From the NCBI RefSeq assembly GCF_002023715.1, contig NZ_MAHX01000018.1, forward strand, positions 248,001-312,000: DNA of 64,000 nt, written 5' to 3'. This document shows positions 1-64,000 of this stretch, one piece after another (the first letter of the stretch is position 1; each line of letters opens with the position of its first letter). Made by a program: the position numbers and the translations under genes. The notes under the pieces were generated by a model. That model was not told where the DNA came from, did no database searches, and worked only from the letters and a program-made list of their open reading frames with translations. The DNA is from Elizabethkingia occulta. Lineage in GTDB: Bacteria; Bacteroidota; Bacteroidia; Flavobacteriales; Weeksellaceae.

Positions 1-1397
1 CCTGCATTTAGTAATAATAATGCCAGTACAGCGAGCAATACTCCCCAGAAGACAGTTTGCCATTTCGGAGAAACTTTAGCATTTTTTGTTGCAATACTAT
101 TCATCACAAACATCCCTGAATCCGCAGAGGTAACAAAGAAAATAAGAATGATTAATATTACGAAGAAGCTTACAATTGAGGAGAATGGCATATATTCCAG
201 AAACCTGAACATTAATGCATCCGGATCACCAGCCAGTTGACTAAGTGCTCCGCCAGCTGTATGAAGGTCAATCCAGATTGCACTGTTTCCGAAAACGGAC
301 ATCCAGATAAAATTAAATAAGGTGGGCAGGATAAGTACTGCTGCAATAAATTCTCTGATGGTTCTCCCTTTCGAAATTTTAGCAATAAATAGTCCTACAT
401 ACGGAGACCATGAAATCCACCACGCCCAATACAAGATTGTCCAGTTATAAAACCATGGTAAGGTCTCTTCCTCATAGACATGGGTACCGAATGTAAGGTT
501 AAAGAAGTTGTTGATATAGTTACCCAATCCCTCTGTAAAACTACCAATCAAATAGACTGTTGGCCCTAAAGCCAGTACAAATACAAGTAGAACAATTACA
601 CTGATTACATTAATATTACTCAGCAATTTTACGCCTTTGTCTACTCCTGTAACAGCAGAAATAATAGAAAGAGTAACTAAAACACTTACAATAATAACCT
701 GATAAATAAAGCTATTCTCGGGTACAATATGCAATGTCTGCAAACCGGAATTGATCTGCACGACTCCGAAACCTAATGTTGTGGTAATACCAAAAAAGGT
801 ACTACATAAAGCAAAAACATCGATAGCATTTCCCCATCGTCCGTTTATTTTACCTTTTAGTAATGGATAAAAGCAGCTTCGCAAAGAAAGAGGCAATCTG
901 TAACGGTAAGCAAAATATGATAAAGCCAAACCGACAACTCCATAAATAGCCCATGCATGAATCCCCCAATGGAAGAAGGTATACAACTGTGCATTTTTGG
1001 CTCTGTTAATGTGGTTGTTTCCGGTAAATATATCGTTGGAATAATGCTGCATAGGTTCTGCAACACTAAAGTACATTAACCCAATTCCCATACCTGCAGC
1101 AAACAGCATGGATATCCATGAGAAAAAAGAATATTTAGGTTTGCTGTCATTTCTGCCCAGCCGGATATTTCCGTACTTGCTAAACATAAGGTAAATAAGA
1201 AAAAGAACAAATATGGTCACCGACCATACATAGACCCAGTTCAGTTTAACAAAAATAAATTCTTTTACATTGTTCAGAATTCCTTCTGTAAGTTTTGGAA
1301 AAACAGCCGAAAGTACACAGACGGCAATTATAAAAATTAAACTGGGGACTGTAACGCCCTTACTAAATGTAGTTTTAAAATTAGAAAATTTCATCAT
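1..1397 (-). CDS. BCCT-family betaine/choline/carnitine transporter (C-terminus cut by window edge)
   Basis: Reading the minus strand from ATG at 1397 (a second in-frame ATG at 1394) gives about 465 residues with no stop before the window edge. It is a polytopic inner-membrane protein. Visible BCCT signatures are MGIGLMYFSVAEP in an early helix and the tryptophan-rich segment WAWWISWSPYVGLFIAKISK, which in this family forms the central transport path. Members import compatible solutes with Na+ or H+. The start follows an A/T-rich leader (TTAACTAATACAATA), usual for this phylum. The family is normally 500-680 residues, so 50 or more residues are missing; only the truncation is certain about the C-terminus. 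Substrate cannot be assigned. Confidence 0.93.
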   Translation of the reverse strand, partial: MMKFSNFKTTFSKGVTVPSLIFIIAVCVLSAVFPKLTEGILNNVKEFIFVKLNWVYVWSVTIFVLFLIYLMFSKYGNIRLGRNDSKPKYSFFSWISMLFAAGMGIGLMYFSVAEPMQHYSNDIFTGNNHINRAKNAQLYTFFHWGIHAWAIYGVVGLALSYFAYRYRLPLSLRSCFYPLLKGKINGRWGNAIDVFALCSTFFGITTTLGFGVVQINSGLQTLHIVPENSFIYQVIIVSVLVTLSIISAVTGVDKGVKLLSNINVISVIVLLVFVLALGPTVYLIGSFTEGLGNYINNFFNLTFGTHVYEEETLPWFYNWTILYWAWWISWSPYVGLFIAKISKGRTIREFIAAVLILPTLFNFIWMSVFGNSAIWIDLHTAGGALSQLAGDPDALMFRFLEYMPFSSIVSFFVILIILIFFVTSADSGMFVMNSIATKNAKVSPKWQTVFWGVLLAVLALLLLNA

Positions 1398-1589
1398 TAT
1401 TGTATTAGTTAAAAAGCAGGTACATTCCTTATACCATCGTACGGAATATAGACCTGAACATATAAAAAAATGGAGCCTTTGTTCTGGAATTTCCTGGCGC
1501 ATACTAGAAAACGGTACAGCAAAATCAGCTGAATACCTGTATGCTAAAAAGGGAAATTAATAGTGATAGAAAAGACTATAATTACGCTG

Positions 1590-1597
1590 CAAATATA
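1590..1597 (-). promoter_or_regulatory. Candidate -7 box for the BCCT gene
   Basis: The minus strand reads TATATTTG, a full match to TAnnTTTG. No clear TTTG lies 17-23 bp upstream. It would leave a leader of about 190 nt that holds a short inverted repeat (ATTCC...GGAAT). Moderate support only. Confidence 0.35.
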
Positions 1598-1677
1598 AGG
1601 ACAAATAATTAAACGGTTTAAAAACGAATACAACCAATTGATTTACAACTAAATAAAAGCGATTCCAAAACTCAAAA

Positions 1678-2367
1678 TCAGGAATACTTTACATGACTGA
1701 TATTTAAAATTCTCTCCAGAATATTTTTCACAAAAACAACAACACAGGCAATCCCTCCTAATAGCTTTGCACTATCAGTGAAAAATGTGAGTACAAGCAG
1801 TAAAATAAACATGCTTGCCAGAAACAGGTTGTCTGAGAAAAATTTACGTTTATAATGCTCCGGAATACTATAAGAAAGCTCTGTATGTGCAACAAAAACA
1901 TAGTAAGAAAGAGCAAAAATACTAAGTGCTGCCAGTATATTATTGAGAGCAAATAACCGGAATGCCAATGTAAATACTGCAAAATTTTCAACCGAATCCG
2001 CATAAAACGTCGTAGTAAAAGGGAAGAAAATAATAGTAAGCATAATTAACATATTCAGCCGGATCACTGGTCCGTTGTAATTATGAATATGCTTGAACAG
2101 AAAATGGTGCCTGATCCAGAACATTGTGATTAAGCCAAAGCTAAAAAGCAGTGCCAGAAAATTATACTTCAGTTCCGACAATTCTCCGAGTATCTCAGCA
2201 TATGTACTTTCTTTGGTCACATGTGGTACTTTGAACTCAATAATAAGAAGGGTAATAGCTATTGCAAAAATAGCATCGCTGAAGAAAGCCAGCCTTTCTA
2301 CCTGAAATTCCTGTTTCGGATGTTTTACCTCTGTTCCTGAATAACCTTCATTTTCGTGGTTTTTCAT
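1678..2367 (-). CDS. TMEM175-family (DUF1211) potassium channel-like membrane protein
   Basis: 229 residues. The N-terminal part holds the family hallmark, VERLAFFSDAIFAIAITLL, with the FSDAIFAI motif that lines the pore of bacterial TMEM175 channels; further hydrophobic helices follow. Bacterial members are about 200 residues with six membrane segments and conduct K+ as tetramers, so length and motif fit. The gene stands alone, converging on nothing and separated from the BCCT gene by about 280 bp. A -7 box TAAATTTG lies at 2396-2403. Family is clear; physiological role in this organism is not shown. Confidence 0.88.
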   Translation of the reverse strand: MKNHENEGYSGTEVKHPKQEFQVERLAFFSDAIFAIAITLLIIEFKVPHVTKESTYAEILGELSELKYNFLALLFSFGLITMFWIRHHFLFKHIHNYNGPVIRLNMLIMLTIIFFPFTTTFYADSVENFAVFTLAFRLFALNNILAALSIFALSYYVFVAHTELSYSIPEHYKRKFFSDNLFLASMFILLLVLTFFTDSAKLLGGIACVVVFVKNILERILNISHVKYS

Positions 2368-2395
2368 ATTAAAGTTTTTGTTTTTTGGTGTTAAT

Positions 2396-2403
2396 CAAAT
2401 TTA
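2396..2403 (-). promoter_or_regulatory. Candidate -7 box for the TMEM175-like gene
   Basis: Minus strand TAAATTTG matches TAnnTTTG and lies 29 nt ahead of the ATG. No convincing -33 TTTG is visible. Confidence 0.4.
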
Positions 2404-2588
2404 AAATAAAAAATGATTATTCTGAATTTATACTCCAAAATATTACAAATACCACCAGTAATTATTCAATATATTTTCATTATAATTAAAACACCACAGA
2501 ACAAACAATTAAAAATTAATTTTTAATTTTCTGTTGTTAACCGTAATTTTAAAGAATCAATCTAACACCAGATTAAGTTAATTATTAT

Positions 2589-3566
2589 ATGAGAGTTTTC
2601 AAATATAGGAGTAACTATGGGCGCGATCTTATTACACTAACCTGTAATCAGCTATTCGCATCAAAATATGAGGATCTTAATGATCCGTTTGAAAGTATGC
2701 AGTTTATGGATCCAATAAATGATGAGTCATTCATAGAGAGCCTACCCTATTTAACCAATAAAGCCGAACTAAAAGCTGCTTATTCGGAAGTTGTTCGGTT
2801 ATTAAAAACCCAGGGTGTATATTCACTCTCAAAAGACGTGGATAATGAAATTTTATGGGCTTTATATTCCGATTCTCACAGAGGGTTTGCTATTGAATAC
2901 GAAACAGATATTCTACTGAAAGACTTTAACTTCAATGCTGATATTCCTTGTGCTTTTATGTTTGACATTGAATACACCAATACCTCCAGGGTTCCAAAGA
3001 TAATCCAGCAGGCCTTAAACGGACAACTCAATATTCAAAGCATTATCGGCAATAAATCGACTGCCTGGGAAAAGGAAAATGAATTAAGAATAACATTTGA
3101 AGATTGGGGACTTCTTACTTACAATCACACCGCTGTTAAGTCTATTATATTCGGAGCAAAGGCACGAAAAGAGGATATAAAAAACACAATGAATTTGCTG
3201 AAAGGCAGAGGACTAAAGTACAAGCAAATAGAAATTAGTTCTAAAAAATACCAGCTGAAAGTTAAACCCATTGAAGATTTGTATCCAAACAGTCCTCAAT
3301 ATTATCAGAACAGGGCTTTTTTCGACAGAACATTACTATTAAAACAAAATCTAAAAGAGTATTACAAATACAAAAAACAAATAGAAAGAATTATATTAAA
3401 AGTAATAGAGTTACCAAATATCTTGGAAGTTCAGGACATTGTATTAACAGGCGAAACCAATGAACCTACATTGCAAATTTTATGTAAAAATGATTTGAGA
3501 AAACTTGCGATTAGAAATTTCAGCTTCAAATATATTAAGCGAAAAGGTTTTATTGAAATAACATAA
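2589..3566 (+). CDS. DUF2971 domain-containing protein
   Basis: 325 residues, cytoplasmic by composition. The DUF2971 pattern is visible in order: MRVFKYRS at the N-terminus, LFASKYEDLNDPFES (the conserved NDPFE), ILWALYSDSHRGFAIEYE (the W.hY...HrGf.ieY block) and AWEKENELRI. The family is widespread, often near phage or toxin-like loci, and has no established biochemical role. About 110 C-terminal residues after the domain look lysine-rich and are not recognisable to me. The gene is monocistronic, with a terminator immediately after the stop. The start ATG at 2589 begins directly with the conserved motif, so it is secure. Confidence 0.85.
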   Translation: MRVFKYRSNYGRDLITLTCNQLFASKYEDLNDPFESMQFMDPINDESFIESLPYLTNKAELKAAYSEVVRLLKTQGVYSLSKDVDNEILWALYSDSHRGFAIEYETDILLKDFNFNADIPCAFMFDIEYTNTSRVPKIIQQALNGQLNIQSIIGNKSTAWEKENELRITFEDWGLLTYNHTAVKSIIFGAKARKEDIKNTMNLLKGRGLKYKQIEISSKKYQLKVKPIEDLYPNSPQYYQNRAFFDRTLLLKQNLKEYYKYKKQIERIILKVIELPNILEVQDIVLTGETNEPTLQILCKNDLRKLAIRNFSFKYIKRKGFIEIT

Positions 3567-3593
3567 AAAAGCCCTCTTATTGAGGGCTTTTTG
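3566..3593. terminator. Bidirectional intrinsic terminator
   Basis: GCCCTC-TTATT-GAGGGC stem flanked by A5 on the left and T5 on the right, between two convergent genes (DUF2971 and the anti-sigma factor). Confidence 0.85.
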
Positions 3594-3623
3594 TATCGTA
3601 AATAGTTTTTAAATAATCTCCGG

Positions 3624-4442
3624 CTAAGTTCCTCCCATTACATACATATTCTCCATAGTAGGTACTTCGCTTCCGTTTTCTTTTTCAAGCGTTATCGCAA
3701 ACGCCTGAGCCTTTGGTATTTTTGAAAGAGCAATCTTACTGTCTTTTTCTTCAGTATACATTCCGGCATTTACTGGTTTTCCGTCTGCAATAGCCCAAAG
3801 TTGGTATTGCATACCTTTTGGTGCTTTTGGCAGACTCTCTGCATTCAGATAAACCTCTTTAGTTTTCTGATCCCAGAAAACTGTAGCTTTAGATTCCGGG
3901 TGTTTTTCAACTCCTTTCAAAGTAATGATTTGCATATTAGAACCGGACAACATTTGCCATTTCTCATTCATTTTTTGTAATGCTAAATCCTGAGATGTGT
4001 TTACGGTTGTAAGTTTTGCAATTTCTTTTTTGGTTTCAGATTGTTGATTTATCCAATACATATTCCCTGCAATACTTACCAAAAACAACACAGATGCTGC
4101 AATTGCAAAGTTCTTCCAGTTATTACTCTTTTTAACCTCGGCCGTTTTACCTTTTTCTTCAATTTTTAAATTAATTACAGGCTCAGCAACCTCAGATATT
4201 GGTGCTTCTGTTACTTCTTCTTTCTGAATTTTAGCCCAGATCTTAGATTTCAAATCATCTGGCGGCGTCATAGCTTGTACTGTAGCCAGATCTTCTAAAG
4301 TTTTTTGCGCTTCCTCAAAAGCAGCCTTAACCTCTGCATTATTCTTCATAACACACTCCAAAATACCTGCCTCCTCGGGAGAAGCAAGACCTAGAATATA
4401 AGATTCTATAATTCCGGATGATATGTATTCTTTAGTATTCAA
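3624..4442 (-). CDS. RskA-type anti-sigma factor
   Basis: 272 residues. The N-terminal ~85 residues are a helical anti-sigma domain (SGIIESYILGLASPEE is typical of the start of RskA/anti-sigma-K proteins). One membrane helix follows at about residues 110-132 (FAIAASVLFLVSIAGNMYW), then a periplasmic RskA C-terminal domain with AKAPKG/YQLWAIADGKPVNAG-like features (here PKAPKGMQYQLWAIADGK). Such proteins hold an ECF sigma at the membrane until regulated proteolysis. The gene starts one base after the stop of the sigma gene, so they are co-transcribed. Convergent with DUF2971 across a terminator. The signal sensed is unknown. Confidence 0.9.
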   Translation of the reverse strand: MNTKEYISSGIIESYILGLASPEEAGILECVMKNNAEVKAAFEEAQKTLEDLATVQAMTPPDDLKSKIWAKIQKEEVTEAPISEVAEPVINLKIEEKGKTAEVKKSNNWKNFAIAASVLFLVSIAGNMYWINQQSETKKEIAKLTTVNTSQDLALQKMNEKWQMLSGSNMQIITLKGVEKHPESKATVFWDQKTKEVYLNAESLPKAPKGMQYQLWAIADGKPVNAGMYTEEKDSKIALSKIPKAQAFAITLEKENGSEVPTMENMYVMGGT

Positions 4443-4443
4443 T

Positions 4444-5046
4444 TTATTGATAATCTTTTAATAAATCTTTTAATTTCATTAGTGCATTTCTCATTTTTGT
4501 TTTCACTGTGCCCAGCGGTATTTTCAATTGCTCGGATATTTCATTTTGTGTATAACCCTGATAATAAGCCATATTAATGAGCTCCTGTTTATCCGATTCC
4601 AAACCTTCCAGAACACTATGAAAGCCAATAAAATCAGATGTATTATTGGATGTAGAAAGCTCTGCACTGTTATATACGAAATCTGGGATAGATTGGTTTT
4701 TTAACTCGTTTTGAAAACCTTTTGATTTTAAGTAATCTATTGCCGTATTTCTGGCAATATTGATCATCCAGGTATAAAACCTACCCTTTTGCTGATCATA
4801 CTGGTGGATAGAGTTCCAGACTTTAACGAAAACATCCTGAATAATTTCTTCAGTATATTCTTTAGATTGTACAATTCGGAATATTACACCATATAATGCA
4901 CCAGAGTAGTTATCATACAAATGATGAAAACCAGTTTCGTTTTTTTCTTTTAATAAAACGATAAGCTCCTCTTCCGAATAGTTTGTTTTAATTGTGGTAT
5001 ATATTTCTTTTCCAAATGTAACAAAATAAAGAAGATAACAATACAA
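4444..5046 (-). CDS. ECF RNA polymerase sigma factor, SigK-like
   Basis: 200 residues from the first ATG. Region 2 is around residues 45-110 (LYDNYSGALYGVIFRIV, EEIIQDVFVKVWN) and region 4 is at the C-terminus (MAYYQGYTQNEISEQLKIPL, GTVKTKMRNALMKL), as in SigK-type ECF factors paired with RskA. The start is uncertain: a perfect Bacteroidota promoter (-7 TACATTTG at 5013-5020) lies downstream of the ATG at 5046, and region 2 only begins near the NYSEEEL stretch. If that promoter is used, translation must start lower, with no ATG, GTG or TTG in frame but an ATT (Ile) at 4990-4992. Likely controls itself and the divergent msrB, fasciclin and ferritin-like genes (inference). Confidence 0.88.
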   Translation of the reverse strand: MYCYLLYFVTFGKEIYTTIKTNYSEEELIVLLKEKNETGFHHLYDNYSGALYGVIFRIVQSKEYTEEIIQDVFVKVWNSIHQYDQQKGRFYTWMINIARNTAIDYLKSKGFQNELKNQSIPDFVYNSAELSTSNNTSDFIGFHSVLEGLESDKQELINMAYYQGYTQNEISEQLKIPLGTVKTKMRNALMKLKDLLKDYQ

Positions 5047-5047
5047 A
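5013..5047 (-). promoter_or_regulatory. Promoter-like TTTG-N23-TACATTTG within the annotated sigma N-terminus
   Basis: Minus strand TTTG (5047-5044) then 23 bp then TACATTTG (5020-5013), a full consensus at the upper spacing limit. It sits inside the first 12 codons of the longest sigma ORF, so it bears on the true start codon. Confidence 0.45.
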
Positions 5048-5107
5048 TCTGTTTAACTTTTTATCTCGTATATGTATTTATGACAATAATACTTAAAATT
5101 TATATTC

Positions 5108-5623
5108 ATGAATACAATATTGAAAACAATAGCTATCAGCCTGTCATTAATGATTTCGATCCAGGCCTGTGCTCAGTCTGAAAAATTTAAAATTCAGAAT
5201 CCATACTATTCCCGTACGGCCACCAACTTATTAAATGTGAGCAATACCGAATGGAAAAAAATTCTGAACACCGAATTGTACCAAGTAGCCAGAGAAGGAG
5301 CTACCGAAACAGCTTTTACAGGGAAATATTATGAATTCGATGAGAAAGGAACGTATTACTGCGCAGTTTGTGGTAATCCATTATTCCTTTCTACTTCAAA
5401 ATTTGCAACCACATGTGGCTGGCCTTCCTTTTACCAACCAATACATAAGAACAGTGTAAAATACAGAAAAGATACTTCTTACAATATGGTAAGAACAGAA
5501 GTTTTATGTGGAAGATGTGGTTCTCACCTCGGTCATATTTTCGACGACGGCCCTGAACCTACCGGAAAGCGTTTTTGTATGAATTCTGTCTGTTTAGACT
5601 TCACCCCACTAAAAAATAAATAA
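5108..5623 (+). CDS. msrB: Peptide-methionine (R)-S-oxide reductase MsrB, lipoprotein form
   Basis: 171 residues. A lipoprotein signal ends at Cys21 (SIQAC), so it should act at the periplasmic side of a membrane. The SelR/MsrB domain spans about residues 45-168: zinc-binding CAVC (85-88) and CGRC (134-137), substrate-site TTCGWPSFYQP, and the catalytic cysteine C157 in GKRFCMNS. MsrB reduces methionine-R-sulfoxide in oxidised proteins. It is divergent from the sigma/anti-sigma pair, with only about 60 bp between the two starts, so the two units probably share a control region. The exported location fits repair of surface proteins. Confidence 0.95.
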   Translation: MNTILKTIAISLSLMISIQACAQSEKFKIQNPYYSRTATNLLNVSNTEWKKILNTELYQVAREGATETAFTGKYYEFDEKGTYYCAVCGNPLFLSTSKFATTCGWPSFYQPIHKNSVKYRKDTSYNMVRTEVLCGRCGSHLGHIFDDGPEPTGKRFCMNSVCLDFTPLKNK

Positions 5624-5739
5624 TTCATTTTCAGTTAATTAACAAAATTATTCGACTTTTTTAAATCTAAAATAAAACCAAACTCGTAAATGCCAATAAG
5701 AATAAATTCAGATAATGTTTAATAAAAAAATCAAACAAA

Positions 5740-6309
5740 ATGACTACAAAATCAAAAATCACAGCTTTAGGAATGCTTATATTATCATTTGCCTATAGCG
5801 GAAATCTTACTGCACAAGTAATGAAAGAAAAAACAGTAATGGTAGGAGGAGCTCCTATGCATCCTTCTAAAAACATTATAGAAAACGCAGTAAACTCCAA
5901 TGACCACAAAACACTTGTAGCAGCTGTGAAAGCAGCAGGTCTTGTTGAAACGCTACAAGGCGCAGGCCCTTTTACAGTGTTAGCTCCTACCGACGAAGCC
6001 TTTAATAAATTACCAAAAGGAACAGTAGAAAATCTCTTGAAACCAGAAAACAAAGAAATGCTGACTAAGATATTGACCTATCATGTTCTTTCCGGAAAGT
6101 ACAATGCTAAACAAATCTGGGCAGCTGTAAAAGCAGGAAACGGAACAAGCATGATGAAAACTGTAGAAGGAGAAGGTGTTACCTTCTGGACAAAAGGCAA
6201 AGATCTTTATATAAAAGATGCTAAAGGCAACAGTGCCAAAGTTACTATTGCTGATGTAAACCAATCCAACGGAGTTATTCATGTTATAGACAAAGTTCTT
6301 ATGCCTTAG
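5740..6309 (+). CDS. Secreted single-domain fasciclin (FAS1) protein
   Basis: 189 residues with a Sec signal peptide (about residues 1-25, ending near NLTAQ). One FAS1 domain follows: [19 protein letters not shown], then the hallmark [17 protein letters not shown], then [10 protein letters not shown] and a C-terminal [16 protein letters not shown]1 domains mediate adhesion or matrix contacts. Its position beside an ECF sigma and RskA anti-sigma is notable because SigK/RskA of the Mycobacterium tuberculosis complex controls the fasciclin proteins MPT70 and MPT83 (established knowledge). Control by the local sigma is an inference; I found no clear shared ECF promoter. Confidence 0.92.
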
Positions 6310-6375
6310 TCATTCGGCTTCTATCCCAAAAACACAAATTTTCACACCAAATATTAACACCTAAAAAATAAAATT

Positions 6376-7086
6376 ATGAAAAAAACAATTCATATTTCAA
6401 ACCAGGGAGCAACCCTGGATACCAGCAGAAGAAATTTCTTAAAGCTTGGTGGAATTGGTCTTGCGATGGCAGGTCTTACAATGGTGGGTTGCAATGATGG
6501 TGATGGATTCAACTTCATGGACGATACGGTATTCGACCTTGGACAAGGTGATGTAGGAGTACTTAATTATGCTTATGCACTAGAGCAGCTGGAAGCCGAT
6601 TTCTATACCAAGGTGGTGAACAATTTTTATACAGGAATCTCTAGTAACGAAAAAGAGATTTTCACAGATCTTTATCACCACGAGGTTATTCACAGAGATT
6701 TTTTCAAAGCAGCAATTAGTGGCGCCACCTCTCATGTTTTACCAAAATTAGAGTTTCAATATCCCAATGTAAATTTTAATGATCGTAGTTCTGTTTTGGC
6801 TACAGCCAAAGCTTTGGAAGACACCGGAGTAGCTGCCTACAATGCCGCGGGAAAATATATTACAAATCCGGCATATCTTGTTATCGCCGGAAAGATTGTC
6901 TCCGTGGAAGCAAGACACGCATCAGCAATAAGAAATCTTATAAATCCCGGATCGGCTGACTTTTCAGGAGATGATGTTATAGATGCTAACGGACTGGATG
7001 TTGCTAAAGAGCCTAAAGACATCGTTATGACTGCAGGTGGATTTATAAAAACCCGCTTTACGTGGAAAGAAAGAGGCATTAGTTAA
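6376..7086 (+). CDS. Ferritin-like domain lipoprotein with Tat-type signal
   Basis: 236 residues. The N-terminus carries a twin-arginine motif, SRRNFLKL (residues 17-24), a hydrophobic stretch and a lipobox ending at Cys39 (TMVGC), so export folded through Tat and lipidation are expected. The body resembles the Ferritin_2-type four-helix family: ALEQLEADFYTK, LYHHEVIHRDFF, ALEDTGVAAYNAA and VEARHASAIRNL supply Glu/His pairs suited to a metal site. It precedes a related gene by 26 bp, so the two are probably one operon. The substrate (iron storage, oxidase or other) is not established for this subfamily. Confidence 0.85.
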   Translation: MKKTIHISNQGATLDTSRRNFLKLGGIGLAMAGLTMVGCNDGDGFNFMDDTVFDLGQGDVGVLNYAYALEQLEADFYTKVVNNFYTGISSNEKEIFTDLYHHEVIHRDFFKAAISGATSHVLPKLEFQYPNVNFNDRSSVLATAKALEDTGVAAYNAAGKYITNPAYLVIAGKIVSVEARHASAIRNLINPGSADFSGDDVIDANGLDVAKEPKDIVMTAGGFIKTRFTWKERGIS

Positions 7087-7112
7087 TTATTTCATTTTTA
7101 AAACCTATTGTT

Positions 7113-7925
7113 ATGAACATTCTTAAATTATTAGACCAGCTTTCTGATGACAAATTCTTTACTGCGGGTTCATCCAGATCAGAAGCAATTACAAACATAT
7201 ATACTTTCGGAAAAAAAGCAGCGATAGCAGCCGTACCTCTGGGTTTAGGTTCTATGATGACTACAAAAGCTGAAACTGTAAAACAATCATCCATGGCTGT
7301 GAGTATGGCTCAAAATGATCTCACAGATGCACTACAACTGGCATTAGTCCTTGAATATCTTGAAAATGAATATTATAATATTGGTCTTTCTGCTCCCGGG
7401 CTTATCCCCGCTAAAGACAGAACCGTATTTATGCAAATTTCCAAACATGAATCTGCACACGTAAGCTTTCTTAAAAATACATTAACTTCCCTGGGAACCA
7501 CTCCTGGTAACAAACCAACCTTCGACTTTACAGCAAAAGGTAAATTTTCTCCATTTACGGATTATAGTCAGTTTCTTATTCTGGCTCAGGCTTTCGAAGA
7601 TACCGGGGTAAGAGCTTATAAAGGGCAAGCCGGAAATGTGATGTCAAATAAAACTGTTTTACAGGCAGCCCTTCAGATTCATTCAGTAGAAGCCAGACAT
7701 GCCTCGCAAGTCAGAAGAATGAGAGCTAATAAAGGCTGGATAGAGCTTGCGGACGGCGGAAATATGCCTGCAGCAACCAATCCTGTGTATGCAGGAGAAG
7801 ATAATACCAATCAGGCAGGATACAACACCAGTACAACATTTGGAGCCGCTGCTGGTTCCGCTTCTTATGATGAGATTCTTACAGGTGATGATGCCAAAGC
7901 TATTGCATCTTTATTCATTGTATAA
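7113..7925 (+). CDS. Second ferritin-like domain protein
   Basis: 270 residues, paralogous to the upstream gene: LALVLEYLENEYYN, ISKHESAHVSFLKNTL, AFEDTGVRAYKG and SVEARHASQVRRMR align with its four-helix motifs. The N-terminus differs. It has a hydrophobic segment (AAIAAVPLGLGSMM, about residues 35-48) after a polar region but no RR pair and no lipobox cysteine, so either it is exported by hitch-hiking with the first protein through Tat or it uses an atypical signal (both inference). The C-terminal ~50 residues are low-complexity and rich in Ala/Asn/Thr. Followed by a strong terminator. Confidence 0.83.
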   Translation: MNILKLLDQLSDDKFFTAGSSRSEAITNIYTFGKKAAIAAVPLGLGSMMTTKAETVKQSSMAVSMAQNDLTDALQLALVLEYLENEYYNIGLSAPGLIPAKDRTVFMQISKHESAHVSFLKNTLTSLGTTPGNKPTFDFTAKGKFSPFTDYSQFLILAQAFEDTGVRAYKGQAGNVMSNKTVLQAALQIHSVEARHASQVRRMRANKGWIELADGGNMPAATNPVYAGEDNTNQAGYNTSTTFGAAAGSASYDEILTGDDAKAIASLFIV

Positions 7926-7954
7926 AGGATACATCCACATAACAAATTAACAAA

Positions 7955-7978
7955 AAGAGCCCTCATACGAGGGCTCTG
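7955..7978. terminator. Terminator between convergent genes
   Basis: Perfect 9-bp stem AGAGCCCTC / GAGGGCTCT with a 4-base loop. The T-run is on the minus strand, so it serves the PI-PLC gene best and may also stop the ferritin-like operon. Confidence 0.8.
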
Positions 7979-7995
7979 TAATAATTCGGGATTTT

Positions 7996-8988
7996 CTAAG
8001 GATTGTTTGAAAAATTTGTTTTAACGATAGGCTCTGCCAGTTCTGCACTGATAAAATCTATTGGCAGAATGCCATAAGAGCCCTGTGCACTACTCTGAAA
8101 GAAGGTTTTAAGCTTTGGATTTATGGCATTAGAAACTGTAGGAATACTTGGAATCCCGAATATTAGAGGTTTGTAACCGCTTGTGAAATTAATGAACAAC
8201 TTTCCACTGGTATCGGCTTTAGCCTCATTAAGAACGGTCTGAATCTGAGACCATTTAGTATCATTATTATCTACTTTATAGTTGTCCTGTACTTTTACTT
8301 TAACCGGGGAATCATTACTGATCTCAAAAGTGGTATTATCGGCCCAGTTTGTGGCATCCATTCCTTTAGGCTTTGTTTCCGCAGGAAATCTTCTCAATAG
8401 TCTTATCTTTCCTCTTATATCTCCCAGTTTAGGAATATTGTTTCCCAGATCCCATTTAGAAGGATTTTTCTGAACATAAGCATCAAAGGTTTTTTCAAAA
8501 CTTCTGGTTGTATTAGACGCATTATACTCTTCCTTTACCGACATAATCACTGTTTCCGTAGGATGGCTGTCTAAAAATGTATAAACTGCATTCAGTACAT
8601 CATCAAAGTTCAACATCTGATAAACAGGTCCATGGTGTATGGCAAAAGAATCATCAATGTGTCGGCAGCGGATATCCAGAAAGCGGACACCAATATTAAG
8701 CTGTTCAGCGATAGTAAGATTCTGGGTTTTTGCAGTCCCTGAAGGAAATTCTACTGTAGCTCCCGAATCGTGAGTCCCGGGTACTGAGATTTGTGACAAA
8801 GAAACATTATCCTGCAAAGCAGACATCCAGTTGCTAATTCCTACTGAAGCTAAAGAAGCTTTGTTAATGGCAGCAGCATTTAATTGGGCTTTAAGACCTT
8901 CGGAATCTCTTTCCATGGTGTTCTCTGAACATGAAAAGAATACGCCTGCAATTGCAGCGGTCAGCAAATAGTTAGTTAGTTTTTTCAT
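7996..8988 (-). CDS. Phosphatidylinositol-specific phospholipase C (X-domain) lipoprotein
   Basis: 330 residues. Lipoprotein signal with lipobox GVFFSC (Cys20). The PI-PLC X domain runs from about residue 55: SVPGTHDSGA gives the first catalytic histidine (H73), GVRFLDIRCRH and IHHGPVYQ give the second (H118 or H119), then TVIMSVKEEY. Bacterial single-domain PI-PLCs cleave phosphatidylinositol or GPI anchors without calcium; length and motif order fit the family. A lipid anchor would keep it at the cell surface or in the periplasm. Monocistronic. It may act on host membranes, but that is inference. Confidence 0.93.
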   Translation of the reverse strand: MKKLTNYLLTAAIAGVFFSCSENTMERDSEGLKAQLNAAAINKASLASVGISNWMSALQDNVSLSQISVPGTHDSGATVEFPSGTAKTQNLTIAEQLNIGVRFLDIRCRHIDDSFAIHHGPVYQMLNFDDVLNAVYTFLDSHPTETVIMSVKEEYNASNTTRSFEKTFDAYVQKNPSKWDLGNNIPKLGDIRGKIRLLRRFPAETKPKGMDATNWADNTTFEISNDSPVKVKVQDNYKVDNNDTKWSQIQTVLNEAKADTSGKLFINFTSGYKPLIFGIPSIPTVSNAINPKLKTFFQSSAQGSYGILPIDFISAELAEPIVKTNFSNNP

Positions 8989-9082
8989 ATGTGATATATT
9001 ACCAGATATAAAAATACACAGCCCTTGTACAAAGCAGATGAACAGAGTTTTAAACTCTGATTAAGTTATAGTAAACTGCTAT

Positions 9083-9118
9083 GTCAAAAAAAACAAAAGC
9101 CCCATTATGGGGCTTTGT
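9083..9118 (-). terminator. Terminator of the first FISUMP gene
   Basis: AAAGCCCC / GGGGCTTT stem, with an uninterrupted T-rich tail on the minus strand (complement of AAAAAAAACAAAA). Confidence 0.8.
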
Positions 9119-9147
9119 TATATAATTTCAATATAGTTATCCAATAT

Positions 9148-10797
9148 TTATATAGCTATACAACGAATTGAGTTTCCTGTATTTTTAGGGTGGATAACAA
9201 TTGCATTTCTTCCGTTAGCATAAGCATTGCTGGCGTCACTGGCGGTACTGGTCCATACGTGCGGACTTATTCCACGGTTATTTACTCTTCCGCCAGCAGC
9301 ATTACGAGCACCAATTGCAGGAAACGTAAGCTTAACACTGCTATTTCTGTTACTTGTATATACTTTTGCAGCACTAAAATTTGTTGGTGAATCACTGAAA
9401 GTACCTATCTCACTTTTTGTTGTACCATCTAATAAAGATTGTAACTCTGTACGTGTTGGTATACGATAATTTTGTGGGCATGGATCGTTTCCGGTTTTAA
9501 CAGGCGCAGCTTCAGTTCCACTATTCCATGCATTATCTGCAGCTATAGTGGTATTCCATCCTGCTATCTCAGCAGTCTGGGTAGATCCTGTTGCGACAAC
9601 TGCGCTACGACCAAACTGATAAAAATTAGACTGGTCAAATAAAGGTCCAGTATCCGGGTCTGCTCTATTATCTCCCAGATTATAACGCATCCATACTTTT
9701 CCGTTAATACGTGCTGCTTTTTGTCCATTATAATTGTCCAGATAAATATCTGCAGGGTTCAATGTAAATTTCAGATTGTACATAATGCCCGGTGTAATCT
9801 TAAGTCCTGTTAACGCTGCACTCGATACAGTTTGGGTCAGTGGTCCGATGGTAATTGTAGATAAAGTAAATTTACCTGTAGTTGTATTTCCATTCAACAT
9901 GACAGGATTTGCAACAACAACCTGCGTTCCTAAAGTAGGAAATGTTACAGCTGCAGTTCCGGCAGTTCCGGTCTGAGCGGGTGTACCACTGGACAAAGGC
10001 ACATTATAAGATGGATAATTGGAATCTATATTGGCAGTAACAGCGGTAATATTATAACCTGTAGCCGATGCATCTATTGTCGTTGTAATAAGACTTAGCT
10101 TATGCAGTAGAATAACACTCAGGTAATTAGTCTGATCTCCGGATACCGATGTATCTTTTCGGTAGTACATAAAATCTACTGTATTTGCCAATCCCGAAAT
10201 ACTGGCCGTTGCCAGTATTTTGTTAGAAGTATTGGTATAGGTAACATCCGGTAAATCAGTTTGACTTTTTACAGAATAAACAATGAATGTATAGCTGCTT
10301 CCTCCATCCAGATTAAGATCTGCTGTACTACTTTCCTGACCACGAATATAATTTCGCTCTGTTACATATTCCCCTGTAGATCGGAAAACTACTACTTTGT
10401 ATCTGATCCCATTACCCAAAGGTGTTGGTCCGGTTGCTGCTATAAGATTACCACTTAATGAAGCCTGAGTCTTATTACCTAACGAAGTTTTAACTGGTGA
10501 TAATTCTGCTACCAACGTAAAATCATTGTTAAAAGGAATTTCCTTTCTCTGTACAAGGGGTGTCGCTTTCGAAATATTTTTACCTAAAGAAGCCTGTCCG
10601 CCAAGATCAGCAACATCATCAAAGGCTTCTCCTTCTATATTGATCTTCACATTGGCAGTACCGCCTGCAGTTATTTTGTTGTCTGCATCGCTGCTGCGAC
10701 AAGAGAATATTGCAAATAAGATCAATAATAGGCTTACACTAATCGTTATTCCAAAACCTGTACGCTTCGGAATAAATTGTGTCTTTCGTTTTTCCAT
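9148..10797 (-). CDS. FISUMP-domain surface lipoprotein (first paralogue)
   Basis: 549 residues. Lipoprotein signal: a lysine/arginine-rich start, a hydrophobic helix, then the lipobox AIFSC (about residue 33). The middle ~330 residues are Thr/Ser/Asn-rich beta-type repeats resembling fimbrillin-like proteins. The C-terminal ~170 residues carry the FISUMP pattern: INGKVWMRYNLGDNRADPD, FYQFGRSA, DPCPQNYRIPTRTELQSLL, KLTFPAIGARN and a final GNSIRCIAI. It is a clear paralogue of 24919-26577, with the same order and similar length. It is transcribed divergently from a CRP/FNR regulator, and the second copy also has such a regulator beside it. Function unknown; a surface or fimbria-like role is inference. 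Confidence 0.85.
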   Translation of the reverse strand: MEKRKTQFIPKRTGFGITISVSLLLILFAIFSCRSSDADNKITAGGTANVKINIEGEAFDDVADLGGQASLGKNISKATPLVQRKEIPFNNDFTLVAELSPVKTSLGNKTQASLSGNLIAATGPTPLGNGIRYKVVVFRSTGEYVTERNYIRGQESSTADLNLDGGSSYTFIVYSVKSQTDLPDVTYTNTSNKILATASISGLANTVDFMYYRKDTSVSGDQTNYLSVILLHKLSLITTTIDASATGYNITAVTANIDSNYPSYNVPLSSGTPAQTGTAGTAAVTFPTLGTQVVVANPVMLNGNTTTGKFTLSTITIGPLTQTVSSAALTGLKITPGIMYNLKFTLNPADIYLDNYNGQKAARINGKVWMRYNLGDNRADPDTGPLFDQSNFYQFGRSAVVATGSTQTAEIAGWNTTIAADNAWNSGTEAAPVKTGNDPCPQNYRIPTRTELQSLLDGTTKSEIGTFSDSPTNFSAAKVYTSNRNSSVKLTFPAIGARNAAGGRVNNRGISPHVWTSTASDASNAYANGRNAIVIHPKNTGNSIRCIAI

Positions 10798-11306
10798 TTT
10801 TATTTGTTTGTGTTTTTATCAATATCTAAAGCTTATTTCATAGAACTTTTATTTTGAATTATTACTTATGGAGCATGATTACAGCAGTTATGCTACCTAA
10901 CAGCACGACAGGAAAATTCAACAGCATTTATCATATACAGATATCTGATCGTTAGTCAATGGTAAACACAGCATCTGCGAAAGCAGTGCATGTTTTTATT
11001 CCGTAATTATACGGATGGCTCCATAGTAAGAAGAGCCTATTCTTTCGGGAAAGGGTTGTTGGGTAAAAAGTTCATTTGTTTCATCATTTGTTTGTGTTTT
11101 TGTAAAATAAACGACTTCTGCGAATATTTCGAAATAATCTATCAGAAGGAATATTATGCCAGCAAAAATAGAAAATAAAATCAGGAAAACAATGAATATA
11201 AGACAATTAACAATTTACCCTGTGATTTTTTTGATGCTATTTTGTGTAGATGCCGATGAATAAAGCATAAAAAAACTAAGTATCTTTGTAAAAGAATTAA
11301 AATATA
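10798..11306. other. 509-bp divergent intergenic region between FISUMP and CRP/FNR genes
   Basis: No credible gene. On the minus strand a 16-codon ORF (11087-11037) is preceded by ACAAACAA, the same leader string as the FISUMP start, and could be a leader peptide or the decayed counterpart of the 68-residue peptide at 24665. A minus-strand -7 box TATTTTTG lies at 11170-11163, about 365 bp from the FISUMP ATG. The plus-strand 62-codon frame at 10990 is antisense to this leader and looks fortuitous. Confidence 0.4.
11281..11288 (+). promoter_or_regulatory. -7 box of the sulfur-locus CRP/FNR gene
   Basis: TATCTTTG, 18 nt ahead of the ATG at 11307. It matches TAnnTTTG fully; no good -33 element or CRP-like dyad is seen upstream. 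Confidence 0.55.
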
Positions 11307-11930
11307 ATGGAATCTCTGGAACAGATAATATCATTTAAGTCTTCTCCCAGTCTGGTTGAAAAGCTGTATGAATATGGCATGCAGAAAAACTACGATGCCG
11401 GAACTGTTATCCTTCATGAAAACGCCTGTATTCAGGCTATCCCGATTGTAATGAAGGGAACCTTGAAGGTAATCCGTACAGAGGAAGACGGCAGAGAGAT
11501 TTTATTATATTACATCAAAACCGGAGAAAGTTGTATTATGTCTTTTCTAGGCGGTCTGCATAATGAACCCAGCAAAGTTAAAGCTGAAGTCGAAGAAGAG
11601 GCAGAAATACTTTTCCTGCCTATGGCCAAGGTATCCTTATTCATTAAAGAATATCCACAGTGGCTGGATTATATCTTCCGTTTGTATCATAAGCGTTTTG
11701 AAGAATTACTGGACGTTATCAATTCAATAGCCTTTAAAAAAGTTGACGAACGTTTGCTATCACTACTATACAAAAAGAAAGAACTTACCGGTAAAGATAC
11801 TCTAAGCATTACCCACGAACAGCTGGCTAACGAATTGGGAACAGCCAGAGCTGTTGTTTCGCGGCTCTTAAAACAACTTGAAGACAATGGTGTTCTCCAG
11901 CTTGGGAGAAACAAAATTACCCTTATGTGA
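11307..11930 (+). CDS. CRP/FNR-family regulator of the sulfane-sulfur locus
   Basis: 207 residues. N-terminal cyclic-nucleotide-binding-like beta-roll (about 10-125), a long helix, and a C-terminal winged HTH (LSITHEQLANELGTARAVVS, recognition helix near RLLKQLE). It lacks an iron-sulfur cysteine cluster. Its only cysteines are C41 (ENACIQA) and C76 (GESCIMS); the paralogue at 23769 keeps C76 but has Tyr at 41, which makes a dithiol/persulfide sensor possible here (inference). The genes just downstream are preceded by two near-identical CRP-like dyads at a fixed distance from the -7 box, so it is the prime candidate activator of TauE and the CstB-like operon. Confidence 0.9.
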   Translation: MESLEQIISFKSSPSLVEKLYEYGMQKNYDAGTVILHENACIQAIPIVMKGTLKVIRTEEDGREILLYYIKTGESCIMSFLGGLHNEPSKVKAEVEEEAEILFLPMAKVSLFIKEYPQWLDYIFRLYHKRFEELLDVINSIAFKKVDERLLSLLYKKKELTGKDTLSITHEQLANELGTARAVVSRLLKQLEDNGVLQLGRNKITLM

Positions 11931-11970
11931 CTAAAGTAGCTGTACAGGTTTTTTAGTTGAAGCAATTTTG
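11926..11970 (+). promoter_or_regulatory. Class-II-type CRP/FNR site and -7 box ahead of TauE
   Basis: TGTGACTAAAGTAGCT at 11926-11941 (centre 11933.5) and -7 box CAATTTTG ending in G at 11970, 36.5 bp away. The site overlaps the stop of the regulator gene. The dyad continues with GTACAGG, also found in the second copy at 12795. The -7 box lies downstream of the TTG at 11957, which fixes the TauE start at 11993. Confidence 0.7.
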
Positions 11971-11992
11971 CAGTATCAAACTTAAAAAACAA

Positions 11993-12784
11993 ATGGATAC
12001 AGCAGGATATTTAGCTTCAGTTCTTATAGGAATATCATTAGGATTAATCGGCGGCGGTGGCAGCATTCTTACCGTTCCGGTTCTGGTATACCTGTTTCAT
12101 CTGGATGCTGTCTCTGCAACGGCATATTCTCTCTTTATCGTAGGTGCTACCAGTCTTACAGGTTCCATTTCCTATTTCAGAAAAGGTCTGGTAGATCTTA
12201 AAACAGTTTTCGTGTTTGGTATTCCATCCGTTATTTCTGTTTTTTTCACGAGAACCTATATCATTCCTGTTATTCCTCAGAATATCCTTAGCGTAGGAGA
12301 ATTTACGATCACAAAAAGTATTTTCTTATTGCTGTTATTTGCCATACTCATGATTTTTGCTTCATATGGTATGATTAAAAAGAATAAAGAAACAACCTCA
12401 TCGGAGAAAATACAGTTCAATTATCCTTTAGTAATTACTGAAGGTATACTTATCGGTGTACTTACCGGCCTTATTGGTGCCGGAGGCGGATTTTTAATTA
12501 TTCCTGCTTTGGTTAACTTTATGAAACTTCCCATGAAAACGGCAATCGGAACATCTTTGGTAATTATAGCCATCAACTCCCTGGCAGGTTTCTTATTCTC
12601 TCTGCCACACATCAGTATTCATTGGAATTTCATCCTGAGCATTACAGGGCTTGCCATTATTGGCATACTTGCTGGCAGCTATATTTCAACTAAAATCGAT
12701 GGTAAAAAGCTAAAGCCTGCTTTTGGATGGTTTATACTGATAATGGGTATCTACATTATCACTAAAGAAACCCTGCTGAGCTAA
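11993..12784 (+). CDS. TauE/SafE-family sulfur-anion exporter
   Basis: 263 residues from ATG 11993. A frame extending up to a TTG at 11957 is rejected because the promoter's -7 box lies between. About eight membrane helices in two halves, each opening with a glycine-rich loop: LGLIGGGGSILTVPVLVYLF and VLTGLIGAGGGFLIIPALV, the TauE/SafE signature. Family members export sulfite, sulfoacetate or related anions or move thiosulfate. Lying between a CRP/FNR regulator and a persulfide dioxygenase-rhodanese, it probably removes sulfite made by that enzyme, as TauE does in staphylococcal cst loci (inference from established cst biology). Confidence 0.9.
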   Translation: MDTAGYLASVLIGISLGLIGGGGSILTVPVLVYLFHLDAVSATAYSLFIVGATSLTGSISYFRKGLVDLKTVFVFGIPSVISVFFTRTYIIPVIPQNILSVGEFTITKSIFLLLLFAILMIFASYGMIKKNKETTSSEKIQFNYPLVITEGILIGVLTGLIGAGGGFLIIPALVNFMKLPMKTAIGTSLVIIAINSLAGFLFSLPHISIHWNFILSITGLAIIGILAGSYISTKIDGKKLKPAFGWFILIMGIYIITKETLLS

Positions 12785-12794
12785 GCAATGCTTG

Positions 12795-12839
12795 TGTGAC
12801 AAAAGTAGCTGTACAGGGAAATTGGTATTCCGAAATTTG
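12795..12839 (+). promoter_or_regulatory. Class-II-type CRP/FNR site and -7 box ahead of the CstB-like operon
   Basis: TGTGACAAAAGTAGCT at 12795-12810 (centre 12802.5) followed by GTACAGG, and a -7 box GAAATTTG ending in G at 12839, 36.5 bp away. It differs from the site at 11926 by one base over 22 bp. Confidence 0.72.
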
Positions 12840-12882
12840 TAGTATTAAAAAAATGAATCATTAACGATCTAAAATAAAATTT

Positions 12883-14295
12883 ATGTTTTTTCAACATGTT
12901 TATGACAAAAGTCTAGCACAGGGAAGCTATATCATCGGCTGTCAGGCAACAGGAGAAGCCATTGTAATAGACCCTCAGAGAGATATTGATATTTATCCGG
13001 ATATTGCCGGACAAAACAATCTCCGCATAACAAAAATTACAGAAACCCACATACATGCAGACTTTCTTTCAGGCTCCAGAGAATTGGCAGAAGTAACAGG
13101 TGCAGGATTGTACCTTTCGGATGAAGGTGGCGAAGACTGGCAATACCAGTTTCCACATACAGGATTGAAGGAAGGAGATGTAATCCGTGTCGGAAATCTT
13201 TCTCTGGAAGTATTGCATACACCAGGACATACCCCCGAAAGCATCAGTTTTTTGCTTACAGATCATCCGGCTACGGAGAAACCAGTGATGGTGTTTACCG
13301 GAGATTTTGTATTCGTGGGAGATATTGGCCGTCCGGATTTATTGGAAAAAGCTGCCGGACTTATGGGCACAAAAGAAGCCGGAGCCCGACAGATGTTTCA
13401 GTCTCTGAAAAAATTTGCAGCATTACCAGACTATGTCCAGGTATGGCCGGCCCATGGTGCGGGATCTTCCTGCGGAAAAGCTCTGGGAGCTGTTTCCAGC
13501 TCTACTGTAGGCTATGAAAAAATCCGAAACTGGGCATTTCAGTATGGAGAGAACGAAGAGAATTTCACTGAAAATCTTTTAGATGCTCAGCCGGAACCAC
13601 CGAAGTATTTTGCCATGATGAAGCATCTGAACAAGACAGAACGTCCGTTGCTGACATCTGTTCCCAAACATCCTAAACTAAACAAAGAGGAGTTTAAAAA
13701 TGCTTATGAAAAAGGTATAAGCATTATAGATGCCCGAAATAAGATGAATTTTGCTCGGGGTTTTATTCCCGGTAGTCTAAACATTCAGGGGAACAATTCT
13801 TTTTCCACATGGGCAGGATGGTTACTCAGTTATCAGGAAGAGTTTATTCTGATTTGTGATGATCAGCAAATTGAAGACCTTACCAGAAAGCTTATGCGTG
13901 TAGGGCTGGATAATATATACGGATATATTTCTGACATCAATGATTTAGACATTGAACTTCAAGCAGCTGATATCATCTCTTTGGATGAAATGAAAGCATA
14001 TATACATCAGCCCGATGTACAGATTGTAGATGTACGAAGCGAATCAGAATATAAAGCCGGACATATTGCCGGAGCAGATCATGTTTTTCTGGGAACATTA
14101 CCAGATAATCTGGACAAAATAAGCAAAGACAAGCAGGTGATTATTCACTGTCAGTCGGGTGACCGTTCTGCAATTGCTTATTCCCTTCTGGTCAAAAATG
14201 GTTTTGGAAACATCAAAAATTTCGCAGGCGGAATGAAAAACTGGCTTGCAGATCAGGATAATGTAAATACCGGAATATCCTGTTCCGGGCTGTAG
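12883..14295 (+). CDS. Persulfide dioxygenase-rhodanese fusion (CstB-like architecture)
   Basis: 470 residues in three parts. Residues 1-240 are an ETHE1-type metallo-beta-lactamase domain: THIHADFLSG (metal ligands), VLHTPGHTPESISF, GDFVFVGDIGRPDL and VWPAHGAGSSCGK. Residues ~265-360 are a rhodanese fold without an active cysteine (IIDARNKMNFARGFIPGSLN). Residues ~370-470 are an active rhodanese, IVDVRSESEYKAGHIAGA, with C423 in HCQSGDRSA, and the tail NTGISCSGL. This order (dioxygenase, pseudo-rhodanese, rhodanese) is that of CstB, which turns low-molecular-weight persulfides into thiosulfate or sulfite in the cytoplasm. It heads the operon with thioredoxin and YeeE/YedE. Confidence 0.93.
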   Translation: MFFQHVYDKSLAQGSYIIGCQATGEAIVIDPQRDIDIYPDIAGQNNLRITKITETHIHADFLSGSRELAEVTGAGLYLSDEGGEDWQYQFPHTGLKEGDVIRVGNLSLEVLHTPGHTPESISFLLTDHPATEKPVMVFTGDFVFVGDIGRPDLLEKAAGLMGTKEAGARQMFQSLKKFAALPDYVQVWPAHGAGSSCGKALGAVSSSTVGYEKIRNWAFQYGENEENFTENLLDAQPEPPKYFAMMKHLNKTERPLLTSVPKHPKLNKEEFKNAYEKGISIIDARNKMNFARGFIPGSLNIQGNNSFSTWAGWLLSYQEEFILICDDQQIEDLTRKLMRVGLDNIYGYISDINDLDIELQAADIISLDEMKAYIHQPDVQIVDVRSESEYKAGHIAGADHVFLGTLPDNLDKISKDKQVIIHCQSGDRSAIAYSLLVKNGFGNIKNFAGGMKNWLADQDNVNTGISCSGL

Positions 14296-14336
14296 AAGAG
14301 TACTACAGTTACTTTTAATATTTAATAAAAAACGAT

Positions 14337-14651
14337 ATGAATTTTCAGGAGATCATCAACAGTGACAAACCGGTACTGGTTGATTTTTATGCAGAATGGT
14401 GCGGACCATGTCAGATAATGTTCCCTATCTTAGAGGATGTAAAACAACGTGTGGGAGATAGTGCCGGCATTATTAAAATAGATATAGATAAAAACCAACA
14501 GCTTGCAGCTGCTTATAAAATAAGAAGCATTCCTACACTTATTGTATTTAAAAATGGTGAGATACGCTGGCGCCAATCAGGAGTATTTCCTGCAAATGAA
14601 TTAGAGCGATTGATTAACGAAAATACGGAGAATAATGTTAGAACTTATTAA
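14337..14651 (+). CDS. Thioredoxin
   Basis: 104 residues, the size of a classic cytoplasmic thioredoxin, with WCGPC (C22, C25) after LVDFYAE and the cis-proline segment SIPTLIVFKNG. It lies 41 bp after the persulfide dioxygenase gene, and its last 17 bases overlap the next gene, so it is co-translated with the YeeE/YedE half. A likely job is reducing protein persulfides or recycling the rhodanese cysteine (inference). Confidence 0.95.
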   Translation: MNFQEIINSDKPVLVDFYAEWCGPCQIMFPILEDVKQRVGDSAGIIKIDIDKNQQLAAAYKIRSIPTLIVFKNGEIRWRQSGVFPANELERLINENTENNVRTY

Positions 14652-15198
14652 ACAACCATGGCCCTGGTACGTGGCCGGACCATTAATCGGATTAACTGTT
14701 CCTGCCTTACTTATTTTAGGAAACAAATCTTTTGGTATCAGCGGAACATTACGTAATGTTTGTGCTTCATGTATGCCTGCCAATATTCCGTTTTTTAAAT
14801 ATGACTGGAAAAAAGAAATCTGGAACTGGTTTTTTGTTATCGGTATCTTCTTTGGCGGGGTCATTGCCTCAGTATTTTTAGCCAATCCCCACCCTATCGA
14901 AGTCAGCCCTGATCTGGCATCTGAACTCGCAGGTTATGGAATTACCAATTATAATAATCTGGTTCCGGAAGATATCCTGAACTGGCAGTCACTCTTTACC
15001 CTAAAAGGTTTTCTGATGATGGTTGTGGGTGGATTTTTAGTTGGTTTCGGATCTCGTTATGCCGGAGGTTGTACAAGTGGCCATGCCGTAATGGGATTAT
15101 CCAACCTGCAACTGCCTTCACTGATTGCCACAATATGTTTTATGATTGGCGGCTTTATTATGGCTAATCTAATATTACCTATCATCTTATCACTTTAA
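14635..15198 (+). CDS. YeeE/YedE-family protein, first half (thiosulfate-uptake-like)
   Basis: 187 residues with about four or five membrane helices. The conserved cysteine motif SRYAGGCTSGHAVMGLSNL is that of the first conserved half of YeeE/YedE (DUF395) proteins; in YeeE such cysteines relay thiosulfate across the inner membrane. The start ATG overlaps the thioredoxin stop by 17 bp. In many Bacteroidota the transporter is encoded as two half-size proteins, and the second half follows 11 bp downstream. Confidence 0.9.
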   Translation: MLELIKQPWPWYVAGPLIGLTVPALLILGNKSFGISGTLRNVCASCMPANIPFFKYDWKKEIWNWFFVIGIFFGGVIASVFLANPHPIEVSPDLASELAGYGITNYNNLVPEDILNWQSLFTLKGFLMMVVGGFLVGFGSRYAGGCTSGHAVMGLSNLQLPSLIATICFMIGGFIMANLILPIILSL

Positions 15199-15209
15199 AT
15201 ACAGATACA

Positions 15210-15698
15210 ATGAAACAAAATACAGACAATAAAGTACAATCGGCGGAGCTGATATGCGCTAATGAAAATACTCCGGCAGATAAATGGTACACCAATATCA
15301 GGTACCTGATTGTGGGTATATTATTCGGTATTATATTTATAAAAGCAGAAGTAATCAGTTGGTTTCGCATACAGGAAATGTTCCGCCTGCAATCCTTTTT
15401 CATGTATAAAGTAATTGGAAGTGCGGTAATAACCGGTATTATTTCCGTTCAGATTATTAAAAGATTCAACATAAAAACAATCGATGGAAATCCAATTAAC
15501 ATAGCCCCAAAGAAATTCAGCAAAGGACAAATCTACGGTGGTTTGATCTTTGGATTGGGCTGGGCGCTAACAGGAGCTTGTCCGGGATCTTTTTTCGCAC
15601 AAATCGGAACAGGAGCTACAGTAATTATTGTTACTCTTCTCAGTGCTATTGCCGGAACATGGGTTTACGGATATTTACGGGAAAAACTTCCCCACTAG
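15210..15698 (+). CDS. YeeE/YedE-family protein, second half
   Basis: 162 residues with a hydrophilic ~28-residue N-terminal tail and about four membrane helices. The motif GLGWALTGACPGSFFAQIGTG carries the second conserved cysteine of the YeeE/YedE family. It probably pairs with the preceding half to form one sulfur-compound channel. Last gene of the operon, followed by a strong terminator. Confidence 0.88.
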   Translation: MKQNTDNKVQSAELICANENTPADKWYTNIRYLIVGILFGIIFIKAEVISWFRIQEMFRLQSFFMYKVIGSAVITGIISVQIIKRFNIKTIDGNPINIAPKKFSKGQIYGGLIFGLGWALTGACPGSFFAQIGTGATVIIVTLLSAIAGTWVYGYLREKLPH

Positions 15699-15734
15699 AT
15701 GTAATGTAATCTATTCCACTTTATATAATAGAAG

Positions 15735-15770
15735 AAGGCCGCGCAGATTTTTTAAATCTGTGCGGCTTTT
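15735..15770 (+). terminator. Terminator of the sulfur operon
   Basis: Long stem GCCGCGCAGATTT / AATCTGTGCGGC (one G-T wobble), with AA on the left and TTTT on the right. Confidence 0.85.
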
Positions 15771-15923
15771 GGTTAATTCCATCCCGAATGTAACATTATA
15801 ATACCTACTGTTGTCTTTAAGTAAAAACGGTAAAATCTTTTTGGATTAACCAAAATATGCTGTAACCTGATTTAAGTATATTTGATTTGAATAGAGTTCA
15901 GATAACACACAAATACAATTTAT

Positions 15924-17012
15924 ATGAGAAACAATATTTTCCTGCTCATTCTCTTCACATATTCTTTTATATGTTTTGGGCAGAACAATCAGCAATCCAA
16001 TGAATATACTAAAGCCAGAGAAATCATCAAAGATCTTGATTCTATTGTTTCTCCAGATGGAATTCAGGAAAGATATAAAGCTGATATTGGTGGTATAAAA
16101 CAATGGGTATATGTTCGTGGCCAGAATAAAGAAAATCCTGTAATATTATTTGTACACAGAGGCCCGGCATCGCCTGTTTCCCCTATAATGTGGATGTTTC
16201 AAAGGCCTATTGAGGAATACTTTACTGTAGTAAATTACGACCAGAGAGCTGCCGGAAAAACTTATAATGCCAATGATACTCTTACTCTGGGAAAAACTAT
16301 TAATATAAACCAATACACTGATGATGCTATAAAACTTGCTGAGCTTATTATCAAAAAGTATAAGAAGAAAAAAGTTATTCTTGTAGGTCACAGCTGGGGT
16401 ACTATCGTATCTATGCATGCAGCTCTGAAAAGACCTGATTTGTTCTATGCTTATGTAGGAATAGGTCAGGTAATAAACACCCGGGAAAATGAACGCCTGA
16501 GTTATAATTATGCTATAGAACAAGCAACAAAATTAAAGAATGATAAAGCCTTAAAAGAGCTTGCCACAATTGCGCCTTATCCCGGCAACAAGCCTATTAC
16601 CAGACAACGAATTATTGTTGCCCGAAAATGGCCTCAATATTATGGAGGATTAACTGCTTACAGGAATAATTCTGTTTACTTTTTCCAGGCTCCGTTATTG
16701 GCACCTGAATATACGGAACAAGATGCAGATGCTATCGGCAAAGGAAGTCTGTTTACCTTAAGCAAAATACTTCCGGAATTTGTAAATACAGACTTCACTT
16801 CTGTTAAAAAATTCCCTATCCCCGTATTTATGTTTATGGGGCGACATGATTACACAACCCCAACCGAACCTACATATAAATGGTTGCAGCAAGTAAAAGC
16901 ACCTGTAAAAAAAGGAATATGGTTCGAAAACTCAGCACATATGATTATGTTGGAAGAACCTGGAAAGATGCTCGTTACTCTTCTCAATGATGTAAAACCT
17001 GTCTGTCAATAA
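15924..17012 (+). CDS. Exported alpha/beta hydrolase, proline-iminopeptidase-like
   Basis: 362 residues. Sec signal peptide in the first ~20 residues (LLILFTYSFICFGQ). Alpha/beta fold: VILFVHRGPASP where peptidase-family members have HGGPG, FTVVNYDQRAAGKTY, nucleophile elbow LVGHSWGT, an acid near FMGRHDYTTP and a His in ENSAHMIMLEEP. The full triad is present, but the oxyanion-hole motif is altered (HRGPAS), so substrate range may differ from true proline iminopeptidases. Monocistronic with a terminator. Specific substrate unknown. Confidence 0.82.
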   Translation: MRNNIFLLILFTYSFICFGQNNQQSNEYTKAREIIKDLDSIVSPDGIQERYKADIGGIKQWVYVRGQNKENPVILFVHRGPASPVSPIMWMFQRPIEEYFTVVNYDQRAAGKTYNANDTLTLGKTININQYTDDAIKLAELIIKKYKKKKVILVGHSWGTIVSMHAALKRPDLFYAYVGIGQVINTRENERLSYNYAIEQATKLKNDKALKELATIAPYPGNKPITRQRIIVARKWPQYYGGLTAYRNNSVYFFQAPLLAPEYTEQDADAIGKGSLFTLSKILPEFVNTDFTSVKKFPIPVFMFMGRHDYTTPTEPTYKWLQQVKAPVKKGIWFENSAHMIMLEEPGKMLVTLLNDVKPVCQ

Positions 17013-17035
17013 TACTTAGTCAGTATTTTCAGCAT

Positions 17036-17075
17036 AAAAAACCTCACAGATTTTCATAATCTGTGAGGTTTTTAA
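17036..17075. terminator. Bidirectional terminator
   Basis: AACCTCACAGAT / ATCTGTGAGGTT stem with A5 on the left and T5 on the right, between the hydrolase and the convergent DUF1634 gene. Confidence 0.85.
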
Positions 17076-17093
17076 ATTAAATGTTTTTTATTC

Positions 17094-17495
17094 TTAGCCC
17101 TTTACACCACTGAAAATACTAAAGAATATAACGCCCAGTACAATAAGGGTAATGATAATATAAAGCTTATCTTTTTCCATGGTAAACCCTATTAATGAGA
17201 AAAAGACACGAAATACAGGTGTAGCCACCAGAAAAACAACACCTAATTGAATAAGCTGAGCGGCCTGTAAATGAAATGCTCCGGATACAATCCCGCTTAG
17301 CGTTGTATTAGATTTACCTTCTCCGACAAAATGTCTGTAATCCGGTAATGCTTCTCCTCCGTGATTGATAAGGTACATAATCCCTCCTGCTAAAACAGTA
17401 ATAGAAGCTATTGTAACTCCCATTCTCAGAATCTTGCCAACCAGTAATTGTATATCCTGGTCTGCCCAGTAATGTTCAGAAAAATACTTTTTCAT
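17094..17495 (-). CDS. DUF1634 membrane protein
   Basis: 133 residues with three predicted membrane helices (MGVTIASITVLAGGIMYLI, QLGVVFLVATPVFRVFF, IIITLIVLGVIFF). This is the DUF1634 family, which commonly accompanies TauE/SafE genes and may be an accessory subunit. Its start overlaps the stop of the upstream TauE gene, so it is translationally coupled. Confidence 0.85.
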   Translation of the reverse strand: MKKYFSEHYWADQDIQLLVGKILRMGVTIASITVLAGGIMYLINHGGEALPDYRHFVGEGKSNTTLSGIVSGAFHLQAAQLIQLGVVFLVATPVFRVFFSLIGFTMEKDKLYIIITLIVLGVIFFSIFSGVKG

Positions 17496-18328
17496 CAGAA
17501 TTTATGGTTTATACCGTTTATAATCATCTCTATAGCAACTGCTGTTATGGCTACAGCAAAAATAATCCTTAGTAATCTGGGATTTATCTTTGGCAATATC
17601 TTTGCTCCTGTCAAAGCTCCCGCCAATACCCCTAAAACAACAGGGAAAGCAATTCCCGGATCCATATATCCACGCTGTAGATAAACAACAGCAGAAGCTG
17701 CTGCTGTAACTCCAATCATAAAATTACTCGTGGTAGTACTCACTTTAAACGGAATTTTCATTGTACTGTCCATTGCCAGAACTTTTAAAGATCCCGATCC
17801 TATGCCTAAAAGACCTGACAGTACACCCGCAAGTGTCATTAGAGAAAAACCTCCGGCTACATTGGTTAGCTGATAACTTACTTTCTCTCCGTTAACAGGA
17901 TAAGTACTGTTTAACTTTAGCTTTTCCGACAGTTGACTTCCTTTTGTAAGTTTTGTTTCGTGTTTCTTTCTTACCGTCATCGCTGCAGAAAAAATAAGAA
18001 CCATTCCGAAGATTACAGCAATTGCATTAGTCGGCATATAAATCGCGATAAAAGCTCCTACTACAGCTCCTATTGTCGTAGCTATCTCCAGAAACATTCC
18101 CAAACGGATATTCGTAATTCCTTCCTTTACATAAGCCGATGCTGCTCCCGATGAAGTCGCTATAGAAGCCAGCAATGCGGCGCCAATAGCATAACGTATA
18201 TCTACATGAAAAACTAATGTAAGCAGTGGAATAATAATTACACCGCCACCAAGGCCCGTTAATGAACCAAGGAAACCTGCCATATAAGCCCCGACAAGAA
18301 GTATAAGGGTAAAAACTAGAATGGTCAT
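17495..18328 (-). CDS. TauE/SafE-family exporter (second copy)
   Basis: 277 residues, about eight helices in two glycine-rich halves: GFLGSLTGLGGGVIIIPLL and GVLSGLLGIGSGSLKVLAM. A second TauE/SafE exporter, distinct from that at 11993 and under a GntR-type regulator. Start and stop overlap its neighbours (4 bp with the regulator, 1 bp with DUF1634), giving a tight three-gene operon. Substrate may be an organosulfonate, sulfite or another anion. Confidence 0.9.
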   Translation of the reverse strand: MTILVFTLILLVGAYMAGFLGSLTGLGGGVIIIPLLTLVFHVDIRYAIGAALLASIATSSGAASAYVKEGITNIRLGMFLEIATTIGAVVGAFIAIYMPTNAIAVIFGMVLIFSAAMTVRKKHETKLTKGSQLSEKLKLNSTYPVNGEKVSYQLTNVAGGFSLMTLAGVLSGLLGIGSGSLKVLAMDSTMKIPFKVSTTTSNFMIGVTAAASAVVYLQRGYMDPGIAFPVVLGVLAGALTGAKILPKINPRLLRIIFAVAITAVAIEMIINGINHKF

Positions 18329-18981
18329 AATGAAAAGTTGTTATTTAATATATTATCAAGAATTTTAGCTGCCTGCTTTTCTTTTTTATCTCTGATAGCG
18401 ATATATAACTGCTCGTGCAGGTGGTAACTCATGGCAAAAAAGCTGACGCCTTTCGGCTCTCTTTCGTGGAAAAAATCGGTTATCATTTCCGTGAACCCCT
18501 GATACAGCAAGAGCAATACCTGATGATTGGCTGCTTTCGCTACATTCAGGTGAAAAGCTATGTCTGCCTGAATGCAACTGTCTTTATCTTCTGCCAGGAT
18601 TGCTTTCTTTTTTTCCTGCAGACTTTTATCAATAGCCTCCAATTGTCCTTTGGTTGCTGTTTGACAAGCTCGCTGAATAAGTTCTCCTTCTACCAGGCGT
18701 CTCACATCATTTATCTCATCAAACTTGGCTTTCTTCAGAATATCCGAAGGACTTAGCACCTGACTTTTATTCACATAAGTTCCTGATCCTTGCTTTACGA
18801 TTAGGATTTTAGACATAGATAGCTGCTTTACAGCTTCTCTGATCGTAGAGCGTCCTACCTGATAAATTTCCATCAGCTCTTTTTCTGTAGGAAGCTTCTC
18901 CCCTACAGGATATTTCCCTTTCAAAATATCTTCCTGTATATGGGCTGTAGTAAGATCCGATAAGCGTTCTTTTTTTTCCAT
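18325..18981 (-). CDS. FadR-subfamily GntR transcriptional regulator
   Basis: 218 residues. N-terminal winged HTH (residues ~10-70: GKYPVGEKLPTEKELMEIYQ, VGRSTIREAVKQLSM, VKQGSGTYV) and a C-terminal FCD ligand-binding helical domain with likely metal-binding His residues (IAFHLNVAKAANHQ, MSYHLHEQLYIAI). Such regulators usually repress and are released by a carboxylate ligand. An inverted repeat, TGATGT-N10-ACATCA, lies next to its own -7 box, suggesting autoregulation of the GntR-TauE-DUF1634 operon. Confidence 0.92.
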   Translation of the reverse strand: MEKKERLSDLTTAHIQEDILKGKYPVGEKLPTEKELMEIYQVGRSTIREAVKQLSMSKILIVKQGSGTYVNKSQVLSPSDILKKAKFDEINDVRRLVEGELIQRACQTATKGQLEAIDKSLQEKKKAILAEDKDSCIQADIAFHLNVAKAANHQVLLLLYQGFTEMITDFFHEREPKGVSFFAMSYHLHEQLYIAIRDKKEKQAAKILDNILNNNFSL

Positions 18982-18998
18982 TATTAAAAATTACAGCA

Positions 18999-19028
18999 CA
19001 AAGATATGATGTACCAATTAAAACATCA
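18999..19028 (-). promoter_or_regulatory. Promoter and operator of the GntR-TauE-DUF1634 operon
   Basis: Minus-strand -7 box TATCTTTG (19006-18999), and directly upstream the inverted repeat TGATGT-N10-ACATCA (19007-19028) containing TTGGTAC. A regulator bound there would block the -33/-7 region. Confidence 0.55.
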
Positions 19029-19143
19029 GATGAATTTAAATTGATTATTTAAATAATTATTGTGGAGTATTATAGATAGTATCATATTATCTACCAGCTA
19101 ATTGAATTATAGAAAAGCCTGAATCCGATAAGGTTTAGAAATG

Positions 19144-19179
19144 AAAAGCCCTGTAAAGATTTAGTTTTACAGGGCTTTT
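19144..19179. terminator. Terminator of the OsmC gene
   Basis: AAAAGCCCTGTAAA / TTTACAGGGCTTTT, 14-bp stem with flanking A and T runs. Confidence 0.85.
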
Positions 19180-19199
19180 ATCAAGATTTTTACAAACTA

Positions 19200-19613
19200 T
19201 TAGTTCTGCAATGTAGCATTCAGTGTAATCTCGAAGCTGAAAGCTCCACTTACCGGACAGGTTTCTTCTGCTCCTTTGGCAATTTGCTGAAACTGTTCCT
19301 CAGATATTCCCGGTACTTTGGCAGTCAGCGTTAGTTCAGATTTTGTAATCTTCCCGTTTTCAAGGCTAACCACAGATTTTGTTTCCAGTGTTTCAGGAGT
19401 AAAACCAGCCTGTGTAAGATCAAGGCTAAGTTTCATCGTAAAGCAACCAGCATGAGCAGCTGCCAGCAATTCTTCAGGATTTGTTCCCACTCCGTCTTCA
19501 AAACGGCTGCTGAACGAATACTGAGTCTGATTTAGTACCGTGCTCTGTGTTGTAATATTACCTTTTCCTTCTTTGATGGTACCGTTCCATACGGCTGTTG
19601 CATGACGTCTCAT
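19200..19613 (-). CDS. OsmC-family hydroperoxide reductase
   Basis: 137 residues, the standard OsmC length. Peroxidatic cysteine C57 in AAAHAGCFTM and resolving cysteine C119 in ETCPVSGAF. Reduces organic hydroperoxides and acts in the cytoplasm. Monocistronic. The next plus-strand gene lies 316 bp beyond its start. Confidence 0.92.
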   Translation of the reverse strand: MRRHATAVWNGTIKEGKGNITTQSTVLNQTQYSFSSRFEDGVGTNPEELLAAAHAGCFTMKLSLDLTQAGFTPETLETKSVVSLENGKITKSELTLTAKVPGISEEQFQQIAKGAEETCPVSGAFSFEITLNATLQN

Positions 19614-19929
19614 AAATTTTTGTTTATTTGTTTCTGATGTTTACAGACTAAAGGTAGTCTTATTCGGTAAACTTTCAATATTAAAAATTGTACTTTTTCT
19701 GTTTTTGGAATTCATATATTTATTTTAAGATTTTAAAATCTCTAAAATAATTTCTGTTCTGATATGCTGCCTACACAGTTTCTGTTTTACTATCCAAAAT
19801 CATAAACTCTATTAATTTTTTATAGAATTAGTTCAAAAATTATACTTTTGTGACCTTATTCATTCACTCTGCTGAGTTTGAAAATAAGTCAAACGAATTA
19901 CGTCGTAATAATCTTTTAACAAATAAATT
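19614..19929. other. 316-bp divergent intergenic region
   Basis: No gene seen. It holds a plus-strand -7 box TACTTTTG at 19843-19850, 80 nt ahead of the carbonic-anhydrase-like gene. No convincing operator is visible. Confidence 0.4.
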
Positions 19930-20598
19930 ATGACACAATCGTACGAAGTTATTTTCGAAAACAACAAGAAGTGGGCGGCATCTAAACTTTTAGAGGATCC
20001 GAATTTCTTTCAGGAACTTGCTAAAACCCAAAATCCCGAGTTTTTATATATCGGTGGTTCGGACAGCAGAGTTACAGCAGAAGAAATGATGGGAGTAAAA
20101 CCCGGAGAAGTGTTTATCCACAGAACCATTGCCAATGTAGTCAATACACTGGATATGAATTCTACAGCAGTTATTCAATATGCTGTGGAACATCTTAAAG
20201 TAAAGCACATTGTGGTATGCGGACATTACAATTGCGACGGTGTAAAATCAGCAATGACTCCTCAGGATTTTGGACTTCTGAATCCATGGCTCAGAAATAT
20301 CCGTGATGTGTACCGGTTACACCAGGCGGAACTAAGCGCCATTGAGGATGAAGAAAAACGTTATGACAGACTTGTAGAACTGAATGTTCTGGAACAATGT
20401 ATTAACGTGACTAAAATGGCCTGCGTACAGGAAAGGTATCTTTTAGAAGAATATCCTATTGTACACGGGTGGGTGTTCGACCTTAGGACGGGTAAAATTA
20501 TCGATCTGGAAATAGACTTCGAAAAAGTACTGAAAGATATCCAAAAGATCTATAATCTTACGACCTCGGACTGGGTAATGAGAAGAAAAAACAAATAG
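19930..20598 (+). CDS. Beta-class carbonic anhydrase homologue lacking a zinc-ligand cysteine
   Basis: 222 residues, full length for the family. Conserved blocks: SDSRVTAEEMMGVKPGEVF, ANVVNT, VEHLKVKHIVVCGHYNCDGV and a C-terminal VHGWVFDLRTGKIIDLEIDF. Canonical enzymes bind zinc through Cys, His and Cys. Here H99 and C102 are present, but the first cysteine (GCSDSR) is Gly43 (GGSDSR; codon GGT, one base from TGT). Asp45 and Arg47 are kept. Loss of a ligand should weaken or abolish zinc binding, so catalysis cannot be assumed; a structural or regulatory role is possible. An unknown exported protein follows 20 bp downstream. Confidence 0.85.
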   Translation: MTQSYEVIFENNKKWAASKLLEDPNFFQELAKTQNPEFLYIGGSDSRVTAEEMMGVKPGEVFIHRTIANVVNTLDMNSTAVIQYAVEHLKVKHIVVCGHYNCDGVKSAMTPQDFGLLNPWLRNIRDVYRLHQAELSAIEDEEKRYDRLVELNVLEQCINVTKMACVQERYLLEEYPIVHGWVFDLRTGKIIDLEIDFEKVLKDIQKIYNLTTSDWVMRRKNK

Positions 20599-20618
20599 TT
20601 TTTTTTTAAGAATGTGAG

Positions 20619-20924
20619 ATGAAATTCTGGAGTATTGTTACATTAATGTGTTTCCTGAACTTTACAGCTTTGCCTGGCATTGCTGCAGTTATGGACTGGG
20701 AAATTCCCAGAACGGATGTAATGGTAAACGAAGAAGAACCGCATTCTAATCCCGCTTCTCTTATTGTCTACGAAAAGATGCTTCCGAAAACTCTGGAGGT
20801 CTTTGACTACCTCAGGTTTTTTGAGCCTAATTCAAAGGGCCAGGCTTTTGTGCTGGTAGATGATGCTTTTCATCTGTCACCTTTACTCACCATATTTTCT
20901 CCACCTCCGGAAAGTCTGCTCTAA
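20619..20924 (+). CDS. Small exported protein of unknown function
   Basis: 101 residues with a hydrophobic signal-like N-terminus (VTLMCFLNFTALPGIAAVM). The rest is acidic and proline-containing, ending in TIFSPPPESLL. No cysteine pairs or known domain recognised. It starts 20 bp after the carbonic-anhydrase-like gene, on the same strand and with no terminator between, so it is likely co-transcribed. Function unknown. Confidence 0.65.
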   Translation: MKFWSIVTLMCFLNFTALPGIAAVMDWEIPRTDVMVNEEEPHSNPASLIVYEKMLPKTLEVFDYLRFFEPNSKGQAFVLVDDAFHLSPLLTIFSPPPESLL

Positions 20925-21012
20925 AATCAGAAAAACAAAACCTCCAAATCTTTAAATCCAGAGGTTCTTAATCTCATCAGCTTTCTGCTGAAAATACTTT
21001 TCTATTTCAGAG

Positions 21013-21432
21013 TTATTTTTCTTTTATTAACTGCTCCAATTTATCAATCATTTCTTTTTGCTGTTGCAGCATACGCTCATATAGCTCCACCATTTTATCA
21101 ATTGGATTGAAAGTAGGACAATGATTATACAATGAAGGATTATGCATTGTTGCATGGTCATTATTATTAATTGTATTGGAAATAATATTTACAGCTTGTT
21201 CTTCATCAAAATTCTCAATCGCCTCAGTCGGAACTTTTAGTATTTTAGCAACCTGAGCCAGAATGTTGGTTTCTACTGTTTCTTTTTGCTCCAGTAACGA
21301 AACTTTTTTCTGATTCCAATCGTCACCCAATTCAAAAGCAAGAGCCTCCTGCTTTATACCTAACATTTCACGAAAACGCTTAATATTTCTACCTTGGTGT
21401 ATCTTTTTCTGCGGAGCATCGGAATGTGTCAT
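21013..21432 (-). CDS. XRE-type HTH protein with C-terminal coiled coil
   Basis: 139 residues. HTH at about residues 14-70 (NIKRFREMLGIKQEALAFEL, KKVSLLEQKETV), then an Asn/His-rich linker, then a coiled coil (MVELYERMLQQQKEMIDKLE) likely used for dimerisation. This architecture is common in Bacteroidota. Targets unknown. Convergent with the preceding small gene; only weak hairpins lie between them. Confidence 0.85.
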   Translation of the reverse strand: MTHSDAPQKKIHQGRNIKRFREMLGIKQEALAFELGDDWNQKKVSLLEQKETVETNILAQVAKILKVPTEAIENFDEEQAVNIISNTINNNDHATMHNPSLYNHCPTFNPIDKMVELYERMLQQQKEMIDKLEQLIKEK

Positions 21433-21559
21433 AATAACAGATTTTAATTGAAAGTTTAAATATAAGCAAAATTAAATTCCTGAATTATTCTGTAAAAAGA
21501 ATAATATATCTTTTTGCAATTTCTGAAATTCTCGAAAAAAAGATAATTCGTATTTTATA

Positions 21560-22975
21560 TTACAATTCCAATATCCACTTATTCAGGCTGATATCAGAAT
21601 CCAGTTTCAATTTCTTTTTTAGTCTGTATTTTCTGCTTTCTGCTGTTCTCAGAGCTATAATTTCGTATTGAGCAATTTGTTTTGTACTAAGACCCAGTCG
21701 AATATTAGCAGAGAGTTTTAGATCATATTCCGAAAGATCCGGCTCATGTGCCAACAAGCGTTCTATAAAATCCGGATATGTTTCTTTAAACTGTGCCAAA
21801 AAAGAAGGACTGTTGATTTCTGCCAGTTGTATCAGCTGATCTGCAGAAGCGTTCAGCTGCTTTTTCAGCTGCATATTTTCCAGTGTCTGTTCTTCCAGAA
21901 GGCTTTCTTTTTTTAGCTGCTTCGAGCGCTGCATCCGCAGTATTCCCGACACTACTAAAAGAAGTAATACAATACAGCCTGCAAAGATAAAGTACAATTG
22001 CTTTTTCTCCTTTTGCTTGTCTTCTTTTTCTTCCTGTAAAAGTTTGTTCACCGCCATTGTAACTGCCTCTTTTTCTTCATTTTTAATCGTATCATTTACG
22101 GCTTTGTACTTTTTCAGATATTCATTGGCCATTTTGGTGTCTTCAAGATAGTGGTAAGTACTGGCAATAGAATCATATACATTGCGAATCTGTGTCCGGT
22201 ATTTAGTTTTTTGAAAGGCTGATAATGATTGCTGATAAGCATCAAGTGCCCGGTTGTATTCCTTTTTTTCATTGTACAAATTACCGTAGCTAAACTGTAC
22301 AATCCCCTGTACCGGAAGAATAGCATAATCTGGCGTCTGTACAGCTTTATTCAGATAATAATCTGCTGAATCTAACTGTGCCTTTTTACCAATAAAGCGA
22401 TCAGCAATTTTACTATAAGTAAGAGCACTCGGCATTATTCTGATCAATTTTTTTTCAATCATCCGCAATGAATCTTCCTGATTCAGAAAATTAAGTCTTT
22501 TCCATAGAAAAATATATAATACCGCCACTTCCTGCTGTCTGGCATCTTTAATTTTTCCGGCATATTGTAAGGCTTTATCAAAATAATCATTCGACTGATC
22601 CAGTAGTCCCAGTTTGGTATAAATGCGTGCATATTCACCATAAAAACGAGCTTGCGACAGTGGATTATCCTTATTCATTTCTGCTTTGGCATTGTCCAGA
22701 TACTGCATACTTTCTTTTAGTTTTCCAACCGAAAATAGTAAGGAAGCAATATTAGTATGTGCAGTACTTATTCCTTCTTTATCTTTTAGAGCTTCGTATT
22801 TTTTAAGAGCTTCTACATTAAAAGCCATTGCTTTTGCAAATTCGCCTTTGTTATAATATTCGGCGGATGTTTTAATTGGTTCCGGAAAAAAAGAAAAATC
22901 CTGAGACCTGTAGCTCTCAGCCAACAAAAAGAATGAAAATAAAAAAAATTTCACTCCGGAAATCTTACGCAACAT
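21560..22975 (-). CDS. TPR-transmembrane-HTH regulator
   Basis: 471 residues. Signal/anchor at the N-terminus, tetratricopeptide repeats to about residue 320 (YYNKGEFAKAMAFNVEALKK, ALQYAGKIKDARQQE, GNLYNEKKEYNRALDAYQQ), one membrane helix (~330-350: YFIFAGCIVLLLLVVSGIL), a coiled coil, and a C-terminal LuxR-like HTH (LGLSTKQIAQYEIIALRTAE, RKYRLKKKLKL). The TPR part would be periplasmic and the HTH cytoplasmic, as in a widespread Bacteroidota class of membrane-bound regulators. Targets unknown. Confidence 0.85.
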   Translation of the reverse strand: MLRKISGVKFFLFSFFLLAESYRSQDFSFFPEPIKTSAEYYNKGEFAKAMAFNVEALKKYEALKDKEGISTAHTNIASLLFSVGKLKESMQYLDNAKAEMNKDNPLSQARFYGEYARIYTKLGLLDQSNDYFDKALQYAGKIKDARQQEVAVLYIFLWKRLNFLNQEDSLRMIEKKLIRIMPSALTYSKIADRFIGKKAQLDSADYYLNKAVQTPDYAILPVQGIVQFSYGNLYNEKKEYNRALDAYQQSLSAFQKTKYRTQIRNVYDSIASTYHYLEDTKMANEYLKKYKAVNDTIKNEEKEAVTMAVNKLLQEEKEDKQKEKKQLYFIFAGCIVLLLLVVSGILRMQRSKQLKKESLLEEQTLENMQLKKQLNASADQLIQLAEINSPSFLAQFKETYPDFIERLLAHEPDLSEYDLKLSANIRLGLSTKQIAQYEIIALRTAESRKYRLKKKLKLDSDISLNKWILEL

Positions 22976-23110
22976 TCGTTATGATTTTACTACTGTTAAA
23001 GATAAACAGAATTTTCGTTTAAAAATTCAGTCAGTTATTCATTTTTCACCATACTGCAAACCTACTGCACCCCTAACCTAAAAATACTGAAAATCAATAT
23101 ATTAAAAAAC

Positions 23111-23159
23111 TGAAGTATAATTACAGTAATGGTTTTCTGCAGAAGCACGGATAGATTTG
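23111..23159 (+). promoter_or_regulatory. Promoter A: conserved 41-bp upstream segment plus TAGATTTG
   Basis: The 41 bases before TAGATTTG (23152-23159) align without gaps to the 41 bases before TAGATTTG at 24604. Shared features are TGAAGTA, the direct repeat AGTA-N7-AGTA, and GTTTTC. It is the likely start of a transcript across the small ORFs. Confidence 0.5.
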
Positions 23160-23215
23160 TACCAGAAAATAAAACCGATTAAATCAATTAGTGTATAATC
23201 CAAATAACAAATGCG

Positions 23216-23293
23216 ATGAGAAATGATACCAAATTTATCCTGACCTGTGTAACCTTTATTTTTTTATGGCTATTAGGAATTTCCATGTTATAA
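23216..23293 (+). CDS. Possible 25-residue membrane peptide
   Basis: ATG-AGA-AAT start, a short polar head, then an almost continuous hydrophobic run (FILTCVTFIFLWLLGISML) and stop. It lies 57 nt after promoter A. It could be a single-helix micropeptide or chance; no homologue is known to me. Confidence 0.3.
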   Translation: MRNDTKFILTCVTFIFLWLLGISML

Positions 23294-23405
23294 AGAAGTC
23301 TCTTTTTATAAAACAATTCCGCAATACACCTGTGATATTTCAGACAATTCTTTTGGGAAATATTTACCCGGAATTCAAAGAAAACAAACTTAAAAACATA
23401 AACAA

Positions 23406-23531
23406 ATGAAAAATTATGTCCAACTCATACTGGTCGGAATTAGCCTTCTTTTGCTCTCTGTGGTGAATGAATGGCTTGATGAAAATCTTCTGATAGTAGC
23501 TTTTCATTATTTAACAAATGATAAAACCTGA
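23406..23531 (+). CDS. Possible 41-residue membrane peptide
   Basis: An ATG preceded by AAAAACATAAACAA, the A-rich leader style of neighbouring genes. The peptide has one hydrophobic helix (VQLILVGISLLLLSVV) followed by NEWLDENLLIVAFHYLTNDK. Size and leader are compatible with a real small protein; function unknown. Confidence 0.4.
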   Translation: MKNYVQLILVGISLLLLSVVNEWLDENLLIVAFHYLTNDKT

Positions 23532-23580
23532 ATGCCACAATACTATATTTTATTAAAAAAAATGAAAATAAAATAAGGAT

Positions 23581-23625
23581 AGGTAACATTTGTTACAAAC
23601 AAAACTAAATATCAGTCACATTTTT
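23581..23625 (+). promoter_or_regulatory. Class-II-type CRP/FNR dyad and -7 box upstream of the second CRP gene
   Basis: GTAACATTTGTTAC dyad at 23582-23595 (centre 23588.5); -7 box CATTTTTG ending in G at 23625, 36.5 bp away. Same dyad (opposite orientation of the central bases) and same geometry as at 27396. Suggests autoregulation of the CRP/FNR gene at 23769. Confidence 0.65.
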
Positions 23626-23698
23626 GCGACCGCTTAGGCAAAAAAACACAATAACAATTTTTTTGAAATAAAGATTGAACAATAAATATGATGAACTA

Positions 23699-23800
23699 AT
23701 GAAACCACAAAAAAAGAAGAAAAAAAATGTACTGCCCGAAATAAAATCCCCACACAAATGCTGTAATCATGGAAAGTTTAAGAGAGATTACAGCGTTTAA
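23699..23800 (+). CDS. Possible lysine-rich leader ORF overlapping the CRP/FNR start
   Basis: 33 codons beginning MKPQKKKKKNVLPEIK and overlapping the first 32 bases of the CRP/FNR gene in another frame. A start-stop overlap of this kind can couple translation, but poly-A in an AT-rich leader can also produce it by chance. Confidence 0.2.
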   Translation: MKPQKKKKKNVLPEIKSPHKCCNHGKFKRDYSV

Positions 23801-24413
23801 ATATACGCCCGAGATTGTAGAACAGTTACACCAAAACAGTATAAAGAAAGTCTATAAAGCCGGAACCGTTATCCTGAGAGAAAATGCTTATGCCAACGCT
23901 ATACCTATTGTTACCAAAGGACTGTTGAAGGTGATCCGAAAAGAAGAGGAAGACCGCGAAATACTGCTGTACTACATCAAAAAAGGAGAAACCTGTGTAC
24001 TGCCCTTCTGGGGAAGTTTGTACAATGTAGCAAGCAAAGTAAAAGTAGAAGTGGAAGAAGAAGCCGAAATTTTTTTTCTGCCGATTCAGAAAGCTAAGCT
24101 TTTTATAAGAGAATATCCACAATGGATGGATTATGTCTTGCTGCTGTTTGTGAACCGGTATGAAGATTTGCTGAATGTCATTGATTCTGCTTTTAAGAAA
24201 ACTGATGAACGTTTACTGAGCTTTCTGAAAAATAAAGCTGAGATCACACAATCAAGATCTATTAATATTACACACCAACAGTTGGCAAAAGAATTACTGA
24301 CAGCCCGTGTTGTTGTTTCCCGACTGCTAAAACAATTGGAAGAAAAAGGATTGTTACAGTTGAGCAGAAACAAAATTACGCTGACAGATCAGGCTGATTT
24401 TTTCAGCTATTGA
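23769..24413 (+). CDS. CRP/FNR-family regulator (paralogue of 11307)
   Basis: 214 residues, collinear with the regulator at 11307 from the first residues (MESLREITAFKYTPEIVEQL). Beta-roll domain, then a winged HTH (INITHQQLAKELLTARVVVS, RLLKQLEEKGLLQLSRNKI). It keeps one cysteine (C76, GETCVLP) and has Tyr at position 41 where the paralogue has Cys. A CRP-like dyad lies upstream at 23582 and an equivalent dyad lies before the DUF4822 gene at 27396, both with the same spacing to -7, so it probably activates itself and that gene (inference). It precedes the small peptide and FISUMP gene. Confidence 0.9.
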   Translation: MESLREITAFKYTPEIVEQLHQNSIKKVYKAGTVILRENAYANAIPIVTKGLLKVIRKEEEDREILLYYIKKGETCVLPFWGSLYNVASKVKVEVEEEAEIFFLPIQKAKLFIREYPQWMDYVLLLFVNRYEDLLNVIDSAFKKTDERLLSFLKNKAEITQSRSINITHQQLAKELLTARVVVSRLLKQLEEKGLLQLSRNKITLTDQADFFSY

Positions 24414-24562
24414 CCTGCCCAATCAAGCAATGCAAAAATTAAATCAAACTATAAAAGAAGTAAAAAACAGGGGTGAAAATTGATGGATTATCATTTTTCA
24501 ACTCACTTCACCTACACTGCAAGAACCGATGCAATAAACTTAAAATCAAATAATTACAAAAT

Positions 24563-24611
24563 TGAAGTAGACTTGCAGTAGAAGTTTTCCGGCAGAACAC
24601 AGGTAGATTTG
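24563..24611 (+). promoter_or_regulatory. Promoter B of the small peptide/FISUMP operon
   Basis: TAGATTTG at 24604-24611 with a 41-bp upstream segment aligning to promoter A (TGAAGTA, AGTA-N7-AGTA, GTTTTC). It lies about 54 nt ahead of the small-peptide start. Confidence 0.55.
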
Positions 24612-24664
24612 CTTTAGAAAACAAAACAAAAAACACAAACGTATTACAATAAAAAACAACAAAA

Positions 24665-24871
24665 ATGGACACAATGAAAAAGGAGATGAATAGTACCGAA
24701 ACACTACAAAAAAAGAGAGCTTATATCGCTCCGACTTTAGAGGTAACACTAATCAGAATGGAACAGGGCATTGCCGCCGGATCCGCCAGTGTAAGACCTA
24801 CTGACCCTCTCAATAATCCAATCAGAGAAGAGTGGAACGAAGAAGATCAATCCGGTGGTATAGACTGGTAA
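24665..24871 (+). CDS. Small conserved-type peptide preceding the FISUMP lipoprotein
   Basis: 68 residues, no signal peptide. Pattern: basic N-terminus, KKRAYIAPTLEVTLIRMEQG, then IAAGSASVRP, then an acidic tail ending EEDQSGGIDW. Short proteins of this form (K-Y-x-x-P-x-x-E-V...M-E...AAGS) often lie upstream of fimbrillin-like or surface-lipoprotein genes in Bacteroidota; their function is not known. The start codon follows ACAACAAAA and a second Met is at residue 4. It is 47 bp before the FISUMP gene, so probably the same operon. Confidence 0.65.
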   Translation: MDTMKKEMNSTETLQKKRAYIAPTLEVTLIRMEQGIAAGSASVRPTDPLNNPIREEWNEEDQSGGIDW

Positions 24872-24918
24872 TTCAATTATTAAAACAAACAATTACGATT
24901 AACTAAAAGAACAGACAA

Positions 24919-26577
24919 ATGAAAAATAATATAAAACTTACAATAACAGGAATATTATTAACCCTATTCTCATTAGCCATCATCTCATGTCGCCAAAGCG
25001 ATGATCATATCACAGATCCGGGTAATGGTACCGGACAAACGGAGGTCAGAATTAATCTTAAAGGAAGTGATTTCACTGATGAGGGCTCTTTAAGGAGTCA
25101 GGCGGTTACAAAAGGAATTAATGAAATAAGCAAAGCTGTAGTGCAAACAGAAGAGATTACTTTTAGCAACAACGATGATTATAAACTAGTTGCAACTCTT
25201 ACCCCTGAATCATCAATCAACCCACTTGGAAAAGCAAGTATATTAGAAATTAACCCACTTCCAAATGATATTAGATATAATGTAGCTGTTTTTGATGCTA
25301 GTGGTAATTACGTGACTGAACAAATTTATTTTACAGGCAGAGAAGCATCAATGCCTGCTATTACTGGATTAAATGGAGGAAGTACCTATACCTTCGTTGT
25401 ATATTCGGTTGGGACTACAACAGGATTACCTGCCACTAACTTCACAGATCCTAATAACAAGACATTGGCAACTGCTTCAATTAATAATACTTCTGGAAAT
25501 AATGATCTGATGTATTTTTCTAAAACGATAACATTGACCGGAAATAATACCAATTATCTGGATGTCATATTGCAACATAAATATAGTCAAATTACAACAG
25601 TTCTTGACTCTACTCCAACGACTTATAATATTACCAATATTAGCGGAGTAACAATTGCACCACATACAGGTAGTGCCACGATGCAATTATCAAATGGAAG
25701 TACAGTTGCTACAGGAACACAAACTCCTCGAAGTGTAGTCTTTCCTACTATGAATTCAAAAATTATACAGGCTACTCCAGTAGTTATTAATGCAAATAAT
25801 ACGAATACTGGAGTGTTAAATATTGGGTCAATTACAATGAGGTCTACTATCGGAAACTCCGGTGCGCAAATGACACAAAAGAATATAAGTTTCAATAACC
25901 TGAAAATTTCCAGGGGTGTAAAATATACTTTAAAACTCACGTTTGCACCAAATGATAGACTTATGACCTATAAAGGGTATTCAGCTGCAAAAATTAATGG
26001 TATGATTTGGATGCGTCATAATCTTGGAGCTACCTTGTCTGCTGATCCGGATGTTCCCTCTCAAAATATTAATGGTAATTATTACCAATGGGGGCGTAGC
26101 GCAATTGTAGCAACATCGACCACCTCTGAGGCTTCAATTCCGGGATGGGATAACACTACAAATCCGCCTGATAATGCATGGAACTCAACTTTTAATGAAG
26201 AAGTACCCGGTAAGTCAGGTAGTGATCCATGTCCTTCTGGCTGGAGAGTACCAACAGGAAAAGAGTACAGCGCATTGTTCAACAACACAACTAAGATTGA
26301 AATAGGAACAGCATTAGAAAGTGCTACCAACTTTTCCCGTGCATCTGTTTTAACCAGTAAATACAATACAGGTGTAAAGCTTACTTTTCCAGCTTCAGGA
26401 TATAGAAATGAAACTGACGGTAGATTATTTCAAAGAGGAACTAGTTCTCATTATTGGAATAATGTTCCATCTACAAGCATTAATGCATGGTTTGCTGGAA
26501 TAAATGCTACAACTTTTTATTCCGGTAGTAGAAATAGAGCAACACCTATTCGTTGTGTAGCTGAATATCCTAATTAA
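24919..26577 (+). CDS. FISUMP-domain surface lipoprotein (second paralogue)
   Basis: 552 residues, paralogue of 9148-10797. Lipobox AIISC (about residue 24) after a hydrophobic helix. Beta-rich Thr/Asn/Ser middle region. C-terminal FISUMP region: INGMIWMRHNLGATLSADPD, YYQWGRSAIVAT, DPCPSGWRVPTGKEYSALF, KLTFPASGYRNE and a final ATPIRCVAEY. Codon composition is more AT-rich in the middle than in the first copy. Operon with the small peptide upstream and a terminator downstream. Likely an exposed lipoprotein; ligand unknown. Confidence 0.85.
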   Translation: MKNNIKLTITGILLTLFSLAIISCRQSDDHITDPGNGTGQTEVRINLKGSDFTDEGSLRSQAVTKGINEISKAVVQTEEITFSNNDDYKLVATLTPESSINPLGKASILEINPLPNDIRYNVAVFDASGNYVTEQIYFTGREASMPAITGLNGGSTYTFVVYSVGTTTGLPATNFTDPNNKTLATASINNTSGNNDLMYFSKTITLTGNNTNYLDVILQHKYSQITTVLDSTPTTYNITNISGVTIAPHTGSATMQLSNGSTVATGTQTPRSVVFPTMNSKIIQATPVVINANNTNTGVLNIGSITMRSTIGNSGAQMTQKNISFNNLKISRGVKYTLKLTFAPNDRLMTYKGYSAAKINGMIWMRHNLGATLSADPDVPSQNINGNYYQWGRSAIVATSTTSEASIPGWDNTTNPPDNAWNSTFNEEVPGKSGSDPCPSGWRVPTGKEYSALFNNTTKIEIGTALESATNFSRASVLTSKYNTGVKLTFPASGYRNETDGRLFQRGTSSHYWNNVPSTSINAWFAGINATTFYSGSRNRATPIRCVAEYPN

Positions 26578-26633
26578 GCCTTATAATGTTGAAAAAACAT
26601 TTAAAAAATTAAAATTTTCATCATTTGTTTGTT

Positions 26634-26677
26634 AACAGGCGGGCTACCGGAATTGCCCGGATCAGCTTGCCTGTTTT
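26634..26677 (+). terminator. Branched terminator after the FISUMP gene
   Basis: Outer stem AACAGGC (26634-26640) / GCCTGTT (26669-26675), an inner GGGC/GCCC pair, then a T-run. Confidence 0.65.
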
Positions 26678-26719
26678 TAAAATAAAATAGAATTCTCTAA
26701 CCATCCTAATATAAATACC

Positions 26720-27289
26720 ATGCCTACATCATTCAACACCCATATAAAATCAGCTGTAAAAAGCATTTATTTACCCTTTATTACTGGCAGCCTTAACCTT
26801 GCAACAGGAATATTATTGCTATTATCCAATCTGCATTACATGGAATTTTGTGGTGGATTATTTGCGCTTTCCGGATTAAGTATGAGCATCTTTACGCTCC
26901 GGAATTACAAAATACTCAATGGCTGGGGCGGATATCTTTTGTTTGCGGTACTTATTCTGACTGCAGGAGGTTATACAAGTCTGTATAAAACATCGTATTT
27001 TTTTATGGGCTGGGTTGCCTTACTGCGCTCCGGAGTATTATTTGGTGCTGCATTAGATTTTAAAAGACTGGGACATAAAGGCTGGAGAAACATAAGCATT
27101 GCCGGAGGAATAAGTTTATTATTCTCAGTAATACTAATTGCCGATCCGGAAACATTACACCTTCCAACACACTTTGTTTTAGCTGTTATCTTTATGACTA
27201 CAGGCACCGCTTCACTTCTCATATTTTCTGAGCTAAAAAAAGTAAATGAATTTCATGGTTTACTGAGAAAGCTCATGAAAAATGCATAG
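26720..27289 (+). CDS. HdeD-family (DUF308) membrane protein
   Basis: 189 residues with about six hydrophobic segments arranged as pairs (FITGSLNLATGILLLLSNL, FCGGLFALSGLSMSIFTL, LLFAVLILTAGGYTSLY, MGWVALLRSGVLFGAAL, ISIAGGISLLFSVILIADP, FVLAVIFMTTGTASLLIF). This is the DUF308/HdeD layout, linked in enterobacteria to acid tolerance; here the role is unknown. It stands alone between terminators. Confidence 0.8.
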   Translation: MPTSFNTHIKSAVKSIYLPFITGSLNLATGILLLLSNLHYMEFCGGLFALSGLSMSIFTLRNYKILNGWGGYLLFAVLILTAGGYTSLYKTSYFFMGWVALLRSGVLFGAALDFKRLGHKGWRNISIAGGISLLFSVILIADPETLHLPTHFVLAVIFMTTGTASLLIFSELKKVNEFHGLLRKLMKNA

Positions 27290-27395
27290 TGAGTTCAACT
27301 AGCGTTGGGCTTTTAAGTATGCAGAGCTGTCGACGTAAAACGAAAACAATAAGATTCTTAAAAACACACCTTTTTAGTAATAAAAAGCAATCATT

Positions 27396-27440
27396 TGTAA
27401 CAAATGTTACAAAAAGAGAGAAAAATTACCCACATATTTG
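27396..27440 (+). promoter_or_regulatory. Class-II-type CRP/FNR dyad and -7 box ahead of the DUF4822 gene
   Basis: TGTAACAAATGTTACA at 27396-27411 (centre 27403.5), symmetric except for the two central bases. The -7 box CATATTTG ends in G at 27440, 36.5 bp away. It leaves a ~70-nt leader. Confidence 0.68.
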
Positions 27441-27514
27441 TAAAACAAAACACAATTAACTGCCTGTAAAGGCTTACTACATTTTTCTGTAAGACAATTT
27501 AAAATTTCAAAACT

Positions 27515-28363
27515 ATGAAGAAGTTTTTTTTAGCTTGGGCAGCAGCGCTGGCCATGGTCCTAATTTCATGTTCACGTGACAATGATAGCAACACGGAAAT
27601 ACCATTAACGCCAAGCCAGACTCTGGCCTCTACACCATGGAAAACCACAGAAGCAAAGGATAGAAACGGAAACAATGTAGACCTTAATGATCCAAGAGTA
27701 AACGGGTTTGTAGGTTGGGCTTACTTCCGAGCAAACGGTAGCTTTGCCATTTATGGACTGAATGATGTTCTGAGATCAGTAGGAACATGGACTGTAGATG
27801 CACAAGGAAAAACAAGAAACATCAAAGTATTGAATCCTGACGGAAGAGTTCTTGTAGACCGCGATGTAGAGATCCTTGAGCTAAACAAAGATATTTTCAC
27901 GTATAGAATTCATAGCGACAGCAGCGATCCTGCAAATTATTATGATATTATCCATACCAGAACTTCTCATGTAGAACCAGCCAACGGACAGGTAACTTTG
28001 GCATCTACACCTTGGGAAACTACCGGAGCCAAAGACAATACAGGGAATTCGGTAGCCTTGAATGATCCTAGAGTAGCAGGATTTGTAGGCTATTCTTACT
28101 TCAAAGGAAACGGGCAGTTTACAATTTTCGGATTGGATGATGTACTAAGATCCAGCGGAGCATGGACTTTGTCTGCAGACGGAAAGGTTAGAAACCTGAA
28201 CGGAACAGTTGCTGCTACAGGAGCGCCTTTCAACCGTGATGTAGAAGTTTTGGTACTGACCAATACTGAGTTCACCTACAGAATTGTACCTGATACTAAC
28301 AACCCATCTGTATTCTACGATATCATCCACACTAAGGTAAACCATATGGAACCAAGAAATTAA
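27515..28363 (+). CDS. Lipoprotein with two tandem DUF4822 domains
   Basis: 282 residues. Lipoprotein signal with lipobox LISC (about residue 19). Two closely similar repeats of ~120 residues follow, roughly 35-150 and 160-280: each opens LASTPW-TT-AKD-GN-V-LNDPRV-GFVG, has YF...NG.F.I.GL.DVLRS and closes with RDVE-L, FTYRI and YDIIHT. The high similarity of the halves points to internal duplication. DUF4822 has no assigned function. It is probably controlled by a CRP/FNR regulator (dyad at 27396). Confidence 0.82.
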   Translation: MKKFFLAWAAALAMVLISCSRDNDSNTEIPLTPSQTLASTPWKTTEAKDRNGNNVDLNDPRVNGFVGWAYFRANGSFAIYGLNDVLRSVGTWTVDAQGKTRNIKVLNPDGRVLVDRDVEILELNKDIFTYRIHSDSSDPANYYDIIHTRTSHVEPANGQVTLASTPWETTGAKDNTGNSVALNDPRVAGFVGYSYFKGNGQFTIFGLDDVLRSSGAWTLSADGKVRNLNGTVAATGAPFNRDVEVLVLTNTEFTYRIVPDTNNPSVFYDIIHTKVNHMEPRN

Positions 28364-28374
28364 AATTTTCTTCT

Positions 28375-28481
28375 CCCCGTTCCGAACCAATAATCCGCAT
28401 ATATACAGTATATAGTATAACAGCTATATTTTTTCATACTCAATTTATTATCTGTGATAAAACCTTTTCAAAGGAACGGGG
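28375..28481. repeat. Long-range inverted repeat CCCCGTTCC / GGAACGGGG
   Basis: Arms at 28375-28383 and 28473-28481 are perfect 9-bp complements enclosing 89 AT-rich bases, directly after the DUF4822 stop. It could fold a 3'-UTR domain or mark a small RNA. Confidence 0.4.
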
Positions 28482-28557
28482 ATTTATATAGCCTACTGAA
28501 TACCTGATGTTATTTATAAGGTTAGAAATAAAAATATCATCATTCATTTGTGTTTGT

Positions 28558-28593
28558 AGTGGTCGGCTGACTTTTAAAGGCCGGTCACTTTTA
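28558..28593 (+). terminator. Terminator, first of two
   Basis: AGTGGTCGGC / GGCCGGTCACT imperfect stem (wobble pairs) followed by TTTTAT. Confidence 0.5.
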
Positions 28594-28645
28594 TAAAAAT
28601 TATGGCTTTCTCTGTTGATATGAATGTGAAACTAATTAGAAGCCG

Positions 28646-28676
28646 AAGTCCGATTACAGCAATCGGACTTTTTTAT
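28646..28676 (+). terminator. Terminator, second of two
   Basis: Perfect 10-bp stem AAGTCCGATT / AATCGGACTT, loop ACAGC, then TTTTTT. Confidence 0.85.
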
Positions 28677-28754
28677 TTCGTGATATTCTAAAAAAATTCT
28701 GCTTAACTTTAGCTAAAGCTAAATAATTTGAGCCATTTTCACTCACTAGCACAT

Positions 28755-29273
28755 ATGAATAAATGTATCATAACTACTTTACTGATTATATCAGCTATGC
28801 TTCCTGTAAGCTATGCCCAATATAACCCGTTTATAAAGACGACTTGGAAAATAGAGCATATTGCACCCAATGGCAAAGCTATTCTGATAAAAGCAAAATG
28901 GATTAACCTATCACAAGAACGGGCTAAATTTCATTTTATACAATTTGAAGATAATTTCAATTATCAGACTGGTATTTCATGTTACAATGCCTTAGGTCTT
29001 TATCGTGTAAGGGAAAATAATATTATCGAACTTACTACAAGTGACGGAGCTATGAGTCCGGATTGTAGAAAACCTAAACATTTATCCGGATCTTATTATT
29101 TCAAAGAAAACAATAATATTTTAGAGCTAAGTCCTTTATACGAGGAAACTACATCTGATATTGATGCTATCAGCAATGCAGCAACAGTCCGGACAGATTC
29201 GGTAATAGCAGTTGCATCATCAGGGAAAGAAATAAAAAAGAAACCAATACACAAAAAGAGAATAAAGAAATAA
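28755..29273 (+). CDS. Exported protein of unknown function, META/HslJ-like pattern
   Basis: 172 residues from ATG 28755; an in-frame TTG at 28728 is less likely because a promoter-like ATAATTTG ends there. Sec signal (IITTLLIISAMLPVSYA). The body has WKIEHIAPNGKAI, then ISCYNALGLYRVRENNIIEL, then TTSDGAMSPDC, recalling META/HslJ domains (small polar C..Y core followed by T..AM..C), but I am not certain. The C-terminal ~30 residues are lysine-rich (KEIKKKPIHKKRIKK). Confidence 0.6.
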   Translation: MNKCIITTLLIISAMLPVSYAQYNPFIKTTWKIEHIAPNGKAILIKAKWINLSQERAKFHFIQFEDNFNYQTGISCYNALGLYRVRENNIIELTTSDGAMSPDCRKPKHLSGSYYFKENNNILELSPLYEETTSDIDAISNAATVRTDSVIAVASSGKEIKKKPIHKKRIKK

Positions 29274-29393
29274 AATATGATATTCTACTTAAAAAATATT
29301 CTTCCTCCCTATTAAGATAATTTTTCACTTACAAATTCATTAAATTTACCTAGAACCATATCTTCAAATTACAATATAAATTTATTCACCACC

Positions 29394-30599
29394 ATGGATT
29401 TAAAATCAAATGAGCCGTTTTGGCTAATTAAAAATGGATTAATTCAATCTTTTCCATCTCTGATAGAGAACAAAACTTGCGATGTATTAATTGTTGGCGG
29501 TGGTATTACCGGGAGCCTTATTGCTCATCAATGTATTAAAGATGGCTATAATACAATTCTAATAGATAAAAGAGAAATTGCCAACGGAAGTACTTCCGCA
29601 ACAACCTCTATGCTACAATATGAAATTGATACACCTTTATACAAACTATCGGAGATGATTGATGATGAAGGAGCTATTGCGAGCTATAAAGCTTGCTCGG
29701 ACAGCATTGATACAATAGAAGATATAGTAAAACAAATCCAAGCCAAAGCTGGTTATAAAAGGAAAAAGTCTCTTTATTTTGCAGCACGAAAAAAAGATGT
29801 AAAATGGTTACAAAAAGAATTTGAAGCCCGTAAAAATGCAGGTTTCAATGTAAAATGGCTGAATGCAGATAATATCTTAAAACAATATGGAATAGAGAAA
29901 ACTTACGGGGGAATTCTTTCTGCACAGGGGGCAAGTATAGATGCCTTCATGCTGGTTCATAAAATACTGGCATACAATCAGAAGAAAGGACTACAAATAT
30001 ATGACAGAACAGAGCTAAAGAAAGTAAAATACGGTAAAACATTTAATGAAATAACTTTGAATACCGGAGCTATTATTAAAGCAAAAAAAATTATATACTG
30101 TACAGGTTACGAAAGTGCCAATATGATTAAAGAAAACTTTGTAAAACTAATCAGTACCTATGCAATAGTTTCTGAAGAAAAGCCTGAACTTTATAAAAAA
30201 ATCAATAATCTATTGGTATGGAATACAGAAGACCCTTACATATATCTAAGAACAACCGATGACGGAAGAATATTAATAGGTGGTGAAGATGAAGAATTCC
30301 GTAATCCCGAAAAGAGAGATAGCCTAATCACTAATAAGGAGCAAAAGCTTTTACAGTCTTTTCAAAAATATTTGCCTATTACAGAGTTTAAATGTGATTT
30401 TGCATGGGCCGGAACTTTTGGAACTACTAAAGACGGGCTTCCTTACATTGGAGAACATAAAGATTTTCTAAACTCCTATTTTGTATTAGGTTTTGGAGGT
30501 AATGGCATTACATTTTCAGTTGTAGGTATGGAAATGGTTTCTTCCTGGCTAAAAGGAGAAAAACATAAACTTACAGAATGGTTTAAATTTGGGAGATAA
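29394..30599 (+). CDS. FAD-dependent oxidoreductase (DAO family)
   Basis: 401 residues. Dinucleotide-binding motif VLIVGGGITGSLIAHQ near residue 32, then ANGSTSATTSML and a C-terminal AGTFGTTKDGLPYIGEH / FGGNGITFSVVGMEM block typical of the DAO family (glycine oxidase/gamma-glutamylputrescine oxidase-like). It oxidises an amine or amino acid with FAD; substrate unknown. Monocistronic and cytoplasmic. Confidence 0.88.
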   Translation: MDLKSNEPFWLIKNGLIQSFPSLIENKTCDVLIVGGGITGSLIAHQCIKDGYNTILIDKREIANGSTSATTSMLQYEIDTPLYKLSEMIDDEGAIASYKACSDSIDTIEDIVKQIQAKAGYKRKKSLYFAARKKDVKWLQKEFEARKNAGFNVKWLNADNILKQYGIEKTYGGILSAQGASIDAFMLVHKILAYNQKKGLQIYDRTELKKVKYGKTFNEITLNTGAIIKAKKIIYCTGYESANMIKENFVKLISTYAIVSEEKPELYKKINNLLVWNTEDPYIYLRTTDDGRILIGGEDEEFRNPEKRDSLITNKEQKLLQSFQKYLPITEFKCDFAWAGTFGTTKDGLPYIGEHKDFLNSYFVLGFGGNGITFSVVGMEMVSSWLKGEKHKLTEWFKFGR

Positions 30600-30674
30600 A
30601 ATAAAAAAAGTATTAAAAAATCTCATAGTCTGCTGTACTATTAAAGCAAGCAAACGCTTATTAAAACCCTAAAT

Positions 30675-30702
30675 AAAAAAAGGTCCCGGTTGCCCGGGAC
30701 CT
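30675..30702. terminator. Strong hairpin between convergent genes
   Basis: Perfect 9-bp stem AGGTCCCGG / CCGGGACCT with a 4-base loop and an A-run at the left, so a T-run on the minus strand. Confidence 0.7.
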
Positions 30703-30837
30703 ACCAAATCACAAAAAATTTTATAAAAAAAATTTATTCACTTCAAAAGTACAAATTATTTTAATATACACAACAGTATTAAGAAAAATTTAATATAAAA
30801 CCCATATCTCCCTGAATAGAGAATTTAAAAATAAACA

Positions 30838-30860
30838 ACAAAAAAGCCCTAAAATAGGGC
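30838..30860 (-). terminator. Terminator of the NTF2-like/DoxX-like unit
   Basis: GCCCT-AAAAT-AGGGC stem with AAAAAA at its left, giving T-rich RNA for minus-strand transcripts. Confidence 0.65.
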
Positions 30861-30979
30861 ATAATCGGAATACAGAAAATATTAATTTTTCATTTTTCAC
30901 TTTTGAGACATTAAGAACTGTTAAGAAAAAAATATTTGAGATACAGCACTGTATATTTGTCCTATACGTTGTTCAGAAA

Positions 30980-31402
30980 TTAATTTGCCTGGCCAATATC
31001 CAGTCTTTCAAATTTTCCGGTCGCGTTTTGATGAAACTTAAAAAATACACGAAATGTTCCCCACTGTCCGGCTTTAAAATTTCCATATAAAGTTTTTCCG
31101 TCATCCTCTACTCTATCTATGCTCAGAAATTTTTCATGTCCCAGTGCTTTTTCAAAAAAAGATTTAAAGTCTACCTTGTGACCATCATCTGTCATTTCAG
31201 GATTATCCGTAAAGTACAAATACCAGTTCTGATCACCGGATTGTAGCGCTTCAATAGCTTTTTTTACTTCTGCATTTGTAATTATTGATAAATTCATCAT
31301 GTGTGTGTTTGGGTATTGTTGTTTTGTAATCGATTCTGGTTTCTGTTTCTGTGCACAGCCTGTTAAAGAGAGGCACATACTAAAAACAAATAAAGCTTTC
31401 AT
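30980..31402 (-). CDS. NTF2/SnoaL-like lipoprotein
   Basis: 140 residues. Lipobox LTGCAQ (Cys16). An internal MMNLSIITN could be an alternative cytosolic start, but the upstream signal looks genuine. The domain has ITNAEVKKAIEALQSGD, TDNPEMTDDG, FKSFFEKALGHEKFLSIDRV and GQWGTFRVFFKFH, typical of small NTF2-fold proteins. No catalytic residue can be assigned. It follows the DoxX-like gene by 22 bp, so one operon. Confidence 0.78.
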   Translation of the reverse strand: MKALFVFSMCLSLTGCAQKQKPESITKQQYPNTHMMNLSIITNAEVKKAIEALQSGDQNWYLYFTDNPEMTDDGHKVDFKSFFEKALGHEKFLSIDRVEDDGKTLYGNFKAGQWGTFRVFFKFHQNATGKFERLDIGQAN

Positions 31403-31424
31403 GACTTTAAAATTTTCCGGGTTT

Positions 31425-31772
31425 TCAATTTTTCAACGGATGTTGCAAATAAATAATTAAAAGGTTAAGCAACAGGAATGGCAATTCTATAATTGCCCCT
31501 TTAAAATCTCTCTCTGAAATTTGAAAACAGATAATAAGCAATATACCTGCTCCCATTAGAAAATTCCCCCATATAAAAGTTTTTGGAAAAAGAATTAATA
31601 CAGCAGACAGTATAGTAACCATTCCGTTTATCATGACTGCGGATTTTCCTATACCCCATTTTCCAAATAATTCTAACATTTCAGGTTTCCCTGTAAGCAT
31701 CGCCAAACCTTGTTTAAAGCCCATAAAAACGGCAAACAAAATCAGAATTGAATTTATAATTTTTATCAGCAT
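31425..31772 (-). CDS. Small four-helix membrane protein (DoxX-like)
   Basis: 115 residues with four hydrophobic segments (INSILILFAVFMGFKQGLAM, AVMINGMVTILSAVLILF, GNFLMGAGILLIICFQI, ELPFLLLNLLIIYL). Length and layout resemble DoxX-like proteins; family assignment is tentative. First gene of a two-gene unit with the NTF2-like lipoprotein. Confidence 0.6.
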   Translation of the reverse strand: MLIKIINSILILFAVFMGFKQGLAMLTGKPEMLELFGKWGIGKSAVMINGMVTILSAVLILFPKTFIWGNFLMGAGILLIICFQISERDFKGAIIELPFLLLNLLIIYLQHPLKN

Positions 31773-31784
31773 AATTTTCAGGAA

Positions 31785-31830
31785 TTAAAAACAGAGAATT
31801 CTTTTTATTAATCCTGAAGAATTCTCTGTT
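31785..31830 (-). terminator. Terminator of the SDR gene
   Basis: Perfect 12-bp stem AACAGAGAATTC (31790-31801) / GAATTCTCTGTT (31819-31830), followed on the minus strand by TTTTAATT. Confidence 0.8.
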
Positions 31831-31838
31831 CTGTTTAA

Positions 31839-32597
31839 TTATCTTGTTGTATAACCACCATTGGCAAAAATAGTCTGCCCGGTAATCCACCAACCATCAC
31901 TTACCAGAAACTCTACCAGTGGAGCAATATCTTTAATATCAGTTAAACCGCCTAAAGCCGAAGCAGATTTGTGATATGCGACAGCATCTGAGCTTTCCTG
32001 TCCGTAGAAGAAAGGAGTATCCATAGGTCCTGGCGCTACTGCTGTTACAGAAATACCTCTGTCTCCAAACTCTTTGGAAGCCGCTCTGGTAAAATGTTCT
32101 ACAGGAGCCTTCATTCCTTCGTAAGTAGAATACAAGCCTGTATAAGCCGCTAAAAGAGAAGTTACAATAGTACAGATCTTTCCGTTGTCGTTTAGTTTTT
32201 TACCCGATTCCTGAATAAAGAAATAAGCTACTTTGGAATTGATATCGGACATCTGATCATATTCTGATTCAGTTGTTTCGGTAAATGGCTTTTTCAGTAC
32301 CATACCTACTGTGTTGATGGCAATGTCTATACCACCAAATTTTGAAACTGTCTCATCGAATAACTTGGTAATATTCTCAACTTTTGTAAGGTCACCCTGG
32401 AACAGAAATGCTTCGGCTCCTGCTGCCTGAACATCTGCAAGTGTTTTTTCAGCATCAGCTTTTGTAGCATCACTATTGTAATGAATGGCCAATTTTGCAC
32501 CTTTAGCAGCGAAATCACGGCTTAGCAAGCCACCAAGATTTTTAGCCCCACCTGCTATTAAAACTACTTTGTTTTTTAAATCATTTTTTGACATCAT
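31839..32597 (-). CDS. Short-chain dehydrogenase/reductase (SDR)
   Basis: About 252 residues from the Met-Met pair at 32597/32594; a longer frame to 32687 would add 30 residues that cross the operator and is rejected. Rossmann motif VVLIAGGAKNLGG, INTVG in place of NNAG, catalytic Ser in VTSLLAA and YxxxK as YEGMK, then VAPGPMDTPFF. Probably NADP-dependent; substrate unknown. Monocistronic, with a dyad at 32626 and a terminator after. Confidence 0.88.
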   Translation of the reverse strand: MMSKNDLKNKVVLIAGGAKNLGGLLSRDFAAKGAKLAIHYNSDATKADAEKTLADVQAAGAEAFLFQGDLTKVENITKLFDETVSKFGGIDIAINTVGMVLKKPFTETTESEYDQMSDINSKVAYFFIQESGKKLNDNGKICTIVTSLLAAYTGLYSTYEGMKAPVEHFTRAASKEFGDRGISVTAVAPGPMDTPFFYGQESSDAVAYHKSASALGGLTDIKDIAPLVEFLVSDGWWITGQTIFANGGYTTR

Positions 32598-32625
32598 ATG
32601 TATATTTGAAATTAGTATTACAAAA

Positions 32626-32638
32626 GTGCATATTGCAC
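32626..32638. promoter_or_regulatory. Operator-like palindrome GTGCA-TAT-TGCAC upstream of the SDR gene
   Basis: A 5-bp perfect dyad, about 30 nt ahead of the SDR start and touching a CTTTTG motif on the minus strand. It looks like a repressor site; the regulator is not encoded next to it. Confidence 0.5.
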
Positions 32639-32770
32639 ACCTATAATTCATGGTGAACTTTTCGGAACTTATTACATTTCTCTTCAAAAATAAAAATAAA
32701 TAGAACTCAAAATAAGATTTACAAGAATTAACAAGCTCATTTACAACAGGTGTAGAACATGTGTCGTATA

Positions 32771-32799
32771 TAAAAAGGGAAGTAATTCTACTTCCCTTC
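32771..32799 (-). terminator. Terminator of the SusCD operon
   Basis: AAGGGAAGTA / TACTTCCCTT stem with a T-run on the minus strand, 24 bp after the SusD stop. Confidence 0.8.
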
Positions 32800-32822
32800 T
32801 TTTATAATCTTTGGATTTTAAA

Positions 32823-34517
32823 TTACCAGCCCGGATTTTGTTTGAAACTTTTATTCAGTAATAACTGATCTTTAGGCAATGGGTACAGATACATTTTATT
32901 GTCCCATGCTCTTGCTGTAATATTAGGATATACACGGACATTCCCCTGTGCATCACGCAATACATTATCTACCTGAGACTTACCATTGGCATCTTTTGGA
33001 TAAGATACTTTATAAGCATCTGTAAGCTTCATTCCTTGTATTGTTTTAGGATTGTTAATCTGCTCTCCGGCTCTCCATCTTAATAAATCTTTGAAACGAT
33101 AGCCATCTCCTGCCAATTCAACACGGCGTTCTCTTCTTATTTCCTGAAGTGGCAAACTAATGCCAGGAAAAGGTGTATTGGGGTCGGCTGTAAGATTAGC
33201 CAATGACATATCCGGCATACCTACACGTTTTCTTAATTTGTTAATAGACATATCCAGTACATCTTGCGTAAGCTGTCCTAATTCGGCTCTGGCTTCTGCA
33301 TAGTTTAGCAGAACCTCAGCATAACGGAAAATAAAACGGTCAATATTATCCTGATTTGCATTTTGTAGTTTAACATCTGAGGATCTCCCTTTTATAATCT
33401 GATATCCGGTAGAAGTAGCACTGGTTCCGATATTAGGTCTCTCCAATTGGGCAGTTGAGCCATTTTCATTGATCGTAATAACAAAACCTGGTGTCGCAAT
33501 TGTCTGCGGATAACGTGGATCTCTGTTTTTCACTTCATTTTCCGGTGTATCATCACCTGCATACAATGGTGAAACTGAGATTGGCTTTCCATCTTTGCAC
33601 AGATAACTTTCAATTAAAGACTTACTGTATCCATTTCCATTGCCTGCTCCTCTGCTATAATTAGTTGTACTGATATTGGTAATGTATATTCTGGACAAAA
33701 TACTTTCCTTGTTTTTAGACAAATCATCCTGAATAAACAAGCTGTTATAATCAGTGTCCGGCTTACCGGTAGAATAGATGTCATATTTCCCTGAATTTAT
33801 CACCTGAAGTGAAGCATCTGCCGCTGCCTGCAAAAATACTTCAGCATCTCCCAGACTATGGTATTTTCTAAAAGTTCCTTCCCACAGGGCAATTCTTGAT
33901 TTCAATGCTAAAGCTGCATATTTATGTACTCTGTTTTCAGCTGTAGCCTCCGGAAGATTGGCAACAGCAAAATCAAGATCCTTTAATACAAAGTCCATTA
34001 CCTTCTTATGTGGGTCTCTTGGATTATATAATTCCGGAGACGTCTCATTAAGATCAGTTTCATATATCGGAACATCTCCAAACCGAACCACTTTATCCCA
34101 ATAAAACATTGCTCTGAAAAAACGAATCTCAGCATTGTATCTGTTTTTTATGTCTTGTCCTAATTGTGGATCCACATTTTTTCTTAAAAAATAATTACAG
34201 GCTCTGATATTAGACCAATCGCCAGCGGACCATCCGCCGCCGGATCCGGGAACCTGATCTGTTCCTGCCAGAAAACTGTTGATACTATTCGGAACCTGAT
34301 TGTCCGATTGAGAATCCTGATCAGAAAACTCTACGGGTAAGCTTGTATAAAACTGATTGGCATAGAGCTTTAAATCATTTTCAGTTTTAAAAAGCACATC
34401 TTCAGTCAATTTATCCTGTGGAGATCTGTCCAGAAGTTCATCCCTCTTACAGGAAGCCACATTAACCAAAGCCGCAATAGCAGCAGCATAAATGAATTGT
34501 TTTTTATATAGTTTCAT
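32823..34517 (-). CDS. SusD/RagB-family glycan-binding lipoprotein
   Basis: 564 residues. Lipobox VASC (Cys23). SusD features: N-terminal TPR-like helical part (DELLDRSPQDKLTEDVLF, WSNIRACNYFLRKN, EIRFFRAMFYWDKVVRFGDV) and a C-terminal RagB part (FIFRYAEVLLNYAEARAELG, LPLQEIRRERRVELAGDGYR, FKDLLRWRAG, PLPKDQLLLN). It is an outer-membrane surface lid working with SusC, 12 bp downstream of that gene. Together with the GH29 gene it suggests fucosylated glycan uptake. Confidence 0.95.
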   Translation of the reverse strand: MKLYKKQFIYAAAIAALVNVASCKRDELLDRSPQDKLTEDVLFKTENDLKLYANQFYTSLPVEFSDQDSQSDNQVPNSINSFLAGTDQVPGSGGGWSAGDWSNIRACNYFLRKNVDPQLGQDIKNRYNAEIRFFRAMFYWDKVVRFGDVPIYETDLNETSPELYNPRDPHKKVMDFVLKDLDFAVANLPEATAENRVHKYAALALKSRIALWEGTFRKYHSLGDAEVFLQAAADASLQVINSGKYDIYSTGKPDTDYNSLFIQDDLSKNKESILSRIYITNISTTNYSRGAGNGNGYSKSLIESYLCKDGKPISVSPLYAGDDTPENEVKNRDPRYPQTIATPGFVITINENGSTAQLERPNIGTSATSTGYQIIKGRSSDVKLQNANQDNIDRFIFRYAEVLLNYAEARAELGQLTQDVLDMSINKLRKRVGMPDMSLANLTADPNTPFPGISLPLQEIRRERRVELAGDGYRFKDLLRWRAGEQINNPKTIQGMKLTDAYKVSYPKDANGKSQVDNVLRDAQGNVRVYPNITARAWDNKMYLYPLPKDQLLLNKSFKQNPGW

Positions 34518-34529
34518 GATATTAAATTT

Positions 34530-37517
34530 TTAAAAACGAAGCTGAGCTCCAAATGAAATAGATTTACTAATCGGATAAGTTGCTCCCGAAAGGAGATATT
34601 CCGGATCAAAATTTTTGAACATACTGGTAAACGTAAACAGGTTTTGTCCGGTAATATAAAGTCTCAGATACTTTAGCTTTATGCTCTCCAAAACTTCCTG
34701 TGGGAGGGTATAGCCAATGGTAATCTGTTTTGCTCTCAGGTAAGCTGCACTCTGAAGATACTTGGTTTGAGTCTGGAAGTTACCACCGCCTCCAAACCTA
34801 AGCCTTGGAAAATAGGCATTGGTATTATCTGGCGTCCAGAATTGACCAACATGTGCTTTTGTCGGTACATCCCATTCGCTTGTATATCCCCAGAAAGCAT
34901 TTCCGCCCGGCATCCAGTCTGCCTTTCCTACTCCTTGTAAGAAGATGGTCATATCGAAGTTCTTATACTGGAAATCCAAATTGATACTGTACTGATATCT
35001 CGGTGTAGTGTTACCAATTATCCTGCGGTCTCCCGGATTGGAAAGCGTATTATCTCCCTGGTCTATTTTACCATCCCCGTTCAGATCTTTATATTTAATA
35101 TCCCCGGCCAGCCACTGACCACCGAAAAGAAATTTCTGATTCCAGCTTTGAGCTTCTGCGTCTGTTTTAAAATATCCGTCTGTTTCATAGCCCCATATTT
35201 CACCCAATTTTTGTCCTACATAGTATGTCCCGATATTCCCGTTAGGATTCTGGCCAAACTTGGTAATACGTGCCTGATAATCCGATAAGCCTAATGTTAC
35301 CGAGTATCGGAAATCTTCACCAACCCGGTCTTTCCAAATAAGACTGGCTTCGAATCCTCTGTTGCGAAGGTCTACTGAATTCTGAAGAGGTACTCCCGTT
35401 CCCAATACCGCAGGCACGGCAGCTCCTGCATACAACATATCTTTAGTATCCCGTATATAGTAGTCAAAACTTCCGGACAATTTATTGTTTAAAATAGAGA
35501 AATCAACACCTATATTTTGGGAGGTTACTTTTTCCCAAGTGAAGTTAGAGCTTACAAGACCGGGAGCATTAATGTAAGGTTTCTGTTCTGTCCCGAAGAT
35601 GTAACTACCTAAATTAACACCCATTGTAGCCAGATATGGGTAATTATTATCACCTCTGTTTCTTCCTAATTTCTGACTGGCGGACGTTCCGTAGGATGCT
35701 CTTACTTTTAACTCATTTATAACTTTTTTCAAAGGATTGAAGAATCCTTCTTTAGAAATCCGCCATCCCACTGATGCTGAAGGCTGGAAAGAGTAACGAT
35801 GGTCTCTTGCAAATCTTGAAGTTCCATCATAACGTCCATTTACTTCAAATAAATACTTTTCATCGTATACATAGTTAATTCTGGAAAAGGAGCCTGCAAC
35901 TGCCCAGTCATTAATTCCTCCTCCAACGATAGGATTCGGATCGTAATTCAGGTTAATAGAAGGAAAGTCCTGATTAACAAGGTTTTTAACACTTGCATTA
36001 AAACTCTTAAACTGCTTCAGTTCCTGATTATAACCCACCATAGCTTTTACATAATGTTTAGCACCGAATGTATTTTCATACTGGGCATAGGCATTAATAG
36101 CCTGATAACGGTCATTAAAATTCTCCTCGGTAACCCGGGCGGGAGTTGTCCATGGATAAACACCTAATAAGACACCATTAGCTCCATATTCATTAAAAGC
36201 TTTTGTATTGGTAGTCCGATTATAGGTATAGTTGTTCCAGGTATAATCCGCAATAATATTTACATGCTTCATCGGCTTCAGATTGATTCCTCCGGTAAGC
36301 CAGATATCATTGTCTTTTGTAATATTGCGTCCGTTATATTCCAGAATAGCAAGCGGATTGGTAAATCCTCCCTGCCCGGAATAATGTCCATCCGGATGTT
36401 TAATCGGCATAAGCGGTCTCAAATCGTTTTTAATAAGTTCCGCACTTCCATAACTTACACTCGCAGGATCATTATTATCCGTTCTGTTAAAAGTAATTCT
36501 GGTATTAACATCCAACCATGGAGCCAGTTCAGAATCTAATTTAAAAGAAACATTATACTTCTGGAATTTTTGTTTAGAAGCCTCTAAAGTTCCGGCCTGA
36601 TCCAAATATCCTAATGATGCATAATAGGTCGTTTTATCACTACCCCCACTCAATGATAAATTATGCGACATTTGCGGTGCCCAGCTTGGATATAAAGCTT
36701 TTACCCAATCTGTATTTCCGGTATACCTGTAAAGCCTTGGATTTCCCGGATCTACATAAACTGCATTTTCAGGGGAAGGATTTTGCATAAAATATTCGGC
36801 TCTTCGCAAATCTTCAGCTGTAAAAGGAGAAGATGCAGCTCCTGCTCCGGTTGCGGCTCCTGTAGCACTGGCTTCCATATGACTTTTAATGTAATCAACG
36901 GAATTCATAGTACCAAAAATCTTTGTAGGGCGGCTCAAAGTATAATCGTAGTTATAGCTTACAGCCATACGCGCATTTTTCTTACCCGTTTTAGTAGTAA
37001 TCAGTACTACACCATAAGCTCCCCGTACACCATAAATAGCCGTAGAAGCAGCATCTTTAAGTACAGTTACAGTCGCTACATCTGCAGGATTAATCAGGTT
37101 CGGATCCATCTGTACATTGTCTACCAGAATTAACGGATCTCCCCCATTAATAGAAGTTGTTCCCCTGATATTGAAAGTTGATCCCTGCCCTGGTTTCCCT
37201 CCCGCCATATTGATATTAAGGTTGGGAATTAAACCCTGAAGTCCCTGCCCTATATTGGTGATAGGACGGCTTTCCAGTTGCTTTGCAGAAACTGAAGCCA
37301 CAGCGCCGGTAAGATTAACTTTCTTCTGCTTACCGTAACCTACAATAACGACCTCATCAATGTCTTTCGTTTTGTTGGTTGAATCTTTCTTTTTCTGAAT
37401 TTCTTTTTTAGATGGGGTTTGCTGTCCGCTTAGCATCTGTACTCCGCCAAAGGAGCACAGAAAAAACGCTATAGCAACCCCCGGGCTGTAAAAAGCCCGA
37501 CAGGTTAGTGTTTTCAT
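34530..37517 (-). CDS. SusC/RagA-family TonB-dependent outer-membrane transporter
   Basis: 995 residues. Signal peptide (~1-31), a short polar linker, a TonB-box-like DEVVIVGYG (about 54-62), plug domain (GQGLQGLIPNLNINMAGGKP, FNIRGTTSINGGDPLILVDN, VTVLKDAASTAIYGVRGA) and a beta-barrel ending in ISKSISFGAQLRF. The N-terminal carboxypeptidase-like domain that most SusC proteins carry before the TonB box is absent. It imports oligosaccharides captured by SusD. It lies 249 bp downstream of the fucosidase gene, in the same direction, with a hairpin between. Confidence 0.95.
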   Translation of the reverse strand: MKTLTCRAFYSPGVAIAFFLCSFGGVQMLSGQQTPSKKEIQKKKDSTNKTKDIDEVVIVGYGKQKKVNLTGAVASVSAKQLESRPITNIGQGLQGLIPNLNINMAGGKPGQGSTFNIRGTTSINGGDPLILVDNVQMDPNLINPADVATVTVLKDAASTAIYGVRGAYGVVLITTKTGKKNARMAVSYNYDYTLSRPTKIFGTMNSVDYIKSHMEASATGAATGAGAASSPFTAEDLRRAEYFMQNPSPENAVYVDPGNPRLYRYTGNTDWVKALYPSWAPQMSHNLSLSGGSDKTTYYASLGYLDQAGTLEASKQKFQKYNVSFKLDSELAPWLDVNTRITFNRTDNNDPASVSYGSAELIKNDLRPLMPIKHPDGHYSGQGGFTNPLAILEYNGRNITKDNDIWLTGGINLKPMKHVNIIADYTWNNYTYNRTTNTKAFNEYGANGVLLGVYPWTTPARVTEENFNDRYQAINAYAQYENTFGAKHYVKAMVGYNQELKQFKSFNASVKNLVNQDFPSINLNYDPNPIVGGGINDWAVAGSFSRINYVYDEKYLFEVNGRYDGTSRFARDHRYSFQPSASVGWRISKEGFFNPLKKVINELKVRASYGTSASQKLGRNRGDNNYPYLATMGVNLGSYIFGTEQKPYINAPGLVSSNFTWEKVTSQNIGVDFSILNNKLSGSFDYYIRDTKDMLYAGAAVPAVLGTGVPLQNSVDLRNRGFEASLIWKDRVGEDFRYSVTLGLSDYQARITKFGQNPNGNIGTYYVGQKLGEIWGYETDGYFKTDAEAQSWNQKFLFGGQWLAGDIKYKDLNGDGKIDQGDNTLSNPGDRRIIGNTTPRYQYSINLDFQYKNFDMTIFLQGVGKADWMPGGNAFWGYTSEWDVPTKAHVGQFWTPDNTNAYFPRLRFGGGGNFQTQTKYLQSAAYLRAKQITIGYTLPQEVLESIKLKYLRLYITGQNLFTFTSMFKNFDPEYLLSGATYPISKSISFGAQLRF

Positions 37518-37565
37518 ATTTTTGTTATTTGAGTTTGGTATTTAGTTTTTAAGACAAGCATATCT

Positions 37566-37595
37566 GTGCTCCACGATCATGACTGATCAGAGCAC
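37566..37595. repeat. Hairpin between the fucosidase and susC
   Basis: GTGCTC / GAGCAC arms with an inner GATC...GATC pair. Poor T-run, so it may be a processing or attenuation structure, not a terminator. Confidence 0.4.
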
Positions 37596-37766
37596 TAATA
37601 CACTTCTTAAATTATCGTTTTATTACTTTCTGAAATGATGCAGCATTAGCTGTGACATCAAATCTGAATATCATAAATAAACATTCGTAAGTCCTTTGGT
37701 ACTTAAGAATCTGTTTAACATGATTTATACAGAAGAAGATATTGTTCTGTACAATCAGGTTTGGGG

Positions 37767-39995
37767 TTAAAACAAATCGAGTTCAGCAATCGTCAGCGCC
37801 TGTGAATTTCCCGCAATTTCCTGAGCTGTCACCCTTACATAACGGGCTTTAACGGCCTGTTTAAAATAAAGGCTTCTCTTGGAAGGATCATTTACAAGGT
37901 TTCCAAATTCAAAAGCCGATACAGGCTCCCATTTCTTTCCGTCCGTACTCACTTCTATGATACCTTTAGACATCATTCCACCACCAAATGCTGTTTGTGG
38001 TGTATATGCCATACCGGTTAAAGTATACAAACCTCCGAGATCTATACTCAGATTTTGCGGGAGCGTCTGACTTGTCGATTGCCAAAAACTTTTAGTATTT
38101 GCATCAAAAGCTGCTTCAGCAGAATGATTCTTTGTTCCGTCTTTAATTTCGGCAAGTTTCCATTTGTTTTTAGCAATACTAACGGCCTCGGTTTGTACAG
38201 CTCCCCGTTCTCCTTTCAGGAAAGCTACAGCCTTTACTGTTCCTTGTTCTTTTTCAAATGGCCCGTTATATTTCAATGAATTAATGCCAGGCTCGGAACC
38301 GTCTGTAGTATAATAGATATCAAAATTATCATCAGATTCTTTTGCTTCTTTTTTATCCTGAACTTTCCAATCAAAAGGTTGTTTCTTTTCTTTGATAAAA
38401 ACCTTTCCTGTTTTGTCCTGTGAAATAGTAAGTTGTGGTGGTCTCATCTGATAATAGTGAGCAGAAACACCGCTAATAGCAACATTACCACGATCCTGCA
38501 ATATGCGCAGCCTTATTTTTCGGGTTGTAACTTCAGGGAAGCGTAGAATACGTTTATATCCTATATTGGTAGCAGCAGCCAATTCCTTCCATGCTCCGTC
38601 TATCCATGCGTCCACAGCATGATTCTCCACACGTTCACTATGTGTAGATACTGCTTCCTGCAATACGAGTCGGTTAATGGTTACAGGGGTTGGAGTTTCT
38701 ATAATCAGCTGATTATTGTTCAGTAAGGAATAAGTGGTATCATTGTGATCCAGAACTTGTTTAGGACCTTTAGCATTTTTCAAAAGATCTTTACTGTAAG
38801 TCTCTCGTATCCTTTTTCCGGTTTCGCTCAGTACTTTTACATCCTGATCCGAAAACTTTCCTTCTCTGTTGGGAGGGACATTGAGTAGCAATGTGGCATT
38901 ACCACCTACAGAGCGCTCATAAATATCGAATACATCGTCAGCACTTCTCACTTTCTGGTAAACATCATCCCGGTAGAACCAGCCTTCCCGGATAGATGTA
39001 TCTATTTCTGCCTGTTGATAATGCAGGAAATGACCATTGTATAAACGATCGCGTCTTCCGATATTATCTTCTTCCCAGTCCGTTAATCCGGTGATTTCCG
39101 TTAAGTCTTTATTGTTAAATGGCAATACATTCCATTCTGTTTTTCGGGTAACGCCAGCTTCGTTGCCACACCAGCGGACATCTCCCTGACCAAAAATTAC
39201 AGCTTTAGGTGCTAGCGTATGTATTACTTTTTTCCAGGCTTCGTAGTTGTACTTCTGGCCGCCTTTTGTTTTAGGATGAGCACCATCAAACCATACTTCA
39301 TGTATCGGACCGTATTCGGTAAGGATTTCGAAGAGCTGATTCAGAAAATATTCATTATAATCATCTACCTCGAATTCAAACTTGGTTTTATTGGAGAAAG
39401 GTCTTCCCGGAACTTCTCGGGGGATTGTTCTCTTGGTATATTGGCTAAGATTGCCATAAAGTCCTTTTGGATTTTCGATCTGAAACAAATCGGCAGGAGA
39501 CAGATATACACCAAGCTTGAGCCCATACTTCTGACAAGATTTAGAAAGTTCTTTTAAAATATCGCCCTGACCGTTTCTGAAGTTGGTAGAGGCAATACCA
39601 TGATCGGTATAGCGGCTTTGCCACAATACAAATCCATCATGGTGTTTTACAGTAAGGATCACCATTTTCATTCCGGCATCCTTTAGGGATTTACACCATT
39701 GGTCAGTATCCAGTTCTTTCAGATCAAATATTTTAGGGTCTTCCATTCCGTTGCCCCACTCCATACGCGTAAAAGTATTGGGACCGAAATGTATAAAAGC
39801 AATGAACTCATTGCGCAAGGCATCTAGCTGATTTTTTGTAGGAATTACATGAGCTGCTTTTTCTATAATAAGCTCTTTGCTGTCTGTAGGAGCTATTGCT
39901 ATAGTATTAGCCGGTATAATCTTGGCATTTTGTGCAGATATACAGACTAGTCCTTCCAGCAAAGCCAGAGAGGTGATACAGGTTTTAAGTTTCAT
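37767..39995 (-). CDS. Alpha-L-fucosidase, GH29, with C-terminal carbohydrate-binding modules
   Basis: 742 residues. Signal peptide to about residue 22. GH29 domain ~50-400: FIAFIHFGPNTFTRMEWGNG, VKHHDGFVLWQSRYTDH, KYGLKLGVYLSPADL and the nucleophile aspartate D237 in IHEVWFDGAHP. Then a beta-rich region, a chitobiase-C-like segment (FDIYYTTDGSEPG, KYNGPF, VKAVAF) around 550-600 and an F5/8-type C (CBM32-like) domain ~610-742 (AAFDANTKSFWQS, SIDLGGLYTLTGMAYTPQ, KARYVRVTAQE). It releases L-fucose from glycans in the periplasm or at the surface. It heads the locus with SusC and SusD. Confidence 0.93.
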   Translation of the reverse strand: MKLKTCITSLALLEGLVCISAQNAKIIPANTIAIAPTDSKELIIEKAAHVIPTKNQLDALRNEFIAFIHFGPNTFTRMEWGNGMEDPKIFDLKELDTDQWCKSLKDAGMKMVILTVKHHDGFVLWQSRYTDHGIASTNFRNGQGDILKELSKSCQKYGLKLGVYLSPADLFQIENPKGLYGNLSQYTKRTIPREVPGRPFSNKTKFEFEVDDYNEYFLNQLFEILTEYGPIHEVWFDGAHPKTKGGQKYNYEAWKKVIHTLAPKAVIFGQGDVRWCGNEAGVTRKTEWNVLPFNNKDLTEITGLTDWEEDNIGRRDRLYNGHFLHYQQAEIDTSIREGWFYRDDVYQKVRSADDVFDIYERSVGGNATLLLNVPPNREGKFSDQDVKVLSETGKRIRETYSKDLLKNAKGPKQVLDHNDTTYSLLNNNQLIIETPTPVTINRLVLQEAVSTHSERVENHAVDAWIDGAWKELAAATNIGYKRILRFPEVTTRKIRLRILQDRGNVAISGVSAHYYQMRPPQLTISQDKTGKVFIKEKKQPFDWKVQDKKEAKESDDNFDIYYTTDGSEPGINSLKYNGPFEKEQGTVKAVAFLKGERGAVQTEAVSIAKNKWKLAEIKDGTKNHSAEAAFDANTKSFWQSTSQTLPQNLSIDLGGLYTLTGMAYTPQTAFGGGMMSKGIIEVSTDGKKWEPVSAFEFGNLVNDPSKRSLYFKQAVKARYVRVTAQEIAGNSQALTIAELDLF

Positions 39996-40306
39996 GGTTG
40001 GTTTTAGTTTGTGAAGGTTTTTTATTTTTCTATCTCATATTATTATTATTTTATTGTTTCACCACTTTTATTGATTCTTCTATATCAAATTTAGAAAATA
40101 ATACAGAATACGCAAAAAAAATATTTGATTATTTATCTGTACCTACTATATGTAGCACCCATGTAGTATCTAAACAGCAGTATATTACACAAAATTCATA
40201 TTAAAACCTGAAATAATATAGCTAATATAGATGCTGGTTAAAAATTTTAAATACAGACGCAACCATTAGAAAAATAAGCATCTTATAAGAGAACATCAAA
40301 TCACTT
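39996..40306. other. 311-bp divergent intergenic region
   Basis: AT-rich. It holds the fucosidase promoter (40086-40116). Nothing else recognised. Confidence 0.5.
40086..40116 (-). promoter_or_regulatory. Promoter of the fucosidase-SusCD locus
   Basis: Minus strand TTTG (40116-40113), 19 bp, TAAATTTG (40093-40086): a full Bacteroidota vegetative promoter at ideal spacing, about 90 nt ahead of the ATG. Confidence 0.7.
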
Positions 40307-40735
40307 ATGCTAAATTTCCTGAAAACCGGATTGGTTACAGTATACTTATGTATATGTTTTATAAGTTGCTCGGATATTGAAAAACGGGATAATATTACCT
40401 ATGGTTATCTTTCTGCTACGCATGTAGAGGCCTCGGACATAAAACCTGTAGGAGAACTTAACAAGTTACAGGTTACTTATAATACCAGCAATACCTGTCA
40501 GTCGTTCACTCAGTTCCGTATATTGAAGAATATGAATAATATAACAAATATCGGGGTAATTGGTTCCCAGATTTATGGAAAGCAGTGTACTGACAAAAAA
40601 GAAGAGAAGAAGCACGAATTTACTTTTCGTCCGATTAAGGCAGGGGAATATACATGGAAGTTCTGGGCAGGAAGAGATAGTGACCAAAGCAGTAAATATA
40701 TAGAGGTTACAGTAAATATTCCTGAAAAGAAGTAA
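40307..40735 (+). CDS. Lipoprotein of unknown function
   Basis: 142 residues. Lipobox FISC (about Cys21). The rest is a beta-rich domain with a pair of cysteines (NTCQSFTQF and GKQCTDKK) that could form a disulfide, ending EFTFRPIKAGEYTWKFWAG, which has an Ig-like or cupredoxin-like feel. No family recognised. Divergent from the fucosidase gene; a small ORF follows 44 bp downstream. Confidence 0.7.
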   Translation: MLNFLKTGLVTVYLCICFISCSDIEKRDNITYGYLSATHVEASDIKPVGELNKLQVTYNTSNTCQSFTQFRILKNMNNITNIGVIGSQIYGKQCTDKKEEKKHEFTFRPIKAGEYTWKFWAGRDSDQSSKYIEVTVNIPEKK

Positions 40736-40779
40736 ATCGTCTGACAAATTTCTGTTTAACAACCTTAAAAATCAGAATC

Positions 40780-40902
40780 ATGGCAGAAAAACAAAATATA
40801 TTTAAATTAATTATACTCATGGTAGTATACAATATTTTTAAAACGTGTGATCGGTTTCTGGACTTCCTGTTTATGAGAAATACACAGGAATACCACGAAT
40901 AA
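40780..40902 (+). CDS. Possible 40-residue small protein
   Basis: ATG after AAAAATCAGAATC. The peptide has a hydrophobic core (IFKLIILMVVYNIF) and a polar tail RFLDFLFMRNTQEYHE. It lies between the lipoprotein and a terminator, so it would be the last cistron of that unit. Too short for a family call. Confidence 0.4.
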   Translation: MAEKQNIFKLIILMVVYNIFKTCDRFLDFLFMRNTQEYHE

Positions 40903-41146
40903 AACATCCATAGAATTATATCAAAGGCTACTGCTAAATTTTACACTTAATCTTTCATTTATTTTTTTGATAAGCAGTAGCTTTTTTTCATCTTCCAAAC
41001 AAACCTAACAGGTTGTCCTGACTACAATCCATTTATCACAAGGAAATATATACACCACTACATCTAAACTTAGAGTGCTTGATCCTTGTTTCTTTCTTTT
41101 TGAATTGTGATATTTGCAATATCGGTAACACAATAACCGCAGTCTT
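40903..41146. other. Intergenic region before the two-component genes
   Basis: Contains the terminator at 40927 and, near 41110, GATATTTG, a near-match to a -7 box for the response regulator. No TTCTAA repeat array like those at 57819 and 61754 is present. Confidence 0.4.
40927..40988 (+). terminator. Terminator with long loop
   Basis: GCTACTGCT (40927-40935) / AGCAGTAGC (40973-40981) then TTTTTT. Confidence 0.65.
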
Positions 41147-41848
41147 ATGGCAAATATTTTACTCATAGAAGACGATGACAGACTTTCCAGACTGATTGCA
41201 AAGGGCTTACAAGAAGCCGAATTTGAAATCAGTACGGCATACGATGGTATGACAGGGATAAAGCTGGCTACACAAAAAGATTTTGATCTGGTGGTTACTG
41301 ATATCGTTTTGCCCAAAAAGGATGGATTGGATTTTTGCAAAGAAATAAAAGCATTGAAGCCTAACCTGCCTGTGGTGATGCTTACTGCATTGGGGACTAC
41401 CGACGATAAGCTGGAAGGTTTTGATGCCGGAGCAGATGATTATTTGACCAAACCTTTCGAAATGCGTGAACTTATAGCCCGAATAAAAGTACTGCTAAAA
41501 CGCTTTTCACAACAGCAACAGCAAAAAGTATTTGTCTTGCGGTATGAGGGCATTGAAATGAACCTTGAACAGAAAATTGTAAGCAGGGATAAAATTTCGA
41601 TCAAACTAACACCTAAAGAATTTAACCTTCTGAAGTTTATGCTTGAAAACTCAGAACGCGTGCTTTCCCGAAGTGAGATTGCCGAGAAAGTATGGGAAAC
41701 CCACTTCGATACCGGAACCAATTTTATCGATGTATATATCAACTATCTCCGTAAAAAAATAGACAAGGATTTTGCCGTAAAACTTATTCATACAAAGGCT
41801 GGGATGGGCTTTATTCTGAAAAAAGATTACGAATCGGATATTTCATAA
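41147..41848 (+). CDS. OmpR-family response regulator
   Basis: 233 residues. Receiver domain with acidic pocket EDDD (8-11), phospho-acceptor D52 in VVTDIVLP, LTAL and K in YLTKPFE. Then a winged-helix DNA-binding domain (KLTPKEFNLLKFMLENSERV, TNFIDVYINYLRKKID, IHTKAGMGFIL). OmpR-type factors bind direct repeats of about 10-11 bp. The histidine kinase follows 11 bp downstream, so they are one operon. The arrays at 57819 and 61754 are of the right type, but a link is not shown. Confidence 0.95.
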   Translation: MANILLIEDDDRLSRLIAKGLQEAEFEISTAYDGMTGIKLATQKDFDLVVTDIVLPKKDGLDFCKEIKALKPNLPVVMLTALGTTDDKLEGFDAGADDYLTKPFEMRELIARIKVLLKRFSQQQQQKVFVLRYEGIEMNLEQKIVSRDKISIKLTPKEFNLLKFMLENSERVLSRSEIAEKVWETHFDTGTNFIDVYINYLRKKIDKDFAVKLIHTKAGMGFILKKDYESDIS

Positions 41849-41859
41849 AACATTGTAAA

Positions 41860-43236
41860 ATGAAAATACGGACCCGGCTTACTTTACTTTTCACACTGGT
41901 CACGGCAATGCTTCTGGGTGTTTACAGTATTACCGTATACTATTCTTCCAAAGAAGCCCGGGAGAAATCATTCTATGGGGAATTGCAAAATGAAGCTATA
42001 GCCAAAGCTGATTTGTATTTTAAAAGCTCACTTTCCGAACAGGAAATGCACAAATTATACAGAAACAATAACAGAACCCTAAACGAAGTTCAGGTTGCTA
42101 TCTACGATTCTGGTTATGATCTTATTTATCATGATGATGCAAAAGTAGACTATGTAAAAGAGACTAGGGAAATGCTTTCCGGTATTTTTAAAAAGAAGAA
42201 GACCAGGTTTTTTCTGGACAATCTTCAGGTTATCGGGATTACGTACAATTATGCCGGGAAAACTTATGCTGTTACTGCTGCTTCCTATGACAAATACGGC
42301 CACGCCTATGTTACAAGCCTCCTGACAGTTAGTATTATTGCATTTTTTATTATCCTTATTCTCGTTTATCTCGCAGGAATATTCTTTGCAAGTAAGGCGC
42401 TGAATCCCGTAAGTGAAATGGTGAATCAGGTAAAAAACATTACCGCAGGAAAACTCCAGCTAAGACTAAAAACAACCAAAGAAAAGGACGAATTAAACGA
42501 ACTTGCGCAAAGCTTCAACAGAATGCTGGAACGGTTGGAAAATTCTTTCGATGCCCAAAAGTATTTCGTATCCAATATATCACATGAGCTTCGGACACCT
42601 CTTGCAGCTATTATAGCAGAGCTGGAGCTGGCTTCTGAAAAGAAACTTAGCGAGGAGGAATATCAACAGACAATAAAGCTTGCTTTGGAAGATGCCCGTA
42701 ATATGACACGTCTATCTGATAGTCTGATGGATCTCGCCAAAGCCAGCTATGATCCAAATGAGATCAGTTTTTCTGAAGTACGCCTCGATGAAGTTCTTTT
42801 GGAGTCATATTCGAGAACAATAAAGGAAAATCCAAAATACAAAGTAGCACTTCATATTGACGACGCTGTTGAGGAACAACAACTAACTGTACAGGGAAAT
42901 GAATATCTTTTGCGTGTAGCATTTAATAACCTTATCGATAACGCCTGCAAATATTCTCCGGAACACTCCTGTGCTCTTACTGTTACTGTAAATTCCGGTG
43001 ACCTGCACATTGACTTCTCCAATACAGGTGTTACCATAGAAAAGGAAGATCTGCAACATATTTTCGAACCTTTTTACAGAAGCGAAAATTCCAGAACCGA
43101 AAAAGGTCATGGAATAGGATTATTCCTCACTGAAAAAGTTATCCTTCTCCATCATGCAGAAATACTGGTCACATCGGAACATCACAAAACCTCTTTTACA
43201 GTTGTTTTCCGCACACCAGGAATAGAGAAAACATAA
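41860..43236 (+). CDS. Sensor histidine kinase with HAMP domain
   Basis: 458 residues. First membrane helix ~7-27 (LTLLFTLVTAMLLGVYSITV), periplasmic sensor ~30-150, second helix ~155-175 (LLTVSIIAFFIILILVYLAG), HAMP, then HisKA with H242 in SNISHELRTPLAAI and an HATPase domain (NNLIDNACKYSP, DLQHIFEPFYRSEN, GHGIGLFLTEKV). Partner of the upstream regulator. The short periplasmic domain gives no ligand clue; CusS/PhoQ-like layout. Confidence 0.95.
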   Translation: MKIRTRLTLLFTLVTAMLLGVYSITVYYSSKEAREKSFYGELQNEAIAKADLYFKSSLSEQEMHKLYRNNNRTLNEVQVAIYDSGYDLIYHDDAKVDYVKETREMLSGIFKKKKTRFFLDNLQVIGITYNYAGKTYAVTAASYDKYGHAYVTSLLTVSIIAFFIILILVYLAGIFFASKALNPVSEMVNQVKNITAGKLQLRLKTTKEKDELNELAQSFNRMLERLENSFDAQKYFVSNISHELRTPLAAIIAELELASEKKLSEEEYQQTIKLALEDARNMTRLSDSLMDLAKASYDPNEISFSEVRLDEVLLESYSRTIKENPKYKVALHIDDAVEEQQLTVQGNEYLLRVAFNNLIDNACKYSPEHSCALTVTVNSGDLHIDFSNTGVTIEKEDLQHIFEPFYRSENSRTEKGHGIGLFLTEKVILLHHAEILVTSEHHKTSFTVVFRTPGIEKT

Positions 43237-43240
43237 AATA

Positions 43241-43273
43241 AAATCTCTTTAAAGTCTGACTCTAAAGAGATTT
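43241..43273. terminator. Bidirectional terminator
   Basis: AAATCTCTTTA / TAAAGAGATTT, 11-bp stem between convergent genes. Confidence 0.75.
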
Positions 43274-43295
43274 AAATTATATTGTTTTAGCAAAA

Positions 43296-44135
43296 TTACA
43301 CAGCTCTTGTCATTTCATATTGCTCGATGAAGACTTTTAAACCTGATTTTTGTAAAAACTTGTTGGCAGCAGCTGAGTTCTCATCTACATTGATAATAGA
43401 GACACTGGCACCAATTTCTTCTTTTAATGCAGCAAGCAATTGTGTACCAATTCCTTTCCGTCTGTGTTCAGGAGCAACTGCAAGCTGATATATCTTTTTA
43501 GCCTCCGGATTATAGACAAGATAACCTACCAGTTGTCTCCCTACAAAGGCTCCCTGTATTTTACAATGTTCTTTTATTTCTTCCAGTACATTGACAGAGT
43601 TTTGCCATGTCGGCTGAATATCCCAGAAGGTCTTCATTTTCTTCCAGCCAAAATCTACAACTTCAAGGATTTCAGCCTCCTGCTTTACAGCCTCAGAAGT
43701 AATCTCCCCACGGTAGCATTTAAGTTTACGGTTAATGGTATAACCAAATTTTTGATAAGACTTGATAGCCGGTGCATTATCGGTAATAACTTCCAATACT
43801 AATGTTTTCGCTCCCTTCTCTTTCAATACAGGAAGAATAAGATCGTACATCTCTCTTACCCATCCGGATTTTCTTCTTTCCGGGATAACACCAGTACCAC
43901 CATTATAAACGACTAGTTTTCCGTCTATCATTTGTTTGCCATGCAGGATAAAAGCAACGGGCTTTTCTCCGTCTTTCACCATTACCGACATACTTTTATC
44001 GGTTTTGTCGGATCGCATTTTAAACTCCAGCTGTTCTTCGGTAAGTTTCATTGGCACTATATAATCGGCAAATGAATCATTAAATACCTGGAGGATCTGC
44101 GATGTATCTATTGTTTCTATAGTCTGAATTTCCAT
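43296..44135 (-). CDS. GNAT acetyltransferase with two GNAT domains
   Basis: 279 residues. The N-terminal half has VVYNGGTGVIPERRKSGWVR and LEVITDNAPAIKSYQKFGY; the C-terminal half has YQLAVAPEHRRKGIGTQLL with the acetyl-CoA loop RRKGIG, then INVDENSAAANKFLQKSGL. The first half has a degenerate acetyl-CoA loop (ERRKSGW), so the second is probably the active one. Substrate unknown. 13 bp after the EamA gene, so likely the same operon. Confidence 0.88.
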   Translation of the reverse strand: MEIQTIETIDTSQILQVFNDSFADYIVPMKLTEEQLEFKMRSDKTDKSMSVMVKDGEKPVAFILHGKQMIDGKLVVYNGGTGVIPERRKSGWVREMYDLILPVLKEKGAKTLVLEVITDNAPAIKSYQKFGYTINRKLKCYRGEITSEAVKQEAEILEVVDFGWKKMKTFWDIQPTWQNSVNVLEEIKEHCKIQGAFVGRQLVGYLVYNPEAKKIYQLAVAPEHRRKGIGTQLLAALKEEIGASVSIINVDENSAAANKFLQKSGLKVFIEQYEMTRAV

Positions 44136-44148
44136 TTTTTAATTTTTA

Positions 44149-45000
44149 TTAGTGATTAGAAGCTTTACTAAAAATTGTAGTTCCGATACTGGCTATTATT
44201 ACACAGGCTATGGAAACCCATTGCAAAAAGCTTAAACTTTCTGATAAAAACACAAGTCCTGAAAGGGCAGCAAAGGCAGGTTCCAGACTCATTAAAATAC
44301 TAAAGGTTTTCGCCGGCAGTTTCTTTAGAGCTACCATCTCCAGAGAAAATGGTAATGCACTGGATAAAATAGCAACACCCAAACCTTTCAGAAAGATCAT
44401 CGGAGTAATATTGAAAACAGCACCATCCCATACTGTAAAAGGAATAATAACCAAACTGGCAAACAGCATACCTGTAGTTACAGCATCTTTACCATCCATT
44501 ATTTTGGCCACTTTTCCTCCCATCACAATATACAATGCCCAGAAAATACCAGCCAGAAAGGCTAAACCTAATCCTAGTAAATCAACATGATCATTATTCC
44601 ATGGAACAATCAGTAATATCCCGACACATGCCAATAAAGCCCAGATAACATCTAATAATTTCCGTGATAGCGCCAGTGCCAGAAATAAAGGTCCCGCAAA
44701 TTCTACTGTAACTGCTAAGCCCAATGGTATTCGCTGTATAGCCATGTAGAAAATAAGATTCATCACGGCAAGCCCCGTTCCGTAAAAACCACAATAAATC
44801 CACATTTGTCTGGTAAATTGTGAAAATTTAGGTCGGTTAACCAGCGTTAAAATTATAGCAGAAAGTACTATTCTTAAAGTAACAGTCCCTATGGCCCCGA
44901 TAGCCGGAAAAAGTTGTTTTGCAATGGAAGCCCCACCCTGTACACATATAATAGCTAATAATGTGGCGGATATGGCAATATTTGTATTTGTTTTTTTCAT
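44149..45000 (-). CDS. EamA/DMT-family exporter, RhtA-like
   Basis: 283 residues with ten membrane helices in two EamA repeats. Features: ICVQGGASIAKQLFPAIGAI, LIFYMAIQRIPLGLAVTVEF, GPLFLAL and SSALPFSLEMVALKKLPAKT, FSILMSLEPAFAALSGLVFL, typical of RhtA-like threonine/homoserine exporters. Inner membrane. An 18-bp palindrome at 45061 lies upstream. Confidence 0.88.
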   Translation of the reverse strand: MKKTNTNIAISATLLAIICVQGGASIAKQLFPAIGAIGTVTLRIVLSAIILTLVNRPKFSQFTRQMWIYCGFYGTGLAVMNLIFYMAIQRIPLGLAVTVEFAGPLFLALALSRKLLDVIWALLACVGILLIVPWNNDHVDLLGLGLAFLAGIFWALYIVMGGKVAKIMDGKDAVTTGMLFASLVIIPFTVWDGAVFNITPMIFLKGLGVAILSSALPFSLEMVALKKLPAKTFSILMSLEPAFAALSGLVFLSESLSFLQWVSIACVIIASIGTTIFSKASNH

Positions 45001-45060
45001 TCTTATAGTTTAATAATTTCACAAAAAGATAACCCTGAGAAAAAATTTCAAGGTTTCGAA

Positions 45061-45078
45061 AAAGTGCACTAGCACTTT
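45061..45078. promoter_or_regulatory. Operator-like palindrome AAAGTGC-ACTA-GCACTTT
   Basis: Perfect 7-bp arms around 4 bases, 61 nt ahead of the EamA exporter start. No adjacent regulator gene; the binding protein is unknown. Confidence 0.55.
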
Positions 45079-45261
45079 ATTTTTTCATTCATTAAAAAAC
45101 TACTACTGAATTCATTGTGTAAAGGTTTATCTTCAAATATACTAATTTTTATCTTTAATAAGCTTATATCCTATTGATTATTTGCGACTTTCAGGACTCT
45201 AATCGATTTTTTTTTGCCATAGCTGGCTATCTCGTTCACCAAGTTTTCTGTCGCGGGATTT

Positions 45262-45705
45262 TTATTTTTTTGTATCAAGAATCATTTCCAATATCGGATA
45301 AGCTTTTCCAAAATCATCTGTTGCCCGTCTGCCCGTTTGCACAAATCCGGTTTTCAGATAAAAATCTACAGCTTGTTGATTCTGCTCGTTGACATCCACT
45401 CTTGATATCTGAAATAATGATTGTGCATATTGAAACAGTTTGCTTCCAATTCCTTTTCTCCTGTAGTCAGGATCAACAAACAACATATCCAGCGTATTTT
45501 CTGAAATCCCCATAAAACCTGCTACCTGTCCTTCGATCTCATAAATAAAAAGTTTTACCTGCGGCAATGCTTCAGGTATAATACTCTTATAAAATGTTAT
45601 ATCGGCAGGATCTAAAAAGTGATGAGTTGCCCTTACTGAAGCTTCCCATACCCTCATCACTTCTCCATAATCTTCCAAATTAGCTTCCCTTATTAATTCA
45701 CTCAT
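45262..45705 (-). CDS. GNAT-family N-acetyltransferase
   Basis: 147 residues: IREANLEDYGEVMRVWEASV, FMGISENTLDMLFVDPDYRR, acetyl-CoA loop RRKGIGSKLFQYA and VDVNEQNQQAVDFYLKTGF. Standard single-domain GNAT length. Substrate unknown. Monocistronic. Confidence 0.9.
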   Translation of the reverse strand: MSELIREANLEDYGEVMRVWEASVRATHHFLDPADITFYKSIIPEALPQVKLFIYEIEGQVAGFMGISENTLDMLFVDPDYRRKGIGSKLFQYAQSLFQISRVDVNEQNQQAVDFYLKTGFVQTGRRATDDFGKAYPILEMILDTKK

Positions 45706-45979
45706 ATCTTCAAGTTTACATGATTAAACAATATCAATACAACAACCTGAATTAAGATAGTCTATATCAAAACAATCAATGCTTCCGGGAATTTATAATC
45801 CAGAAATTGTCATGTAATCTTTCGGTTGAATATAATTGATTTAATAGCATTGCCGTACTTTTCATAACCTATTTAAGTTAACATATTCCGACTCACTGCT
45901 GAAAGTAATCAAAGATACGAAATCCTATGGATTTTAAGTCAGGAAACATCTGCTTTTTAAGGCTTTGACTGTTATTTTC

Positions 45980-46468
45980 TCATTTTATCAAAATACTAAT
46001 CAGTAAAGCAGAAACATATAAACCTATACCGTATATAAAGTGTATCCACAAGCTTCTTATTCTTGCAATACGCGGATCAGGCATTTTGGATGCCGCGATA
46101 CCAAATCCAAAGGCTGGTTGCATCATAAAAAAAGGAGCTAATGTTGTACTAATACCAATAAGTATAGCCGGGAAAAGCGAAGGATGCTCTAACCAATTTA
46201 CACCCCAGATAAGTAACAAAACAAATGCAAATCCTATCCCTATTCCATAATGCGCCATCCAGCCAATGAGTTTTTCATGTGGTATCGGTTTTGTCTGCAT
46301 AATATTCTGGTGTGAGAATATTCCGTTTTTAAAGTTCCCAATCCATCTGCCTACCAGACGATAGTCCAAAGAAGGTATATTAAACAATTTCTTAACAATA
46401 ACGGCATATACGTCCATAAAAATGGTTGCTCCTGCTCCTACTAAAATAGCATAAAATATCAATTGCAT
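45980..46468 (-). CDS. DUF2938 membrane protein
   Basis: 162 residues with four membrane helices; VGRWIGNFKNGIFSHQNI and GWMAHYGIGIGFAFV fit the DUF2938 family. Function unknown. It follows a thioredoxin-like gene by 37 bp on the same strand. The 274-bp region upstream of the next minus gene (45706-45979) holds only a minus-strand TATCTTTG at 45917-45910 and a 29-codon frame, neither convincing as a gene. Confidence 0.82.
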   Translation of the reverse strand: MQLIFYAILVGAGATIFMDVYAVIVKKLFNIPSLDYRLVGRWIGNFKNGIFSHQNIMQTKPIPHEKLIGWMAHYGIGIGFAFVLLLIWGVNWLEHPSLFPAILIGISTTLAPFFMMQPAFGFGIAASKMPDPRIARIRSLWIHFIYGIGLYVSALLISILIK

Positions 46469-46505
46469 AGTTTCTTAATTAAATAGACGAATCTCAAATT
46501 GCTTT

Positions 46506-46805
46506 TTAGCGTAATGCTATTAGCTGCTCTTCTAATTGTTCTTCTGAAAGCACTCCGGAGCTACGCCATAGCTCCTGATTATTTTTCAGTACGACAAACG
46601 TTGGTACTGCACGAACTCTGTACTGTATTGCCATATCCTGAGCCTCGTCCACATCTACCTGATGTACATTTAACCAATCTTCCAATTTATCTTTCAGCGT
46701 ATTAACAACCGGCATCATCATTTTGCATGGATAACACCATTCCGCATAGAACTGTAATAAAGTCAGTGAATCAATTTCCTGAATTTTGTTGTCTGTATTG
46801 TTCAT
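46506..46805 (-). CDS. Thioredoxin-like protein
   Basis: 99 residues with FYAEWCYPCKMM (C24, C27): the active-site dipeptide is Tyr-Pro, not the Gly-Pro of classic thioredoxin, so redox properties may differ. Cis-proline segment RAVPTFVVLKNN. No signal peptide, so cytoplasmic. First gene of a unit with DUF2938; promoter TAATTTTG at 46833-46826. Confidence 0.9.
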   Translation of the reverse strand: MNNTDNKIQEIDSLTLLQFYAEWCYPCKMMMPVVNTLKDKLEDWLNVHQVDVDEAQDMAIQYRVRAVPTFVVLKNNQELWRSSGVLSEEQLEEQLIALR

Positions 46806-46825
46806 TGTTTTAAAATTTAGTCCTA

Positions 46826-46833
46826 CAAAATTA
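46826..46833 (-). promoter_or_regulatory. -7 box of the thioredoxin/DUF2938 unit
   Basis: Minus strand TAATTTTG, full TAnnTTTG match, about 20 nt ahead of the ATG; TTG lies 16-17 bp upstream. A TTGTAACAGG half-site is further upstream but not in the class-II register. Confidence 0.5.
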
Positions 46834-46968
46834 GGTTGGACCTAAGGCACAATCCTGTTACAAATCGGAGGAGAAATGGTACAAATCACAGATTACACTA
46901 GCTGAATACAAAAGCACCGATTATTATATTATCAACAAGCTTTTAAGACACAGGAAAATATAAAATTG

Positions 46969-46976
46969 TATATTTG
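46969..46976 (+). promoter_or_regulatory. Candidate -7 box for the AAA-ATPase gene
   Basis: TATATTTG, 129 nt ahead of the ATG at 47105; no clear -33. The rest of the 299-bp gap 46806-47104 shows nothing else. Confidence 0.35.
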
Positions 46977-47104
46977 GTCTTTACTTCGATAAGCTATTCG
47001 CTTCTTTCTTCCCGGCATATTAGGTATTTCTTTTATCTCTGTCCGGACAATCTTCCTTTACAATCATTAATTACATATTAAAAAACAATTTAAATTCATC
47101 AGCA

Positions 47105-47641
47105 ATGAATAATTTTCATGTGATTACCGGTGGCCCTGGCTCCGGTAAAACGTCCCTTATCAATGAGTTAAACAACAGCGGATATCTTACTGTTCCGGAA
47201 GAAGGCCGTAGAATTATAAAAGAACAGATTGAATCTGCAGGTGAAGGTCTCCCCTGGAAAGATAAATCTATTTTCGCAACATTAATGCTGGAAGCTTCAT
47301 TAGAAACTTACTATAAAATGCTTCAAGAATCAGCAGGCTCCTTAGTATTTTTTGACAGAGGAATACCAGATACTATTGGCTATATGGAATTGGAAAACAT
47401 TCCGGTTACTTCGGAAGCGGAGCTAATTATACGTGCTAATCCTTATCATACAAATGTATTCTTGCTTCCACCATGGAAAGACATCTACGAAACGGATACC
47501 GAACGCAAACAAAGCTGGCAGGAGGCTGTAGACACTTACGAAATAATGAAAGACGTCTACACCCGATATGGATACAACATCATCAATGTTCCTTTTGATA
47601 CTGTGATAAACAGAAAGAAATTTATCCTTAATAATCTTTAA
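47105..47641 (+). CDS. Small P-loop ATPase/kinase-like protein (AAA_28-type)
   Basis: 178 residues. Walker A GGPGSGKTS (9-17), then TVPEEGRRIIKEQ, SLVFFDRGIPDTIGYME and FLLPPWKDIYETDTERKQS. This layout is typical of the AAA_28 group of small nucleotide-binding proteins, possibly kinases; the substrate is unknown. Monocistronic and convergent with the GNAT run. Confidence 0.85.
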   Translation: MNNFHVITGGPGSGKTSLINELNNSGYLTVPEEGRRIIKEQIESAGEGLPWKDKSIFATLMLEASLETYYKMLQESAGSLVFFDRGIPDTIGYMELENIPVTSEAELIIRANPYHTNVFLLPPWKDIYETDTERKQSWQEAVDTYEIMKDVYTRYGYNIINVPFDTVINRKKFILNNL

Positions 47642-47666
47642 ACAATATCCAGTTGTTGAAGCTCTT

Positions 47667-47753
47667 TTATATCACACCATAATAAGCTTTCTGAATATCT
47701 TTTTTCTTGAGCTGTTCTTTATATACTTGTATACAATCGTTTAATATTTTCAT
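47667..47753 (-). pseudogene. Truncated DUF7000-like N-terminus
   Basis: A 28-codon minus-strand ORF reading MKILNDCIQVYKEQLKKKDI then QKAYYGVI and stop. This resembles the first 28 residues of DUF7000-type proteins, which normally continue with a ~70-residue conserved domain; here a stop follows directly and no continuation is seen in any frame. Likely a decayed gene just downstream of the GNAT stop. Confidence 0.35.
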
Positions 47754-47763
47754 TTTTCTTGTA

Positions 47764-48495
47764 TTAGATAATACAATCTGAAGCGATAAGATCCCATTTT
47801 CCATATAATGTAAGCCCTGATGCAGCTGCGAGTGCTACAGAAGCATGATTATCTATCTGACAACGATACTGAGGTTCATAACCTTGTCGAAGTGTATATT
47901 TACAAATCGTGTGCACCAGGTTTCTGGCATGTCCTTTTCCTCTGTAATCAGGCAGTGTAAGTACTCCCAGATCTGCAATTTTCACATCATCTCCCCACGG
48001 ATACATACTGGCAGCGCTTACCAATTTTCCATCTTCGAAAGAGCCAAATACAACCCAATGATCCAGTTCCACATAAGCATCATCAAGATCTTGTTCTGAG
48101 GCTAACGAAACAAAATATTCAAAAGCCTCGGCATCCGAAGCATTTAGCAGACGAATGGTCTCAATACTTGCTGTTTCTAATAGTTTCTTTTTATTTTCTT
48201 CCTGATAATAGTAGATGTAATCGGCTCCGTGCAGAGATATTCCCGCATCTTTTAGCAGCTGAAGGAATACAGATTCGGATAAGGAATCGTTTACCATCAG
48301 GCCTATACGTTTCATGATAGCAGATGTTATAACAGCATTTACACGCTGCTTGTCTGCACTTTCCAGCAACATAATCTGGCCGTCTTCTTCCAGATCTTCA
48401 TTAATCATAAGTGTAAAACTATCGTCTTCATACCAAAGATCTCCGTTCATTTCCTCATTCCAGAAGTCAGTAACCTGCTTTGAAAAATTATTCAT
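47764..48495 (-). CDS. GNAT-family acetyltransferase (FR47-like)
   Basis: 243 residues. The C-terminal half has VVFGSFEDGKLVSAASMYPW, IADLGVLTLPDYRGKGHARN (acetyl-CoA loop RGKGHA) and YRCQIDNHASVALAAASGL. The N-terminal ~120 residues are a divergent half-domain. Last gene of a nine-gene minus-strand run; 18 bp after AraC. Substrate unknown. Confidence 0.85.
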   Translation of the reverse strand: MNNFSKQVTDFWNEEMNGDLWYEDDSFTLMINEDLEEDGQIMLLESADKQRVNAVITSAIMKRIGLMVNDSLSESVFLQLLKDAGISLHGADYIYYYQEENKKKLLETASIETIRLLNASDAEAFEYFVSLASEQDLDDAYVELDHWVVFGSFEDGKLVSAASMYPWGDDVKIADLGVLTLPDYRGKGHARNLVHTICKYTLRQGYEPQYRCQIDNHASVALAAASGLTLYGKWDLIASDCII

Positions 48496-48513
48496 TCTTT
48501 GTTTTTTAGATAT

Positions 48514-49467
48514 TTAGTGTTTGTGTCTTTTTCTGTACTGTAACGGAGTAAGTCCGGTTTGTTTCTTAAAAAATCGTCCGAAATAAGAATCATCTGCAAA
48601 CTGAAGTTCCGTTGCAATCATGGATACTGTATCACTGGTTTGCACCAGACGTGATTTGGCCTCCTGAATAAGCTGTTTCTGTATAAAATAACTTGCCGGA
48701 AAGCCTGTAATTTCCTTTACCACATCATTAAGATAGTTGGGGTGGACATGCAATAGCTCTGCATATTCATTTACTTGTTTTTTATCCAGAAAATACTGAT
48801 TTACAAATAACTGAAACTGAGCTACCAGTTGCTCCTGTCTGGAAAGACTAAAAGTCTCCTCGGCAGATGTTTTACGGTGTATCCTTTCTGCTTCCAATAA
48901 AATAACATTCAGAAACATCCTTACCAGAAGGTCATCGTTGAATGTAGATTTCTGGCACATCTCACTATTCAGTTTCCAGAAAAGATGTTCCATCATCAGG
49001 GTCTCGCGCTCCGAAAGCTTAATAAACGGCTTCTGATCTGTCTGAAAAAAAGGAAACTGATTTAACTTGATCTGATGCTTAATACATAACAGAAAATAAT
49101 CTACATCGAACATACACAGTATACCTTTTATATTTTCATCCCATTTTTCTGTAGAATAAAGTTGGTTTTCAGAAATAAAGTACATAGATCCCGGTCCAAA
49201 ATGGTATTTTTTGTGCCCGATTGTTTCTTCCGTCTCTCCTTCTGTAAGCAGTATAATACTATAGAACTTTCTTCTTGTCCGGTCTCCGAATGTCTTCTTC
49301 TGTATCTTCTTCAGTTCTTCCAGTGCTATGACTTCCAAAAAACCATTCCCATATATATACTCTATTGTAATACACTCCTCGCAGAATGAATGATGAGCAT
49401 CGTTCAAATAAAATTCTTTGAATTCCTGTGGATTACTAATTTCTTTAATATCGGAAGATCTAGACAT
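48514..49467 (-). CDS. AraC-family transcriptional regulator
   Basis: 317 residues: N-terminal cupin-like ligand domain (HKKYHFGPGSMYFISENQLY), C-terminal double HTH (~235-315: VNEYAELLHVHPNYLNDVVK, IATELQFADDSYFGRFFKKQ, TGLTPLQYRKRH). Sits inside the GNAT/deaminase/methyltransferase run, 10 bp after a GNAT gene, and may control the run. Confidence 0.92.
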   Translation of the reverse strand: MSRSSDIKEISNPQEFKEFYLNDAHHSFCEECITIEYIYGNGFLEVIALEELKKIQKKTFGDRTRRKFYSIILLTEGETEETIGHKKYHFGPGSMYFISENQLYSTEKWDENIKGILCMFDVDYFLLCIKHQIKLNQFPFFQTDQKPFIKLSERETLMMEHLFWKLNSEMCQKSTFNDDLLVRMFLNVILLEAERIHRKTSAEETFSLSRQEQLVAQFQLFVNQYFLDKKQVNEYAELLHVHPNYLNDVVKEITGFPASYFIQKQLIQEAKSRLVQTSDTVSMIATELQFADDSYFGRFFKKQTGLTPLQYRKRHKH

Positions 49468-49477
49468 TTTTATATTT

Positions 49478-50059
49478 TTAGGAGATGATTTTTACAAACT
49501 TGCGGTAGAACTCTTTTGGGTCCAGGTTATGATAAATACTAAGAAAATCTTTTTCCATATCTATGCTCTCTACGCCAGCCTCAATGGGCATGTACAAAAG
49601 GCGGAAATCTACTCCTACTACTTCTGCTGTCACAGCTGTCATTTCCACGCCGTTCCTTTCATAAAAAGCAATTCTTTTTTCTCTTATCAACCGCTCTTCT
49701 TCATTTATTGCTTTTTCCGGCGCCTCACATTCTATAATAAAACCTTTAGCCTTTATACTTTGAGCCAATTTCTGAAGGAATATAGAGCCAATCCCGCCTC
49801 CACGACCAGCTTCCTGCGTTACTGCAAAATAATCCAATAACAGCAAATCTTTCTCCTTCCACATAAAAGAGGCATAGGCTTTCACTTTAGAATCTTCTTC
49901 CAGTGCGTAAGCAGTATATTTATTAGCAGCAAATGCGTTTTCTATTACATACAGTGGTTTTATCTCATCTTCAGGAAAATCCTCCACAAGATATCGGTTG
50001 TATATATCACTAAATTCTGTAAAGCTAATTTCTCTGGTTACCTGCATTTTTCTTTTCAT
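49478..50059 (-). CDS. GNAT-family acetyltransferase
   Basis: 193 residues: KVKAYASFMWKEKDLLLLDY, AVTQEAGRGGGIGSIFLQKL (acetyl-CoA loop GRGGGIG), ECEAPEKAINEEERLIREKR, IAFYERNGVEM. Resembles small-molecule N-acetyltransferases. 27 bp after the deaminase gene. Substrate unknown. Confidence 0.85.
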   Translation of the reverse strand: MKRKMQVTREISFTEFSDIYNRYLVEDFPEDEIKPLYVIENAFAANKYTAYALEEDSKVKAYASFMWKEKDLLLLDYFAVTQEAGRGGGIGSIFLQKLAQSIKAKGFIIECEAPEKAINEEERLIREKRIAFYERNGVEMTAVTAEVVGVDFRLLYMPIEAGVESIDMEKDFLSIYHNLDPKEFYRKFVKIIS

Positions 50060-50086
50060 TTATCTCTATTAATCTTCTGGTAGTCA

Positions 50087-50476
50087 CTACCATTCTCTTT
50101 CTAAATCTTCTTTCCAGTCATACGGCAGTATTTCGCCAAGACTTTTATATATTCCGTTTTTTACTTCTACAACAGCTTCAAGGTTTTGTTTAGAGAGCTG
50201 GCTCATCAGTTCTCTGCATCGTCCACATGGTGGAACTGCATTTCCATCGTTATCCACAGCTACTACAGCCTGAATAACAGATTCTCCGTTTTTCAGCATT
50301 TCTGCAACAGCACTATGTTCTGCACAAAATCCCATAGAGCATGCTGTATCTATACTAATACCGGTATAAACATTTCCGGCAACTGTTTTTATAGCTGCAG
50401 CAACTCCGCCGTATTCTATAAAATCATTCAGAACTCTGGATTTGGCATATTGATGTGCTATTTTTTTTAAATCCAT
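50087..50476 (-). CDS. Cytidine deaminase-family protein
   Basis: 129 residues. Zinc-site motifs CAEHSAV (C51, E53) and PPCGRC (C84, C87), in the all-cysteine arrangement of tetrameric CDAs; YKSLGEILPYDW at the C-terminus fits. Deaminates cytidine or a related nucleoside; the size also matches blasticidin-S deaminases, so a drug-modifying role is possible. 7 bp after the methyltransferase gene. Confidence 0.87.
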   Translation of the reverse strand: MDLKKIAHQYAKSRVLNDFIEYGGVAAAIKTVAGNVYTGISIDTACSMGFCAEHSAVAEMLKNGESVIQAVVAVDNDGNAVPPCGRCRELMSQLSKQNLEAVVEVKNGIYKSLGEILPYDWKEDLEREW

Positions 50477-50483
50477 AATGTTA

Positions 50484-51206
50484 TTATTTTATACAGTTAA
50501 AAATTACAATTGGCGGACGTTCCACATGTAGTCTGAAATCAGGTCTTGATATAAGAAGTGCTTCGTCAGGAGTTGGTTCCTCTATATTTTTGATACAGAA
50601 TCCTGCTTTTGATAATTCATGTACAAGTGTACTTAGTTTTCTGTGGTATTTAATAACTCCATCTACAAACCAATTCTGCTTTCTTATTCCCTCTTTACCA
50701 TATTGGTTCAGAAGCCACGACGGACTGCCATTAACCTCTTTCCAACCATTTTGTGAAGCTGTGCAAACCGGATGTTCTACCGAAAAAAGGAACTGTCCTT
50801 TATTATTCAGTCCTTCATAAATTTTATGAAGTAATGGTTTTATATCTTCAATATAATGCAATGCCATAGAACTGATGACAATATCAAAATTTTTAGGTTC
50901 TATTGTATAATCTTCAATCGCAGTACATTGTAAAGATACTCTGGAATCATTCAGCCTTCTTTTGGCTTCAGCTATCATTTTTTCAGAAATATCAATACCG
51001 GTAATAGCAATCGGATTCTGCTCCAGTACAGCCTGAATCTGATGTCCGAATCCACACCCAATATCCAAAATACTTTTCCCGTTTGCATTATACATAAGCC
51101 TCTTCATAACGGGTTGCTCCAACAATTCGTTCAAACCTTTATCCTTATCCCTAAGGTCTTTATAGGCCTCAAAAAACTCAGGGTTATCATAAATATTTTG
51201 CTTCAT
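50484..51206 (-). CDS. Class I SAM-dependent methyltransferase
   Basis: 240 residues. SAM-binding motif I ILDIGCGFGHQIQAVL, acidic ITGIDISEKMIAEAKRRL, motif FDIVISSMALHYIED. C-terminal LFSVEHPVCTASQNGW is typical of the small-molecule methyltransferase group. Substrate unknown. In the nine-gene run. Confidence 0.9.
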   Translation of the reverse strand: MKQNIYDNPEFFEAYKDLRDKDKGLNELLEQPVMKRLMYNANGKSILDIGCGFGHQIQAVLEQNPIAITGIDISEKMIAEAKRRLNDSRVSLQCTAIEDYTIEPKNFDIVISSMALHYIEDIKPLLHKIYEGLNNKGQFLFSVEHPVCTASQNGWKEVNGSPSWLLNQYGKEGIRKQNWFVDGVIKYHRKLSTLVHELSKAGFCIKNIEEPTPDEALLISRPDFRLHVERPPIVIFNCIK

Positions 51207-51261
51207 CTTCTCTTACTTCTTAAATTCTGTATTCCGTTTAGTCTGTCATTTATTTCCGAAA

Positions 51262-52179
51262 CTATGTATGTGATAAAAAAGGAACAACTAGTTTTTGTTC
51301 TTCGAACATACGATATAACTCTTCAGACACATACAACACCGTATCTTCCTCTGTCAGCAACTCATACTCAAAACCTTCCTCTAATGGTGTAAAACCCAAT
51401 CGTACAGAAGTAAACTCCTCATGGATAAAGGCAGCAACAATCTGCTGTAGATCGACCATATTTTTGCTAAAAACTTCTGTAATTTCCAAAGCTTTTTCCT
51501 TCACATTAGCCACTACAATAGCTTCTAATTCTTCAATGTAGCATATAGTATCTTTATGCCCAAAGTCGGGGTAAGCATAACAATAAAACATTGATATGCC
51601 TTTACTTTGGACTGGTAAAGCCGTATTAGCCAGATTACTTTCTACCAAATTTGTGAATAAATCCAGATCCTCTCGATTGTCCAGGTTTAGTTTTCGTATC
51701 CCGACAGACGTAGAAAAATCTTTATTTGTTATATTTTTAAAAGCCTGATATTCTGCTACCGGTCTGAATCCGAATTTCGGATAAAAGTCCAATACACTGT
51801 CATTGGCAAACAGCAGCATCCCATCCGTTTTTTGTTTAAAATCTGCCAGAACCCGTTCCATCAGAAAACGACTTAGTCCTTTATTCTGATATTCAGGATC
51901 TGTCATTACGGTCCCAAACTGCAATAATTTCTTTTTCTCACCCTCAATCTCAGTATCAAAAAGACTTGCCGTAACATGAGATACTATTCTCTCTCCTTCG
52001 AACAGGGAATACACAATACAGTTATCATCCCAAAAACCACTCTGATAAAAGTTCTCAAAGGTGAATTCCCAAACCTGCTGTGTAAGCCTGTTCAGCTCTT
52101 CTCTTAATTTCTCATCATTTTGATAAGCAATAGCGAGGGTATAACTATGTTCGTGTATATTTACTTTTTCTAAATGCAT
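51262..52179 (-). CDS. GNAT-family acetyltransferase
   Basis: 305 residues: ERIVSHVTASLFDTEIEGEK, LQFGTVMTDPEYQNKGLSRF (acetyl-CoA loop YQNKGLS), LFANDSVLDFYPKFGFRPVA. The C-terminal ~130 residues form an additional domain of unknown role. 28 bp after GrpB. Confidence 0.85.
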   Translation of the reverse strand: MHLEKVNIHEHSYTLAIAYQNDEKLREELNRLTQQVWEFTFENFYQSGFWDDNCIVYSLFEGERIVSHVTASLFDTEIEGEKKKLLQFGTVMTDPEYQNKGLSRFLMERVLADFKQKTDGMLLFANDSVLDFYPKFGFRPVAEYQAFKNITNKDFSTSVGIRKLNLDNREDLDLFTNLVESNLANTALPVQSKGISMFYCYAYPDFGHKDTICYIEELEAIVVANVKEKALEITEVFSKNMVDLQQIVAAFIHEEFTSVRLGFTPLEEGFEYELLTEEDTVLYVSEELYRMFEEQKLVVPFLSHT

Positions 52180-52207
52180 TTTTTACGTTTTAAAGCCTCA
52201 TCAAGGT

Positions 52208-52813
52208 TTAAATTCTGCTCTTATTGTCTTTATACCAGCGAATTGCTTTTTGTTCTTCATCTTGTATAAAATCATTTTTAGCGTCATTATATTCATTCCC
52301 ATCCTTCCACTTTTTTTTCCCAATTTCCTCTTTTAGCTTCTGATATTCGGTCAGTACAACAGGATGTGTCCGAAGGTAATCCCGAAAAGCGATATGACGC
52401 AGCCAATGTTCCGAACCCACAGGTATTACATGTATATGGGCCATTCTTAAATCATGATCGTGAAGCTTCTCCGGAATTTCATCTCCTTTATTAATCTGTT
52501 CAGGAAAAGACCATTCGGAAGGTTTGGCTTTTAGCTTTACAAAAAATCTTCGGTAAGGCATATCTTCATTGTATTTTTCATAATACACATACTGATTCCC
52601 GGCTAATAAAATCGGAATTTTATCTAAATCATCTTCAGAATTAACACCTATCATAATATCGATAACAGGCTTTGCAGAAAGTCCCTCTACGGATGTACTT
52701 CCTATATGCTGAATATCTGTATGTAATGTAGATGTTAATTCTTCTAGTTCCTGTCTCAGTTCTTCAAACTGTTTTTTCCAGTCAGGATTATATTTTTCTA
52801 TGGTGAGCTGCAT
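52208..52813 (-). CDS. GrpB-family nucleotidyltransferase-like protein
   Basis: 201 residues from ATG 52813; an upstream in-frame ATG at 52873 would overlap the hydrolase gene by 44 bp and adds nothing conserved. TIEKYNPDWKKQFEELRQEL opens the domain; LHTDIQHIGSTSVEGLSAKP and VIDIMIGVNS form the GS...D.D.-type nucleotidyltransferase core; RMAHIHVIPVGSEHW follows. GrpB proteins resemble minimal nucleotidyltransferases; their substrate is unknown, and some are near antibiotic-resistance genes. Confidence 0.88.
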   Translation of the reverse strand: MQLTIEKYNPDWKKQFEELRQELEELTSTLHTDIQHIGSTSVEGLSAKPVIDIMIGVNSEDDLDKIPILLAGNQYVYYEKYNEDMPYRRFFVKLKAKPSEWSFPEQINKGDEIPEKLHDHDLRMAHIHVIPVGSEHWLRHIAFRDYLRTHPVVLTEYQKLKEEIGKKKWKDGNEYNDAKNDFIQDEEQKAIRWYKDNKSRI

Positions 52814-52829
52814 GATTGGAAAGTAGTAT

Positions 52830-53894
52830 TTATGAATATAATGTTCGGGGTCTTTTTCTGCCGAAAACAGCATCTTCTAACTTCTGAAGTATTTCCTTTT
52901 CGATATCTTCGGTATCAGGCTTATTACAGAGCAGAATGACGGATATTCCGCTATTCAAATATAAAGAATTATAGGTAAAATACCCAGGCCAGCCACCTGT
53001 ATGGTATACCTGCTTTTCATCATTCTTTTTTTCATCAAGCTCCCACCCTAATCCATATGAAAATACTTGTTCATCATTATTTACTGTAGGTTCAAACATC
53101 AGATCCAGATATTTCTCATCTACTAAATACTGTTCCAGTATCGCATTATTCCATATCAACAGATCATCCAATGTAGAGTTAACTGTTCCATCACCCTGTA
53201 TACCGTCCAGATAATAAACATACTCTTCTCCTTTTATTTCATCCGGCAACTTTAATTTTCCAGTCTCCGGATCACTTAAAACACCAAACGCATAATCAGG
53301 AATTAACTGCGGATTTTTCCGTCTGTTATATACCATGGTATTGTTCATGTCCAATGGTCTGAAAATATATTTCTGAAGTACTTCGGAGAAAGTAAAGCCT
53401 GTTATTTTTTCCAGAATTACAGCCAGTATTACATAACCCGTATTACAATAATCCCATTGTTCACCAGGATTAAAATAAACTTTAGGGCGAAGAGCTGTTA
53501 ATAGCCCTACTACGTCACTATTATCTGCAATAATCGTTTTATCCCAAAACTCTTCAAACAATTCTATATAATCAGGCAATCCTGAAGTATGATTGAGTAA
53601 TTGAAAAACGGAAATTCCTTCATAGGGAAAATCCGGAAGAAAATACTTTACGTCGGTATGCAGAGACAGATGATATATATCCAAAACCTTTAACATGGCA
53701 AAAGCTGTAAATGGTTTGGAAACAGACGCAAGCTCAAAAACTGAGGCTCTGCTCAGTTCTCGTTTTTCTTCCGGATGATAAGTATTGCCGAACGACCCTG
53801 TATATAGTACCTTACGTCGTTCGGCAATCATTATATTTCCATTAAATTTTATTTTTTTTATATAATTTTCAAGTATATCAAATACGTTCTTCAT
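52830..53894 (-). CDS. Serine hydrolase, class C beta-lactamase/PBP4-like
   Basis: 354 residues. SxxK motif at S57-V-S-K60 (FELASVSKPF), YxN as YCNTGY (WDYCNTGYVIL) and HTGG near the C-terminus (QVYHTGGWPGYF), the beta-lactamase class C/AmpH order. No signal peptide is evident, unusual for a peptidoglycan or beta-lactam hydrolase, so it may be a cytoplasmic esterase or D-peptidase. Follows DUF418 by 7 bp. Confidence 0.87.
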   Translation of the reverse strand: MKNVFDILENYIKKIKFNGNIMIAERRKVLYTGSFGNTYHPEEKRELSRASVFELASVSKPFTAFAMLKVLDIYHLSLHTDVKYFLPDFPYEGISVFQLLNHTSGLPDYIELFEEFWDKTIIADNSDVVGLLTALRPKVYFNPGEQWDYCNTGYVILAVILEKITGFTFSEVLQKYIFRPLDMNNTMVYNRRKNPQLIPDYAFGVLSDPETGKLKLPDEIKGEEYVYYLDGIQGDGTVNSTLDDLLIWNNAILEQYLVDEKYLDLMFEPTVNNDEQVFSYGLGWELDEKKNDEKQVYHTGGWPGYFTYNSLYLNSGISVILLCNKPDTEDIEKEILQKLEDAVFGRKRPRTLYS

Positions 53895-53901
53895 TAATTT
53901 T

Positions 53902-54978
53902 TTAGTTTGAAATTTTTCGCATCAACATTTCCAAAGGCCCCTGTTTAAACTTCTTGCTCCAAAAGATGCTGAAATAAATACTAATAATAAAGTAACCTAC
54001 AGAGAATAATAAAATATAAACGGGCTGTAAAGGCGGCTGTCCTCCTAATTCTCCCGAATAATAATCGCCTCGTAAAAGTGCCAGTATCACAAGACCAATC
54101 GTAAGATGAGATACATAATGTGTAAGTGTCATCTGCCCTGTTTTAGCCAGATCTATCGCCCACTGTTTATCCGAAATATACAGGCTTACATACATGAAAG
54201 CTGCAATAAGCATCATTCCAAAGCTTAGAGTATTGATTACAAAAGGTAAAAACGGTGGAATATAATCTGAATGGATAAATTCCATAACCTTTGGACTAAG
54301 ATTAAGATAAGGGCTTGCAAAACGAATCATCTCAATAAAAATGAATAACACAAGTCCTATTAAAAACATTTTACGTTGGGTCTGTTTTTGCGTCCAGTCC
54401 TGTCTTCCTAAATATAAACCTACAGCGAAATACGCAAACCATGGAAATATAGGATTCCATCCATTGTAGAATGTATTCCGGAGAAAACCTTCTACTGTCC
54501 AGAAATCCAGATATTGTAAATTCTGAAAATCCCACCCTGTCTCATAAGGGATAAATAGTAACAGAATATGAAAGACCGCCACAGTAATACCAGCAGCTAT
54601 TAGGTAGTACTTTTTATCCATGAACACCAGCAAAGCACCTATACTCATATACCCACCATACAAATGCAGGATATCTGCAGGCCACCACAGATAAAAAAGT
54701 ACTCCAAAAACAAATAGGAATGCTGCACGCTTCAGAATTGTTGTTCTTAATCTTTTTCTGTCTTCTTCGGTGTATTCTGAAATCCGGTTTGTCATCAGTG
54801 CCACACCCATACCCGCCAACATAACGAAGACTGTACTGGAATGTCCGCTAAACAGGGTCAGGAACTTACTCATGAAACTATTATCTTCTTTCCCAAAGAC
54901 AATATTAAAGTTTACAATAAACATCCCAAAAATAGCATAAGCCCTGGCCAGATCAAATCCGATAATCCTTTTCTTCAT
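53902..54978 (-). CDS. DUF418-family membrane protein
   Basis: 358 residues from ATG 54978; an ATG 21 bp upstream (54999) lies before the -7 box and is rejected. About ten membrane helices; FDLARAYAIFGMFIVNFN and FSGHSSTVFVMLAGMG, then GQMTLTHYVSHLTIG and a tail FWSKKFKQGPLEMLMR, typical of DUF418 proteins related to acyltransferase-3/DUF1624. Leads a nine-gene run. Regulated by a CRP/FNR-like dyad at 55026. Confidence 0.88.
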   Translation of the reverse strand: MKKRIIGFDLARAYAIFGMFIVNFNIVFGKEDNSFMSKFLTLFSGHSSTVFVMLAGMGVALMTNRISEYTEEDRKRLRTTILKRAAFLFVFGVLFYLWWPADILHLYGGYMSIGALLVFMDKKYYLIAAGITVAVFHILLLFIPYETGWDFQNLQYLDFWTVEGFLRNTFYNGWNPIFPWFAYFAVGLYLGRQDWTQKQTQRKMFLIGLVLFIFIEMIRFASPYLNLSPKVMEFIHSDYIPPFLPFVINTLSFGMMLIAAFMYVSLYISDKQWAIDLAKTGQMTLTHYVSHLTIGLVILALLRGDYYSGELGGQPPLQPVYILLFSVGYFIISIYFSIFWSKKFKQGPLEMLMRKISN

Positions 54979-54996
54979 GTTGCATATATTCCGCAG

Positions 54997-55041
54997 CAAA
55001 AATCACGATTACCATCCAACCAGCCTTTGACAAATGTCAAA
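54997..55041 (-). promoter_or_regulatory. Class-II-type CRP/FNR dyad and -7 box of the DUF418-led run
   Basis: Dyad TTTGACAAATGTCAAA at 55026-55041 (centre 55033.5), symmetric but for the two central bases; on the minus strand the -7 box GATTTTTG ends in G at 54997, 36.5 bp away. The leader to ATG 54978 is about 12 nt. A CRP/FNR gene lies at 55832-56398. Confidence 0.68.
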
Positions 55042-55064
55042 AAATCCAGGAATTATAAGATTTA

Positions 55065-55775
55065 ATTTATAACCACAAAAGAAACTTTTTTTAACACATA
55101 GAGACATAACCTGCTAATCTATGATGAAGGTATCTTCGATACTAACATAGAATACATAGCTGATGTGTGAAAATTTATTTTCCTATGTATCAACTCTTTT
55201 ATAGAATTAATCCTATGTTTCTATGTGGTTTTGTATGCAGTATTGATAACCACAAAAGAAACCTTTTTTACCACATAGAGACATAGCTTTAGAAGCTTCG
55301 ATATATGCGGCTATAATTCATAACCACAAAAAAAACAAAAGAATAACATATCGGATCCGGTAAAAGTTCAAAAAACAATCTTTTTTAACCACATAGAGAC
55401 ATAGCTTTAGAAGTTCTAATAAGGTATATCCCTATGTTTCTATGTGGTTTTACATACCGTATTTATAGCCCAAAAGAAATATTTTTTCAACTACATATAT
55501 ACATAGCTTTATAACCTCTAATAAGGTATTTCCCTATGTTTCTATGTGGTTTTATATACAGTATTGATAACCGCAGAAGAAACTTTTTTTACCACATAGA
55601 GACATAGCTTTAGAAGCTCTAATAAGGTATATCCCTATGTTTCTATGTGGTTTTATATACCGTATTTGTAGCCTAAAAGAAATATTTTTTCAACTACATA
55701 GAGACATAGCTTTATAACCTCTAATAAGGTATATCCTTATGTTTCTATGTGGTTTTATATGCAGTATTGATAACC
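55065..55775. repeat. Tandem array of ~101-bp palindromic units
   Basis: Right-arm sequence CTATGTTTCTATGTGGT occurs at 55213, 55432, 55534, 55635 and (one mismatch) 55736; left-arm ACCACATAGAGACATAG or variant at about 55094, 55271, 55388, 55491, 55590 and 55693. Each left-right pair can form a hairpin. Spacing of the last four units is 102, 101 and 101 bp. Flanks alternate between two types (CAGTATTGATAACC and CCGTATTTNTAGCC), so the higher-order period is ~202 bp. A single related copy is at 61397. No coding frame. Confidence 0.85.
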
Positions 55776-55794
55776 GCAGAAGCTATGATAGTAA

Positions 55795-55815
55795 CACTAG
55801 AGTTTGGGTCTAGTG
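55795..55815. terminator. Hairpin after the third CRP/FNR gene
   Basis: CACTAGA-GTTTGGG-TCTAGTG, 7-bp stem just downstream of the minus-strand stop at 55832. No T-run, so terminator activity is uncertain. Confidence 0.35.
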
Positions 55816-55831
55816 CTGCTATTATTTTTGA

Positions 55832-56398
55832 TTATATTTTCGCTCTGATTCGGCTAAGGGTTTCCAGAGAAATACCCAAATAAGATGATATATGGGTGAG
55901 TTTGATATGGTGAATATATTCCGGGGATTTCTTCAACAGATTGAGATAGCGGTCTGTTGCACTGCGTGCATGAAAATCGAAAATACGGTCTTCCAGCCAG
56001 ATAGCATATAATTCGGTGACGAGAATTACATATTCCATCAGCTGTGGGTATTGTCCCCTGATCTGATAAAAAGCATTATAATCAACTGCCTCAACAGTAA
56101 CGTCTGTCAGGCATTCTATAACTTCTTTGCTTGGTTTCTGATTCACAAGGCTCTCAAATGATACAGCAATATCTTCTTCAAAAAAGAATTCCGTTGTAAC
56201 TTCTTTATTGTCCAGAATAAAAAACTTTCGGGCAATTCCGTTTACCATAAAGTAACTTTTCCGACAAATTTCATTTTCCTGCAGCAAAAGCTCACCTTTC
56301 TTCAGGTGTTTAATTGTCGTTAACTGATCCATTACATTCGTTGTTTCTTCATCAAAACTTTCAACGAGTGTCTGAATCCTTTCGATATGTTCAGTCAT
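55832..56398 (-). CDS. CRP/FNR-family regulator (third copy, divergent)
   Basis: 188 residues. cNMP-binding-like beta-roll (LKKGELLLQENEICRKSYFM, VNGIARKFFI, TTEFFFEEDIAVSFESLVNQ), helix LVTELYAIWLEDRIFDFHAR and a C-terminal HTH (LTHISSYLGISLETLSRIRA) typical of the Bacteroidota Crp subgroup. Distinct from the two other copies. Starts immediately after the DUF488 stop. Candidate regulator of the dyad at 55026, 800 bp away (inference). Confidence 0.9.
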   Translation of the reverse strand: MTEHIERIQTLVESFDEETTNVMDQLTTIKHLKKGELLLQENEICRKSYFMVNGIARKFFILDNKEVTTEFFFEEDIAVSFESLVNQKPSKEVIECLTDVTVEAVDYNAFYQIRGQYPQLMEYVILVTELYAIWLEDRIFDFHARSATDRYLNLLKKSPEYIHHIKLTHISSYLGISLETLSRIRAKI

Positions 56399-56785
56399 TT
56401 ATGGCTGTGGTTTATTTTGATTCGCTTTTTTTGCAATAATATCGTCCAGATATTTTTTCAATACCAGAGGATGGCAGTGTTTTTCATCTTTTGCAGCATA
56501 CACCAGGGTTATTACTTCTTCTTTTTCTAACCTTTTCAGAAATGTAAGGCCAGGGTTTTTATCCAGTAATTCGGCTTTATATTTTGCAGAAAACTCAGCC
56601 CAAAGCGTAGGATCATGATGAAACCATTTTCTAAGCTCTGTAGATGGAGCTAAATCCTTGTCCCATTCGGCAATATCAACTTCTGGTTTAGAAATTCCAC
56701 GCGGCCATAACCTGTCCACCAGAACTCTGTAACCATCTTCCGGAGAAGGCTTCTCATAAACTCTTTTAAGGTGTATTGTCTGCAT
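56399..56785 (-). CDS. DUF488-family protein
   Basis: 128 residues: IHLKRVYEKPSPEDGYRVLV, DRLWPRGISKPEVDIAEWDK and LAPSTELRKWFHHDP are the diagnostic DUF488 stretches. Function not established. Adjacent, with no gap, to the CRP/FNR gene, so co-transcribed. Confidence 0.92.
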   Translation of the reverse strand: MQTIHLKRVYEKPSPEDGYRVLVDRLWPRGISKPEVDIAEWDKDLAPSTELRKWFHHDPTLWAEFSAKYKAELLDKNPGLTFLKRLEKEEVITLVYAAKDEKHCHPLVLKKYLDDIIAKKANQNKPQP

Positions 56786-56863
56786 AACTGTAAAAGCAAT
56801 GACTAAATTTATGAAAAATTATGCATTCTTTAGTAATACCAGTATTTAAGCAATATGAGCTGC

Positions 56864-57748
56864 TTAGCTCAGTTCTTTTAAGACTTTTATAGCATTTTCA
56901 TTCTTAGGATTTAATTTCAGAGATTTTTGATAACTCTTTTTAGCTTCTTCTTTTTTTCCCATCTTCAAAAGCAGTTCTCCATAGCTATCATAGGTATTCC
57001 ATCCTTTAGGGTATAATTGAGTATTTAGCTTAAATATTTCCAAGGCTTCATTCTCTTTATTCTCTTTCAATAGTTTATAACCAAAACTATTGATCTCATC
57101 TTCATTGACATTATATTCAGTGTTTTTTCCTTTCTTAAACTCTTCTTTAATCAGTAATATAAGTTTATCTACAGAAGGATTTTCTTTTGTATAATACTGG
57201 TCAACGGATTTCAGGTTCATCAGCCTTTCTTTCTCTTCCTGCTCTTTAATTGTTTCAACCTTATAATATTTTCTTTGTTCATCGGTTACCTTAGAAGGAT
57301 CTAGATTGTACCTCTTCCATTTACCGTTTGTTGTGTTGTTTCTTATAAACTGAGTACCATAAATCTGAGGTTTTCCCCGACGCATCAAATCTCTGTCAAC
57401 TGCCGCTGCATACCACCATTTATTAAGGCTTGGATCCAATTTTATGGCTTTATCAAAACTCTGAACTGCCATCCTTGAGGCTATTGTATCATTCCCATGT
57501 TGAAACACAATTCCTACATTTAGATAATCTTTTGCTGTTTGTACTTTATTTTCCTTTATAAGTTGGAAAATCCTCTCCCTTCTCATACTATCTTCTTTAT
57601 TCAGAATTTTCCAGTTTATCTCTCCGGACATTCTGGATTTCTGATCAGCATCTGCCATTTTCTGAAGTTCAGTATTGTCCTGAGCATCAATATGACTAAC
57701 AAATAATATAGTGAAAAGCAATGAAAATATCACATATGTTCTGTTCAT
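56864..57748 (-). CDS. Exported TPR-repeat protein
   Basis: 294 residues from ATG 57748, which begins the signal peptide YVIFSLLFTILFVSHIDAQ; a longer frame to 57808 is rejected. TPR-like units are at about residues 70-125 and 220-290 (ALEIFKLNTQLYPKGWNTYD, SYGELLLKMGKKEEAKKSYQ, KSLKLNPKNENAI). Probably periplasmic scaffold. No catalytic motif recognised. Divergent from mgtC. Confidence 0.78.
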   Translation of the reverse strand: MNRTYVIFSLLFTILFVSHIDAQDNTELQKMADADQKSRMSGEINWKILNKEDSMRRERIFQLIKENKVQTAKDYLNVGIVFQHGNDTIASRMAVQSFDKAIKLDPSLNKWWYAAAVDRDLMRRGKPQIYGTQFIRNNTTNGKWKRYNLDPSKVTDEQRKYYKVETIKEQEEKERLMNLKSVDQYYTKENPSVDKLILLIKEEFKKGKNTEYNVNEDEINSFGYKLLKENKENEALEIFKLNTQLYPKGWNTYDSYGELLLKMGKKEEAKKSYQKSLKLNPKNENAIKVLKELS

Positions 57749-57818
57749 AATCTTGTTACTTAAGTTCAGATAAAAATATACATTTTTCACCAAGTTTTGA
57801 AAAATCATAATTCTTTAT

Positions 57819-57889
57819 TTTCTAATGGATTTCTAATTACATTCTAAGACCTTTCTAACGGCCTTTCCAAATACACCAGCCTACCTTTG
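57819..57889 (+). promoter_or_regulatory. Four-fold TTCTAA direct repeat and -7 box of the mgtC-mgtA operon
   Basis: CTAA cores at 57822, 57833, 57844 and 57855, each 11 bp apart (TTTCTAAT, TTTCTAAT, ATTCTAAG, TTTCTAAC). -7 box TACCTTTG at 57882-57889, 60 bp from the first core. Layout typical of OmpR/PhoB-type regulator sites. Identical geometry at 61754. Confidence 0.75.
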
Positions 57890-57994
57890 CAGCAAAGAAA
57901 ACAGATATGGATACCGATCCGCATTATTACAACAACTAAGCATTCTGCCGCTTCACTTTTCTGTAAGCCGGCCGGATGCTAAAACAGAAAGGTT

Positions 57995-58693
57995 ATGAAC
58001 ACATTAGAATTTACACTTCGTCTTTTTATTGCATTTGCTTTGGGAGCCAGCATTGGTTTCGAAAGACAATGGCGCCAGAAAAGTGCAGGACTCCGCACCA
58101 ATACATTAGTATGTCTTGGATCGGCAGCATTTGTACTGCTTTCTATAAGAATAGGTGGTGATGCTACCGGCAGAATAGCATCTTATATCGTTAGCGGCAT
58201 TGGTTTTTTAGGTGGTGGAGTCATTATGAAAGACGGACTTACCGTAAGAGGACTTAATACTGCTGCTACCATCTGGTGCTCAGCTTCCGTTGGAGCTTTA
58301 TGCGCAATGGGACTTCCGTTTGAGGCAGCTATTACCAGCGGATTTATTATCCTCACTCATTTAATTCTACGTCCACTAGGAATAACACTTAGTAAAAACA
58401 TCAGCAGCAGAAGCCATTATACTGAATACCTGCTTAGTATTAAATGTAAAACGGAGGTTGAAAACCATATACGAGTGCTTCTTATGCAGTCCTTAGGCGG
58501 CAATGATAAGGTTCTGCTGAAATCCCTTACCAGCGATGATAATGGAACACCTGAAAATGCAATTATCACAGCCGAAGTTCATGCTTCTGTACCACAGGAC
58601 AGCTTTATGGAAAAAACAGCCAGCAGACTTACTATAGAAGACAAAGTAATTAAGGTAAGCTGGGAAATTATAGGTACCGAAAACGATTTGTAA
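57995..58693 (+). CDS. MgtC/SapB-family membrane protein
   Basis: 232 residues. N-terminal ~135 residues hold the MgtC membrane domain (LGASIGFERQWRQKSAGLRT, NTLVCLGSAAF, IVSGIGFLGGGVIMKDG, VRGLNTAATIWCSASVGALC), followed by a soluble ~90-residue C-terminal domain. In other bacteria MgtC is tied to low-Mg2+ growth and virulence, often inhibiting F-ATPase. Start ATG 57995 chosen over a longer frame. mgtA follows 23 bp downstream, so one operon, under the TTCTAA array. Confidence 0.92.
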   Translation: MNTLEFTLRLFIAFALGASIGFERQWRQKSAGLRTNTLVCLGSAAFVLLSIRIGGDATGRIASYIVSGIGFLGGGVIMKDGLTVRGLNTAATIWCSASVGALCAMGLPFEAAITSGFIILTHLILRPLGITLSKNISSRSHYTEYLLSIKCKTEVENHIRVLLMQSLGGNDKVLLKSLTSDDNGTPENAIITAEVHASVPQDSFMEKTASRLTIEDKVIKVSWEIIGTENDL

Positions 58694-58716
58694 CATTAAA
58701 AAACAGCATTGAGACA

Positions 58717-61389
58717 ATGTTAAAAAGATCCACAAACAAAAATCTTAATTCAGCAGCACTTGTAAAGCTTAAAGAAGCAGCTGTACTGAATGAAAAGATG
58801 GTGTATGCTATGCTGGAAACTTCAGAAGAAGGGCTAAGCGACAATACGGTAAAAGACCGTGTTAAAATCTATGGTAAAAATGAAATTGCAACACAGAAAG
58901 CACCTTCGTGGTTAAAGCAATTTGCCCATTCCTTTTTCAATCCATTCAATTATATATTGGCCTGTATTGCTATCATTTCGTTATTCATCGATGCTATACT
59001 AGTCCCTTCCGAAGAGAAAGACTTTAGTACCTGCATTATTATTGCTATTATGCTGCTGTTCAGCACAATTCTTAGATTTATTCAGGAATTCCGCAGTAAC
59101 AAAGCCGCAGAGGCATTAAAGAAAATGGTAAAAACAAGCTGTCTTACCAAACGAAAATTTAAAGATAGCGAGGAGATAGAGATTGCTGATATTGTTCCGG
59201 GGGACATTGTTTTGCTTTCTGCCGGTGATATGGTACCTGCTGACTGCAGGATACTGAAAAGCAAAGATCTTTTCATTAGTGAATCTATCCTCACGGGTGA
59301 GGCTCTTCCTGTAGAAAAAAATGCCTTCGCTATACGGGATGCTAAAGAGCAAAACCCACTGAATCTTCAGAATATATGTTTTATGGGGACCAATGTGGTA
59401 AGTGGCTCCGCTACTGTGGTGGTTGCGAATACTGGTATCTTCACTTACTTCGGAAGTATCAGCCGGAATCTTGTTTCAAAACGACCTGAAACATCTTTCG
59501 ATATAGGCGTAAACAAAGTAAGCTTCCTTCTTATCCGGTTTATGCTGATTATGACTCCGGTTATATTCCTGATTAACGGGTTTGTAAAAGATGACTGGAT
59601 GCAGGCTTTGTTATTTGCCATTGCGGTTGCAGTTGGATTGACTCCGGAAATGCTGCCTATGATTGTTACGGCTAACCTTGCAAAAGGTGCTGTAAACATG
59701 AGCAAAAAGAAAGTTATTGTAAAAAGGCTGAATGCCATTCAGAATATAGGTGCAATGGATATCCTATGTACGGATAAAACCGGAACACTTACACTGGATA
59801 AAATCGTGCTGGAAACTCACCTCAACGTTCGGGGAATGGACGATGATGAAGTACTAAAATGGGCTTACCTCAACAGTTTCCATCAAACAGGTCTAAAAAA
59901 TCTTTTGGATCAGGCAGTTCTGGATCATGCCGAAGTACATAATCTAATGAAAGCCGATGAATTATACATGAAAGTGGACGAAATTCCTTTTGATTTTGAA
60001 AGAAGAAGAATGTCCGTAGTTCTGAATACTTCTAAAGGCAAGCACCTTATGATTTCTAAGGGCGCTGTAGAGGAAATGCTTTCTCTATGTAAGTATGCCT
60101 TAGATCCCGGAGACGACCACAGCCTTCATATTGAGAATGATAATATTGTTCCACTGGATGAAGCTATGAAGCAAAAAATTCTCAAAATGTCTGAGAAATT
60201 AAATGCTGAAGGACTTCGTGTATTGCTCGTTGCCATTCGGGAATTTGAAGGAAATCACCCGCTAAACTACTCCGTTGCTGATGAAAACAATCTTATCCTT
60301 ACCGGATTTATAGGATTCCTGGATCCTGCAAAACCTTCTGCAGAACCTAGTATTAAAGCATTGCATAAATTGGGTGTAGAGGTAAAGGTAATTACCGGAG
60401 ACAATGATATTGTGGCGAAAAAAATATGCCACGATGTAGGAATTCCTATCAACAATATAATGCTGGGAGAAGAACTGGATCATATCTCGGATGAGGAACT
60501 AAGCAAGAATATGGATCTTTATTCAATTTTTGCAAAAGTAAGCCCGTTGCAAAAACAACGTATTGTAAAAGTATTGAAATCGAAAGGGCATACCGTAGGC
60601 TTTATGGGAGACGGCATTAATGATGCCGCAGCCATTAAGGAAGCTGATGTAGGTATTTCTGTAGATACCGGGGCCGATATCGCTAAAGAAAGTGCCGATA
60701 TTATATTATTGGAAAAGGATCTGATGGTCTTGCGTAGCGGTGTTATCTATGGCAGAAGAACTTTTGGAAATATCATCAAATACATAAAGATGACGGCCAG
60801 TAGTAATTTTGGTAATATGTTTAGTATGATCGGTGCAAGTGCTTTTTTACCTTTCTTACCTATGCTTCCGTTACAAATACTTACCCAAAATTTGCTCTAT
60901 GATATCTCTCAGTCATCTATTCCATGGGATACAATGGATAAGGATTTCCTGGAAAAACCTAAAAAATGGGATGCCGGCAGTATCAAGAAATTTATGCTGT
61001 ATATAGGTCCTTTAAGTTCTATTTTCGACTATATAACTTTTGCTGTCATGTTCTTTATCTTCAAAGCCAATACTCCGGAACATCAAAGTCTTTTTCAGAC
61101 CGGATGGTTTGTAGAAGGTCTACTATCACAAACACTGATTGTACATATTATCAGAACTAAAAAAATACCTTTTATTCAGAGTTGGGCAGCAGCTCCTGTA
61201 GTTGCACTTACAAGTCTGATTATGCTTATTGGGATTTCCATTCCGTTTACTCCTATAGCAGGATATCTAAAAATGCAGCCGCTACCATTATCCTATTTCC
61301 CTTACCTTCTGGGGATTCTTACCGGATACTGTATCCTGACTCAGTTTGTGAAACAATGGTTTATCCGGAAATTCCAGCAATGGTTATAA
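58717..61389 (+). CDS. mgtA: Magnesium-translocating P-type ATPase MgtA (type IIIB)
   Basis: 890 residues, standard length. Actuator motif ILTGEALPVEKN near residue 193, phosphorylation site DKTGTLT with D353, P-domain TGDNDIVAKK, MGDGINDAAAIKEADVGISV hinge motif, and a C-terminal six-helix half. N-terminal cytosolic extension with YGKNEIATQKAPSWLKQF. Imports Mg2+ down the gradient with ATP; inner membrane. Co-transcribed with mgtC. Promoter shared in design with the RND operon. Confidence 0.95.
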   Translation: MLKRSTNKNLNSAALVKLKEAAVLNEKMVYAMLETSEEGLSDNTVKDRVKIYGKNEIATQKAPSWLKQFAHSFFNPFNYILACIAIISLFIDAILVPSEEKDFSTCIIIAIMLLFSTILRFIQEFRSNKAAEALKKMVKTSCLTKRKFKDSEEIEIADIVPGDIVLLSAGDMVPADCRILKSKDLFISESILTGEALPVEKNAFAIRDAKEQNPLNLQNICFMGTNVVSGSATVVVANTGIFTYFGSISRNLVSKRPETSFDIGVNKVSFLLIRFMLIMTPVIFLINGFVKDDWMQALLFAIAVAVGLTPEMLPMIVTANLAKGAVNMSKKKVIVKRLNAIQNIGAMDILCTDKTGTLTLDKIVLETHLNVRGMDDDEVLKWAYLNSFHQTGLKNLLDQAVLDHAEVHNLMKADELYMKVDEIPFDFERRRMSVVLNTSKGKHLMISKGAVEEMLSLCKYALDPGDDHSLHIENDNIVPLDEAMKQKILKMSEKLNAEGLRVLLVAIREFEGNHPLNYSVADENNLILTGFIGFLDPAKPSAEPSIKALHKLGVEVKVITGDNDIVAKKICHDVGIPINNIMLGEELDHISDEELSKNMDLYSIFAKVSPLQKQRIVKVLKSKGHTVGFMGDGINDAAAIKEADVGISVDTGADIAKESADIILLEKDLMVLRSGVIYGRRTFGNIIKYIKMTASSNFGNMFSMIGASAFLPFLPMLPLQILTQNLLYDISQSSIPWDTMDKDFLEKPKKWDAGSIKKFMLYIGPLSSIFDYITFAVMFFIFKANTPEHQSLFQTGWFVEGLLSQTLIVHIIRTKKIPFIQSWAAAPVVALTSLIMLIGISIPFTPIAGYLKMQPLPLSYFPYLLGILTGYCILTQFVKQWFIRKFQQWL

Positions 61390-61396
61390 AATAACA

Positions 61397-61465
61397 GGTA
61401 CATAGAGCTTTTGAAATTCAGACAGATGTATCTTAATGAGCTATTCTATGTGTCTATGTGGTTTG
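61397..61465. repeat. Single diverged copy of the 55-kb palindromic repeat
   Basis: Left GGTACATAGAGCTTTT and right CTATGTGTCTATGTGGTTTG match the arms of the array at 55065-55775. It lies just after the mgtA stop, so the element is dispersed and intergenic. Confidence 0.65.
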
Positions 61466-61534
61466 ATAAAAATATCAAAACCTGAGTATATAATTAAATT
61501 AACTAAAATTATTTATTTACTTTCCATATTAAGA

Positions 61535-61574
61535 CAGTCCCCTGCAGTTTTCACTACAGGGGATTGTTTTTTTG
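61535..61574 (+). terminator. Terminator of the mgtC-mgtA operon
   Basis: CAGTCCCCTG / CAGGGGATTG stem (one G-T wobble), then TTTTTTT. Confidence 0.8.
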
Positions 61575-61753
61575 CTTTTATATCATCTTACCACTAGCCT
61601 TATTTCTTTTAACACCAATATGATTTTACTTGGTAAAACCATAAAAACCAAATACATAATAAACATAACAACAAAGACAATGAATAGACTTCATTACCCG
61701 TAAGATGAATTCCTATACATAAAACCACTTGTTTCACCTGGAAATATGACCTT

Positions 61754-61824
61754 TTTCTAATAGTTTTCTAATAGTATTCTAAAGATTCTCTAACGGGGTA
61801 TTCTAAGTGATGAAAATACCTTTG
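61754..61824 (+). promoter_or_regulatory. Four-fold TTCTAA direct repeat and -7 box of the RND efflux operon
   Basis: CTAA cores at 61757, 61768, 61779 and 61790 (11 bp apart), with an extra core at 61803. -7 box TACCTTTG at 61817-61824, 60 bp from the first core. Same spacing and -7 sequence as at 57819. Confidence 0.75.
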
Positions 61825-61923
61825 CAACAGCGAAAAAAACACTATCTTAGTTACATCTGAAGGGATAGTGCTGAAGCTAAAAAAACAAAAAAATTTATCT
61901 ATTGTTACAAATAACTACTAAAT

Positions 61924-63027
61924 ATGAGAAGAACAGTACTAACAATGGCACTTTTAGCGTTCGTTATCTCTTGCAAAGACTCTAAAAGTGAAACTCCTCA
62001 GGATCAGGACCTTATCGTTAAAGGCGATAATGTTATCGTTCCGGAAAGCAATCCTGTCTTCAGAAAGATTAAAACCGAAACAGTTTCCGAACAGGAACAT
62101 AGTGACGGTGTTGTTTCTGCCGGTACAATTCAGGCTATTCCCAATCATTATGCAGAAATTGCAAGTCCTTTTTCGGGAAGGATAACCAAATCTTTTGTCC
62201 GTCTTGGCCAAAATGTTTCTGCGGGCAGCCCAATTTTCGAAATTCTTTCATCTGACTATTTCTCGGTTCAGAAAGATTATACAGATGCTGTAAATGATGT
62301 ACAGCTTGCGGAAAAAAACTACCGGAGACAGCAGGATCTTGTAAAACATGGCGTAGGAATCCAAAAAGAACTTGATGAAGCTGAAACGGACTTCAAAAAC
62401 AAAAAGACCTCTCTCTCCAATGCTTCTTCTGCACTAAAGGTATACAACAGTAAAGGTGGTGGTCTGGGCAGTCCCCTTATCGTAAGATCTCCTATCAATG
62501 GTGAGATTATTTCTAATCAGATCGTTAATGGTCAGTTCCTGAAGGGTGATGCAGATCCTGTCGTTATTATTGCCGAATTATCCAAAGTATGGATTACCGG
62601 AGAAGTAAAAGAAAAGGATATCCGCTTTGTGAACACCGGAGATCATGTTTCCGTAAAGGTAGGCGCCTATCCGGACAGAAACATTACCGGAAAAGTGTAC
62701 CACATTAACGAAATTGTAGACGAGACTACCCGAAGTGTAAAAGTGCTTATTGAATGCGACAATCCGGACAGGAAACTAAAACCGGGAATGTATGCTACTG
62801 TCAACTTTTCTACCACACCGGTTAATTCTATTATGATTCCGGTTACGGCACTTATGCAAAAAGACAGTTCCCAGTATGTATGGATAAAAACCGGCAAAAA
62901 TCAGTTTGCTAAACGTTCGGTTGTCGCAGGAGAAACAGACCAGAAAGTGGTAAGAATTACTTCCGGTTTAAAGCCTGGCGATGTTATTATGACCGAAGGC
63001 GGAATCTATATGCTGGACGCAAAATAA
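61924..63027 (+). CDS. RND efflux periplasmic adaptor (membrane-fusion) lipoprotein
   Basis: 367 residues. Lipobox FVISC (about Cys17). Barrel-sandwich halves (EIASPFSGRITKSFVRLGQN, RSPINGEIISNQIVNGQF) flank a coiled-coil hairpin (~110-170: YTDAVNDVQLAEKNYRRQQD, ELDEAETDFKNKK); beta-barrel and membrane-proximal domains follow (VWITGEVKEKDIRF, KLKPGMYATVNFST, ITSGLKPGDVIMTEGG). Lacks His/Met-rich metal motifs. Links the pump to an outer-membrane channel, not yet seen in the window. 114 bp before the pump gene. Confidence 0.93.
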   Translation: MRRTVLTMALLAFVISCKDSKSETPQDQDLIVKGDNVIVPESNPVFRKIKTETVSEQEHSDGVVSAGTIQAIPNHYAEIASPFSGRITKSFVRLGQNVSAGSPIFEILSSDYFSVQKDYTDAVNDVQLAEKNYRRQQDLVKHGVGIQKELDEAETDFKNKKTSLSNASSALKVYNSKGGGLGSPLIVRSPINGEIISNQIVNGQFLKGDADPVVIIAELSKVWITGEVKEKDIRFVNTGDHVSVKVGAYPDRNITGKVYHINEIVDETTRSVKVLIECDNPDRKLKPGMYATVNFSTTPVNSIMIPVTALMQKDSSQYVWIKTGKNQFAKRSVVAGETDQKVVRITSGLKPGDVIMTEGGIYMLDAK

Positions 63028-63108
63028 TCTATAACATCTTTATCATGAGACTATTTTCAGCTTTCACAATTTACTTGTGAATATGTGAATGGTGAATAGT
63101 CAAATTCA

Positions 63109-63122
63109 GATCCTGCAGGATC
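63109..63122. repeat. Perfect 14-bp palindrome GATCCTGCAGGATC
   Basis: Lies between the adaptor and pump genes, 19 bp before the pump ATG, extending imperfectly to CA...AG. Could shape RNA processing between cistrons. Confidence 0.45.
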
Positions 63123-63141
63123 AGGTTCAAAAATTAAAAAC

Positions 63142-64000
63142 ATGAAACAATTACTTACACTCTCTATACAGAAGAGATGGCTGATGCTGGCGCTCTTCCT
63201 TTTACTGGGATTCTTCGGATATTACTCCTGGACCAAACTATCTGTAGAAGCCTACCCCGATATTGCTGATGTTACCTCACAGGTTGTAACACAGGTTCCG
63301 GGGCTGGCAGCTGAAGAAGTAGAACAACAAATCACAATTCCGTTGGAAAGATCTTTGAATGGGCTTCCGGGAATGCACGTTATGCGTAGCAAGAGTACTT
63401 TCGGATTATCCATTATCACAATGGTTTTTGAAGATGGTGTAGACGATTACTGGGCAAGACAACGAATCCAGGAAAGACTGGCCGAAGTCAATCTTCCTTA
63501 CGGAGCACAACCCGGGTTAGACCCACTCACCTCTCCTATCGGTGAAGTTTACCGCTATATTATCGAAAGTAATAACCACAGTCTGCGTGAACTTACAGAC
63601 CTGCAAAACTTTGTTATTATTCCACGGATTAAGCAGGTTTCAGGAATTGCCGATGTGACTAACTTTGGAGGGATTACAACTCAGTTTCAGATAGAGCTGG
63701 ATCCACATAAGCTGGAACAATACGGATTATCTCTTTCCGAAGTTACCGAAACGATTTCCAAAAACAACATAAGTGCCGGCGGAAGTATGCTTCCGCGTGG
63801 TGATCTTTCCTATGTCATCCGAGGCATTGGTCTCGTAAAAGATCTGAATGACCTTGGAAAAATTGTTGTAAAAACAGAAAATGGTGTTCCCGTTTTCCTG
63901 AACGATGTAGGAACTCTAAAATATGGTAACCTTGAAAGAAAAGGGATACTTGGCTATAGCGACAAAAAACGTAACTATTCCGAAAGTGTAGAAGGTATTG
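63142..64000 (+). CDS. CzcA/CusA-type HME-RND efflux permease (C-terminus cut by window end)
   Basis: 286 codons to the window edge with no stop; the family is about 1000-1040 residues, so roughly 28% is present. First membrane helix (RWLMLALFLLLGFFGYYSW), then the porter domain: LSVEAYPDIADVTSQVVTQV, PGLAAEEVEQQITIPLERSL, NGLPGMHVMRSKSTFGLSII, which are characteristic of heavy-metal-efflux RND pumps. Inner-membrane proton/metal antiporter working with the adaptor upstream. Ion cannot be told from this part. Confidence 0.93.
   Translation, partial: MKQLLTLSIQKRWLMLALFLLLGFFGYYSWTKLSVEAYPDIADVTSQVVTQVPGLAAEEVEQQITIPLERSLNGLPGMHVMRSKSTFGLSIITMVFEDGVDDYWARQRIQERLAEVNLPYGAQPGLDPLTSPIGEVYRYIIESNNHSLRELTDLQNFVIIPRIKQVSGIADVTNFGGITTQFQIELDPHKLEQYGLSLSEVTETISKNNISAGGSMLPRGDLSYVIRGIGLVKDLNDLGKIVVKTENGVPVFLNDVGTLKYGNLERKGILGYSDKKRNYSESVEGI

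Follow-up and report, generated by a model that had tools for sequence, protein, structure and literature searches.

In E. coli, class II sites of the CRP/FNR family are centred at -41.5, and the last T of the TATAAT core box lies at -7. Little has been described of how activators act on the divergent sigma factor and promoter that Bacteroidota use. According to the accessible parts of two flavobacterial transcriptome papers, the box TAnnTTTG occupies -12 to -5 (PMC9723704) with its last G at -5 (PMC6847099 and PMC9723704). In F. johnsoniae, 241 promoters show almost no variation at T-12 or A-11, the starts lie 4 or 5 nt past the box, and a -33 motif is barely visible (PMC6847099). The Cur-type protein BT4338 of Bacteroides is a demonstrated activator in the available part of PMC6989115, and its regulon consensus is given in that part, and in that of PMC3878776, as wwwTATGTTnTAnAACATAwww. 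Like the sites described here, this system pairs a Crp-family activator of the same phylum with an N4-centred palindrome that precedes a -7 box, but its half-site is another one. HcpR, PgRsp, and CrpPg of P. gingivalis are likewise members of the CRP/FNR superfamily in Bacteroidota; the accessible part of PMC12040651 states no distance between dyad and promoter, and CrpPg is reported, in a title, to be cAMP-independent. A spacing of 36.5 bp is not stated in the literature searched, which excluded most subscription journals and hence gives no proof of absence.

We read and measured five sites in a 64-kb window, the whole stretch of Elizabethkingia occulta DNA that was analysed (Table 1). At 5/5 sites the distance from the dyad centre to the last G of a TTTG-ending box was 36.5 bp, as the sequence-only reading had claimed. 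The distance it gave for site 3 is likewise right, but its numbers, 23588.5/23625, are both one too low (23589.5/23626). It had also described the boxes as keeping TTTG, which they do, but lacking TA, which goes too far: A-11 is present at the second position of all five, and only the first T (T-12) is absent, giving the form nAnnTTTG. Among its dyad types, the TGTGAC-N4-GTAGCT of sites 1 and 2 is corrected here as asymmetric and imperfect in the right half (GTAGCT), whose extended form is GTAGCTGTACA. The left half-dyad of site 1 overlaps the crp stop codon (11928-11930), and part of this half is therefore explained by coding constraint.

Table 1. Dyads, -7 boxes, and genes in the 64-kb window; all +1 positions and the leaders measured from them are predicted.
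Feature	Position	Strand	Remarks
Crp/Fnr-family regulator P0001, sulfur locus, 207 aa	11307..11930	+	Pfam cNMP_binding and HTH_Crp_2; alignment
Site 1 dyad TGTGACTAAAGTAGCT	11926-11941	+	
Site 1 -7 box CAATTTTG	11963..11970	+	+1 A at 11975; leader 18 nt to ATG 11993
TauE/SafE sulfite exporter-like gene downstream of site 1	11993..12784	+	Pfam PF01925
Site 2 dyad TGTGACAAAAGTAGCT	12795-12810	+	
Site 2 -7 box GAAATTTG	12832..12839	+	+1 A at 12844; leader 39 nt
MBL-fold/rhodanese fusion (persulfide dioxygenase-like) downstream of site 2	12883..14295	+	Pfam
Site 3 dyad GGTAACATTTGTTACA	23582-23597	+	centre 23589.5
Site 3 -7 box CATTTTTG	23619..23626	+	+1 C at 23631; leader 138 nt
Second Crp/Fnr regulator P0002, 214 aa	23769..24413	+	Pfam
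Site 4 dyad TGTAACAAATGTTACA	27396-27411	+	
Site 4 -7 box CATATTTG	27433..27440	+	+1 A at 27445; leader 70 nt
DUF4822 gene downstream of site 4	27515..28363	+	Pfam PF16103
DUF418/HGSNAT_cat membrane protein gene downstream of site 5	53902..54978	-	Pfam, scanned without the first codon; ATG start within a longer TTG-start ORF
Site 5 -7 box GATTTTTG	54997..55004	-	+1 G at 54992; leader 14 nt to ATG 54978
Site 5 dyad TTTGACATTTGTCAAA	55041-55026	-	
Short Crp/Fnr-type protein P0003, 188 aa, ETLSR recognition helix	55832..56398	-	Pfam cNMP_binding; translation

The three CRP/FNR proteins named by the sequence-only reading are present in the window, and a CRP/FNR gene adjoins each site class. P0001 and P0002, which are 63% identical, both contain cNMP-binding and HTH_Crp domains above the Pfam cut-off, placing them in the CRP/FNR superfamily. 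In P0003, encoded 0.8 kb upstream of site 5, cNMP_binding scored above the cut-off and the HTH gave no match; its ETLSR helix was picked by eye in the translation. This protein is 31% identical to another Crp of the same genome (C7 Crp), which also adjoins TTTGAC dyads. The recognition helix varies with the site class, being TARVVVSR-like with TGTRAC and ETLSR with TTTGAC. We propose P0001 as the activator partner of sites 1 and 2, P0002 that of site 3 (before its own gene) and site 4, and an ETLSR-helix Crp, either P0003 or a paralogue, a candidate partner of site 5 and the TTTGAC class.

Searches of the E. occulta genome supported the pairing of dyad and box but not the dyads as words. The full pattern TGTRAC-N4-GTNRC-N23-ANNTTTG with up to one mismatch matched exactly sites 1-4, with 0 matches for the reversed control, and AnnTTTG covers 0.2% of the window's strand positions. 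The dyad words alone were not enriched in the genome: TGTAAC-N4-GTTACA occurred at 18 places against 17 for the control, leaving a genome-wide TGTAAC-dyad regulon unsupported, and TTTGAC-N4-GTCAAA (up to one mismatch) at 16 against 29. An nAnnTTTG box stood at 36.5 in 2/15 of the former places read (sites 3 and 4) and in 3/15 of the latter, including site 5. Site 4 is the sole perfect TGTAAC-N4-GTTACA in the genome.

The spacing was followed in 80 Bacteroidota loci, each surrounding a relative of the MBL-rhodanese protein, on both strands and excluding dyads near the locus ends. These loci contained 158 TGTRAC-N4-GTNRC dyads (147 distinct), with TTTG at exactly +36.5 in 107. When the dyads were collapsed at 80% spacer identity, TTTG was found at 36.5 in 74/107, with 2 at 35.5, none at 34.5, 37.5, or 38.5, and a mean of 0.67 (maximum 7) elsewhere; after collapse at 60%, 44/72 were still at 36.5. 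Within the 200 bp before the MBL gene (not collapsed), 53/80 loci have a dyad and 46/53 of these have TTTG at 36.5, leaving 27/80 regions lacking an exact dyad and 7/53 lacking the box at this distance; when the best dyad with up to two mismatches was taken in the same 200 bp, the numbers were 64/80 loci and 50 at 36.5. In 200 mononucleotide shuffles of these upstream regions, 80 regions yielded a mean of 10.1 dyads but 0.04 pairings. The pairing is thus far above chance, being scarce both at neighbouring offsets and in shuffles, where frequent occurrence would have undone the earlier claim, and the offset profile and shuffles together rule out AT richness as the source of TTTG at 36.5.

The same distance stood out for two dyads scanned independently of the sulfur locus. 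A scan of 198 phylum genomes for TGTAAC-N4-GTTACA-N{10,40}-TTTG placed 9/42 matches at 36.5, site 4 included, while other lengths averaged 1.1 (Poisson 2e-6, matches not collapsed for homology), and a scan of 196 order genomes for TTTGAC-N4-GTCAAA with the same spacer range placed 13/49 there, site 5 included, while others averaged 1.2 (Poisson 6e-10, likewise not collapsed). The boxes at 36.5 had the form nAnnTTTG in 9/9 (by eye) and 9/13, respectively. Among the 74 collapsed sites around the sulfur locus, A-11 is A in 70 and the predicted +1 is A in 57; the T-12 position is T in 30, G in 26, and C in 18. Within the genus, the geometry of sites 1 and 2 is kept in Elizabethkingia sp. YR214, and that of sites 3, 4, and 5 in genome G241, where the N4, flanks, and spacer of sites 3 and 4 are altered. 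A search for three proteins in the same-genus genome G219 gave no match.

Each site combines a CRP/FNR-type dyad, its half-sites arranged around N4, with a constant distance to the core element. We read the five as class II-type CRP/FNR dimer activation sites on weakened Bacteroidota sigma-A (sigma-ABfr) promoters, with a probability of about 0.85. The right half-site covers the place of the -33 element. The core box itself is weak, with T-12 missing in 44/74 and A-11 kept in 70/74. A CRP/FNR dimer would bind the 16-bp dyad 36.5 bp upstream of G-5, with its downstream half-site at the -33 place; the bound protein could therefore reach both the alpha subunits and region 4 of sigma, and such contacts would compensate for a promoter that has neither a usable -33 element nor T-12. 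Binding, activation, and these contacts are predictions from the arrangement of the sites. Since the last G lies at -5 in the accessible parts of PMC6847099 and PMC9723704, the 36.5 bp would place the dyad centre at -41.5; -42.5 is possible because the F. johnsoniae starts come 4 or 5 nt past the box. As the -33 motif is hardly visible in that species (PMC6847099, in part), the notion that the dimer replaces -33 has less force than in Bacteroides. The earlier proposal, class II activation by CRP/FNR proteins at a core peculiar to the phylum, is made probable at the sequence level by the 36.5 pairing in relatives, the two dyad classes, the adjoining CRP/FNR genes, and the G at -5.

As in E. coli class II, a homologous activator family, an N4-centred dyad, one exact position over the upstream promoter element, and a weakened core are found together. 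Unlike in E. coli, the core is the Bacteroidota nAnnTTTG instead of TATAAT, and the primary sigma factor differs; the box distance is 36.5 instead of 34.5 because the G of nAnnTTTG lies at -5 and the last T of TATAAT at -7. The fixed spacing and the CRP/FNR switch proteins suggest that genes are turned on with the E. coli geometry, in this bacterium and many relatives, despite a different promoter. If the fixed -41.5 geometry is true, the class II arrangement has outlasted a change of core box between phyla, and the simple rule of dyad, 21 bp, and nAnnTTTG would serve to predict, for flavobacteria and their relatives, which genes CRP/FNR proteins activate and where transcription of these genes starts.

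The dyads might instead serve the same CRP/FNR proteins as repressor operators, where a dimer over -33 blocks the polymerase and the fixed distance reflects promoter covering only. Occlusion is possible with the right half-site on the -33 region, and the Cur-type dyads, which stand at other distances from nAnnTTTG boxes, may include repression sites; a steric block, however, needs no exact base-pair phase, yet 74 sites lie at 36.5, 2 at 35.5, and none at 37.5, and the weakened T-12 (44/74 not T) is what activator dependence leads one to expect. We regard repression as improbable. An activator of a family other than CRP/FNR bound at -41.5 appears less probable still: CRP/FNR binding is a prediction, and the right half of sites 1 and 2 is extended and asymmetric, but each site class adjoins a CRP/FNR gene, the recognition-helix type tracks the site class, and the N4-spaced half-sites TGTNAC and TTTGAC are CRP/FNR-like.

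Common descent or chance, meaning conserved intergenic DNA of a single sulfur operon together with five hand-picked sites in an AT-rich window, has the smallest likelihood. It would agree with the homology of sites 1 and 2 to the sites of relatives and with the lack of enrichment of the dyad words. Against it, the peak survives the 60% collapse (44/72), both scans independent of the sulfur locus have their peak at 36.5, and sites 3 and 4 hold the geometry in the same-genus genome although N4, flanks, and spacer have changed.

The spacing recurs from genus to genus and in both dyad classes scanned, but it does not extend to all CRP-like dyads of the phylum. Among 246 order genomes, TGTGAC-N4-GTCACA gave 11 matches, 5 at 37.5 and 2 at 36.5; of the five, three look like one homologous promoter, and just two boxes have A-11. 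The Cur-type dyad TATGTT-N4-AACATA gave 5 at 37.5 and 0 at 36.5 (by eye) in 295 class genomes. In the G534 family, unlike at the sites described here, there was no 36.5 bp peak among the 150 matches listed: by eye, 3 stood at this distance, of which 2 had nAnnTTTG, and the 85 nAnnTTTG boxes among those matches included 26 at 22.5-25.5, 6 at 33.5, 26 at 45.5-48.5, and these 2 at 36.5. The rule is therefore not universal in the phylum, a distance of 36.5 for every Bacteroidota Crp being ruled out by the preference of the TGTGAC group for 37.5 and by the Cur-type dyads sitting elsewhere, and these exceptions point to distinct modes inside one phylum.

The MBL-fold/rhodanese fusion downstream of site 2 is followed by a thioredoxin gene and then two Sulf_transp genes (Pfam); an NCBIfam search of the fusion gave no match above the cut-off, so the name persulfide dioxygenase is a putative one. 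The regulators of sulfide and persulfide operons in other phyla, CstR, FisR, and SqrR/BigR, resemble what is proposed here in that they govern genes for persulfide dioxygenase, rhodanese, and sulfur transport and have sensing cysteines. These belong to other families, unlike the CRP/FNR protein with one invariant cysteine found here. Tentatively, and with rather less than even likelihood, the P0001-type Crp may be a thiol-based reactive-sulfur sensor, whose cysteine would be persulfidated so that the dimer turns on the genes for sulfur transport, the sulfite exporter, and the persulfide dioxygenase-like protein, acting from a strict -41.5 position at promoters lacking T-12. If true, a direct sulfur-sensing class II activator would be spread across Bacteroidota. 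The phosphate-binding cassette of CRP is GEL...RS. P0001 lacks this cassette and has EPSK opposite ERSA in a sequence alignment to CRP chains, while most of its relatives have ETSK at this position; judged from this alignment, cAMP is disfavoured as its ligand. One cysteine is invariant in 33/33 aligned P0001-type proteins, the sole cysteine in 28 of them, and it adjoins the former cyclic-nucleotide cassette.

At all five CRP/FNR-type sites, a script run on the window sequence measured 36.5 bp from the dyad centre to the last G of the TTTG-ending box downstream, which confirms the geometry proposed by the sequence-only reading. Four of its coordinate pairs were exact; site 3 lies one base beyond the earlier numbers, with the distance unaffected. 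TTTG is kept in every box. The boxes had been said to lack the TA of TAnnTTTG, and the first T is indeed absent in all five, but the A at the second place is kept in all five.

Sites and Crp-type genes; positions are in the window unless a stretch is named, and the predicted +1 is the fifth base after the last G of the box
Feature	Strand	Dyad centre or span	Last G	Box	Downstream gene or context	Predicted +1	Leader (nt)
Crp/Fnr regulator gene (P0001)	+	11307..11930			Directly before site 1
Site 1	+	11933.5	11970	CAATTTTG	TauE-like exporter	A	18
Site 2	+	12802.5	12839	GAAATTTG	MBL-rhodanese fusion, then thioredoxin and two Sulf_transp genes	A	39
Site 3	+	23589.5	23626	CATTTTTG	Second Crp/Fnr gene	C	138
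Second Crp/Fnr gene (P0002)	+	23769..24413			Protein 63% identical to the first
Site 4	+	27403.5	27440	CATATTTG	DUF4822 gene	A	70
Site 5	-	55033.5	54997	GATTTTTG	DUF418 membrane protein	G	14
Shorter, third Crp-type gene (P0003)	-	55832..56398			0.8 kb upstream of site 5, same strand
Further TTTGAC-type site, contig C7		L138 1501-1545			nAnnTTTG at 36.5
Further TTTGAC-type site, contig C7		L147 1501-1545			nAnnTTTG at 36.5

The geometry extends to relatives of the sulfur locus. We collected the surroundings of MBL-rhodanese relatives as 80 loci spanning Flavobacterium, Chryseobacterium, Sphingobacterium, Pedobacter, Chitinophagaceae, Algoriphagus and others; the closest named relative of the protein itself is from Elizabethkingia sp. 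YR214 (94%), in line with an Elizabethkingia-like genome. These loci hold 158 TGTRAC-N4-GTNRC dyads, 147 of them distinct, and a TTTG ends exactly 36.5 bp downstream of 107 of the 147. When the dyads are collapsed at a spacer identity of 80%, 107 remain, and 74 of these have TTTG at 36.5, two at 35.5 and none at 34.5, 37.5 or 38.5, against a mean of 0.67 (maximum 7) at offsets other than 36.5; collapse at 60% still leaves 44 of 72. Smaller peaks among the 147 distinct dyads fall at 20.5 (18), -6.5 (8) and 25.5 (7), the first traced by eye to a TTTTTG common to related spacers. Within 200 bp upstream of the MBL gene, 53 of the 80 loci carry an exact dyad (TTTG at 36.5 in 46, absent there in 7) and 27 carry none; with up to two mismatches a dyad is found in 64 loci, with TTTG at 36.5 in 50, at 35.5 in one and at 47.5 in two. 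Shuffled DNA gave 0.04 such pairings at 36.5 per 80 upstream regions, versus the 50 real ones. The left half-site of site 1 (window 11926-11931) takes in the crp stop codon, and a choice between TGA and TAA as crp stop would account for the TGTGAC and TGTAAC forms among relatives.

Sets chosen independently of the sulfur locus peaked at the same distance. With homologues uncollapsed, TGTAAC-N4-GTTACA with a TTTG 10-40 bp downstream was matched 42 times in 198 genomes of the phylum, nine at 36.5 (mean 1.1 at other lengths); all nine, site 4 among them, read nAnnTTTG by eye. Likewise uncollapsed, TTTGAC-N4-GTCAAA gave 49 matches in 196 genomes of the order, 13 at 36.5 (mean 1.2 at other lengths), with nAnnTTTG in 9 of the 13, which include site 5 and a C7 site. 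In G241, another genome of the genus, dyad and nAnnTTTG stand at 36.5 upstream of the second-Crp and DUF4822 orthologues, where N4 and spacer have changed and the geometry is kept, and site 5 is retained before the DUF418 orthologue; congeneric G219 has no match for these three proteins. Within the own genome, dyad words alone are not commoner than in controls, so the pairing is what stands out: searched as a single pattern in which one mismatch is allowed, dyad plus box matches sites 1-4 only (control, 0). Among places with at most one mismatch, read in both orientations, nAnnTTTG lies at 36.5 in two of the TGTAAC type (15 of 18 read) and three of the TTTGAC type (15 of 16 read). The two C7 sites flank a Crp-type gene; one precedes a siderophore-interacting flavoprotein gene and the other a UspA-like gene (named by eye).

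Other dyad classes are spaced differently. TGTGAC-N4-GTCACA gave 11 matches in 246 genomes of the order (including the stretch G000:C19:22553-22598). Five of these stand at 37.5, of which three look like a single homologous promoter, and two stand at 36.5. The Cur-type dyad TATGTT-N4-AACATA, read by eye in 295 genomes of the class, occurs five times at 37.5 and never at 36.5. In the family of genome G534 (121 genomes), 85 of the 150 Cur-type matches listed have nAnnTTTG, with 26 at 22.5-25.5, six at 33.5, 26 at 45.5-48.5 and two at 36.5. Among these listed matches, the three main groups lie about one helical turn apart, a layout unlike that at 36.5. A universal 36.5 rule for the Crp-like dyads of the phylum is thus ruled out; the rule holds for the TGTNAC/TGTRAC-type and TTTGAC classes.

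According to PMC6847099, T-12, A-11, T-8, T-7, T-6 and G-5 are nearly invariant in F. johnsoniae, with transcription starting 4 or 5 nt past the box; the F. psychrophilum box spans -12 to -5 according to PMC9723704. With the box G at -5, as in these two species, 36.5 bp would put the dyad centre at -41.5, or -42.5 where 5 nt follow. The -33 element (TTTG), hardly visible in F. johnsoniae in PMC6847099, would then fall beneath the right half-site. Of the 74 collapsed sites at 36.5, 30 have a T at -12, 70 have an A at -11 and 57 have an A as their predicted +1. Keeping A-11 while dropping T-12 fits, judged by sigma-70 promoters in general, a promoter with melting intact and weak unaided polymerase binding. 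Comparative geometry supports the earlier class II reading, in which CRP/FNR proteins would bind these dyads and activate transcription from the predicted starts.

The P0001-type Crps have a TARVVVSRLLK-like helix in common, and C76 is invariant in 33 of 33 aligned (alignment A1) and the sole cysteine in 28. The closest solved chain to P0001, 3dv8 of the Crp/Fnr family, has a cysteine at the position aligned with C76. In the alignment with E. coli CRP chains, C76 immediately precedes the place of the phosphate-binding cassette, and P0001 has not retained the cassette itself. With sulfur genes behind the sites, the sulfur-locus Crp is an attractive candidate sensor of sulfur species. TTTGAC-class sites adjoin Crp-type proteins of 188-189 aa with an FNR-like ETLSR helix (read by eye in P0003) and 31% mutual identity. 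The interval that separates the short Crp gene from site 5 (window 55035-55821) contains direct repeats of 86-nt and 203-nt families, whose best copies are 94% alike, as well as an inverted repeat.
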